In this document: in pieces, positions 1 through 64,000 of the stretch
Layout of the letters: each line of letters begins with the position of its first letter
Position numbering within the stretch: position 1 is the stretch's first letter
Source of the DNA: Xanthostigma xanthostigma
Lineage: Eukaryota > Arthropoda > Insecta > Raphidioptera > Raphidiidae
DNA length: 64,000 bases
NCBI GenBank assembly: GCA_963575645.1
Contig: OY754465.1
Coordinates: forward strand, 32,065,501 to 32,129,500
Direction: 5' to 3'
Position numbers and translations under genes: made by a program
Notes under the pieces: model-generated
Told to the model about the DNA's origin: nothing
Seen by the model: only the letters and a program-made list of their open reading frames with translations
The model's database searches: none

Positions 1-42
1 AGCATGTAAAAACTGCTTGTCTGCGTTTAAATAATGGTTAAT

Positions 43-55
43 ATGCAGTTTGCAT
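43..55. other. Conserved short dyad ATGCA-GTT-TGCAT in each monomer
   Basis: ATGCA and TGCAT are perfect reverse complements separated by GTT. This 13-bp element sits in the least variable part of the monomer and is retained in the great majority of copies across the window. Rare exceptions include GTGCAG forms (for example near 1688), one ATGGAG copy at about 17023, and the divergent monomers at 54908, 57355 and 62608. A five-base stem is too short for a stable cruciform, so if it has a role, recognition by a dimeric protein is the more plausible one. This is inference; no known binding motif such as the CENP-B box is present. Confidence 0.7.
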
Positions 56-122
56 TTTCTTATGAGAGAATGATCCAAACCTGAATGTTATAGTGTAAAT
101 AGACTTACCTTCAAAAAATAAA

Positions 123-132
123 GCAATTTTGC
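123..132. other. Second conserved dyad GCAA-TT-TTGC in each monomer
   Basis: GCAA and TTGC are inverted around TT in an otherwise variable neighbourhood, directly after the AATAAA that ends patch 2. Most monomers keep it. A change to GCAAATTTGC in the TTACAATGATAG lineage (for example near 8695 and 15950) makes a perfect ten-base palindrome rather than destroying symmetry. Retention may reflect homogenisation rather than selection. Confidence 0.5.
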
Positions 133-1606
133 CTATAAGGACTCATTTGCCCCTAATTGTCATAAAGCATGTAAAAACTGCTTGTATGCGTTAAAATAAT
201 AGTTAATATGCAGTTTGCATTTTCTTATGAGAGAATGATCCAAACCTGAATGTTATAGTGAAAATAGACTTACCTTTGTAAAATAAAGCAATTTTGCCTA
301 TAAGGACTCATTTGCACCTAATTGTCGTAAAGCATGTAAAAACTGCTTGTCTGCGTTTAAATAATGGTTAATATGCAGTTTGCATTTTCTTATGAGAGAA
401 TGATCCAAACCTGAATGTTATAGTGTAAATAGACTTACCTTCAAAAAATAAAGCAATTTTGCCTATAAGGACTCATTTGCCCCTAATTGTCATAAAGCAT
501 GTAAAAACTGCTTGTCTGCGTTAAAATAATGGTAATATGCAGTTTGCATTTTCTTATGAGAGAATGATCCAAACCTGAATGTTATAGTGTAAATAGACTT
601 ACCTTCATGATATAAAGCAATTTTGCCTATAAGGACTCATTTGCCCCTAATTGTCATAAAGCATGTAAAAACTGCTTGTTGCGTTAAAATAATGGTTAAT
701 ATGCAGTTTGCATTTTCTTATGAGAGAATGATCCAAACCTGAATATTACAGTGTAAATAGACTTACCTTCATGAAATAAAGCAATTTTGCCTATAAGGAC
801 TCATTTGGCCCTAATTGTCATAAAGCATGTAAAAACTGCTTGTATGCGTTAAAATAATGGTTAATATGCAGTTTGCATTTTCTTATAAGAGAATGATCTG
901 AACCTGAGTGTTATAGTTTAAGTAAACTTACCTTTGTAAAATAAAGCAATTTTGCCTATAAGGACTCATTTGCACCTAATTGTCGTAAAGCATGTAAAAA
1001 CTGCTTGTCTGCGTTAAAATAATGGTTAATATGCAGTTTGCATTTTCTTATGAGAGAATGATTCAAACCTGAATATAATAGTGTTAATAGTTATAACTTC
1101 ATGAAATAAAGCAATTTTGCCTATAATGACTCATTTGCCCCTAATTGTCATAAAGCATGTAAAAACTGCTCGTCTGCGTTAAAATAATGTTTAAAATGCA
1201 GTTTGCATTTTCTTATGAGAGAATGATCCAAACCTGAATGTTATAGTGAAAGTAGACTTACCTTTGTAAAATAAAACAATTTTGCCTTTAAGGACTTATT
1301 TGCACCTAATTGTCGTAAACCATGTAAAAACTGCTTGTCGGCGTTAAAATAATAGTTTATATGCAGTTTGCATTTTCTTATGAGAAAATAATCCAAACCT
1401 GAATGTTATAGTGTAAATAGACTTACCTTCATGAAATAAAGCAATTTTGCCTATAAGGACTCATTTGCCCCTAATTGTCATAAAGCATGTATAAACTGAT
1501 TGTCTGCGTTTAAATAGTGGTTAATATGCAGTTTGCATTTTCCTATGAGAGAATGATCCAAACCTGAATGTTATAGTGTAAATAGACTTACCTTCATAAA
1601 ATAAAG

Positions 1607-4600
1607 CAATTTTGCCTATAAGGACTCATTTGCCCCTAATTGTCATAAAGCATGTAAAAACTGCTTGTATGCTTTAAAATAATGGTTAATGTGCAGTTTG
1701 CATTTTCTTATGAGAGAATGATCCAAACCTGAATGTTATAGTGTAAATAGACTTACCTTTGTAAAATAAAGCAATTTTGCCTATAAGGACTCATTTGCAC
1801 GCAATTGTCGTGAAGCATGTAAAAACTGCTTGTCTTCGTGAAAATGATAGTAAATATGCAGTTTGCATTTTCTTATGAGAGAATGATCCAAACCTGAATG
1901 TTATGGTGTAAATAGACTTACCCTCATGAAATAAAGCAATTTTGCCTATAAAGACTCATTTGCACCTAATTGTCGTAAAGCATGTAAAAACTGCTTGTCT
2001 TCGTGAAAATGATAGTAAATATGCAGTTTGCATTTTCTTATGAGAGAATGATCCAAACCTGAATGTTATGGTGTAAATAGACTTACCTTCATGAAATAAA
2101 GCAATTTTGCCTATAAGGACTTATTTGGCCCTAATTGTCATAAAGCATGTAAAAACTGCTTGTATGCGTTAAAATAATGGTTAATATGCAGTTTGCATTT
2201 TCTTATGAGAGAATGATCCAAACCTGAATGTTATAGTGTAAATAGACTTACCTTCATGATCTAAAGCAATTTTGCCTATAAAGACTCATTTGCACCTAAT
2301 TGTCATAAAGCATGTAAAAACTGCTTGTATGCGTTAAAATGATAGTAAATATGCAGTTTGCATTTTCTTATGAGCGAATGATCCAAACCTGAATGTTATA
2401 GTGTAAATAGACTTACCCTCATAAAATAAAGCAATTTTGCTTATAAGGATCATTTGGCCCTAATTGTCATAAAGCATGTAAAAACTGCTTGTATGCGTTA
2501 AAATAATGGTTAATATGCAGTTTGCATTTTCTTATGAGAGAATGATCCAAACCTGAATGTTATAGTGTAAATAGACTTACCTTCATAAAATAAAGCAATT
2601 TTGCCTATAAGGACTTATTTGCACCTAATTGTCGTAAAGCATGTAAAAACTGCTTGTCTGCGTTTAAATAATGGTTAATATGCAGTTTGCATTTTCTTAT
2701 GAGAGAATGATCCAAACCTGAATGTTATAGTGTAAATAGACTTACCTTCATAAAATAAAGCAATTTTGCCTATAAGGACTCATTTGCCCCTAATTGTCAT
2801 AAAGCATGTAAAAACTGCTTGTATGCGTTAAAATAATGGTTAATATGCAGTTTGCATTTTCTTATGAGAGAATGATCCAAACCTGAATGTTATAGTGAAA
2901 ATAGACTTACCTTTGTAAAATAAAGCAATTTTGCCTATAAGGACTCATTTGCACTTAATTGTCGTAAAGCATGTAAAAACTGCTTGTCAGCGTTAAAATA
3001 ATGGTTAATATGCAGTTTGCATTTTCTTATGAGAGAATGATCCAAACCTGAATGTTATAGTCTAAATAGACTTACCCTCATGAAATAAAGCAATTTTGCC
3101 TATAAAGACTCATTTGCACCTAATTGTCAAAAAGCATGTAAAAACTGCTTGTATGCGTTAAAATAATGGTTAATATGCAGTTTGCATTTTCTTATGAGAG
3201 AATGATCCAAACCTGAATGTTATAGTGTAAATAGACTAACCCTCATGAAATAAAGCAATTTTGCCTATAAAGACTCATTTGCACCTAATTGTCGTAAAGC
3301 ATGTAAAAACTGATTGACTGCGTTTAAATAATGGTTAATATGCAGTTTGCATTTTCTTATGAGAGAATGATCCAAACCTGAATGTTATAGTGTAAATAGA
3401 CTTACCTTCATGAAATAAAGCAATTTTGCCTATAAGGACTCATTTGCCCCTAATTGTCATAAAGCATGTAAAAACTGCTTGTAGCGTTAAAATAATGGTT
3501 AATATGCAGTTTGCATTTTCTTATGAGAGAATGATCCAAACCTGAATATTACAGTGTAAATAGACTTACCTTCATGAAATAAAGCAATTTTGCCTATAAG
3601 GACTCATTTGGCCCTAATTGTCATAAAGCATGTAAAAACTGCTTGTATGCGTTAAAATAATGGTTAATATGCAGTTTGCATTTTCTTATGAGAGAATGAT
3701 CCAAACCTGAATGTTATAGTGTAAATAGACTTACCTTCATGATCTAAAGCAATTTTGCCTATAAAGACTCATTTGCACCTAATTGTCATAAAGCATGTAA
3801 AAACTGCTTGTATGCGTTAAAATGATAGTAAATATGCAGTTTGCATTTTCTTATGAGCGAATGATCCAAACCTGAATGTTATAGTGTAAATAGACTTACC
3901 CTCATGAAATAAAGCAATTTTGCTTATAAGGACTCATTTGGCCCTAATTGTCATAAAGCATGTAAAAACTGCTTGTATGCGTTAAAATAATGGTTAATAT
4001 GCAGTTTGCATTTTCTTATGAGAGAATGATCCAAACCTGAATGTTATAGTGTAAATAGACTTACCTTCATAAAATAAAGCAATTTTGCCTATAAGGACTA
4101 ATTTGCCTCTAATTGTCATAAAGCATGTAAAAACTGCTTGTATGCGTTAAAATAATGGTTAATATGCAGTTTGCATTCTCTTATGAGAGAATGATCCAAA
4201 CCTGAATGTTATAGTGTAAATAGACTTACCTTTGTAAAATAAAGCAATTTTGCCTATAAGGACTCATTTGCACGCAATTGTCGTGAAGCATGTAAAAACT
4301 GCTTGTCTGCGTGAAAATGATAGTAAATATGCAGTTTGCATTTTCTTATGAGAGAATGATCCAAACCTGAATGTTATAGTGTAAATAGACTTACCCTCAT
4401 GAAATAAAGCAATTTTGCCTATAAAGACTCATTTGCACCTAATTGTCGTAAAGAATGTAAAAACTGCTTGTCTGCGTTAAAATAATGGTTAATATGCAGT
4501 TTGCATTTTCTTATGAGAGAATGATCCAAACCTGAATGTTATAGTGTAAATAAACCTACCTTTGTAAAATAAAGCAATTTTGCCTATAAGGACTCATTTG

Positions 4601-6095
4601 CACGCAATTGTCGTGAAGCATGTAAAAATTGCTTGTCTGCGTTAAAATAATGGTTAATATGCAGTTTGCATTTTCTTATGAGAGAATGATCCAAACCTGA
4701 ATGTTATAGTGTAAATAGACTTACCTTCATGATATAAAGCAATTTTGCCTATAAGGACTCATTTGCCCCTAATTGTCATAAAGCATGTAAAAACTGCTTG
4801 TAGCGTTAAAATAATGGTTAATATGCAGTTTGCATTTTCTTACGAGAGAATGATCCAAACCTGAATATTATAGTGTAAATAGACTTACCTTCATGAAAAA
4901 AATCAATTTTGCCTATAAGGACTCATTTGGCCCTAATTGTCATAAAGCATGTAAAAACTGCTTGTATGCGTTAAAATAATGGTTAATATGCAGTTTGCAT
5001 TTTCTTATGAGAGAATGATCCAAACCTGAATGTTATAGTGTAAATAAACCTACCTTTGTAAAATAAAGCAATTTTGCCTATAAGGACTCATTTGAACGCA
5101 ATTGTCGTGAAGCATGTAAAATCTGCTTGTCTGCGTTAAAATAATGGTTAATATGCAGTTTGCATTTTCTTATGAGAGAATGAGCCCAACCTGAATGTTA
5201 TAGTGTAAATAGACTTACCTTCATGATATAAAGCAATTTTGCCTATAAGGACTCATTTGTCCCTAATTGTCATAAAGCATGTAAAAACTGCTTGTAGCGT
5301 TAAAATAATGGTTAATATGCAGTTTGCATTTTCTTACGAGAGAATGATCCAAACCTGAATATTATAGTGTAAATAGACTTACCTTCATGAAATAAAGCAA
5401 TTTTGCCTATAAAGACTCATATGCACCTAATTGTCATAAAGCATGTAAAAACTGCTTGAATGCGTTAAAATGATAGTAAATATGCAGTTTGCATTTTCTT
5501 ATGAGCGAATGATCCAAACCTGAATGTTATAGTGTAAATAGACTTACCCTCATGAAATAAAGCAATTTTGCTTATAAGGACTCATTTGCACCTAATTGTC
5601 ATAAAGCTTGTAAAAACTGCTTGTATGCGTTAAAATAATAGTTAATATGCAGTTTGCATTTTCTTATGAGAGAATGATCCAAACCTGAATGTTATAGTGA
5701 AAATAGACTTACCTTTTTAAAATAAAGCAATTTTGCCTATAAGGACTCATTTGCACCTAATTGTCGTAAAGCATGTAAAAACTGCTTGTCTGCGTTAAAA
5801 TAATGGTTAATATGCAGTTTGCATTTTCTTATGAGAGAATGATTCAAACCTAAAAGTTATAGTGTAAATAGACTTACCCTCATGAAATAAAGCAGTTTTG
5901 CCTATAAAGACTCATTTGCACCTAATTGTCGTAAAGCATGTAAAAACTGCTTGTCTGCGTTAAAATAATGGTTAATATGCAGTTTGCATTTTCTTATGAG
6001 AGAATGATCCAAACCTGAATGTTATAGTGTAAATAGACTTACCCTCATGAAATAAAGCAATTTTGCCTATAAAGACTCATTTGCACCTAATTGTC
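1607..6095 (+). repeat. 4.5-kb block duplicated within copy A (left copy)
   Basis: This block recurs at 17433-21921 with an offset of 15826 bp. Shared rare variants include GCTTTAAAAT at 1671 and 17497, TGATTGACTG at 3311 and 19137, and the GAAAAAAATC run at about 4894 and 20720. The flanking mismatches are A at 1606 against G at 17432 and G at 6096 against A at 21922. The offset is 96 monomers less 14 bp. The same block is present again in copy B from 23862. Confidence 0.9.
1798..1812. other. Haplotype with CACG...CGTG inverted arms (example)
   Basis: The monomer end CACGCAATTGTCGTG has four-base inverted arms. The alternative haplotype reads CACC...CGTA, so the changes on the two sides occur together in nearly every copy. 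The CACG/CGTG form nearly always follows GTGTAAATAG...TTTGTAAAAT, while GTGAAAATAG...TTTGTAAAAT is followed by CACC/CGTA. The linkage is visible throughout the array (for example 4271, 13011, 17614, 26524 and 40869). Confidence 0.6.
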
Positions 6096-9000
6096 GTAAA
6101 GCATGTATAAACTGCTTGTCTGCGTTTAAATAGTGGTTAATATGCAGTTTGCATTTTCTTATGAGAGAATGATCCAAACCTGAATGTTATAGTGTAAATA
6201 GACTTACCTTCATAAAATAAAGCAATTTTGCCTATAAGGACTCATTTGCCCCTAATTGTCATAAAGCATGTAAAAACTGCTTGTATGCGTTAAAATAATG
6301 GTTAATGTGCAGTTTGCATTTTCTTATGAGAGAATGATCCAAACCTAAATGTTATAGTGTAAATAGACTTACCTTTGTAAAATAAAGCAATTTTGCCTAT
6401 AAGGACTCATTTGCACGCAATTGTCGTGAAGCATGTAAAAACTGCTTGTCTTCGTGAAAATGATAGTAAATATGCAGTTTGCATTTTCTTATGAGAGAAT
6501 GATCCAAACCTGAATGTTATGGTGTAAATAGACTTACCCTCATGAAATAAAGCAATTTTGCCTATAAAGACTCATTTGCACCTAATTGTCGTAAAGCATG
6601 TAAAAACTGCTTGTCTGCGTTAAAATAATGGTTAATATGCAGTTTGCATTTTCTTATGAGAGAATGATCCAAACCTGAATGTTATAGTGTAAATAGACTT
6701 ACCCTCATGAAATAAAGCAATTTTGCTTATAAGGACTCATTTGCACCTAATTGTCATAAAGCTTGTAAAAACTGCTTGTATGCGTTAAAATAATAGTTAA
6801 TATGCAGTTTGCATTTTCTTATGAGAGAATGATCCAAACCTGAATGTTATAGTGTAAATAAACTCACCTTTGTAAAAAAAAGCAATTTTGTCTATAAGGA
6901 CTCATTTGCACGCAATTGTCGTGAAGCATGTAAAAACTGCTTGTCTGCGTTAAAATAATGGTTAATATGCAGTTTGCATTTTCTTATGAGAGAATGATCC
7001 AAACCTGAATGTATAGTGTAAATAGACTTACCTTCTTGATATAAAGCAATTTTGCCTATAAGGACTCATTTGCCCTTAATTGTCATAAAGCATGTAAAAA
7101 CTGCTTGTAGCGTTAAAATAATGGTTAATATGCAGTTTGCATTTTCTTATGAGAGAATGATCCAAACCTGAATATTATAGTGTAAATAGACTTACCTTCA
7201 TGAAATAAAGCAATTTTGCCTATAAGGACTTATTTGGCCCTAATTGTCATAAAGCATGTAAAAACTGCTTGTATGCGTTAAAATAATAGTTAATATGCAG
7301 TTTGCATTTTCTTATGAGAGAATGATCTAAACCTGAGTGTTATAGTTTAAGTAAACTTACCTTTGTAAAATAAAGCAATTTTGCCTATAAGGACTCATTT
7401 GCACCTAATTGTCGTAAAGCATGTAAAAACTGCTTGTCTGCGTTAAAATAATGGTTAATATGCAGTTTGCATTTTCTTATGAGAGAATGATCCAAACCTG
7501 AATATAATAGTGTAAATAGTTATAACTTCATGAAATAAAGCAATTTTGCCTATAATGACTCATTTGCCCCTAATTGTCATAAAGCATGTAAAAACTGCTT
7601 GTCTGCGTTAAAATAATGTTTAAAATGCAGTTTGCATTTTCTTATGAGAGAATGATCCAAACCTGAATGTTATAGTGTAAATAGACTTACCTTCATGAAA
7701 TAAAGCAATTTTGCCTATAAGGACTCATTTGCCCCTAATTGTCATAAAGCATGTAAAAACTGCTTGTATGCGTTAAAATAATGGTTAATATGCAGTTTGC
7801 ATTTTCTTATGAGAGAATGATCCAAACCTGAATGTTATAGTGTAAATAGACTTACCTTTGTAAAATAAAGCAATTTTGCCTATAAGGACTCATTAGCACG
7901 CAATTGTCGTGAAGCATGTAAAAACTGCTTGTCTGCGTGAAAATGATAGTAAATATGCAGTTTGCATTTTCTTATGAGAGAATGATCCAAACCTGAATGT
8001 TATAGTGTAAATAGACTTACCCTCATGAAATAAAGCAATTTTGCCTATAAAGACTCATTTGCACCTAATTGTCGTAAAGCATGTAAAAACTGCTTGTCTG
8101 CGTTAAAAAAATGGTTAATATGCAGTTTGCATTTTCTTATGAGAAAATGATCCAAACCTGAATGTTATAGTGTAAATAAACTTACCTGTGTAAAATAAAG
8201 CAATTTTGCCTATAAGGACTCATTTGCACGCAATTGTCGTGAAGCATGTAAAAACTGCTTGTCTGCGTTAAAATAATGGTTAATATGCAGTTTGCATTTT
8301 CTTATGAGAGAATGATCCAAACCTGAATGTTATAGTGTAAATAGACTTACCCTCATGATATAAAGCAATTTTGCCTATAAGGACTCATTTGCCCCTAATT
8401 GTCATAAAGCATGTAAAAACTGCTTGTATGCGTTAAAATAATGGTAATATGCAGTTTGCATTTTCTTATGAGAGAATGATCCAAACCTGAATGTTATAGT
8501 GTAAATAGATTTACCTTCATGAAATAAAGCAATTTTGCCTATAAAGACTCATTTGCACCTAATTGTCATAAAGCATGTAAAAACTGCTTGTATGCGTTAC
8601 AATGATAGTAAATATGCAGTTTGCATTTTCTTATGAGCGAATGATCCAAACCTGAATGTTATAGTGTAAATAGACTTACCCTCATGAAATAAAGCAAATT
8701 TGCTTATAAGGACTCATTTGCACCTAATTGTCATAAAGCTTGTAAAAACTGCTTGTATGCGTTAAAATAATAGTTAATATGCAGTTTGCATTTTCTTATG
8801 AGAGAATGATCCAAACCTAAATGTTATAGTGAAAATAGACTTACCTTTTTAAAATAAAGCAATTTTGCCTATAAGGACTCATTTGCACCTAATTGTCGTA
8901 AAGCATGTAAAAACTGCTTGTCTGCGTTAAAATAATGTTTAATATGCAGTTTGCATTTTCTTATGAGAGAATGATCCAAACCTAAATGTTAGAGTGTAAA

Positions 9001-9228
9001 TAGACTTACCTTTGTAAAATAAAGCAATTTTGCCTATAAGGACTCATTTGCGCGCAATTGTCGTGAAGCATGTAAAAACTGCTTGTCTGCGTGAAAATGA
9101 TAGTAAATATGCAGTTTGCATTTTCTTATGAAAGAATGATCCAAACCTGAATGTTATAGTGTAAATAGACTTACCCTCATGAAATAAAGCAATTTTGCCA
9201 ATAAAGACTCATTTGCACCTAATTGTCG

Positions 9229-12200
9229 TAAAGCATGTATAAACTGATTGTCTGCGTTTAAATAGTGGTTAATATGCAGTTTGCATTTTCTTATGAGAGA
9301 ATGATCCAAACCTGAATGTTATAGTGTAAATAGACTTACCTTCATAAAATAAAGCAATTTTGCCTATAAGGACTCATTTGCCCCTAATTGTCATAAAGCA
9401 TGTAAAATCTGCTTGTATGCGTTAAAATAATGGTTAATGTGCAGTTTGCATTTTCTTATGAGAGAATGATCCAAACCTGAATGTTATAGTGTAAATAGAC
9501 TTACCTTTGTAAAATAAAGCAATTTTGCCTATAAGGACTCATTTGCACGCAATTGTCGTGAAGCATGTAAAAACTGCTTGTTTTCGTGAAAATGATAGTA
9601 AATATGCAGTTTGCATTTTCTTATGAGAGAATGATCCAAACCTGAATGTTATGGTGTAAATAGACTTACCCTCATGAAATAAAGCAATTTTGCCTATAAA
9701 GACTCATTTGCACCTAATTGTCGTAAAGCATGTAAAAACTGCTTGTCTTCGTGAAAATGATAGTAAATATGCAGTTTGCATTTTCTTATGAGAGAATGAT
9801 CCAAACCTGAATGTTATGGTGTAAATAGACTTACCTTCATGAAATAAAGCAATTTTGCCTATAAGGACTTATTTGGCCCTAATTGTCATAAAGCATGTAA
9901 AAACTGCTTGTATGCGTTAAAATAATGGTTAATATGCAGTTTGCATTTTCTTATGAGAGAATGATCCAAACCTGAATGTTATAGTGTAAATAGACTTACC
10001 TTCATGATCTAAAGCAATTTTGCCTATAAAGACTCATTTGCACCTAATTGTCATAAAGCATGTAAAAACTGCTTGTATGCGTTAAAATGATAGTAAATAT
10101 GCAGTTTGCATTTTCTTATGAGCGAATGATCCAAACCTGAATGTTATAGTGTAAATAGACTTACCCTCATAAAATAAAGCAATTTTGCTTATAAGGACTC
10201 ATTTGGCCCTAATTGTCATAAAGCATGTAAAAACTGCTTGTATGCGTTAAAATAATGGTTAATATGCAGTTTGCATTTTCTTATGAGAGAATGATCCAAA
10301 CCTGAATGTTATAGTGTAAATAGACTTACCTTCATAAAATAAAGCAATTTTGCCTATAAGGACTCATTTGCACCTAATTGTCGTAAAGCATGTAAAAACT
10401 GCTTGTCTGCGTTTAAATAATGGTTAATATGCAGTTTGCATTTTCTTATGAGAGAATGATCCAAACCTGAATGTTATAGTGTAAATAGACTTACCTTCAT
10501 AAAATAAAGCAATTTTGCCTATAAGGACTCATTTGCCCCTAATTGTCATAAAGCATGTAAAAACTGCTTGTATGCGTTAAAATAATGGTTAATATGCAGT
10601 TTGCATTTTCTTATGAGAGAATGATCCAAACCTGAATGTTATAGTGAAAATAGACTTACCTTTGTAAAATAAAGCAATTTTGCCTATAAGGACTCATTTG
10701 CACTTAATTGTCGTGAAGCATGTAAAAACTGCTTGTCTGCGTTAAAATAATGGTTAATATGCAGTTTGCATTTTCTTATGAGAGAATGATCCAAACCTGA
10801 ATGTTATAGTGTAAATAGACTTACCCTCATGAAATAAAGCAATTTTGCCTATAAAGACTCATTTGCACCTAATTGTCGTAAAGAATGTAAAAACTGCTTG
10901 TCTGCGTTAAAATAATGGTTAATATGCAGTTTGCATTTTCTTATGACAGAATGATCCAAACCTGAATGTTATAGTGTAAATAAACCTACCTTTGTAAAAT
11001 AAAGCAATTTTGCCTATAAGGACTCATTTGCACGCAATTGTCGTGAAGCATGTAAAAATTGCTTGTCTGCGTTAAAATAATGGTTAATATGCAGTTTGCA
11101 TTTTCTTATGAGAGAATGATCCAAACCTGAATGTAATAGTGTAAATAGACTTACCTTCATGAAATAAAGCAATTTTGCCTATAAGGACTCATTTGCCCCT
11201 AATTGTCATAAAGCATGTAAAAACTGGTTGTATGCGTTAAAATAATAGTTAATATGCAGTTTGCATTTTCTTATGAGAGAATGATCCAAACCTGAATGTT
11301 ATAGTGAAAATAGACTTACCTTTGTAAAATAAAGCAATTTTGCCTATAAGGACTCATTTGCACTTAATTGTCGTAAAGCATGTAAAAACTGCTTGTCAGC
11401 GTTAAAATAATGGTTAATATGCAGTTTGCATTTTCTTATGAGAGAATGATCCAAACCTGAATGTTATAGTGTAAATAGACTTACCCTCATGAAATAAAGC
11501 AATTTTGCCTATAAAGACTCATTTGCACCTAATTGTCAAAAAGCATGTAAAAACTGCTTGTATGCGTTAAAATAATGGTTAATATGCAGTTTGCATTTTC
11601 TTATGAGAGAATGATCCAAACCTGAATGTTATAGTGTAAATAGACTAACCCTCATGAAATAAAGCAATTTTGCCTATAAAGACTCATTTGCACCTAATTG
11701 TCGTAAAGCATGTAAAAACTGATTGACTGCGTTTAAATAATGGTTAATATGCAGTTTGCATTTTCTTATGAGAGAATGATCCAAACCTGAATGTTATAGT
11801 GTAAATAGACTTACCTTCATGAAATAAAGCAATTTTGCCTATAAGGACTCATTTGCCCCTAATTGTCATAAAGCATGTAAAAACTGCTTGTAGCGTTAAA
11901 ATAATGGTTAATATGCAGTTTGCATTTTCTTATAAGAGAATGATCCAAACCTGAATATTACAGTGTAAATAGACTTACCTTCATGAAATAAAGCAATTTT
12001 GCCTCTAAGGACTCATTTGGCCCTAATTGTCATAAAGCATGTAAAAACTGCTTGTATGCGTTAAAATAATGGTTAATATGCAGTTTGCATTTTCTTATGA
12101 CAGAATGATCCAAACCTGAATGTTATAGTGTAAATAGACTTACCTTCATGATCTAAAGCAATTTTGCCTATAAAGACTCATTTGCACCTAATTGTCATAA

Positions 12201-15200
12201 AGCATGTAAAAACTGCTTGTATGCGTTAAAATGATAGTAAATATGCAGTTTGCATTTTCTTATGAGCGAATGATCCAAACCTGAATGTTATAGTGTAAAT
12301 AGACCTACCCTCATGAAATAAAGCAATTTTGCTTATAAGGACTCATTTGGCCCTAATTGTCATAAAGCATGTAAAAACTGCTTGTATGCGTTAAAATAAT
12401 GGTTAATATGCAGTTTGCATTTTCTTATGAGAGAATGATCCATACCTGAATGTTATAGTGTAAATAGACTTACCTTCATGAAATAAAGCAATTTTGCCTA
12501 TAAGGACTCATTTGCCCCTAATTGTCATAAAGCATGTAAAAACTGCTTGTAGCGTTAAAATAATGGTTAATATGCAGTTTGCATTTTCTTATGAGAGAAT
12601 GATCCAAACCTGAATGTTATAGTGAAAATAGACTAACCTTTGTAAAATAAAGCAATTTTGCCTATAAGGACTCATTTGCACCTAATTGTCGTAAAGCATG
12701 TAATAACTGCTTGTCTGCGTTTAAATAATGGTTAATATGCAGTTTGCATTTTCTTATGAGAGAATGATCCAAACCTGAATGTTATAGTGTAAATAGACTT
12801 ACCTTCATAAAATAAAGCAATTTTGCCTATAAGGACTCATTTGCCCCTAATTGTCATAAAGCTTGTAAAAACTGCTTGTATGCGTTAAAATAATGGTTAA
12901 TATGCAGTTTGCATTCTCTTATGAGAGAATGATCCAAACCTGAATGTTATAGTGTAAATAGACTTACCTTTGTAAAATAAAGCAATTTTGCCTATAAGGA
13001 CTCATTTGCACGCAATTGTCGTGAAGCATGTAAAAACTGCTTGTCTGCGTGAAAATGATAGTAAATATGCAGTTTGCATTTTCATATGAGAGAATGATCC
13101 AAACCTGAATGTTATAGTGTAAATAGACTTACCCTCATGAAATAAAGCAATTTTGCCTATAAAGACTCATTTGCACCTAATTGTCGTAAAGCATGTAAAA
13201 ACTGCTTGTCTGCGTTAAAATAATGGTTAATATGCAGTTTGCATTTTCTTATGAGAGAATGATCCAAACCTGAATGTTATAGTGTAAATAGACTTACCTT
13301 CATAAAATAAAGCAATTTTGCCTATAAGGACTAATTTGCCTCTAATTGTCATAAAGCATGTAAAAACTGCTTGTATGCGTTAAAATAATGGTTAATATGC
13401 AGTTTGCATTCTCTTATGAGAGAATGATCCAAACCTGAATGTTATAGTGTAAATAGACTTACCCTCATGAAATAAAGCAATTTTGCCTATAAAGACTCAT
13501 TTGCACCTAATTGTCGTAAAGCATGTATAAACTGCTTGTCTGCGTTTAAATAGTGGTTAATATGCAGTTTGCATTTTCTTATGAGAGAATGATCCAAACC
13601 TGAATGTTATAGTGTAAATAGACTTACCTTCATAAAATAAAGCAATTTTGCCTATAAGGACTCATTTGCCCCTAATTGTCATAAAGCATGTAAAAACTGC
13701 TTGTATGCGTTAAAATAATGGTTAATGTGCAGTTTGCATTTTCTTATGAGAGAATGATCCAAACCTGAATGTTATAGTGTAAATAGACTTACCTTTGTAA
13801 AATAAAGCAATTTTGCCTATAAGGACTCATTTGCACGCAATTGTCGTGAAGCATGTAAAAACTGCTTGTCTTCGTGAAAATGATAGTAAATATGCAGTTT
13901 GCATTTTCTTATGAGAGAATGATCCAAACCTGAATGTTATGGTGTAAATAGACTTACCCTCATGAAATAAAGCAATTTTGCCTATAAAGACTCATTTGCA
14001 CCTAATTGTCGTAAAGCATGTAAAAACTGCTTGTCTGCGTTAAAATAATGGTTAATATGCAGTTTGCATTTTCTTATGAGAGAATGATCCAAACCTGAAT
14101 GTTATAGTGTAAATAAACTCACCTTTGTAAAATAAAGCAATTTTGTCTATAAGGACTCATTTGCACGCAATTGTCGTGAAGCATGTAAAAACTGCTTGTC
14201 TGCGTTAAAATAATGGTTAATATGCAGTTTACATTTTCTTATGAGAGAATGATCCAAACCTGAATGTTATAGTGTAAATAGACTTACCTTCATGATATAA
14301 AGCAATTTTGCCTATAAGGACTCATTTGCCCTTAATTGTCATAAAGCATGTAAAAACTGCTTGTAGCGTTAAAATAATGGTTAATATGCAGTTTGCATTT
14401 TCTTATGAGAGAATGATCCAAACCTGAATATTATAGTGTAAATAGACTTACCTTCATGAAATAAAGCAATTTTGCCTATAAGGACTTATTTGGCCCTAAT
14501 TGTCATAAAGCATGTAAAAACTGCTTGTATGCGTTAAAATAATAGTTAATATGCAGTTTGCATTTTCTTATGAGAGAATGATCTAAACCTGAGTGTTATA
14601 GTTTAAGTAAACTTACCTTTGTAAAATAAAGCAATTTTGCCTATAAGGACTCATTTGCACCTAATTGTCGTAAAGCATGTAAAAACTGCTTGTCTGCGTT
14701 AAAATAATGGTTAATATGCAGTTTGCATTTTCTTATGAGAGAATGATCCAAACCTGAATATAATAGTGTAAATAGTTATAACTTCATGAAATAAAGCAAT
14801 TTTGCCTATAATGACTCATTTGCCCCTAATTGTCATAAAGCATGTAAAAACTGCTTGTCTGCGTTAAAATAATGTTTAAAATGCAGTTTGCATTTTCTTA
14901 TGAGAGAATGATCCAAACCTGAATGTTATAGTGTAAATAGATTTACCTTCATGAAATAAAGCAATTTTGCCTATAAGGACTCATTTGCCCCTAATTGTCA
15001 TAAAGCATGTAAAAACTGCTTGTATGCGTTAAAATAATGGTTTATATGCAGTTTGCATTTTCTTATGAGAGAATGATCCAAACCTGAATGTTATAGTGTA
15101 AATAGACTTACCTTTGTAAAATAAAGCAATTTTGCCTATAAGGACTCATTAGCACGCAATTGTCGTGAAGCATGTAAAAACTGCTTGTCTGCGTGAAAAT

Positions 15201-16106
15201 GATAGTAAATATGCAGTTTGCATTTTCTTATGAGAGAATGATCCAAACCTGAATGTTATAGTGTAAATAGACTTACCCTCATGAAATAAAGCAATTTTGC
15301 CTATAAAGACTCATTTGCACCTAATTGTCGTAAAGCATGTAAAAACTGCTTGTCTGCGTTAAAAAAATGGTTAATATGCAGTTTGCATTTTCTTATGAGA
15401 GAATGATCCAAACCTGAATGTTATAGTGTAAATAAACTTACCTGTGTAAAATAAAGCAATTTTGCCTATAAGGACTCATTTGCACGCAATTGTCGAGAAG
15501 CATGTAAAAACTGCTTGTCTGCGTTAAAATAATGGTTAATATGCAGTTTGCATTTTCTTATGAGAGAATGATCCAAACCTGAATGTTATAGTGTAAATAG
15601 ACTTACCCTCATGATATAAAGCAATTTTGCCTATAAGGACTCATTTGCCCCTAATTGTCATAAAGCATGTAAAAACTGCTTGTATGCGTTAAAATAATGG
15701 TAATATGCAGTTTGCATTTTCTTATGAGAGAATGATCTAAACCTGAATGTTATAGTGTAAATAGATTTACCTTCATGAAATAAAGCAATTTTGCCTATAA
15801 AGACTCATTTGCACCTAATTGTCATAAAGCATGTAAAAACTGCTTGTATGCGTTACAATGATAGTAAATATGCAGTTTGCATTTTCTTATGAGCGAATGA
15901 TCCAAACCTGAATGTTATAGTGTAAATAGACTTACCCTCATGAAATAAAGCAAATTTGCTTATAAGGACTCATTTGCACCTAATTGTCATAAAGCTTGTA
16001 AAAACTGATTGTATGCGTTAAAATAACAGTTAATATGCAGTTTGCATTTTCTTATGAGAGAATGATCCAAACCTGAATGTTATAGTGAAAATAGACTTAC
16101 CTTTGT
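9229..16106 (+). repeat. Half-unit 2 of the large higher-order repeat
   Basis: Counterpart of 1481-8850. Anchors are GTATAAACTG at about 9237, GATCTAAAG at 10006 and 12150, TGATTGACTG at 11720, the CTAATTTGCC monomer at 13331, AACTCACC at 14116, and CCTGTG at 15441. Relative to half-unit 1 it holds four extra monomers near 10.7-11.36 kb, and from about 12.46 to 13.46 kb it has a different monomer order. It diverges more from half-unit 1 than copy A does from copy B, so this duplication appears older. Confidence 0.72.
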
Positions 16107-16322
16107 AAAATAAAGCAATTTTGCCTATAAGGACTCATTTGCATCTAATTGTCGTAAAGCATGTAAAAACTGCTTGTCTGCGTTTAAATAATGGTTAATA
16201 TGCAGTTTGCATTTTCTTATGAGAGAATGATCCAAACCTGAATGTTATAGTGTAAATAGACTTACCTTCATAAAATAAAGCAATTTTGCCTATAAGGACT
16301 CATTTGCACGCAATTGTCGTGA

Positions 16323-17309
16323 AGCATGTAAAAACTGCTTGTCTGCGTTAAAATAATGGTTAATATGCAGTTTGCATTTTCTTATGAGAGAATGATCCAA
16401 ACCTGAATGTTATAGTGTAAATAGACTTACCTTCATGATATAAAGCAATTTTGCCTATAAGGACTCATTTGCCCCAAATTGTCATTAAGCATGTAAAAAC
16501 TGCTTGTAGCGTTAAAATAATGGTTAATATGCAGTTTGCATTTTCTTATGAGAAAATGATCCAAACCTGAATATTATAGTGTAAATAGACTTACCTTTAT
16601 GAAATAAAGCAATTTTGCCTATAAGGACTCATTTGGCCCTAATTGTCATAAAGCATGTAAAAACTGCTTGTATGCGTTAAAATAATGGTTAATATGCAGT
16701 TTGCATTTTCTTATGAGAGAATGATCCAAACCTGAATGTTATAGTGTAAATAGACTTACCTTCATGATATAAAGCAATTTTGCCTATAAGGACTCATTTG
16801 CCCCAAATTGTCATTAAGCATGTAAAAACTGCTTGTAGCGTTAAAATAATGGTTAATATGCAGTTTGCATTTTCTTATGAGAAAATGATCCAAACCTGAA
16901 TATTATAGTGTAAATAGACTTACCTTTATGAAATAAAGCAATTTTGCCTATAAAGACTCATTTGCACCTAATTGTCATAAAGCATGTAAAAACTGCTTGT
17001 ATGCGTTACAATGATAGTAAATATGGAGTTTGCATTTTCTTATGAGAAAATGATCCAAACCTGAATATTATAGTGTAAATAGACTGACCTTTATGAAATA
17101 AAGCAATTTTGCCTATAAGGACTCATTTGCCCCAAATTGTCATTAAGCATGTAAAAACTGCTTGTAGCGTTAAAATAATGGTTAATATGCAGTTTGCATT
17201 TTCTTATGAGAAAATGATCCAAACCTGAATATTATAGTGTAAATAGACTTACCTTTATGAAATAAAGCAATTTTGCCTATAAGGACTCATTTGCACGCAA
17301 TTGTCGTGA
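16323..17309 (+). repeat. Six-monomer cluster with repeated GCCCCAAATT-type monomers
   Basis: Monomers start at 16323, 16488, 16652, 16817, 16981 and 17146. The first, third and fifth end in GCCCCAAATTGTCATTAAG, and the second, fourth and sixth begin with the 164-bp TAGCG form and carry GAGAAAATG with a TTTATGAAAT patch. The pairs look like a local dimer amplification. The fifth monomer has ATGGAG in place of ATGCAG and GACTGACC in place of GACTTACC. The possible parental state, GCCCCTAATTGTCATTAAG, occurs once more at about 50435-50453. Confidence 0.8.
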
Positions 17310-17432
17310 AGCATGTAAAAACTGCTTGTCTGCGTTAAAATAATGGTTAATATGCAGTTTGCATTTTCTTATGAGAGAATGATCCAAACCTGAATGTTAT
17401 AGTGTAAATAGACTTACCTTCATGAAATAAAG

Positions 17433-20400
17433 CAATTTTGCCTATAAGGACTCATTTGCCCCTAATTGTCATAAAGCATGTAAAAACTGCTTGTATGCTT
17501 TAAAATAATGGTTAATGTGCAGTTTGCATTTTCTTATGAGAGAATGATCCAAACCTGAATGTTATAGTGTAAATAGACTTACCTTTGTAAAATAAAGCAA
17601 TTTTGCCTATAAGGACTCATTTGCACGCAATTGTCGTGAAGCATGTAAAAACTGCTTGTCTTCGTGAAAATGATAGTAAATATGCAGTTTGCATTTTCTT
17701 ATGAGAGAATGATCCAAACCTGAATGTTATGGTGTAAATAGACTTACCCTCATGAAATAAAGCAATTTTGCCTATAAAGACTCATTTGCACCTAATTGTC
17801 GTAAAGCATGTAAAAACTGCTTGTCTTCGTGAAAATGATAGTAAATATGCAGTTTGCATTTTCTTATGAGAGAATGATCCAAACCTGAATTGTATGGTGT
17901 AAATAGACTTACCTTCATGAAATAAAGCAATTTTGCCTATAAGGACTTATTTGGCCCTAATTGTCATAAAGCATGTAAAAACTGCTTGTATGCGTTAAAA
18001 TAATGGTTAATATGCAGTTTGCATTTTCTTATGAGAGAATGATCCAAACCTGAATGTTATAGTGTAAATAGACTTACCTTCATGATCTAAAGCAATTTTG
18101 CCTATAAAGACTCATTTGCACCTAATTGTCATAAAGCATGTAAAAACTGCTTGTATGCGTTAAAATGATAGTAAATATGCAGTTTGCATTTTCTTATGAG
18201 CGAATGATCCAAACCTGAATGTTATAGTGTAAATAGACTTACCCTCATAAAATAAAGCAATTTTGCTTATAAGGATCATTTGGCCCTAATTGTCATAAAG
18301 CATGTAAAAACTGCTTGTATGCGTTAAAATAATGGTTAATATGCAGTTTGCATTTTCTTATGAGAGAATGATCCAAACCTGAATGTTATAGTGTAAATAG
18401 ACTTACCTTCATAAAATAAAGCAATTTTGCCTATAAGGACTTATTTGCACCTAATTGTCGTAAAGCATGTAAAAACTGCTTGTCTGCGTTTAAATAATGG
18501 TTAATATGCAGTTTGCATTTTCTTATGAGAGAATGATCCAAACCTGAATGTTATAGTGTAAATAGACTTACCTTCATAAAATAAAGCAATTTTGCCTATA
18601 AGGACTCATTTGCCCCTAATTGTCATAAAGCATGTAAAAACTGCTTGTATGCGTTAAAATAATAGTTAATATGCAGTTTGCATTTTCTTATGAGAGAATG
18701 ATCCAAACCTGAATGTTATAGTGAAAATAGACTTACCTTTGTAAAATAAAGCAATTTTGCCTATAAGGACTCATTTGCACTTAATTGTCGTAAAGCATGT
18801 AAAAACTGCTTGTCAGCGTTAAAATAATGGTTAATATGCAGTTTGCATTTTCTTATGAGAGAATGATCCAAACCTGAATGTTATAGTCTAAATAGACTTA
18901 CCCTCATGAAATAAAGCAATTTTGCCTATAAAGACTCATTTGCACCTAATTGTCAAAAAGCATGTAAAAACTGCTTGTATGCGTTAAAATAATGGTTAAT
19001 ATGCAGTTTGCATTTTCTTATGAGAGAATGATCCAAACCTGAATGTTATAGTGTAAATAGACTAACCCTCATGAAATAAAGCAATTTTGCCTATAAAGAC
19101 TCATTTGCACCTAATTGTCGTAAAGCATGTAAAAACTGATTGACTGCGTTTAAATAATGGTTAATATGCAGTTTGCATTTTCTTATGAGAGAATGATCCA
19201 AACCTGAATGTTATAGTGTAAATAGACTTACCTTCATGAAATAAAGCAATTTTGCCTATAAGGACTCATTTGCCCCTAATTGTCATAAAGCATGTAAAAA
19301 CTGCTTGTAGCGTTAAAATAATGGTTAATATGCAGTTTGCATTTTCTTATGAGAGAATGATCCAAACCTGAATATTACAGTGTAAATAGACTTACCTTCA
19401 TGAAATAAAGCAATTTTGCCTATAAGGACTCATTTGGCCCTAATTGTCATAAAGCATGTAAAAACTGCTTGTATGCGTTAAAATAATGGTTAATATGCAG
19501 TTTGCATTTTCTTATGAGAGAATGATCCAAACCTGAATGTTATAGTGTAAATAGACTTACCTTCATGATCTAAAGCAATTTTGCCTATAAAGACTCATTT
19601 GCACCTAATTGTCATAAAGCATGTAAAAACTGCTTGTATGCGTTAAAATGATAGTAAATATGCAGTTTGCATTTTCTTATGAGCGAATGATCCAAACCTG
19701 AATGTTATAGTGTAAATAGACTTACCCTCATGAAATAAAGCAATTTTGCTTATAAGGACTCATTTGGCCCTAATTGTCATAAAGCATGTAAAAACTGCTT
19801 GTATGCGTTAAAATAATGGTTAATATGCAGTTTGCATTTTCTTATGAGAGAATGATCCAAACCTGAATGTTATAGTGTAAATAGACTTACCTTCATAAAA
19901 TAAAGCAATTTTGCCTATAAGGACTAATTTGCCTCTAATTGTCATAAAGCATGTAAAAACTGCTTGTATGCGTTAAAATAATGGTTAATATGCAGTTTGC
20001 ATTCTCTTATGAGAGAATGATCCAAACCTGAATGTTATAGTGTAAATAGACTTACCTTTGTAAAATAAAGCAATTTTGCCTATAAGGACTCATTTGCACG
20101 CAATTGTCGTGAAGCATGTAAAAACTGCTTGTCTGCGTGAAAATGATAGTAAATATGCAGTTTGCATTTTCTTATGAGAGAATGATCCAAACCTGAATGT
20201 TATAGTGTAAATAGACTTACCCTCATGAAATAAAGCAATTTTGCCTATAAAGACTCATTTGCACCTAATTGTCGTAAAGAATGTAAAAACTGCTTGTCTG
20301 CGTTAAAATAATGGTTAATATGCAGTTTGCATTTTCTTATGAGAGAATGATCCAAACCTGAATGTTATAGTGTAAATAAACCTACCTTTGTAAAATAAAG

Positions 20401-21921
20401 CAATTTTGCCTATAAGGACTCATTTGCACGCAATTGTCGTGAAGCATGTAAAAATTGCTTGTCTGCGTTAAAATAATGGTTAATATGCAGTTTGCATTTT
20501 CTTATGAGAGAATGATCCAAACCTGAATGTTATAGTGTAAATAGACTTACCTTCATGATATAAAGCAATTTTGCCTATAAGGACTCATTTGCCCCTAATT
20601 GTCATAAAGCATGTAAAAACTGCTTGTAGCGTTAAAATAATGGTTAATATGCAGTTTGCATTTTCTTACGAGAGAATGATCCAAACCTGAATATTATAGT
20701 GTAAATAGACTTACCTTCATGAAAAAAATCAATTTTGCCTATAAGGACTCATTTGGCCCTAATTGTCATAAAGCATGTAAAAACTGCTTGTATGCGTTAA
20801 AATAATGGTTAATATGCAGTTTGCATTTTCTTATGAGAGAATGATCCAAACCTGAATGTTATAGTGTAAATAAACCTACCTTTGTAAAATAAAGCAATTT
20901 AGCCTATAAGGACTCATTTGAACGCAATTGTCGTGAAGCATGTAAAATCTGCTTGTCTGCGTTAAAATAATGGTTAATATGCAGTTTGCATTTTCTTATG
21001 AGAGAATGATCCCAACCTGAATGTTATAGTGTAAATAGACTTACCTTCATGATATAAAGCAATTTTGCCTATAAGGACTCATTTGCCCCTAATTGTCATA
21101 AAGCATGTAAAAACTGCTTGTAGCGTTAAAATAATGGTTAATATGCAGTTTGCATTTTCTTACGAGAGAATGATCCAAACCTGAATATTATAGTGTAAAT
21201 AGACTTACCTTCATGAAATAAAGCAATTTTGCCTATAAAGACTCATATGCACCTAATTGTCATAAAGCATGTAAAAACTGCTTGAATGCGTTAAAATGAT
21301 AGTAAATATGCAGTTTGCATTTTCTTATGAGCGAATGATCCAAACCTGAATGTTATAGTGTAAATAGACTTACCCTCATGAAATAAAGCAATTTTGCTTA
21401 TAAGGACTCATTTGCACCTAATTGTCATAAAGCTTGTAAAAACTGCTTGTATGCGTTAAAATAATAGTTAATATGCAGTTTGCATTTTCTTATGAGAGAA
21501 TGATCCAAACCTGAATGTTATAGTGAAAATAGACTTACCTTTTTAAAATAAAGCAATTTTGCCTATAAGGACTCATTTGCACCTAATTGTCGTAAAGCAT
21601 GTAAAAACTGCTTGTCTGCGTTAAAATAATGGTTAATATGCAGTTTGCATTTTCTTATGAGAGAATGATTCAAACCTAAAAGTTATAGTGTAAATAGACT
21701 TACCCTCATGAAATAAAGCAGTTTTGCCTATAAAGACTCATTTGCACCTAATTGTCGTAAAGCATGTAAAAACTGCTTGTCTGCGTTAAAATAATGGTTA
21801 ATATGCAGTTTGCATTTTCTTATGAGAGAATGATCCAAACCTGAATGTTATAGTGTAAATAGACTTACCCTCATGAAATAAAGCAATTTTGCCTATAAAG
21901 ACTCATTTGCACCTAATTGTC
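17433..21921 (+). repeat. 4.5-kb block duplicated within copy A (right copy)
   Basis: Counterpart of 1607-6095. It begins just where copy A stops matching copy B and ends inside a monomer at GTC, after which the TTACAATGATAG lineage follows. It keeps C at 21085 where the left copy (5259) and copy B (27514) share T. Its junctions lie in shared consensus, as expected for homologous exchange between monomers. Confidence 0.88.
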
Positions 21922-22090
21922 ATAAAGCATGTAAAAACTGCTTGTATGCGTTACAATGATAGTAAATATGCAGTTTGCATTTTCTTATGAGCGAATGATC
22001 CAAACCTGAATGTTATAGTGTAAATAGACTTACCCTCATGAAATAAAGCAAATTTGCTTATAAGGACTCATTTGCACCTAATTGTCATAA

Positions 22091-22585
22091 AGCTTGTAAA
22101 AACTGCTTGTATGCGTTAAAATAATAGTTAATATGCAGTTTGCATTTTCTTATGAGAGAATGATCCAAACCTGAATGTTATAGTGAAAATAGACTTACCT
22201 TTGTAAAATAAAGCAATTTTGCCTATAAGGACTCATTTGCACCTAATTGTCGTAAAGCATGTAAAAACTGCTTGTCTGCGTTTAAATAATGGTTAATATG
22301 CAGTTTGCATTTTCTTATGAGAGAATGATCCAAACCTGAATGTTATAGTGTAAATAGACTTACCTTCAAAAAATAAAGCAATTTTGCCTATAAGGACTCA
22401 TTTGCCCCTAATTGTCATAAAGCATGTAAAAACTGCTTGTATGCGTTAAAATAATAGTTAATATGCAGTTTGCATTTTCTTATGAGAGAATGATCCAAAC
22501 CTGAATGTTATAGTGAAAATAGACTTACCTTTGTAAAATAAAGCAATTTTGCCTATAAGGACTCATTTGCACCTAATTGTCGTAA
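22091..22585 (+). repeat. Local three-monomer repeat at the copy A/B junction
   Basis: The monomers at 22091-22255 and 22421-22585 are of the same type (AATAGTT, GTGAAAATAG, TTTGTAAAAT, GCACC). They surround a TTCAAAAAAT monomer, and another TTCAAAAAAT monomer follows at 22586. The 330-bp dimer period also appears at 1-495. A dimer-scale exchange at the junction of the large copies would explain it. Confidence 0.65.
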
Positions 22586-25500
22586 AGCATGTAAAAACTG
22601 CTTGTCTGCGTTTAAATAATGGTTAATATGCAGTTTGCATTTTCTTATGAGAGAATGATCCAAACCTGAATGTTATAGTGTAAATAGACTTACCTTCAAA
22701 AAATAAAGCAATTTTGCCTATAAGGACTCATTTGCCCCTAATTGTCATAAAGCATGTAAAAACTGCTTGTCTGCGTTAAAATAATGGTAATATGCAGTTT
22801 GCATTTTCTTATGAGAGAATGATCCAAACCTGAATGTTATAGTGTAAATAGACTTACCTTCATGATATAAAGCAATTTTGCCTATAAGGACTCATTTGCC
22901 CCTAATTGTCATAAAGCATGTAAAAACTGCTTGTTGCGTTAAAATAATGGTTAATATGCAGTTTGCATTTTCTTATGAGAGAATGATCCAAACCTGAATA
23001 TTACAGTGTAAATAGACTTACCTTCATGAAATAAAGCAATTTTGCCTATAAGGACTCATTTGGCCCTAATTGTCATAAAGCATGTAAAAACTGCTTGTAT
23101 GCGTTAAAATAATGGTTAATATGCAGTTTGCATTTTCTTATAAGAGAATGATCTGAACCTGAGTGTTATAGTTTAAGTAAACTTACCTTTGTAAAATAAA
23201 GCAATTTTGCCTATAAGGACTCATTTGCACCTAATTGTCGTAAAGCATGTAAAAACTGCTTGTCTGCGTTAAAATAATGGTTAATATGCAGTTTGCATTT
23301 TCTTATGAGAGAATGATTCAAACCTGAATATAATAGTGTTAATAGTTATAACTTCATGAAATAAAGCAATTTTGCCTATAATGACTCATTTGCCCCTAAT
23401 TGTCATAAAGCATGTAAAAACTGCTCGTCTGCGTTAAAATAATGTTTAAAATGCAGTTTGCATTTTCTTATGAGAGAATGATCCAAACCTGAATGTTATA
23501 GTGAAAGTAGACTTACCTTTGTAAAATAAAACAATTTTGCCTTTAAGGACTTATTTGCACCTAATTGTCGTAAACCATGTAAAAACTGCTTGTCGGCGTT
23601 AAAATAATAGTTTATATGCAGTTTGCATTTTCTTATGAGAAAATAATCCAAACCTGAATGTTATAGTGTAAATAGACTTACCTTCATGAAATAAAGCAAT
23701 TTTGCCTATAAGGACTCATTTGCCCCTAATTGTCATAAAGCATGTATAAACTGATTGTCTGCGTTTAAATAGTGGTTAATATGCAGTTTGCATTTTCCTA
23801 TGAGAGAATGATCCAAACCTGAATGTTATAGTGTAAATAGACTTACCTTCATAAAATAAAGCAATTTTGCCTATAAGGACTCATTTGCCCCTAATTGTCA
23901 TAAAGCATGTAAAAACTGCTTGTATGCTTTAAAATAATGGTTAATGTGCAGTTTGCATTTTCTTATGAGAGAATGATCCAAACCTGAATGTTATAGTGTA
24001 AATAGACTTACCTTTGTAAAATAAAGCAATTTTGCCTATAAGGACTCATTTGCACGCAATTGTCGTGAAGCATGTAAAAACTGCTTGTCTTCGTGAAAAT
24101 GATAGTAAATATGCAGTTTGCATTTTCTTATGAGAGAATGATCCAAACCTGAATGTTATGGTGTAAATAGACTTACCCTCATGAAATAAAGCAATTTTGC
24201 CTATAAAGACTCATTTGCACCTAATTGTCGTAAAGCATGTAAAAACTGCTTGTCTTCGTGAAAATGATAGTAAATATGCAGTTTGCATTTTCTTATGAGA
24301 GAATGATCCAAACCTGAATGTTATGGTGTAAATAGACTTACCTTCATGAAATAAAGCAATTTTGCCTATAAGGACTTATTTGGCCCTAATTGTCATAAAG
24401 CATGTAAAAACTGCTTGTATGCGTTAAAATAATGGTTAATATGCAGTTTGCATTTTCTTATGAGAGAATGATCCAAACCTGAATGTTATAGTGTAAATAG
24501 ACTTACCTTCATGATCTAAAGCAATTTTGCCTATAAAGACTCATTTGCACCTAATTGTCATAAAGCATGTAAAAACTGCTTGTATGCGTTAAAATGATAG
24601 TAAATATGCAGTTTGCATTTTCTTATGAGCGAATGATCCAAACCTGAATGTTATAGTGTAAATAGACTTACCCTCATAAAATAAAGCAATTTTGCTTATA
24701 AGGATCATTTGGCCCTAATTGTCATAAAGCATGTAAAAACTGCTTGTATGCGTTAAAATAATGGTTAATATGCAGTTTGCATTTTCTTATGAGAGAATGA
24801 TCCAAACCTGAATGTTATAGTGTAAATAGACTTACCTTCATAAAATAAAGCAATTTTGCCTATAAGGACTTATTTGCACCTAATTGTCGTAAAGCATGTA
24901 AAAACTGCTTGTCTGCGTTTAAATAATGGTTAATATGCAGTTTGCATTTTCTTATGAGAGAATGATCCAAACCTGAATGTTATAGTGTAAATAGACTTAC
25001 CTTCATAAAATAAAGCAATTTTGCCTATAAGGACTCATTTGCCCCTAATTGTCATAAAGCATGTAAAAACTGCTTGTATGCGTTAAAATAATGGTTAATA
25101 TGCAGTTTGCATTTTCTTATGAGAGAATGATCCAAACCTGAATGTTATAGTGAAAATAGACTTACCTTTGTAAAATAAAGCAATTTTGCCTATAAGGACT
25201 CATTTGCACTTAATTGTCGTAAAGCATGTAAAAACTGCTTGTCAGCGTTAAAATAATGGTTAATATGCAGTTTGCATTTTCTTATGAGAGAATGATCCAA
25301 ACCTGAATGTTATAGTCTAAATAGACTTACCCTCATGAAATAAAGCAATTTTGCCTATAAAGACTCATTTGCACCTAATTGTCAAAAAGCATGTAAAAAC
25401 TGCTTGTATGCGTTAAAATAATGGTTAATATGCAGTTTGCATTTTCTTATGAGAGAATGATCCAAACCTGAATGTTATAGTGTAAATAGACTAACCCTCA

Positions 25501-28500
25501 TGAAATAAAGCAATTTTGCCTATAAAGACTCATTTGCACCTAATTGTCGTAAAGCATGTAAAAACTGATTGACTGCGTTTAAATAATGGTTAATATGCAG
25601 TTTGCATTTTCTTATGAGAGAATGATCCAAACCTGAATGTTATAGTGTAAATAGACTTACCTTCATGAAATAAAGCAATTTTGCCTATAAGGACTCATTT
25701 GCCCCTAATTGTCATAAAGCATGTAAAAACTGCTTGTAGCGTTAAAATAATGGTTAATATGCAGTTTGCATTTTCTTATGAGAGAATGATCCAAACCTGA
25801 ATATTACAGTGTAAATAGACTTACCTTCATGAAATAAAGCAATTTTGCCTATAAGGACTCATTTGGCCCTAATTGTCATAAAGCATGTAAAAACTGCTTG
25901 TATGCGTTAAAATAATGGTTAATATGCAGTTTGCATTTTCTTATGAGAGAATGATCCAAACCTGAATGTTATAGTGTAAATAGACTTACCTTCATGATCT
26001 AAAGCAATTTTGCCTATAAAGACTCATTTGCACCTAATTGTCATAAAGCATGTAAAAACTGCTTGTATGCGTTAAAATGATAGTAAATATGCAGTTTGCA
26101 TTTTCTTATGAGCGAATGATCCAAACCTGAATGTTATAGTGTAAATAGACTTACCCTCATGAAATAAAGCAATTTTGCTTATAAGGACTCATTTGGCCCT
26201 AATTGTCATAAAGCATGTAAAAACTGCTTGTATGCGTTAAAATAATGGTTAATATGCAGTTTGCATTTTCTTATGAGAGAATGATCCAAACCTGAATGTT
26301 ATAGTGTAAATAGACTTACCTTCATAAAATAAAGCAATTTTGCCTATAAGGACTAATTTGCCTCTAATTGTCATAAAGCATGTAAAAACTGCTTGTATGC
26401 GTTAAAATAATGGTTAATATGCAGTTTGCATTCTCTTATGAGAGAATGATCCAAACCTGAATGTTATAGTGTAAATAGACTTACCTTTGTAAAATAAAGC
26501 AATTTTGCCTATAAGGACTCATTTGCACGCAATTGTCGTGAAGCATGTAAAAACTGCTTGTCTGCGTGAAAATGATAGTAAATATGCAGTTTGCATTTTC
26601 TTATGAGAGAATGATCCAAACCTGAATGTTATAGTGTAAATAGACTTACCCTCATGAAATAAAGCAATTTTGCCTATAAAGACTCATTTGCACCTAATTG
26701 TCGTAAAGAATGTAAAAACTGCTTGTCTGCGTTAAAATAATGGTTAATATGCAGTTTGCATTTTCTTATGAGAGAATGATCCAAACCTGAATGTTATAGT
26801 GTAAATAAACCTACCTTTGTAAAATAAAGCAATTTTGCCTATAAGGACTCATTTGCACGCAATTGTCGTGAAGCATGTAAAAATTGCTTGTCTGCGTTAA
26901 AATAATGGTTAATATGCAGTTTGCATTTTCTTATGAGAGAATGATCCAAACCTGAATGTTATAGTGTAAATAGACTTACCTTCATGATATAAAGCAATTT
27001 TGCCTATAAGGACTCATTTGCCCCTAATTGTCATAAAGCATGTAAAAACTGCTTGTAGCGTTAAAATAATGGTTAATATGCAGTTTGCATTTTCTTACGA
27101 GAGAATGATCCAAACCTGAATATTATAGTGTAAATAGACTTACCTTCATGAAAAAAATCAATTTTGCCTATAAGGACTCATTTGGCCCTAATTGTCATAA
27201 AGCATGTAAAAACTGCTTGTATGCGTTAAAATAATGGTTAATATGCAGTTTGCATTTTCTTATGAGAGAATGATCCAAACCTGAATGTTATAGTGTAAAT
27301 AAACCTACCTTTGTAAAATAAAGCAATTTTGCCTATAAGGACTCATTTGAACGCAATTGTCGTGAAGCATGTAAAATCTGCTTGTCTGCGTTAAAATAAT
27401 GGTTAATATGCAGTTTGCATTTTCTTATGAGAGAATGATCCCAACCTGAATGTTATAGTGTAAATAGACTTACCTTCATGATATAAAGCAATTTTGCCTA
27501 TAAGGACTCATTTGTCCCTAATTGTCATAAAGCATGTAAAAACTGCTTGTAGCGTTAAAATAATGGTTAATATGCAGTTTGCATTTTCTTACGAGAGAAT
27601 GATCCAAACCTGAATATTATAGTGTAAATAGACTTACCTTCATGAAATAAAGCAATTTTGCCTATAAAGACTCATATGCACCTAATTGTCATAAAGCATG
27701 TAAAAACTGCTTGAATGCGTTAAAATGATAGTAAATATGCAGTTTGCATTTTCTTATGAGCGAATGATCCAAACCTGAATGTTATAGTGTAAATAGACTT
27801 ACCCTCATGAAATAAAGCAATTTTGCTTATAAGGACTCATTTGCACCTAATTGTCATAAAGCTTGTAAAAACTGCTTGTATGCGTTAAAATAATAGTTAA
27901 TATGCAGTTTGCATTTTCTTATGAGAGAATGATCCAAACCTGAATGTTATAGTGAAAATAGACTTACCTTTTTAAAATAAAGCAATTTTGCCTATAAGGA
28001 CTCATTTGCACCTAATTGTCGTAAAGCATGTAAAAACTGCTTGTCTGCGTTAAAATAATGGTTAATATGCAGTTTGCATTTTCTTATGAGAGAATGATTC
28101 AAACCTAAAAGTTATAGTGTAAATAGACTTACCCTCATGAAATAAAGCAGTTTTGCCTATAAAGACTCATTTGCACCTAATTGTCGTAAAGCATGTAAAA
28201 ACTGCTTGTCTGCGTTAAAATAATGGTTAATATGCAGTTTGCATTTTCTTATGAGAGAATGATCCAAACCTGAATGTTATAGTGTAAATAGACTTACCCT
28301 CATGAAATAAAGCAATTTTGCCTATAAAGACTCATTTGCACCTAATTGTCGTAAAGCATGTATAAACTGCTTGTCTGCGTTTAAATAGTGGTTAATATGC
28401 AGTTTGCATTTTCTTATGAGAGAATGATCCAAACCTGAATGTTATAGTGTAAATAGACTTACCTTCATAAAATAAAGCAATTTTGCCTATAAGGACTCAT

Positions 28501-31500
28501 TTGCCCCTAATTGTCATAAAGCATGTAAAAACTGCTTGTATGCGTTAAAATAATGGTTAATGTGCAGTTTGCATTTTCTTATGAGAGAATGATCCAAACC
28601 TAAATGTTATAGTGTAAATAGACTTACCTTTGTAAAATAAAGCAATTTTGCCTATAAGGACTCATTTGCACGCAATTGTCGTGAAGCATGTAAAAACTGC
28701 TTGTCTTCGTGAAAATGATAGTAAATATGCAGTTTGCATTTTCTTATGAGAGAATGATCCAAACCTGAATGTTATGGTGTAAATAGACTTACCCTCATGA
28801 AATAAAGCAATTTTGCCTATAAAGACTCATTTGCACCTAATTGTCGTAAAGCATGTAAAAACTGCTTGTCTGCGTTAAAATAATGGTTAATATGCAGTTT
28901 GCATTTTCTTATGAGAGAATGATCCAAACCTGAATGTTATAGTGTAAATAGACTTACCCTCATGAAATAAAGCAATTTTGCTTATAAGGACTCATTTGCA
29001 CCTAATTGTCATAAAGCTTGTAAAAACTGCTTGTATGCGTTAAAATAATAGTTAATATGCAGTTTGCATTTTCTTATGAGAGAATGATCCAAACCTGAAT
29101 GTTATAGTGTAAATAAACTCACCTTTGTAAAAAAAAGCAATTTTGTCTATAAGGACTCATTTGCACGCAATTGTCGTGAAGCATGTAAAAACTGCTTGTC
29201 TGCGTTAAAATAATGGTTAATATGCAGTTTGCATTTTCTTATGAGAGAATGATCCAAACCTGAATGTATAGTGTAAATAGACTTACCTTCTTGATATAAA
29301 GCAATTTTGCCTATAAGGACTCATTTGCCCTTAATTGTCATAAAGCATGTAAAAACTGCTTGTAGCGTTAAAATAATGGTTAATATGCAGTTTGCATTTT
29401 CTTATGAGAGAATGATCCAAACCTGAATATTATAGTGTAAATAGACTTACCTTCATGAAATAAAGCAATTTTGCCTATAAGGACTTATTTGGCCCTAATT
29501 GTCATAAAGCATGTAAAAACTGCTTGTATGCGTTAAAATAATAGTTAATATGCAGTTTGCATTTTCTTATGAGAGAATGATCTAAACCTGAGTGTTATAG
29601 TTTAAGTAAACTTACCTTTGTAAAATAAAGCAATTTTGCCTATAAGGACTCATTTGCACCTAATTGTCGTAAAGCATGTAAAAACTGCTTGTCTGCGTTA
29701 AAATAATGGTTAATATGCAGTTTGCATTTTCTTATGAGAGAATGATCCAAACCTGAATATAATAGTGTAAATAGTTATAACTTCATGAAATAAAGCAATT
29801 TTGCCTATAATGACTCATTTGCCCCTAATTGTCATAAAGCATGTAAAAACTGCTTGTCTGCGTTAAAATAATGTTTAAAATGCAGTTTGCATTTTCTTAT
29901 GAGAGAATGATCCAAACCTGAATGTTATAGTGTAAATAGACTTACCTTCATGAAATAAAGCAATTTTGCCTATAAGGACTCATTTGCCCCTAATTGTCAT
30001 AAAGCATGTAAAAACTGCTTGTATGCGTTAAAATAATGGTTAATATGCAGTTTGCATTTTCTTATGAGAGAATGATCCAAACCTGAATGTTATAGTGTAA
30101 ATAGACTTACCTTTGTAAAATAAAGCAATTTTGCCTATAAGGACTCATTAGCACGCAATTGTCGTGAAGCATGTAAAAACTGCTTGTCTGCGTGAAAATG
30201 ATAGTAAATATGCAGTTTGCATTTTCTTATGAGAGAATGATCCAAACCTGAATGTTATAGTGTAAATAGACTTACCCTCATGAAATAAAGCAATTTTGCC
30301 TATAAAGACTCATTTGCACCTAATTGTCGTAAAGCATGTAAAAACTGCTTGTCTGCGTTAAAAAAATGGTTAATATGCAGTTTGCATTTTCTTATGAGAA
30401 AATGATCCAAACCTGAATGTTATAGTGTAAATAAACTTACCTGTGTAAAATAAAGCAATTTTGCCTATAAGGACTCATTTGCACGCAATTGTCGTGAAGC
30501 ATGTAAAAACTGCTTGTCTGCGTTAAAATAATGGTTAATATGCAGTTTGCATTTTCTTATGAGAGAATGATCCAAACCTGAATGTTATAGTGTAAATAGA
30601 CTTACCCTCATGATATAAAGCAATTTTGCCTATAAGGACTCATTTGCCCCTAATTGTCATAAAGCATGTAAAAACTGCTTGTATGCGTTAAAATAATGGT
30701 AATATGCAGTTTGCATTTTCTTATGAGAGAATGATCCAAACCTGAATGTTATAGTGTAAATAGATTTACCTTCATGAAATAAAGCAATTTTGCCTATAAA
30801 GACTCATTTGCACCTAATTGTCATAAAGCATGTAAAAACTGCTTGTATGCGTTACAATGATAGTAAATATGCAGTTTGCATTTTCTTATGAGCGAATGAT
30901 CCAAACCTGAATGTTATAGTGTAAATAGACTTACCCTCATGAAATAAAGCAAATTTGCTTATAAGGACTCATTTGCACCTAATTGTCATAAAGCTTGTAA
31001 AAACTGCTTGTATGCGTTAAAATAATAGTTAATATGCAGTTTGCATTTTCTTATGAGAGAATGATCCAAACCTAAATGTTATAGTGAAAATAGACTTACC
31101 TTTTTAAAATAAAGCAATTTTGCCTATAAGGACTCATTTGCACCTAATTGTCGTAAAGCATGTAAAAACTGCTTGTCTGCGTTAAAATAATGTTTAATAT
31201 GCAGTTTGCATTTTCTTATGAGAGAATGATCCAAACCTAAATGTTAGAGTGTAAATAGACTTACCTTTGTAAAATAAAGCAATTTTGCCTATAAGGACTC
31301 ATTTGCGCGCAATTGTCGTGAAGCATGTAAAAACTGCTTGTCTGCGTGAAAATGATAGTAAATATGCAGTTTGCATTTTCTTATGAAAGAATGATCCAAA
31401 CCTGAATGTTATAGTGTAAATAGACTTACCCTCATGAAATAAAGCAATTTTGCCAATAAAGACTCATTTGCACCTAATTGTCGTAAAGCATGTATAAACT

Positions 31501-34500
31501 GATTGTCTGCGTTTAAATAGTGGTTAATATGCAGTTTGCATTTTCTTATGAGAGAATGATCCAAACCTGAATGTTATAGTGTAAATAGACTTACCTTCAT
31601 AAAATAAAGCAATTTTGCCTATAAGGACTCATTTGCCCCTAATTGTCATAAAGCATGTAAAATCTGCTTGTATGCGTTAAAATAATGGTTAATGTGCAGT
31701 TTGCATTTTCTTATGAGAGAATGATCCAAACCTGAATGTTATAGTGTAAATAGACTTACCTTTGTAAAATAAAGCAATTTTGCCTATAAGGACTCATTTG
31801 CACGCAATTGTCGTGAAGCATGTAAAAACTGCTTGTTTTCGTGAAAATGATAGTAAATATGCAGTTTGCATTTTCTTATGAGAGAATGATCCAAACCTGA
31901 ATGTTATGGTGTAAATAGACTTACCCTCATGAAATAAAGCAATTTTGCCTATAAAGACTCATTTGCACCTAATTGTCGTAAAGCATGTAAAAACTGCTTG
32001 TCTTCGTGAAAATGATAGTAAATATGCAGTTTGCATTTTCTTATGAGAGAATGATCCAAACCTGAATGTTATGGTGTAAATAGACTTACCTTCATGAAAT
32101 AAAGCAATTTTGCCTATAAGGACTTATTTGGCCCTAATTGTCATAAAGCATGTAAAAACTGCTTGTATGCGTTAAAATAATGGTTAATATGCAGTTTGCA
32201 TTTTCTTATGAGAGAATGATCCAAACCTGAATGTTATAGTGTAAATAGACTTACCTTCATGATCTAAAGCAATTTTGCCTATAAAGACTCATTTGCACCT
32301 AATTGTCATAAAGCATGTAAAAACTGCTTGTATGCGTTAAAATGATAGTAAATATGCAGTTTGCATTTTCTTATGAGCGAATGATCCAAACCTGAATGTT
32401 ATAGTGTAAATAGACTTACCCTCATAAAATAAAGCAATTTTGCTTATAAGGACTCATTTGGCCCTAATTGTCATAAAGCATGTAAAAACTGCTTGTATGC
32501 GTTAAAATAATGGTTAATATGCAGTTTGCATTTTCTTATGAGAGAATGATCCAAACCTGAATGTTATAGTGTAAATAGACTTACCTTCATAAAATAAAGC
32601 AATTTTGCCTATAAGGACTCATTTGCACCTAATTGTCGTAAAGCATGTAAAAACTGCTTGTCTGCGTTTAAATAATGGTTAATATGCAGTTTGCATTTTC
32701 TTATGAGAGAATGATCCAAACCTGAATGTTATAGTGTAAATAGACTTACCTTCATAAAATAAAGCAATTTTGCCTATAAGGACTCATTTGCCCCTAATTG
32801 TCATAAAGCATGTAAAAACTGCTTGTATGCGTTAAAATAATGGTTAATATGCAGTTTGCATTTTCTTATGAGAGAATGATCCAAACCTGAATGTTATAGT
32901 GAAAATAGACTTACCTTTGTAAAATAAAGCAATTTTGCCTATAAGGACTCATTTGCACTTAATTGTCGTGAAGCATGTAAAAACTGCTTGTCTGCGTTAA
33001 AATAATGGTTAATATGCAGTTTGCATTTTCTTATGAGAGAATGATCCAAACCTGAATGTTATAGTGTAAATAGACTTACCCTCATGAAATAAAGCAATTT
33101 TGCCTATAAAGACTCATTTGCACCTAATTGTCGTAAAGAATGTAAAAACTGCTTGTCTGCGTTAAAATAATGGTTAATATGCAGTTTGCATTTTCTTATG
33201 ACAGAATGATCCAAACCTGAATGTTATAGTGTAAATAAACCTACCTTTGTAAAATAAAGCAATTTTGCCTATAAGGACTCATTTGCACGCAATTGTCGTG
33301 AAGCATGTAAAAATTGCTTGTCTGCGTTAAAATAATGGTTAATATGCAGTTTGCATTTTCTTATGAGAGAATGATCCAAACCTGAATGTAATAGTGTAAA
33401 TAGACTTACCTTCATGAAATAATGCAATTTTGCCTATAAGGACTCATTTGCCCCTAATTGTCATAAAGCATGTAAAAACTGGTTGTATGCGTTAAAATAA
33501 TAGTTAATATGCAGTTTGCATTTTCTTATGAGAGAATGATCCAAACCTGAATGTTATAGTGAAAATAGACTTACCTTTGTAAAATAAAGCAATTTTGCCT
33601 ATAAGGACTCATTTGCACTTAATTGTCGTAAAGCATGTAAAAACTGCTTGTCAGCGTTAAAATAATGGTTAATATGCAGTTTGCATTTTCTTATGAGAGA
33701 ATGATCCAAACCTGAATGTTATAGTGTAAATAGACTTACCCTCATGAAATAAAGCAATTTTGCCTATAAAGACTCATTTGCACCTAATTGTCAAAAAGCA
33801 TGTAAAAACTGCTTGTATGCGTTAAAATAATGGTTAATATGCAGTTTGCATTTTCTTATGAGAGAATGATCCAAACCTGAATGTTATAGTGTAAATAGAC
33901 TAACCCTCATGAAATAAAGCAATTTTGCCTATAAAGACTCATTTGCACCTAATTGTCGTAAAGCATGTAAAAACTGATTGACTGCGTTTAAATAATGGTT
34001 AATATGCAGTTTGCATTTTCTTATGAGAGAATGATCCAAACCTGAATGTTATAGTGTAAATAGACTTACCTTCATGAAATAAAGCAATTTTGCCTATAAG
34101 GACTCATTTGCCCCTAATTGTCATAAAGCATGTAAAAACTGCTTGTAGCGTTAAAATAATGGTTAATATGCAGTTTGCATTTTCTTATAAGAGAATGATC
34201 CAAACCTGAATATTACAGTGTAAATAGACTTACCTTCATGAAATAAAGCAATTTTGCCTCTAAGGACTCATTTGGCCCTAATTGTCATAAAGCATGTAAA
34301 AACTGCTTGTATGCGTTAAAATAATGGTTAATATGCAGTTTGCATTTTCTTATGACAGAATGATCCAAACCTGAATGTTATAGTGTAAATAGACTTACCT
34401 TCATGATCTAAAGCAATTTTGCCTATAAAGACTCATTTGCACCTAATTGTCATAAAGCATGTAAAAACTGCTTGTATGCGTTAAAATGATAGTAAATATG

Positions 34501-37500
34501 CAGTTTGCATTTTCTTATGAGCGAATGATCCAAACCTGAATGTTATAGTGTAAATAGACCTACCCTCATGAAATAAAGCAATTTTGCTTATAAGGACTCA
34601 TTTGGCCCTAATTGTCATAAAGCATGTAAAAACTGCTTGTATGCGTTAAAATAATGGTTAATATGCAGTTTGCATTTTCTTATGAGAGAATGATCCATAC
34701 CTGAATGTTATAGTGTAAATAGACTTACCTTCATGAAATAAAGCAATTTTGCCTATAAGGACTCATTTGCCCCTAATTGTCATAAAGCATGTAAAAACTG
34801 CTTGTAGCGTTAAAATAATGGTTAATATGCAGTTTGCATTTTCTTATGAGAGAATGATCCAAACCTGAATGTTATAGTGAAAATAGACTAACCTTTGTAA
34901 AATAAAGCAATTTTGCCTATAAGGACTCATTTGCACCTAATTGTCGTAAAGCATGTAATAACTGCTTGTCTGCGTTTAAATAATGGTTAATATGCAGTTT
35001 GCATTTTCTTATGAGAGAATGATCCAAACCTGAATGTTATAGTGTAAATAGACTTACCTTCATAAAATAAAGCAATTTTGCCTATAAGGACTCATTTGCC
35101 CCTAATTGTCATAAAGCTTGTAAAAACTGCTTGTATGCGTTAAAATAATGGTTAATATGCAGTTTGCATTCTCTTATGAGAGAATGATCCAAACCTGAAT
35201 GTTATAGTGTAAATAGACTTACCTTTGTAAAATAAAGCAATTTTGCCTATAAGGACTCATTTGCACGCAATTGTCGTGAAGCATGTAAAAACTGCTTGTC
35301 TGCGTGAAAATGATAGTAAATATGCAGTTTGCATTTTCATATGAGAGAATGATCCAAACCTGAATGTTATAGTGTAAATAGACTTACCCTCATGAAATAA
35401 AGCAATTTTGCCTATAAAGACTCATTTGCACCTAATTGTCGTAAAGCATGTAAAAACTGCTTGTCTGCGTTAAAATAATGGTTAATATGCAGTTTGCATT
35501 TTCTTATGAGAGAATGATCCAAACCTGAATGTTATAGTGTAAATAGACTTACCTTCATAAAATAAAGCAATTTTGCCTATAAGGACTAATTTGCCTCTAA
35601 TTGTCATAAAGCATGTAAAAACTGCTTGTATGCGTTAAAATAATGGTTAATATGCAGTTTGCATTCTCTTATGAGAGAATGATCCAAACCTGAATGTTAT
35701 AGTGTAAATAGACTTACCCTCATGAAATAAAGCAATTTTGCCTATAAAGACTCATTTGCACCTAATTGTCGTAAAGCATGTATAAACTGCTTGTCTGCGT
35801 TTAAATAGTGGTTAATATGCAGTTTGCATTTTCTTATGAGAGAATGATCCAAACCTGAATGTTATAGTGTAAATAGACTTACCTTCATAAAATAAAGCAA
35901 TTTTGCCTATAAGGACTCATTTGCCCCTAATTGTCATAAAGCATGTAAAAACTGCTTGTATGCGTTAAAATAATGGTTAATGTGCAGTTTGCATTTTCTT
36001 ATGAGAGAATGATCCAAACCTGAATGTTATAGTGTAAATAGACTTACCTTTGTAAAATAAAGCAATTTTGCCTATAAGGACTCATTTGCACGCAATTGTC
36101 GTGAAGCATGTAAAAACTGCTTGTCTTCGTGAAAATGATAGTAAATATGCAGTTTGCATTTTCTTATGAGAGAATGATCCAAACCTGAATGTTATGGTGT
36201 AAATAGACTTACCCTCATGAAATAAAGCAATTTTGCCTATAAAGACTCATTTGCACCTAATTGTCGTAAAGCATGTAAAAACTGCTTGTCTGCGTTAAAA
36301 TAATGGTTAATATGCAGTTTGCATTTTCTTATGAGAGAATGATCCAAACCTGAATGTTATAGTGTAAATAAACTCACCTTTGTAAAATAAAGCAATTTTG
36401 TCTATAAGGACTCATTTGCACGCAATTGTCGTGAAGCATGTAAAAACTGCTTGTCTGCGTTAAAATAATGGTTAATATGCAGTTTACATTTTCTTATGAG
36501 AGAATGATCCAAACCTGAATGTTATAGTGTAAATAGACTTACCTTCATGATATAAAGCAATTTTGCCTATAAGGACTCATTTGCCCTTAATTGTCATAAA
36601 GCATGTAAAAACTGCTTGTAGCGTTAAAATAATGGTTAATATGCAGTTTGCATTTTCTTATGAGAGAATGATCCAAACCTGAATATTATAGTGTAAATAG
36701 ACTTACCTTCATGAAATAAAGCAATTTTGCCTATAAGGACTTATTTGGCCCTAATTGTCATAAAGCATGTAAAAACTGCTTGTATGCGTTAAAATAATAG
36801 TTAATATGCAGTTTGCATTTTCTTATGAGAGAATGATCTAAACCTGAGTGTTATAGTTTAAGTAAACTTACCTTTGTAAAATAAAGCAATTTTGCCTATA
36901 AGGACTCATTTGCACCTAATTGTCGTAAAGCATGTAAAAACTGCTTGTCTGCGTTAAAATAATGGTTAATATGCAGTTTGCATTTTCTTATGAGAGAATG
37001 ATCCAAACCTGAATATAATAGTGTAAATAGTTATAACTTCATGAAATAAAGCAATTTTGCCTATAATGACTCATTTGCCCCTAATTGTCATAAAGCATGT
37101 AAAAACTGCTTGTCTGCGTTAAAATAATGTTTAAAATGCAGTTTGCATTTTCTTATGAGAGAATGATCCAAACCTGAATGTTATAGTGTAAATAGATTTA
37201 CCTTCATGAAATAAAGCAATTTTGCCTATAAGGACTCATTTGCCCCTAATTGTCATAAAGCATGTAAAAACTGCTTGTATGCGTTAAAATAATGGTTTAT
37301 ATGCAGTTTGCATTTTCTTATGAGAGAATGATCCAAACCTGAATGTTATAGTGTAAATAGACTTACCTTTGTAAAATAAAGCAATTTTGCCTATAAGGAC
37401 TCATTAGCACGCAATTGTCGTGAAGCATGTAAAAACTGCTTGTCTGCGTGAAAATGATAGTAAATATGCAGTTTGCATTTTCTTATGAGAGAATGATCCA

Positions 37501-39585
37501 AACCTGAATGTTATAGTGTAAATAGACTTACCCTCATGAAATAAAGCAATTTTGCCTATAAAGACTCATTTGCACCTAATTGTCGTAAAGCATGTAAAAA
37601 CTGCTTGTCTGCGTTAAAAAAATGGTTAATATGCAGTTTGCATTTTCTTATGAGAGAATGATCCAAACCTGAATGTTATAGTGTAAATAAACTTACCTGT
37701 GTAAAATAAAGCAATTTTGCCTATAAGGACTCATTTGCACGCAATTGTCGAGAAGCATGTAAAAACTGCTTGTCTGCGTTAAAATAATGGTTAATATGCA
37801 GTTTGCATTTTCTTATGAGAGAATGATCCAAACCTGAATGTTATAGTGTAAATAGACTTACCCTCATGATATAAAGCAATTTTGCCTATAAGGACTCATT
37901 TGCCCCTAATTGTCATAAAGCATGTAAAAACTGCTTGTATGCGTTAAAATAATGGTAATATGCAGTTTGCATTTTCTTATGAGAGAATGATCTAAACCTG
38001 AATGTTATAGTGTAAATAGATTTACCTTCATGAAATAAAGCAATTTTGCCTATAAAGACTCATTTGCACCTAATTGTCATAAAGCATGTAAAAACTGCTT
38101 GTATGCGTTACAATGATAGTAAATATGCAGTTTGCATTTTCTTATGAGCGAATGATCCAAACCTGAATGTTATAGTGTAAATAGACTTACCCTCATGAAA
38201 TAAAGCAAATTTGCTTATAAGGACTCATTTGCACCTAATTGTCATAAAGCTTGTAAAAACTGATTGTATGCGTTAAAATAACAGTTAATATGCAGTTTGC
38301 ATTTTCTTATGAGAGAATGATCCAAACCTGAATGTTATAGTGAAAATAGACTTACCTTTGTAAAATAAAGCAATTTTGCCTATAAGGACTCATTTGCATC
38401 TAATTGTCGTAAAGCATGTAAAAACTGCTTGTCTGCGTTTAAATAATGGTTAATATGCAGTTTGCATTTTCTTATGAGAGAATGATCCAAACCTGAATGT
38501 TATAGTGTAAATAGACTTACCTTCATAAAATAAAGCAATTTTGCCTATAAGGACTCATTTGCACGCAATTGTCGTGAAGCATGTAAAAACTGCTTGTCTG
38601 CGTTAAAATAATGGTTAATATGCAGTTTGCATTTTCTTATGAGAGAATGATCCAAACCTGAATGTTATAGTGTAAATAGACTTACCTTCATGATATAAAG
38701 CAATTTTGCCTATAAGGACTCATTTGCCCCAAATTGTCATTAAGCATGTAAAAACTGCTTGTAGCGTTAAAATAATGGTTAATATGCAGTTTGCATTTTC
38801 TTATGAGAAAATGATCCAAACCTGAATATTATAGTGTAAATAGACTTACCTTTATGAAATAAAGCAATTTTGCCTATAAGGACTCATTTGGCCCTAATTG
38901 TCATAAAGCATGTAAAAACTGCTTGTATGCGTTAAAATAATGGTTAATATGCAGTTTGCATTTTCTTATGAGAGAATGATCCAAACCTGAATGTTATAGT
39001 GTAAATAGACTTACCTTCATGAAATAAAGCAATTTTGCCTATAAAGACTCATTTGCACCTAATTGTCATAAAGCATGTAAAAACTGCTTGTATGCGTTAC
39101 AATGATAGTAAATATGGAGTTTGCATTTTCTTATGAGAAAATGATCCAAACCTGAATATTATAGTGTAAATAGACTGACCTTTATGAAATAAAGCAATTT
39201 TGCCTATAAGGACTCATTTGCCCCAAATTGTCATTAAGCATGTAAAAACTGCTTGTAGCGTTAAAATAATGGTTAATATGCAGTTTGCATTTTCTTATGA
39301 GAAAATGATCCAAACCTGAATATTATAGTGTAAATAGACTTACCTTTATGAAATAAAGCAATTTTGCCTATAAGGACTCATTTGCACGCAATTGTCGTGA
39401 AGCATGTAAAAACTGCTTGTCTGCGTTAAAATAATGGTTAATATGCAGTTTGCATTTTCTTATGAGAGAATGATCCAAACCTGAATGTTATAGTGTAAAT
39501 AGACTTACCTTCATGAAATAAAGCAATTTTGCCTATAAGGACTCATTTGCCCCTAATTGTCATAAAGCATGTAAAAACTGCTTGT
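22256..39585 (+). repeat. Very large higher-order repeat, copy B (partial)
   Basis: This near-identical copy of bases 1-17495 runs at offset 22255 up to about 38.9 kb and at offset 22091 afterwards, after loss of one 164-bp monomer. I noticed only a few base differences, such as T at 27439 against G at 5184 and T at 33423 against A at 11168. The match ends at about 39585, where TGTAGCG replaces the TGTATGCTT found at 17495. The duplication is therefore young, or kept uniform by exchange. An assembly artefact cannot be excluded from sequence alone, but the scattered differences argue against a simple duplicated contig. Confidence 0.9.
38578..39400 (+). repeat. Same cluster in copy B, one monomer shorter
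   Basis: Monomer starts are 38578, 38743, 38907, 39072 and 39237. The monomer at 38907 begins like the third monomer of the copy A cluster (TTCATGA) and ends like the fourth (TATAAAGACTC...GCACC). The result is an in-phase fusion, and the offset to copy A drops from 22255 to 22091, a loss of 164 bp. The join is inside patch 2. Confidence 0.85.
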
Positions 39586-40498
39586 AGCGTTAAAATAATG
39601 GTTAATATGCAGTTTGCATTTTCTTATGAGAGAATGATCCAAACCTGAATGTTATAGTGAAAATAGACTAACCTTTGTAAAATAAAGCAATTTTGCCTAT
39701 AAGGACTCATTTGCACCTAATTGTCGTAAAGCATGTAATAACTGCTTGTCTGCGTTTAAATAATGGTTAATATGCAGTTTGCATTTTCTTATGAGAGAAT
39801 GATCCAAACCTGAATGTTATAGTGTAAATAGACTTATCTTCATAAAATAAAGCAATTTTGCCTATAAGGACTCATTTGCCCCTAATTGTCATAAAGCTTG
39901 TAAAAACTGCTTGTATGCGTTAAAATAATGGTTAATACGCAGTTTGCATTCTCTTATGAGAGAATGATCCAAACCTGAATGTTATAGTGTAAATAGACTT
40001 ACCTTTGTAAAATAAAGCAATTTTGCCTATAAGGACTCATTTGCACGCAATTGTCGTGAAGCATGTAAAAACTGCTTGTCTGCGTGAAAATGATAGTAAA
40101 TATGCAGTTTGCATTTTCTTATGAGAGAATGATCCAAACCTGAATGTTATAGTGTAAATAGACTTACCCTCATGAAATAAAGCAATTTTGCCTATAAAGA
40201 CTCATTTGCACCTAATTGTCGTAAAGCATGTAAAAACTGCTTGTCTGCGTTAAAATAATGGTTAATATGCAGTTTGCATTTTCTTATGAGAGAATGATCC
40301 AAACCTGAAGGTTATAGTGTAAATAGACTTACCTTCATAAAATAAAGCAATTTTGCCTATTAGGACTAATTTGCCTCTAATTGTCATAAAGCATGTAAAA
40401 ACTGCTTGTATGCGTTAAAATAATGGTTAATATGCAGTTTGCATTCTCTTATGAGAGAATGATCCAAACCTGAATGTTATAGTGTAAATAGACTTACC
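39480..40498 (+). repeat. Block copied from the 12.4-13.5 kb part of the large unit
   Basis: It matches 12445-13463 at offset 27035, and equally 34700-35718 at offset 4780 (29 monomers less 5 bp). The markers are TGTAATAACTGC at 39735 and its counterparts at 12700 and 34955. The left edge lies in consensus shared with copy B, between about 39480 and 39586. The right edge is at 40499, where TTTGTAAAAT replaces the CTCATGAAAT found at 13464. Private changes include GACTTATC at 39833, TTAATACGCAG near 39936 and GAAGGTTATAG near 40309. Confidence 0.82.
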
Positions 40499-42966
40499 TT
40501 TGTAAAATAAAGCAATTTTGCCTATAAGGACTCATTTGCACGCAATTGTCGTGAAGCATGTAAAAACTGCTTGTCTGCGTGAAAATGATAGTAAATATGC
40601 AGTTTGCATTTTCTTATGAGAGAATGATCCAAACCTGAATGTTATAGTGTAAATAGACTTACCCTCATGAAATAAAGCAATTTTGCCTATAAAGACTCAT
40701 TTGCACCTAATTGTCGTAAAGAATGTAAAAACTGCTTGTCTGCGTTAAAATAATGGTTAATATGTAGTTTGCATTTTCTTATGAGAGAATGATCCAAACC
40801 TGAATGTTATAGTGTAAATAAACCTACCTTTGTAAAATAAAGCAATTATGCCTATAAGGACTCATTTGCACGCAATTGTCGTGAAGCATGTAAAAATTGC
40901 TTGTCTGCGTTAAAATAATGGTTAATATGCAGTTTGCATTTTCTTATGAGAGAATGATCCAAACCTGAATGTTATAGTGTAAATAGACTTACCTTCATGA
41001 TATAAAGCAATTTTGCCTATAAGGACTCATTTGCCCCTAATTGTCATAAAGCATGTAAAAACTGCTTGTAGCGTTAAAATAATGGTTAATATGCAGTTTG
41101 CATTTTCTTACGAGAGAATGATCCAAACCTGAATATTATAGTGTAAATAGACTTACCTTCATGAAAAAAATCAATTTTGCCTATAAGGACTCATTTGGCC
41201 CTAATTGTCATAAAGCATGTAAAAACTGCTTGTATGCGTTAAAATAATGGTTAATATGCAGTTTGCATTTTCTTATGAGAGAATGATCCAAACCTGAATG
41301 TTATAGTGTAAATAAACCTACCTTTGTAAAATAAAGCAATTTTGCCTATAAGGACTCATTTGCACGCAATTGTCGTGAAGCATGTAAAAACTGCTTGTCT
41401 GCGTTAAAATAATGGTTAATATGCAGTTTGCATTTTCTTATGAGAGAATGATCCCAACCTGAATGTTATAGTGTAAATAGACTAACCTTCATGATATAAA
41501 GCAATTTTGCCTATAAGGACTCATTTGCCCCTAATTGTCATAAAGCATGTAAAAACTGCTTGTAGCGTTAAAATAATGGTTAATATGCAGTTTGCATTTT
41601 CTTACGAGAGAATGATCCAAACCTGAATATTATAGTGTAAATAGACTTACCTTCATGAAATAAAGCAATTTTGCCTATAAAGACTCATTTGCACCTAATT
41701 GTCATAAAGCATGTAAAAACTGCTTGTATGCGTTAAAATGATAGTAAATATTATGCAGTTTGCATTTTCTTATGAGCGAATGATCCAAACCTGAATGTTA
41801 TAGTGTAAATAGACTTACCCTCATGAAATAAAGCAATTTTGCTTATAAGGACTCATTTGCACCTAATTGTCATAAAGCTTGTAAAAACTGCTTGTATGCG
41901 TTAAAATAATAGTTAATATGCAGTTTGCATTTTCTTATGAGAGAATGATCCAAACCTGAATGTTATAGTGAAAATAGACTTACCTTTTTAAAATAAAGCA
42001 ATTTTGCCTATAAGGACTCATTTGCACCTAATTGTCGTAAAGCATGTAAAAACTGCTTGTCTGCGTTAAAATAATGGTTAATATGCAGTTTGCATTTTCT
42101 TATGAGAGAATGATTCAAACCTAAAAGTTATAGTGTAAATAGACTTACCCTCATGAAATAAAGCAGTTTTGCCTATAAAGACTCATTTGCACCTAATTGT
42201 CGTAATGCATGTAAAAACTGCTTGTCTGCGTTAAAATAATGGTTAATATGCAGTTTGCATTTTCTTTTGAGAGAATGATCCAAACCTGAATGTTATAGTG
42301 TAAATAGACTTACCCTCATGAAATAAAGCAATTTTGCCTATAAAGACTCATTTGCACCTAACTGTCGTAAAGCATGTATAAACTGCTTGTCTGCGTTTAA
42401 ATAGTGGTTAATATGCAGTTTGCATTTTCTTATGAGAGAATGATCCAAACCTGAATGTTATAGTGTAAATAGACTTACCTTCATAAAATAAAGCAATTTT
42501 GCCTATAAGGACTCATTTGCCCCTAATTGTCATAAAGCATGTAAAAACTGCTTGTATGCGTTAAAATAATGGTTAATGTGCAGTTTGCATTTTCTTATGA
42601 GAGAATGATCCAAACCTGAATGTTATAGTGTAAATAGACTTACCTTTGTAAAATAAAGCAATTTTGCCTATAAGGACTCATTTGCACGCAATTGTCGTGA
42701 AGCATGTAAAAACTGCTTGTCTTCGTGAAAATGATAGTAAATATGCAGTTTGCATTTTCTTATGAGAGAATGATCCAAACCTGAATGTTATGGTGTAAAT
42801 AGACTTACCCTCATGAAATAAAGCAATTTTGCCTATAAAGACTCATTTGCACCTAATTGTCGTAAAGCATGTAAAAACTGCTTGTCTGCGTTAAAATAAT
42901 GGTTAATATGCAGTTTGCATTTTCTTATGAGAGAATGATCCAAACCTGAATGTTATAGTGTAAATA
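40499..42966 (+). repeat. Block copied from the 4.2-6.7 kb part of the large unit
   Basis: It matches 4231-6695 at offset 36268, which becomes 36271 after a 3-bp insertion at about 41749. Markers are AAGAATG at 40719 against 4451, the GAAAAAAATC run near 41162 against 4894, and GATTCAAACC at 42112 against 5841. The right edge is at 42967, where TAAATAAACTC replaces TAAATAGAC. The offset is 220 monomers less 32 bp. More private point changes are seen here than between copies A and B. Confidence 0.82.
41708..41875 (+). repeat. 168-bp monomer with 3-bp insertion before the dyad
   Basis: TAGTAAATATTATGCAG replaces TAGTAAATATGCAG. The counterpart near 5466 lacks the insertion, so it arose after this block was copied. 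It raises the offset from 36268 to 36271. Confidence 0.9.
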
Positions 42967-44838
42967 AACTCACCTTTGTAAAATAAAGCAATTTTGTCTA
43001 TAAGGACTCATTTGCACGCAATTGTCGTGAAGCATGTAAAAACTGCTTGTCTGCGTTAAAATAATGGTTAATATGCAGTTTGCATTTTCTTATGAGAGAA
43101 TGATCCAAACCTGAATGTTATAGTGTAAATAGACTTACCTTTATGATATAAAGCAATTTTGCCTATAAGGACTCATTTGCCCTTAATTGTCATAAAGCAT
43201 GTAAAAACTGCTTGTAGCGTTTAAATAATGGTTAATATGCAGTTTGCATTTTCTTATGAGAGAATGATCCAAACCTGAATATTATAGTGTAAATAGACTT
43301 ACCTTCATGAAATAAAGCAATTTTGCCTATAAGGACTTATTTGGCCCTAATTGTCATAAAGCATGTAAAAACTGCTTGTATGCGTTAAAATAATAGTTAA
43401 TATGCAGTTTGCATTTTCTTATGAGAGAATGATCTAAACCTGAGTGTTATAGTTTAAGTAAACTTACCTTTGTAAAATAAAGCAATTTTGCCTATAAGGA
43501 CTCATTTGCACCTAATTGTCGTAAAGCATGTAAAAACTGCTTGTCTGCGTTAAAATAATGGTTAATATGCAGTTTGCATTTTCTTATGAGAGAATGATCC
43601 AAACCTGAATATAATAGTGTAAATAGTTATAACTTCATGAAATAAAGCAATTTTGCCTATAATGACTCATTTGCCCCTAATTGTCATAAAGCATGTAAAA
43701 ACTGCTTGTCTGCGTTAAAATAATGTTTAAAATGCAGTTTGCATTTTCTTATGAGAGAATGATCCAAACCTGAATGTTATAGTGTAAATAGACTAACCTT
43801 CATGAAATAAAGCAATTTTGCCTATAAGGACTCATTTGCCCCTAATTGTCATAAAGCATGTAAAAACTGCTTGTATGCGTTAAAATAATGGTTAATATGC
43901 AGTTTGCATTTTCTTATGAGAGAATGATCCAAACCTGAATGTTATAGTGTAAATAGACTTACCTTTGTAAAATAAAGCAATTTTGCCTATAAGGACTCAT
44001 TAGCACGCAATTGTCGTGAAGCATGTAAAAACTGCTTGTCTGCGTGAAAATGATAGTAAATATGCAGTTTGCATTTTCTTATGAGAGAATGATCCAAACC
44101 TGAATGTTATAGTGTAAATAGACTTACCCTCATAAATAAGGCAATTTTGCCTATAAAGACTCATTTGCACCTAATTGTCGTAAAGCATGTAAAAACTGCT
44201 TGTCTGCGTTAAAAAAATGGTTAATATGCAGTTTGCATTTTCTTATGAGAGAATGATCCAAACCTGAATGTTATAGTGTAAATAAACTTACCTGTGTAAA
44301 ATAAAGCAATTTTGCCTATAAGGACTCATTTGCACGCAATTGTCGTGAAGCATGTAAAAACTTCTTGTCTGCGTTAAAATAATGGTTAATATGCAGTTTG
44401 CATTTTCTTATGAGAGAATGATCCAAACCTGAATGTTATAGTGTAAATAGACTTACCCTCATGATATAAAGCAATTTTGCCTATAAGGACTCATTTGCCC
44501 CTAATTGTCATAAAGCATGTAAAAACTGCTTGTATGCGTTAAAATAATGGTTAATATGCAGTTTGCATTTTCTTATGAGAGAATGATCCAAACCTGAATG
44601 TTATAGTGTAAATAGATTTACCTTCATGAAATAAAGCAATTTTGCCTATAAAGACTCATTTGCACCTAATTGTCATAAAGCATGTAAAAACTGCTTGTAT
44701 GCGTTACAATGATGGTAAATATGCAGTTTGCATTTTCTTATGAGCGAATGATCCAAACCTGAATGTTATAGTGTAAATAGACTTACCCTCATGAAATAAA
44801 GCATATTTGCTTATAAGGACTCATTTGCACCTAATTGT
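42967..44838 (+). repeat. Block copied from the 14.1-16.0 kb part of the large unit
   Basis: From AACTCACC at 42967 the sequence follows 14116 onward at offset 28851, through the GAATATAATAG...TTATAAC monomer, the CATTAGCACGC monomer and the CCTGTG monomer, to the TTACAATGATGG monomer near 44710. It departs after GCATATTTGCTTATAAGG, where GTCGTAAAG replaces GTCATAAAGCTT. An unusual CATAAATAAGGC at about 44131 shows a local base loss and substitution. Confidence 0.75.
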
Positions 44839-46493
44839 CGTAAAGCATGTAAAAACTGCTTGTCTGCGTTTAAATAATGGTTAATATGCAGTTTGCATTT
44901 TCTTATGAGAGAATGATCCAAACCTGAATGTTATGGTGTAAATAGACTTACCTTCATGAAATAAAGCAATTTTGCCTATAAGGACTCATTTGCCTCTAAT
45001 TGTCATAAAGCATGTAAAAACTGGTTGTATGCGTTAAAATAATAGTTAATATGCAGTTTGCATTTTCTTATGAGAGAATGATCCAAACCTGAATGTTATA
45101 GTGAAAATAGACTTACCTTTGTAAAATAAAGCAATTTTGCCTATAAGGACTCATTTGCATCTAATTGTCGTAAAGCATGTAAAAACTGCTTGTCTGCGTT
45201 TAAATAATGGTTAATATGCAGTTTGCATTTTCTTATGAGAGAATTATCCAAACCTGAATGTTATAGTGTAAATAGACTTACCTTCATAAAATAAAGCAAT
45301 TTTGCCTATAAGGACTCATTTGCACGCAATTGTCGTGAAGCATGTAAAAACTGCTTGTCTGCGTTAAAATAATGGTTAATATGCAGTTTGCATTTTCTTA
45401 TGAGAGAATGATCCAAACCTGAATATAATAGTGTAAATAGTTATAACTTCATGAAATAAAGCAATTTTGCCTATAATGACTCATTTGCCCCTAATTGTCA
45501 TAAAGCATGTAAAAACTGCTTGTCTGCGTTAAAATAATGTTTAAAATGCAGTTTGCATTTTCTTATGAGAGAATGATCCAAACCTGAATGTTATAGTGTA
45601 AATAGACTTACCTTCATGAAATAAAGCAATTTTGCCTATAAGGACTCATTTGGCCCTAATTGTCATAAAGCATGTAAAAACTGCTTGTATGCGTTAAAAT
45701 AATGGTTAATATGCAGTTTGCATTTTCTTATGAGAGAATGATCCAAACCTGAATGTTATAGTGTAAATAGACTTACCTTCATGAAATAAAGCAATTTTGC
45801 CTATAAAGATTCATTTGCACCTAATTGTCATAAAGCATGTAAAAACTGCTTGTATGCGTTACAATGATAGTAAATATGCAGTTTGCATTTTCTTATGAGC
45901 GAATGATCCAAACCTGAATGTTATAGTGTAAATAGACTTACCCTCATGAAATAAAGCAAATTTGCTTATAAGGACTCATTTGCACCTAATTGTCATAAAG
46001 CTTGTAAAAACTGCTTGTATGCGTTAAAATAATGGTTAATATGCAGTTTGCATTTTCTTATGAGAGAATGATCCAAACCTGAATATTATAGTGTAAATAG
46101 ACTTACCTTCATGAAATAAAGCAATTTTGCCTATAAGGACTCATTTGGCCCTAATTGTCATAAAGCATGTAAAAACTGCTTGTATGCGTTAAAATAATGG
46201 TTAATATGCAGTTTGCATTTTCTTATGAGAGAATGATCCAAACCTGAATGTTATAGTGAAAATAAACTTACCTGTGTAAAATAAAGCAATTTTGCCTATA
46301 AGGACTCATTTGCACGCAATTGTCGTGAAGCATGTAAAAACTGCTTGTCTGCGTTAAAATAATGGTTAATATGCAGTTTGCATTTTCTTATGAGAGAATG
46401 ATCCAAACCTGAATGTTATAGTGTAAATAGACTTACCTTCATGATATAAAGCAATTTTGCCTATAAGGACTCATTTGCCCCTAATTGTCATAA

Positions 46494-46660
46494 AGCATGT
46501 AAAAACTGCTTGTAGCGTTAAAATAATGGTTAAAAATATGCAGTTTGCATTTTCTTATGAGAGAATGATACAAACCTGAATGTTATAGTGAAAATAGACT
46601 TACCTTTGTAAAATAAAGCAATTTTGCCTATAAGGACTCATTTGCATCTAATTGTCGTAA
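46494..46660 (+). repeat. 167-bp monomer with 3-bp insertion before the dyad
   Basis: A TAGCG-type monomer (normally 164 bp) with GGTTAAAAATATGCAG in place of GGTTAATATGCAG. The insertion is at the same place as in the 41708 monomer but has a different sequence. The following GAATGATACAAACC is also unusual. Confidence 0.88.
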
Positions 46661-47819
46661 AGCATGTAAAAACTGCTTGTCTGCGTTTAAATAATGGTTA
46701 ATATGCAGTTTGCATTTTCTTATGAGAGAATGATCCAAACCTGAATGTTATAGTGTAAATAGACTTACCTTCATAAAATAAAGCAATTTTGCCTATAAGG
46801 ACTCATTTGCCCCTAATTGTCATAAAGCATGTAAAAACTGCTTGTATGCGTTAAAATAATGGTTAATATGCAGTTTGCATTTTCTTATGAGAGAATGTTC
46901 CAAACCTGAATGTTATAGTGTAAATAAACTCACCTTTGTAAAATAAAGCAATTTTGCCTATAAGGACTCATTTGCACGCAATTGTCGTGAAGCATGTAAA
47001 AACTGCTTGTCTGCGTTAAAATAATGGTTAATATGCAGTTTGCATTTTCTTATGAGAGAATGATCCAAACCTGAATGTTATAGTGTAAATAGACTGACCT
47101 TCATGATATAAAGCAATTTTGCCTATAAGGACTCATTTGCCCTTAATTGTCATAAAGCATGTAAAAACTGCTTGTAGCGTTAAAATAATGGTTAATATGC
47201 AGTTTGCATTTTCTTATGAGAGAATGATCCAAACCTGATTATTATAGTGTAAATAGACTTACCTTCATGAAATAAAGCAATTTTGCCTATAAGGACTCAT
47301 TTGGCCCTAATTGTCATAAAGCATGTAAAAACTGCTTGTATGCGTTAAAATAATAGTTAATATGCAGTTTGCATTTTCTTATGAGAGAATGATCTAAACC
47401 TGAGTGTTATAGTTTAAGTAAACTTACCTTTGTAAAATAAAGCAATTTTGCCTATAAGGACTCATTTGCACCTAATTGTCGTAAAGCATGTAAAAACTGC
47501 TTGTCTGCGTTCAAATAATGGTTTATATGCAGTTTGCATTTTCTTATGAGAGAATGATCCAAACCTGAATGTTATAGTGTAAATAGACTTACCTTTGTAA
47601 AATAAAGCAATTTTGCCTATAAGGACTCATTAGCACGCAATTGTCGTGAAGCATGTAAAAACTGCTTGTCTGCGTGAAAATGATAGTAAATATGCAGTTT
47701 GCATTTTCTTATGAGAGAATGATCCAAACCTGAATGTTATAGTGTAAATAGACTTACCCTCATGATACAAAGCAATTTTGCCTATAAGGACTCATTTGCC
47801 CCTAATTGTCATAAAGCAT

Positions 47820-48745
47820 GTAAAAACTGCTTGTAGCGTTAAAATAATGGTTAATATGCAGTTTTCATTTTCTTATGAGAGAATGATCCAAACCTGAATA
47901 TTATAATGTAAATAGACTTACCTTCATGAAATAAAGCAATTTTGCCTATAAGGACTCATTTGGCCCTAATTGTCATAAAGCATGTAAAAACTGCTTGTAT
48001 GCGTTAAAATAATGGTTAATATGCAGTTTGCATTTTCTTATGAGAGAATGATCCAAACCTGAATGTTATAGTGTAAATAGATTTACCTTCATGAAATAAA
48101 GCAATTTTGCCTATAAAGACTCATTTGCACCTAATTGTCATAAAGCATGTAAAAACTGCTTGTATGCGTTACAATGATAGTAAATATGCAGTTTGCATTT
48201 TCTTATGAGCGAATGATCCAAACCTGAATGTTATAGTGTAAATAGACTTACCCTCATGAAATAAAGCAAATTTGCTTATAAGGACTCATTTGCACCTAAT
48301 TGTCATAAAGCTTGTAAAAACTGCTTGTATGCGTTAAAATAATAGTTAATATGCAGTTTGCATTTTCTTATGAGAGAATGATCCAAACCTGAATGTAATA
48401 GTGAAAATAGACTTACCTTTGTAAAATAAAGCAATTTTGCCTATAAGGACTCATTTGCACCTAATTGTCGTAAAGCATGTAAAAACTGCTTGTCTGCGTT
48501 TAAATAATGGTTAATATGCAGTTTGCATTTTCTTATGAGAGAATGATCCAAACCTGAATGTTATAGTGTAAATAGACTTACCTTCATAAAATAAAGCAAT
48601 TTTGCCTATAAGGACTAATTTGCCCCTAATTGTCATAAAGCATGTAAAAACTGCTTGTATGCGTTAAAATAATAGTTAATATGCAGTTTGCATTTTCTTA
48701 TGAGAGAATGATCCAAACCTGAATGTTATAGTGAAAATAGACTTA
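47820..48745 (+). repeat. 0.93-kb duplicated block, left copy
   Basis: It matches 49138-50063 at offset 1318 (eight monomers less 2 bp). The shared order is a TAGCG-type monomer, GGCCC, GATTTACC, TTACAATGATAG with GAGCGAATG, GCAAATTTGC, AGCTTGTAAAAAC and GTGAAAATAG. Several base differences separate the copies, such as TTTTCATTTTC near 47862 in this copy only. Confidence 0.7.
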
Positions 48746-49137
48746 CCTTCATGATATAAAGCAATTTTGCCTATAAGGACTCATTTGCCCCTAATTGTCA
48801 TAAAGCATGTAAAAACTGCTTGTAGCGTTAAAATAATGGTTAATATGCAGTTTGCATTTTCTTATGAGAGAATGATCCAAACCTGAATATTATAGTGTAA
48901 ATAGTTATAACTTAATGAAATAAAGCAATTTTGCCTATAAGGACTCATTTGCCCCTAATTGTCATAGTGCATGTAAAAACTGCTTGTATGCGTTAAAATA
49001 ATGGTTAATATGCAGTTTGCATTTTCTTATGAGAGAATTATCCAAACCTGAATGTTATAGTGTAAATAGACTTACCTTTGTAAAATAAAGCAATTTTGCC
49101 TATAAGGACTCATTTGCCCCTAATTGTCATATAGCAT

Positions 49138-50063
49138 GTAAAAACTGCTTGTAGCTTTAAAATAATGGTTAATATGCAGTTTGCATTTTCTTATGAGAGA
49201 ATGATCCAAACCTGAATATTATAGTGTAAATAGACTTACCTTCATGAAATAAAGCAATTTTGCCTATAAGGACTCATTTGGCCCTAATTGTCATAAAGCA
49301 TGTAAAAACTGGTTGTATGCGTTAAAATAATGGTTAATATGCAGTTTGCATTTTCTTATGAGAGAATGATCCAAACCTGAATGTTATAGTGTAAATAGAT
49401 TTACCTTCATGAAATAAAGCAATTTTGCCTATAAAGACTCATTTGCACCTAATTGTCATAAAGCATGTAAAAACTGCTTGTATGCGTTACAATGATAGTA
49501 AATATGCAGTTTGCATTTTCTTATGAGCGAATGATCCAAACCTGAATTTTATAGTGTAAATAGACTTACCCTCATGAAATAAAGCAAATTTGCTTATAAG
49601 GACTCATTTGCACCTAATTGTCATAAAGCTTGTAAAAACTGCTTGTATGCGTTAAAATAATAGTTAATATGCAGTTTGCATTTTCTTATGAGAGAATGAT
49701 CCAAACCTGAATGTTATAGTGAAAATAGACTTACCTTTGTAAAATAAAGCAATTTTGCCTATAAGGACTCATTTGCACCTAATTGTCGTAAAGCATGTAA
49801 AAACTGCTTGTCTGCGTTTAAATAATAATTAATATGCAGTTTGCATTTTCTTATGAGAGAATGATCCAAACCTGAATGTTATAGTGTAAATAGACTTACC
49901 TTCATGAAATAAAGCAATTTTGCCTATAAGGACTCATTTGCCCCTAATTGTCATAAAGCATGTAAAAACTGCTTGTATCCGTTAAAATAATAGTTAATAT
50001 GCAGTTTGCATTTTCTTATGAGAGAATGATCCAAACCTGAATGTTATAGTGAAAATAGACACA
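49138..50063 (+). repeat. 0.93-kb duplicated block, right copy
   Basis: Counterpart of 47820-48745. It has its own changes, including AGCTTTAAAATAATGG near 49152, ACTGGTTGTATG near 49308, GAATTTTATAG near 49546, AATAATAATTAATATG near 49823 and TATCCGTT near 49977. The right edge is at GACACACCTTTG, where the left copy has GACTTACCTTC. Confidence 0.7.
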
Positions 50064-52265
50064 CCTTTGTAAAATAAAGCAATTTTGCCTATAAGGACTC
50101 ATTTGCATCTAATTGTCGTAAAGCATGTAAAAACTGCTTGTCTGCGTTTAAATAATGGTTAATATGCAGTTTGCATTTTCTTATGAGAGAATGATCCAAA
50201 CCTGAATGTTATAGTGTAAATAGACTTACCTTCATAAAATAAAGCAATTTTGCCTATAAGGACTCATTTGCACGCAATTGTCGTGAAGCATGTAAAAACT
50301 GCTTGTCTGCGTTAAAATAATGGTTAATATGCAGTTTGCATTTTCTTATGAGAGAATGATCCAAACCTGAATGTTATAGTGTAAATAGACATACCTTCAT
50401 GATATAAAGCAATTTTGCCTATAAGGACTCATTTGCCCCTAATTGTCATTAAGCATGTAAAAACTGCTTGTAGCGTTAAAATAATGGTTAATATGCAGTT
50501 TGCATTTTCTTATGAGAGAATGATCCAAACCTGAATATTATAGTGTAAATAGACTTACCTTTATGAAATAAAGCAATTTTGCTTATAAGGACTCATTTAT
50601 CCCTAATTGTCATAAAGCATGTAAAAACTGCTTGTATGCGTTAAAATAATGGTTAATATGCAGTTTGCATTTTCTTATGAGAGAATTATCCAAACCTGAA
50701 TGTTATAGTGTAAATAGACTTACCCTCATGAAATTAAGCAATTTTGTGTATAAGGACTCATTTGCACCTAATTGTCATAAAGCTTGTTAAAACTGCTTGT
50801 ATGCGTTAAAATAATAGTTAATATGCAGTTTGCATTTTCTTATGAGAGAATGATCCAAACCTGAATGTTATAGTGAAAATAGACTTACCTTTGTAAAATA
50901 AAGCAATTTTGCCTATGAGACCTCATTTGCACGCAATTGTCGTGAAGCATGTAAAAACTGCTTGTCTGCGTTAAAATAATGGTTAATATGCAGTTTGCAT
51001 TTTCTTATGAGAGAATGATCCAAACGTGAATATAATGGTGTAAATAGTTATACCTTCATGAAATAAAGCAATTTTGCCTATAAGAACTCATTTGCACGCA
51101 ATTGTCGTGAAGCATATAAAAACTGCTTGTCTGCGTTAAAATAATGGTTAATATGCAGTTTGCATTATCTAATGAGAGAATGATCCAAACCTGAATGTTA
51201 TAGTGAAAGTAAACTTACCTTTGTGAAATAAAACAATTTTGCCTTTAAGGACTTATTTGCAGATAAATGTCGTAAAACATGTAAAAACTGCTTGTCTGCG
51301 TGAAAATGATAGTAAATATGCAGTTATCATTTTCTTATGAGAGAATGATCCAAACCTAAATGTTATAGTGCAAATAGACTTACCTTCATGAAATAAAGCA
51401 ATTTTGCCTATAAGGACTAATTTGCACCTAATTGTCGTAAAGCATGTAAAAACTGATTGTCTGCGTTAAAATGATAGTAAATGTGCAGTTTGCATTTTCT
51501 TATAAGAGAATGATCCAAACCTGAATGTTATAGTGAAAATTGACTTACCTTTGTAAAATAAAGCAATTTTGCCTATAAGGACTCATTTGCACGCAATTGT
51601 CGTGAAGCATGTAAAAACTGCTTGTCTGCGATAAAATAATGGTTAATATGCAGTTTGCATTTTCTTATGAGAGAATAATCCAAACCTGAATGTTATAATG
51701 AAAGTAGACTCTCCTTTATGAAATAAAACAATTTTGCCTTTAAGGACTAATTTGCACCTAATTGTCGTAAATCATGTAAAAACTGCTTGTATGCGTTAAA
51801 ATAATGGTTAATATGCAGTTTGCATTTTCTTATGAGAGAATGATCCAAACCGGAATGTTATAGTGTAAATAGACTTACCTTTGTAAAATAAAGCAATTTT
51901 GCCTATAAGGACTCATTTGCACGCAATTGTCGTGAAGCATGTAAAAACTGCTTGTCTGCGTTAAAATAATGGTTAATATGCAGTTTGCATTTTCTTATGA
52001 GAGAATGTTCCAAACCTGAATGTTATAGTGTAAATAGACTTACCCTTATGAAATAAAGCAATTTTGCCTATAAAGACTCATTTGCACCTAATTGTCGTAA
52101 AGCATGTAAAAACTGCTTGTCTGCGTTTTAATAATGGTATATATGCAGTTTGCATTTTCTTATGAGAGAATGATCTAAACCTAAATGTTATAGTGTAAAT
52201 AGACTTACCTTTGTAAAATAAAGCAATTTTGCCTATAAGGAAACATTTGCACGCAATTGTCGTGA

Positions 52266-52433
52266 AGCATGTAAAAACAGCTTGTCTGCGTTAAAATAAT
52301 GTTTAATATTATGCAGTTTGCATTTTCTTATGAGAAAATGATCCAAACCTGAATGTTATAGTGTAAATAGACTAGCCTTCATTAAATAAAGCAATTTTGC
52401 CTATAAGGACTCATTTGCTCCTAATTGTCATAA
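52266..52433 (+). repeat. 168-bp monomer with 3-bp insertion before the dyad
   Basis: TGTTTAATATTATGCAG replaces TGTTTAATATGCAG. It carries AAACAGCTTG in its first patch and TTCATTAAAT in the second. The copy in the second 7.5-kb repeat is at 59800-59967. Confidence 0.9.
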
Positions 52434-54907
52434 AGCATGTAAAAACTGCTTGTCAGCGTTAAAATAATGGTTAATATGCAGTTTGCATTTTCTTATGAGA
52501 GAATGATCCAAACCTGAATGTTATAGTGTAAATAGACTTACCTTCATGAAATAAAGCAATTTTGCCTATAAGGACTCATTTGCCCCTAATTGTCATAAAG
52601 CATGTAAAAACTGCTTGTATGCGTTAAAATAATGGTTAATATGCAGTTTGCATTTTCTTATAAGAGAATGATCCAAACCTGAATGTTATAGTGAAAATTG
52701 ACTAACCTTTGTAAAATAAAGCAATTTTGCCTATAAGGACTCATTTGCACGCAATTGTCGTGAAGCATGTAAAAACTGCTTGTCTGCGTTAAAATAATGG
52801 TTAATATGCAGTTTGCATTTTCTTATGAGAAAATGATCCAAACCTGAATGTTATAGTGTAAATAGACTTACCCTCATGAAATAAAGCAATTTTGCCTATA
52901 AAGACTCATTTGCACCTAATTGTCATAAAGCATGTAAAAACTGCTTGTATGCGTTAAAATGATAGTAAATATGCAGTTTGCATTTTCTTATGAGAGAATG
53001 ATCCAAACCTGAATGTTATAGTGTAAATAGACTTACCCTCATGAAATAAAGCAATTTTGCCTATAAGGACTTATTTGCACCTAATTGTCATAAAGCTTAT
53101 AAAAACTGCTTGTATGCGTTAAAATAATAGTTAATATGCAGTTTGCATTTTCTTATGAGAAAATGATCCAAACCTGAATGTTATAGTGTAAATAGACTTA
53201 CCCTCATGAAATAAAGCAATTTTGCCTATAAAGACTCATTTGCACCTAATTGTCGTAAAGCATGTAAAAACTGCTTGTCTGCGTTAAAATAATGTTTAAT
53301 ATGCAGTTTGCATTTTCTTATGAGAGAATGATCCAAACCTGAATGTTATAGTGTAAATAGACTTACCTTTGTAAAATAAAGCAATTTTGCCTATAAGGAC
53401 TCATTTGCACGCAATTGTCGTGAAGCATGTAAAAACTGCTTGTCTGCGTTAAAATAATGGTTAATATGCAGTTTGCATTTTCTTATGAGAGAATGATCCA
53501 AACCTGAATGTTATAGTGTAAATAGACTAACCTTCATTAAATAAAGCAATTTTGCCTATAAGGACTCATTTGCCCCTAATTGTCATAAAGCATGTAAAAA
53601 CTGCTTGTATGCGTTAAAATAATGGTTAATATGCAGTTTGCATTTTCTTATGAGAGAATGATCCAAACCTGAATGTTATAGTGTAAATAGACTTACCTTT
53701 GTAAAATAAAGCAATTTTGCCTATAAGGACTCATTTGCACGCAATTGTCGTGAAGCATGTAAAAACTGCTTGTCTGCGTAAAAATGCTAGTAAATATGCA
53801 GTTTGCATTTTCTTATGAGAGAATGATCCAAACCTGAATGTTATAGTGTAAATAGACTTACCCTCATGAAATAAAGCAATTTTGCCTATAAAGACTCATT
53901 TGCACCTAATTGTCGTAAAGCATGTAAAAACTGCTTGTCTGCGTTTAAATAATGGTTCATATGCAGTTAGCATTTTCTTATGAGAGAATGATCCAAACCT
54001 AAATGTTATAGTGTAAATAGACTAACCTTTGTAAAATAAAGCAATTTTGCCTATAAGGAAACATTTGCACGCAATTGTCGTGAAGCATGTTAAAACTGCT
54101 TGTCTGCGGTAAAATAATGTTTAATATGCAGTTTGCATTTTCTTATGAGAGAATGATCCAAACCTGAATGTTATAGTGTAAATAGACTAACCTTCATTAA
54201 ATAAAGCAATTTTGCCTATAAGGACTCATTTGCCCCTAATTGTCATAAAGCATGTAAAAACTGCTTGTCAGCGTTAAAATAATGGTTAATATGCAGTTTG
54301 CATTTTCTTATGAGAGAATGATCCAAACCTGAATGTATAGTGTAAATAGACTTACCTTCATGAAATAAAGCAATTTTGCCTATAAGGACTCATTTGCCCC
54401 TAATTGTCATAAAGCATGTAAAAACTGCTTGTATGCGTTAAAATAATGGTTAATATGCAGTTTGCATTTTCTTATAAGAGAATGATCCAAACCTGAATGT
54501 TATAGTGAAAATTGACTAACCTTTGTAAAATAAAGCAATTTTGCCTATAAGGACTCATTTGCACGCAATTGTCGTGAAGCATGTAAAAACTGCTTGTCTG
54601 CGTTAAAATAATGGTTAATATGCAGTTTGCATTTTCTTATGAGAAAATGATCCAAACCTGAATGTTATAGTGTAAATAGACTTACCCTCATGAAATAAAG
54701 CAATTTTGCCTATAAGGACTCATTTGCACCTAATTGTCATAAAGCTTATAAAAACTGCTTGTTTGCGTTAAAATAATAGTTAATATGCAGTTTGCATTTT
54801 CTTATGAGAGAATGATCCAAACCTGAATGTTATAGTGAAAATAGACTTACCTTCGTAAAATAAAGCAATTTTGCCTATAAGGACTCATTTGCACCTAATT
54901 GTAGTAA

Positions 54908-55072
54908 AGCATGTAAAAACTGCTTGTCTGCGTGAAAATAATAAGAAATGATCAATTTGCATTATCTTTTGAGAAAATGATCCAAACCTGAATGTTATAG
55001 TGTAAATAGACTTACCTTTGTAAAATAAAGCAATTTTGCCTATAAGGACTCATTTGCACGCAATTGTCGTGA
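54908..55072 (+). repeat. Divergent monomer lacking the conserved dyad, copy 1
   Basis: This 165-bp monomer reads ATAAGAAATGATCAATTTGC followed by ATTATCTTTTGAGAAAATG, where other monomers have the conserved core. The ATGCA arm is replaced by GATCA, so the ATGCA-GTT-TGCAT dyad is lost. The rest is a standard GTGAAAATA and TTTGTAAAAT...CGTGAAG type. It is preceded by the unusual GTAGTAAAGC. Confidence 0.88.
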
Positions 55073-55402
55073 AGCATGTAAAAACTGCTTGTCTGCGTGA
55101 AAATGATAGTAAATATGCAGTTTGCATTTTCTTATGAGAAAATGATCCAAACCTGAATGTTATAGTGTAAATAGACTTACCCTCATGAAATAAAGCAATT
55201 TTGCCTATAAAGACTCATTTGCATCTAATTGTCGTAAAGCATGTAAAAACTGCTTGTCTGCGTTAAAATAATGTTTAATATGCAGTTTGCATTTTCTTAT
55301 GAGAGAATGATCCAAACCTGAATGTTATAGTGTAAATAGACTTACCTTTGTAAAATAAAGCAATTTTGCCTATAAGGACTCATTTGCACGCAATTGTCGT
55401 GA

Positions 55403-55569
55403 AGCATGTAAAAAAACTGCTTGTCTGCGTTAAAATAATGGTTAATATGCAGTTTGCATTTTCTTATGAGAGAATGATCCAAACCTGAATGTTATAGTGT
55501 AAATAGACTTACCTTTGTAAAATAAAGCAATTTTGCCTATAATGACTCATTTGCACGCATTTTTCGTGA
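55403..55569 (+). repeat. 167-bp monomer with a seven-A run
   Basis: GTAAAAAAACTGC contains two more A than the usual GTAAAAACTGC. The same form occurs at 63103-63269, carried by the 7.5-kb repeat. This monomer ends in the rare GCACGCATTTTTCGTG, while the copy at 63103 ends in the GCACC...GTCGTAAAG form. Confidence 0.88.
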
Positions 55570-57214
55570 AGCATGTAAAAACTGCTTGTCTGCGTGAAAA
55601 TGATAGTAAATATGCAGTTTGCATTTTCTAATGAGAGAATGATCCAAACCTAAATGTTATAGTGTAAATAGACTTACCCTCATGAAATAAAGCAATTTTG
55701 CCTATAAAGACTCATTTGCACCTAATTGTCGTAAAGCATGTAAAAACTGCTTGTCTGCGTTTAAATAATGGTTAATATGAAGTTTGCATTTTCTTATGAG
55801 AGAATGATCCAAACCTGAATGTTATAGTGTATATAGACTTACCTTCATGAAATAAAGCAATTTTGCCTATAAGGACTCATTTGCCCCTAATTGTCATAAA
55901 GCATGTAAAAACTGCTTGTATGCGTTAAAATAATGGTTAATATGCAGTTTGCATTTTCTTATGAGAGAATGATCCAAACCTGAATGTTATAGTGTAAATA
56001 GACTTACCTTTGTAAAATAAAGCAATTTTGCCTATAAGGACTCATTTGCACGCAATTGTCGTGAAGCATGTAAAAACTGCTTGTCTGCGTGAAAATGCTA
56101 GTAAATATGCAGTTTGCATTTTCTTATGAGAGAATGATCCAAACCTGAATGTTATAGTAATTTTGCCTATAAGGACTCATTTGCACGCAATTGTCGTGAA
56201 GCATGTAAAAACTGCTTGTCTGCGTTAAAATAATGGTTAATATGCAGTTTGCATTTTCTTATGAGAGAATGATCCAAACCTGAATGTTATAGTGTAAATA
56301 GACTAACCTTTGTAAAATAAAGCAATTTTGCCTATAATGACTCATTTGCACGCATTTTTCGTGAAGCATGTAAAAACTGCTTGTCTGCGTGAAAATGATA
56401 GTAAATATGCAGTTTGCATTTTCTAATGAGAGAATGATCCAAACCTGAATGTTATAGTGTAAATAGACTTACCCTCATGAAATAAAGCAATTTTGCCTAT
56501 AAAGACTCATTTGCACCTAATTGTCGTAAAGCATGTAAAAACTGCTTGTCTGCGTTTAAATAATGGTTAATATGCAGTTTGCATTTTCTTATGAGAGAAT
56601 GATCCAAACGTGAATATAATGGTGTAAATAGTTATACCTTCATGAAATAAAGCAATTTTGCCTATAAGAACTCATTTGCACGCAATTGTCGTGAAGCATA
56701 TAAAAACTGCTTGTCTGCGTTAAAATAATGGTTAATATGCAGTTTGCATTATCTAATGAGAGAATGATCCAAACCTGAATGTTATAGTGAAAGTAAACTT
56801 ACCTTTGTGAAATAAAACAATTTTGCCTTTAAGGACTTATTTGCAGATAAATGTCGTAAAACATGTAAAAACTGCTTGTCTGCGTGAAAATGATAGTAAA
56901 TATGCAGTTATCATTTTCTTATGAGAGAATGATCCAAACCTAAATGTTATAGTGCAAATAGACTTACCTTCATGAAATAAAGCAATTTTGCCTATAAGGA
57001 CTAATTTGCACCTAATTGTCGTAAAGCATGTAAAAACTGATTGTCTGCGTTAAAATGATAGTAAATGTGCAGTTTGCATTTTCTTATAAGAGAATGATCC
57101 AAACCTGAATGTTATAGTGAAAATTGACTTACCTTTGTAAAATAAAGCAATTTTGCCTATAAGGACTCATTTGCACGCAATTGTCGTGAAGCATGTAAAA
57201 ACTGCTTGTCTGCG
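55490..57214 (+). repeat. 1950-bp tandem duplication, left copy
   Basis: Twelve monomers, one truncated, repeat at offset 1950 bp (12 times 165 less 30). Markers are GTGTATATAGAC near 55828 and 57778, the truncated monomer at 56065 and 58015, and CAAACGTGAA at 56605 and 58555. This copy ends at 57214, where GTGAAAATGCTAG follows; the other copy continues with GCGATAAAATAATGG as in 51.63 kb. Confidence 0.87.
56065..56199 (+). repeat. Truncated 135-bp monomer, first copy
   Basis: Monomer starts at 56065 and 56200 are 135 bp apart. The sequence runs from GAATGTTATAGT directly into AATTTTGCC, losing 30 bp that cover most of patch 2, including AATAAA and the first two bases of GCAATTTTGC. It is the largest internal deletion I saw in the window. 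Confidence 0.93.
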
Positions 57215-57354
57215 TGAAAATGCTAGTAAATATGCAGTTTGCATTTTCTTATGAGAGAATGATCCAAACCTGAATGTTATAGTGTAAATAGACTTACCCT
57301 CATGAAATAAAGCAATTTTGCCTATAAAGACTCATTTGCACCTAATTGTCGTAA

Positions 57355-57519
57355 AGCATGTAAAAACTGCTTGTCTGCGTGAAAATAATAGGAAATGATC
57401 AATTTGCATTATCTTTTGAGAAAATGATCCAAACCTGAATGTTATAGTGTAAATGGACTTACCTTTGTAAAATAAAGAAATTTTGCCTATAAGGACTCAT
57501 TTGCACGCAATTGTCGTGA
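57355..57519 (+). repeat. Divergent monomer lacking the conserved dyad, copy 2
   Basis: Related to the monomer at 54908, but with AATAGGAAATG, GTAAATGGAC and ATAAAGAAATTTTGCC as its own changes. It is preceded by GTCGTAAAGC rather than GTAGTAAAGC, and lies immediately before the right copy of the 1950-bp duplication. Confidence 0.87.
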
Positions 57520-59164
57520 AGCATGTAAAAACTGCTTGTCTGCGTGAAAATGATAGTAAATATGCAGTTTGCATTTTCTTATGAGAGAATGATCCAAACC
57601 TAAATGTTATAGTGTAAATAGACTTACCCTCATGAAATAAAGCAATTTTGCCTATAAAGACTCATTTGCACCTAATTGTCGTAAAGCATGTAAAAACTGC
57701 TTGTCTGCGTTTATATAATGGTTAATATGCAGTTTGCATTTTCTTATGAGAGAATGATCCAAACCTGAATGTTATAGTGTATATAGACTTACCTTCATGA
57801 AATAAAGCAATTTTGCCTATAAGGACTCATTTGCCCCTAATTGTCATAAAGCATGTAAAAACTGCTTGTATGCGTTAAAATAATGGTTAATATGCAGTTT
57901 GCATTTTCTTATGAGAGAATGATCCAAACCTGAATGTTATAGTGTAAATAGACTTACCTTTGTAAAATAAAGCAATTTTGCCTATAAGGACTCATTTGCA
58001 CGCAATTGTCGTGAAGCATGTAAAAACTGCTTGTCTGCGTGAAAATGCTAGTAAATATGCAGTTTGCATTTTCTTATGAGAGAATGATCCAAACCTGAAT
58101 GTTATAGTAATTTTGCCTATAAGGACTCATTTGCACGCAATTGTCGTGAAGCATGTAAAAACTGCTTGTCTGCGTTAAAATAATGGTTAATATGCAGTTT
58201 GCATTTTCTTATGAGAGAATGATCCAAACCTGAATGTTATAGTGTAAATAGACTAACCTTTGTAAAATAAAGCAATTTTGCCTATAATGACTCATTTGCA
58301 CGCATTTTTCGTGAAGCATGTAAAAACTGCTTGTCTGCGTGAAAATGATAGTAAATATGCAGTTTGCATTTTCTAATGAGAGAATGATCCAAACCTGAAT
58401 GTTATAGTGTAAATAGACTTACCCTCATGAAATAAAGCAATTTTGCCTATAAAGACTCATTTGCACCTAATTGTCGTAAAGCATGTAAAAACTGCTTGTC
58501 TGCGTTTAAATAATGGTTAATATGCAGTTTGCATTTTCTTATGAGAGAATGATCCAAACGTGAATATAATGGTGTAAATAGTTATACCTTCATGAAATAA
58601 AGCAATTTTGCCTATAAGAACTCATTTGCACGCAATTGTCGTGAAGCATATAAAAACTGCTTGTCTGCGTTAAAATAATGGTTAATATGCAGTTTGCATT
58701 ATCTAATGAGAGAATGATCCAAACCTGAATGTTATAGTGAAAGTAAACTTACCTTTGTGAAATAAAACAATTTTGCCTTTAAGGACTTATTTGCAGATAA
58801 ATGTCGTAAAACATGTAAAAACTGCTTGTCTGCGTGAAAATGATAGTAAATATGCAGTTATCATTTTCTTATGAGAGAATGATCCAAACCTAAATGTTAT
58901 AGTGCAAATAGACTTACCTTCATGAAATAAAGCAATTTTGCCTATAAGGACTAATTTGCACCTAATTGTCGTAAAGCATGTAAAAACTGATTGTCTGCGT
59001 TAAAATGATAGTAAATGTGCAGTTTGCATTTTCTTATAAGAGAATGATCCAAACCTGAATGTTATAGTGAAAATTGACTTACCTTTGTAAAATAAAGCAA
59101 TTTTGCCTATAAGGACTCATTTGCACGCAATTGTCGTGAAGCATGTAAAAACTGCTTGTCTGCG
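57440..59164 (+). repeat. 1950-bp tandem duplication, right copy
   Basis: It starts downstream of the divergent monomer at 57355, within its shared right half, and ends at about 59164. It overlaps the start of the second 7.5-kb copy at 58508, so the CAAACGTGAA segment exists three times: at 51021, 56605 and 58555. The 1950-bp duplication and the 7.5-kb repeat are therefore nested events. Confidence 0.85.
58015..58149 (+). repeat. Truncated 135-bp monomer, second copy
   Basis: Same 30-bp deletion and same flanks as the monomer at 56065, exactly 1950 bp away. It was copied with the tandem duplication rather than arising independently. No third copy was seen; the equivalent place in the 7.5-kb repeat near 63.69 kb is full length. 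Confidence 0.93.
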
Positions 59165-59799
59165 ATAAAATAATGGTTAATATGCAGTTTGCATTTTCTT
59201 ATGAGAGAATAATCCAAACCTGAATGTTATAATGAAAGTAGACTCTCCTTTATGAAATAAAACAATTTTGCCTTTAAGGACTAATTTGCACCTAATTGTC
59301 GTAAATCATGTAAAAACTGCTTGTATGCGTTAAAATAATGGTTAATATGCAGTTTGCATTTTCTTATGAGAGAATGATCCAAACCGGAATGTTATAGTGT
59401 AAATAGACTTACCTTTGTAAAATAAAGCAATTTTGCCTATAAGGACTCATTTGCACGCAATTGTCGTGAAGCATGTAAAAACTGCTTGTCTGCGTTAAAA
59501 TAATGGTTAATATGCAGTTTGCATTTTCTTATGAGAGAATGTTCCAAACCTGAATGTTATAGTGTAAATAGACTTACCCTTATGAAATAAAGCAATTTTG
59601 CCTATAAAGACTCATTTGCACCTAATTGTCGTAAAGCATGTAAAAACTGCTTGTCTGCGTTTTAATAATGGTATATATGCAGTTTGCATTTTCTTATGAG
59701 AGAATGATCTAAACCTAAATGTTATAGTGTAAATAGACTTACCTTTGTAAAATAAAGCAATTTTGCCTATAAGGAAACTATTGCACGCAATTGTCGTGA

Positions 59800-59967
59800 A
59801 GCATGTAAAAACAGCTTGTCTGCGTTAAAATAATGTTTAATATTATGCAGTTTGCATTTTCTTATGAGAGAATGATCCAAACCTGAATGTTATAGTGTAA
59901 ATAGACTAGCCTTCATTAAATAAAGCAATTTTGCCTATAAGGACTCATTTGCTCCTAATTGTCATAA
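59800..59967 (+). repeat. 168-bp monomer, copy of the 52266 monomer
   Basis: Same 3-bp insertion as at 52266, at offset 7534. It differs by GAGAGAATG where the first copy has GAGAAAATG. Confidence 0.9.
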
Positions 59968-62607
59968 AGCATGTAAAAACTGCTTGTCAGCGTTAAAATA
60001 ATGGTTAATATGCAGTTTGCATTTTCTTATGAGAGAATGATCCAAACCTGAATGTTATAGTGTAAATAGACTTACCTTCATGAAATAAAGCAATTTTGCC
60101 TATAAGGACTCATTTGCCCCTAATTGTCATAAAGCATGTAAAAACTGCTTGTATGCGTTAAAATAATGGTTAATATGCAGTTTGCATTTTCTTATAAGAG
60201 AATGATCCAAACCTGAATGTTATAGTGAAAATTGACTAACCTTTGTAAAATAAAGCAATTTTGCCTATAAGGACTCATTTGCACGCAATTGTCGTGAAGC
60301 ATGTAAAAACTGCTTGTCTGCGTTAAAATAATGGTTAATATGCAGTTTGCATTTTCTTATGAGAAAATGATCCAAACCTGAATGTTATAGTGTAAATAGA
60401 CTTACCCTCATGAAATAAAGCAATTTTGCCTATAAAGACTCATTTGCACCTAATTGTCATAAAGCATGTAAAAACTGCTTGTATGCGTTAAAATGATAGT
60501 AAATATGCAGTTTGCATTTTCTTATGAGAGAATGATCCAAACCTGAATGTTATAGTGTAAATAGACTTACCCTCATGAAATAAAGCAATTTTGCCTATAA
60601 GGACTTATTTGCACCTAATTGTCATAAAGCTTATAAAAACTGCTTGTATGCGTTAAAATAATAGTTAATATGCAGTTTGCATTTTCTTATGAGAAAATGA
60701 TCCAAACCTGAATGTTATAGTGTAAATAGACTTACCCTCATGAAATAAAGCAATTTTGCCTATAAAGACTCATTTGCACCTAATTGTCGTAAAGCATGTA
60801 AAAACTGCTTGTCTGCGTTAAAATAATGTTTAATATGCAGTTTGCATTTTCTTATGAGAGAATGATCCAAACCTGAATGTTATAGTGTAAATAGACTTAC
60901 CTTTGTAAAATAAAGCAATTTTGCCTATAAGGACTCATTTGCACGCAATTGTCGTGAAGCATGTAAAAACTGCTTGTCTGCGTTAAAATAATGGTTAATA
61001 TGCAGTTTGCATTTTCTTATGAGAGAATGATCCAAACCTGAATGTTATAGTGTAAATAGACTAACCTTCATTAAATAAAGCAATTTTGCCTATAAGGACT
61101 CATTTGCCCCTAATTGTCATAAAGCATGTAAAAACAGCTTGTATGCGTTAAAATAATGGTTAATATGCAGTTTGCATTTTCTTATGAGAGAATGATCCAA
61201 ACCTGAATGTTATAGTGTAAATAGACTTACCTTTGTAAAATAAAGCAATTTTGCCTATAAGGACTCATTTGCACGCAATTGTCGTGAAGCATGTAAAAAC
61301 TGCTTGTCTGCGTAAAAATGCTAGTAAATATGCAGTTTGCATTTTCTTATGAGAGAATGATCCAAACCTGAATGTTATAGTGTAAATAGACTTACCCTCA
61401 TGAAATAAAGCAATTTTGCCTATAAAGACTCATTTGCACCTAATTGTCGTAAAGCATGTAAAAACTGCTTGTCTGCGTTTAAATAATGGTTCATATGCAG
61501 TTTGCATTTTCTTATGAGAGAATGATCCAAACCTAAATGTTATAGTGTAAATAGACTTACCTTTGTAAAATAAAGCAATTTTGCCTATAAGGAAACATTT
61601 GCACGCAATTGTCGTGAAGCATGTTAAAACTGCTTGTCTGCGGTAAAATAATGTTTAATATGCAGTTTGCATTTTCTTATGAGAGAATGATCCAAACCTG
61701 AATGTTATAGTGTAAATAGACTAACCTTCATTAAATAAAGCAATTTTGCCTATAAGGACTCATTTGCCCCTAATTGTCATAAAGCATGTAAAAACTGCTT
61801 GTCAGCGTTAAAATAATGGTTAATATGCAGTTTGCATTTTCTTATGAGAGAATGATCCAAACCTGAATGTTATAGTGTAAATAGACTTACCTTCATGAAA
61901 TAAAGCAATTTTGCCTATAAGGACTCATTTGCCCCTAATTGTCATAAAGCATGTAAAAACTGCTTGTATGCGTTAAAATAATGGTTAATATGCAGTTTGC
62001 ATTTTCTTATAAGAGAATGATCCAAACCTGAATGTTATAGTGAAAATTGACTAACCTTTGTAAAATAAAGCAATTTTGCCTATAAGGACTCATTTGCACG
62101 CAATTGTCGTGAAGCATGTAAAAACTGCTTGTCTGCGTTAAAATAATGGTTAATATGCAGTTTGCATTTTCTTATGAGAAAATGATCCAAACCTGAATGT
62201 TATAGTGTAAATAGACTTACCCTCATGAAATAAAGCAATTTTGCCTATAAAGACTCATTTGCACCTAATTGTCATAAAGCATGTAAAATCTGCTTGTATG
62301 CGTTAAAATGATAGTAAATATGCAGTTTGCATTTTCTTATGAGAGAATGATCCAAACCTGAATGTTATAGTGTAAATAGACTTACCCTCATGAAATAAAG
62401 CAATTTTGCCTATAAGGACTCATTTGCACCTAATTGTCATAAAGCTTATAAAAACTGCTTGTTTGCGTTAAAATAATAGTTAATATGCAGTTTGCATTTT
62501 CTTATGAGAGAATGATCCAAACCTGAATGTTATAGTGAAAATAGACTTACCTTCGTAAAATAAAGCAATTTTGCCTATAAGGACTCATTTGCACCTAATT
62601 GTAGTAA

Positions 62608-62772
62608 AGCATGTAAAAACTGCTTGTCTGCGTGAAAATAATAAGAAATGATCAATTTGCATTATCTTTTGAGAAAATGATCCAAACCTGAATGTTATAG
62701 TGTAAATAGACTTACCTTTGTAAAATAAAGCAATTTTGCCTATAAGGACTCATTTGCACGCAATTGTCGTGA
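62608..62772 (+). repeat. Divergent monomer lacking the conserved dyad, copy 3
   Basis: Same as the monomer at 54908, at offset 7700 within the 7.5-kb repeat, including the preceding GTAGTAAAGC. Only these three dyad-less copies were seen, all in the right-hand subfamily. Confidence 0.88.
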
Positions 62773-63102
62773 AGCATGTAAAAACTGCTTGTCTGCGTGA
62801 AAATGATAGTAAATATGCAGTTTGCATTTTCTTATGAGAAAATGATCCAAACCTGAATGTTATAGTGTAAATAGACTTACCCTCATGAAATAAAGCAATT
62901 TTGCCTATAAAGACTCATTTGCATCTATATGTCGTAAAGCATGTAAAAACTGCTTGTCTGCGTTAAAATAATGTTTAATATGCAGTTTGCATTTTCTTAT
63001 GAGAGAATGATCCAAACCTGAATGTTATAGTGTAAATAGACTTACCTTTGTAAAATAAAGCAATTTTGCCTATAAGGACTCATTTGCACGCAATTGTCGT
63101 GA

Positions 63103-63269
63103 AGCATGTAAAAAAACTGCTTGTCTGCGTTAAAATAATGGTTAATATGCAGTTTGCATTTTCTAATGAGAGAATGATCCAAACCTAAATGTTATAGTGT
63201 AAATAGACTTACCCTCATGAAATAAAGCAATTTTGCCTATAAAGACTCATTTGCACCTAATTGTCGTAA
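63103..63269 (+). repeat. 167-bp monomer with a seven-A run, fused copy
   Basis: It starts like 55403 (seven A, GCGTTAAAATAATGG) and from TTCTAATGAG onward continues like the next monomer of copy 1, near 55626. It is therefore an in-phase fusion that removed one monomer length (165 bp) relative to copy 1. The fusion point is in the conserved core. Confidence 0.85.
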
Positions 63270-64000
63270 AGCATGTAAAAACTGCTTGTCTGCGTTTAAA
63301 TAATGGTTAATATGAAGTTTGCATTTTCTTATGAGAGAATGATCCAAACCTGAATGTTATAGTGTATATAGACTTACCTTCATGAAATAAAGCAATTTTG
63401 CCTATAAGGACTCATTTGCCCCTAATTGTCATAAAGCATGTAAAAACTGCTTGTATGCGTTTAATTAATGGTTAATATGCAGTTTGCATTTTCTTATGAA
63501 AGAATGATCCAAACCTGAATGTTATAGTGTAAATAGACTTACCTTTGTAAAATAAAGCAATTTTGCCTATAAGGACTCATTTGCACGCAATTGTCGTGAA
63601 GCATGTAAAAACTGCTTGTCTGCGTGAAAATGATAGTAAATATGCAGTTTGCATTTTCTTACGAGATAATGATCCAAACCTGAATGTTATAGTGTAAATA
63701 GACTTACCCTCATGAAATAAAGCAATTTCGCCTATAAAGACTCATTTGCACCTAATTGTCGTAAAGCATGTAAAAACTGCTTGTCTGCGTTTAAATAATG
63801 GTTCATATGCAGTTTGCATTTTCTTATGAGAGAATGATCCAAACCTAAATGTTATAGTGTAAATAGACTTACCTTTGTAAAATAAAGCAATTTTGCCTAT
63901 AAGGAAACATTTGCACGCAATTGTCGTGAAGCATGTAAAAACAGCTTGTCTGCGTTAAAATAATGTTTAATATGCAGTTTGCATTTTCTTATGAGAGAAT

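Follow-up and report, generated by a model that had tools for sequence, protein, structure and literature searches.

Evidence for a recent 22-23 kb tandem duplication, nested within an older one, in a 165-bp satellite array of Xanthostigma xanthostigma

In a satellite array of Xanthostigma xanthostigma (Raphidioptera, Raphidiidae), a block of 22-23 kb comprising 134-140 monomers has probably been copied once and recently, head to tail. The best explanation, which we hold with good confidence, is a single tandem duplication by misaligned homologous recombination that took place within an older duplication of 90-98 kb. The window, that is, the whole stretch of 64,000 nucleotides under analysis, corresponds to C2:32065501-32129500 (C2 being contig OY754465.1) in an assembly of 623.3 Mb and 28 contigs, which include 13 contigs of 18-84 Mb among the 21 whose length was seen. 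Around the window, the sequence C2:31865501-32169500 (304 kb) was analysed.

The whole window (1..64000) consists of one 165-bp satellite in 387.4 copies with 90% matches; with a single monomer repeated head to tail throughout, it is a satellite DNA array. Genome-wide, a 32-mer of the satellite has 85,673 exact matches (44,628 forward and 41,045 reverse, compared with 0 for the backward control). Among the matches listed, arrays lie at about 40-62% along contigs C1, C2, C4, C8 and C11, which are five of the 13 large contigs, and isolated exact 32-mers also occur at C1:6.9 and 19.4 Mb. This mid-contig position makes the satellite a candidate that may be centromeric. In the insect, beetle and satellite-array literature, a search by title listed no title on this satellite.

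The features of the inner duplication, with window positions unless C2 is named, are the following:

C2:32059847-32082924, plus strand: copy 1, whole, 23,078 bp, its first 5,654 bp lying left of the window
1..17424, plus strand: part of copy 1 in the window, with lags of 22,255 and 22,091 (the lag of 23,078 applies left of the window)
17425..39515 (C2:32082925-32105015), plus strand: copy 2, 22,091 bp
17425..17495, plus strand: exchange interval where copy 1 meets copy 2, 71 identical bp
16768..16931 (approximate limits), plus strand: extra 164-bp monomer in copy 1, recognised from the lag shift and an older relative
5184, plus strand: the copies differ by a substitution, and copy 1 has the derived base as judged by the older relative
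11168, plus strand: the copies differ by a substitution, and copy 2 has the derived base as judged by the older relative

Along the pair, the lag passes from 23,078 through 22,255 to 22,091, with the last shift near window 16768-16927, because copy 1 has 823 bp (5 monomers) and 164 bp (1 monomer) more than copy 2. At lag 23,078, where the repeat reaches 5.65 kb left of base 1, the match left of the window is exact over 5,638 bp. At lag 22,255 there are 2 mismatches in 16,817 bp, window 1-16767 being equal to 22256-39022 apart from positions 5184 and 11168, and at lag 22,091 window 16928-17495 and 39019-39586 are identical over 568 bp. The realignment at one exact offset over more than 16 kb, which a preliminary description of this DNA had reported, is therefore confirmed, and the count of differences that it had proposed, now carried out, gives these 2 mismatches in window 1-16767. 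Over the entire pair, divergence amounts to 2 mismatches in 22,989 compared bases (0.09 per kb, about 0.01%, the two indels being left out), and the longest exact match between the copies is 5,983 bp. Within the unit, the monomers differ by 6.56% on average, with 95 distinct ones among 140. In the window, 99 monomers match at lag 135, and identical monomers at a single lag form runs of up to 35; in 100 order shuffles of the 384 window monomers, the maxima were 8 matches at a lag and a run of 2.

The copies abut at C2:32,082,925 without a spacer, and the same 71 bp, in the same monomer phase, are found where copy 1 starts, where the two copies meet and where copy 2 ends, the identity of copy 2 to copy 1 continuing to window 39586. 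A 116-mer across this inner junction has one exact occurrence in the 304 kb analysed and one in the whole 623-Mb assembly, both counts covering exact matches. The inner duplication can be recognised by a junction sequence that is found once in the assembly, and the 116-mer offers a ready marker for the frequency with which the block is gained or lost between individuals.

The preliminary description had interpreted the common offset as a higher-order repeat with a 22255-bp period of 135 monomers, an interpretation that we reject. A canonical higher-order repeat is a unit repeated many times in tandem at a constant period, with monomers about 20-40% apart within the unit and unit copies less than 5% apart (PMC11276891, in excerpt); here, two abutting copies share a single exact junction, the period takes the values 23,078, 22,255 and 22,091, and copies about 0.01% apart are built of monomers only 6.56% apart. 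That the window shows two of many copies of a true 135-monomer unit is hardly credible. Such a unit would account for the two copies in register across 135 monomers and for the four exact places of window 1-1000 on C2, of which two fall within the duplicated pair and two to its left, at 32,045,229 and 31,955,033. These latter places, however, belong to short exact pieces of 1,541 bp (lag 20,272) and 1,876 bp (lag 42,527) at other spacings, the sequence right of copy 2 follows an older 98-kb relative, and the table of segments of at least 14 monomers contains no pairing between copy 1 and the 23 kb on its left side. At lag 23,078, raw identity left of copy 1 is 0.27-0.30 in eight of ten 165-bp steps and 0.66 and 0.94 in the two steps nearest copy 1, the low values mostly reflecting lost monomer register, and the monomer table was relied on instead. 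A third copy left of base 1, which the preliminary description had suggested looking for, does not adjoin the pair; short exact pieces recur there, together with an older relative in the left superblock. Outside the 304 kb, this search covered the places of window 1-1000, the junction 116-mer and a 1.5-kb unit probe. One offset shared by two copies does not in itself make a higher-order repeat.

The inner pair lies within a larger tandem pair:

C2:31952014-32042209: left copy of the outer tandem pair, 90,196 bp
about C2:32042210-32140302, plus strand: right copy of the outer tandem pair, 98,092 bp, containing the whole window 1..64000

The outer pair is collinear only in pieces. Its junction shares 35 bp and its topology is as in the inner duplication, so that abutting copies with homology at start, junction and end, as homologous exchange would leave them, are found twice (71 bp inner, 35 bp outer). 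The assembly contains two exact occurrences, separated by 98,092 bp, of a 66-mer that covers the left junction of a 1.6-kb insert. A 136-mer over the outer junction failed as a unique marker, as it is also found at C1:43309354. Mismatches between the outer copies amount to 0.33-1.23 per kb in seven of eight chains, compared with 0.09 for the inner pair; these chains were selected from long exact matches and so favour the more similar parts, and one left-hand stretch belongs to two of the eight. The eighth chain (SB5) has 25.75 per kb, a value that is probably due to a one-base shift, with 0.3-0.7 per kb there in the monomer-aligned table. In the same table, other stretches of the outer pair reach 3.25-3.4 per kb, and this uneven divergence shows that the outer pair does not have a single age and has undergone later local changes or conversion. 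The outer duplication is older than the inner one, because the divergence of the inner pair is much smaller. The proposal of the preliminary description that blocks of the array were amplified segmentally, and not by unit-by-unit turnover, is supported by these nested duplications of 22-23 kb and 90-98 kb and their clear boundaries.

For a 92-monomer stretch of the unit, the left superblock contains an older relative (C2:31,987,009-32,002,378), 80-102 kb to the left, which gives the two substitutions their polarity. At the start of the extra monomer it sides with copy 2, up to where the relative itself departs. Compared with each copy, it has 22 differences over 92 monomers, an equality that is nearly forced because the copies differ at just two sites. 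The relative is rearranged: about 11 kb of other satellite separates it from the sequence that corresponds to the start of the unit. Furthermore, the first part of the unit is present twice in the left superblock (lag 17,967, 2.43 differences per kb), and so are the last 22 monomers of the unit's relative (lag 3,936, 1 difference); the left superblock thus holds no clean single-copy state of the unit. A gap of 200 N at C2:31,989,201 falls inside the older relative, 76 kb left of the window. The lags of the relatives on either side of it, 79,975 and 79,775, differ by exactly 200, which indicates that probably no sequence is missing at the gap.

Two further histories could produce the inner pair. 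In the first, an assembly artefact joined two haplotypes, or a repeat-graph loop, end to end, as the very high identity of the copies and the assembly gap in this array, 76 kb away, might suggest. We consider this unlikely, since no N lies between copy 1 and copy 2, the copies are separated by indels of 5 and 1 monomers, and the junction has the form of a clean recombinant that keeps the monomer register. Usual HiFi reads are, moreover, longer than the longest exact match of 5,983 bp, and neighbouring differences would be bridgeable if such reads were used; both copies are presumably present in the animal. In the other, reverse history, two older 22-kb copies existed, one of which was lost or rearranged in the left superblock, and the surviving pair was homogenised by recent gene conversion. 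The left superblock is indeed rearranged exactly at the unit, with parts of the unit repeated and no clean single copy as the left-hand relative, and divergence along the outer pair is uneven. This history nevertheless needs more events, including a conversion over 22 kb that must leave just two mismatches, and is very unlikely.

For the preferred reading of a single recent tandem duplication, the boundary identity shared in register suggests that misaligned monomers underwent homologous recombination. A tandem duplication would result if two monomers displaced by about 140 units recombined, whether by an unequal exchange, involving sister chromatids or homologues, or by break-induced replication restarting in a wrong monomer. 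The latter has been suggested for human arrays by the requirement for RAD52 and PIF1 (PMC11034957, in excerpt), and the two routes are indistinguishable here. When the phases of breakpoints within the monomer were compared with variant positions, right ends gave p 0.72 (76 of 77 clusters used) and left ends showed a mild deviation, mainly in one bin (p 0.023, 85 of 89 clusters used). A preferred exchange site within the monomer accordingly finds no clear support; breakpoints broadly follow the variant positions in the monomer, and homologous exchange therefore fits better than a site-specific process. With an insect mutation rate of 2.9e-9 per site and generation, the inner event would date back roughly 15,000 generations (Poisson range about 1,800-54,000); for the outer event, at 1 mismatch per kb, the figure would be roughly 170,000. 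Both are rough estimates that ignore conversion and sequencing error.

Block repeats are not confined to these two pairs, and two further ones lie in the window:

50974-54000 versus 58508-61534, plus strand: block repeat at lag 7,534, 5 mismatches
55781-57214 versus 57731-59164, plus strand: block repeat at lag 1,950, exact

Among the matches listed, the 1.5-kb unit probe is found at 99-100% identity in at least 13 places (C2:31.88-32.10 Mb), with seven of their 12 spacings falling at 6.4-8.4 kb. These spacings indicate that the 22-kb unit itself holds three related blocks, 6.4-8.4 kb (39-51 monomers) apart. Across C2:31865501-32169500, 158 near-identical segments of at least 10 monomers cover 93% of the 1,625 monomers, and strict runs of at least 6 monomers number 218, compared with 0 in each of three shuffles. 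Taken as one joint proposal, towards which we remain somewhat doubtful, the satellite may grow chiefly by the doubling of very large blocks near the array edge and not by short-unit turnover; the doublings may have followed the order of about 7 kb, then 90-98 kb, then 22 kb, the array keeping a nested history in which mobile inserts serve as markers.

Some observations concern individual elements of the array. Short monomers of 135 bp (30 bp missing) occur in pairs at window 56024-56293 and 57974-58243, spaced 1,950 bp. A 1.7-kb insert, with an internal tandem repeat seen by eye, is present at C2:31880797 and 31898466, 17,669 bp apart, and both inserts sit at an identical satellite junction, that is, at another block duplication marked by an insert. 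Among the matches listed, hit starts outside the analysed 304 kb (n=52) include four pairs with a spacing of 8,571 bp around 31.43 Mb on C2, which hint at more blocks there. A position-barcode test for block duplication on C1, again among the matches listed, proved not specific.

Comparable events are described in the excerpted sources cited here. In maize centromere 10, an adjacent segmental duplication of 22.7 kb dates to about 121,000 years, adjacent duplications of CentC monomers occur too (10 monomers in the youngest), and one monomer was lost by homologous recombination (PMC4806543, in excerpt). The maize block resembles the present one in being recent, adjacent and of nearly equal size, in lying, for its part, in a centromeric repeat region, and in having the same nucleotides at start, junction and end. 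It consists, however, of retrotransposons and a genomic repeat, whereas the block here is pure satellite, and its join of 5 nt is read as alternative end joining, in contrast to the 71 bp in register described above (PMC4806543, in excerpt). Alpha-satellite higher-order repeats likewise have many-monomer blocks that follow each other head to tail and differ very little from copy to copy, and the orangutan 59mer is called the longest of those in primates. It has eight tandem copies with monomers 22.4% apart within the unit, compared with two copies, monomers 6.56% apart and a changing period here (PMC11276891, in excerpt). Variable-copy segmental duplications in the X heterochromatin of Drosophila melanogaster are similarly large, and are ascribed to unequal exchanges and likened to larger-scale higher-order repeats; that case, however, concerns an R1-rich region beside rDNA and not a simple satellite (PMC12400953, in excerpt). 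The event in X. xanthostigma looks like a known, ordinary way for satellite arrays to grow, with unusually clear breakpoints, and it provides a base-resolved example of array expansion with two nested duplications, located breakpoints and two polarised substitutions.

Further observations concern the ends of arrays and contigs. The C2 array has its right end near 32,145,420, beyond which lies what looks, by eye, like a non-LTR element. Among the matches listed, the satellite on C2 is on the minus strand at 29.5-30.5 Mb and on the plus strand from 31.285 Mb, and switches between 30514505 and 31285205; long inverted symmetries described in satellite arrays of Tribolium madens (PMC13081366, in excerpt) are a possible parallel. 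The 204-kb contig C15 begins inside the 165-bp satellite, so that part of the arrays seems to be unplaced on the large contigs. A 17.7-kb contig has a COX1 match and, upstream of it on the same strand, what resembles ND2 by eye, a gene order that suggests an arthropod, perhaps an insect. An exact 22-base repeat of the TTAGG type has no match in the assembly. Among 20 contig starts read over their first 110 bases (C2 not being one of them), nine are without a tandem repeat, C12 starts with a different repeat unit, and ten (C1, C3-C6, C8-C10, C13 and C24) carry T-rich tandem repeats of about 20 bp, CCCTTTTTTGGGCCGTTTTTT and an AGCTCC variant. A literature search with a 17-base piece of this T-rich repeat found nothing, and the repeats may be unusual telomere repeats.
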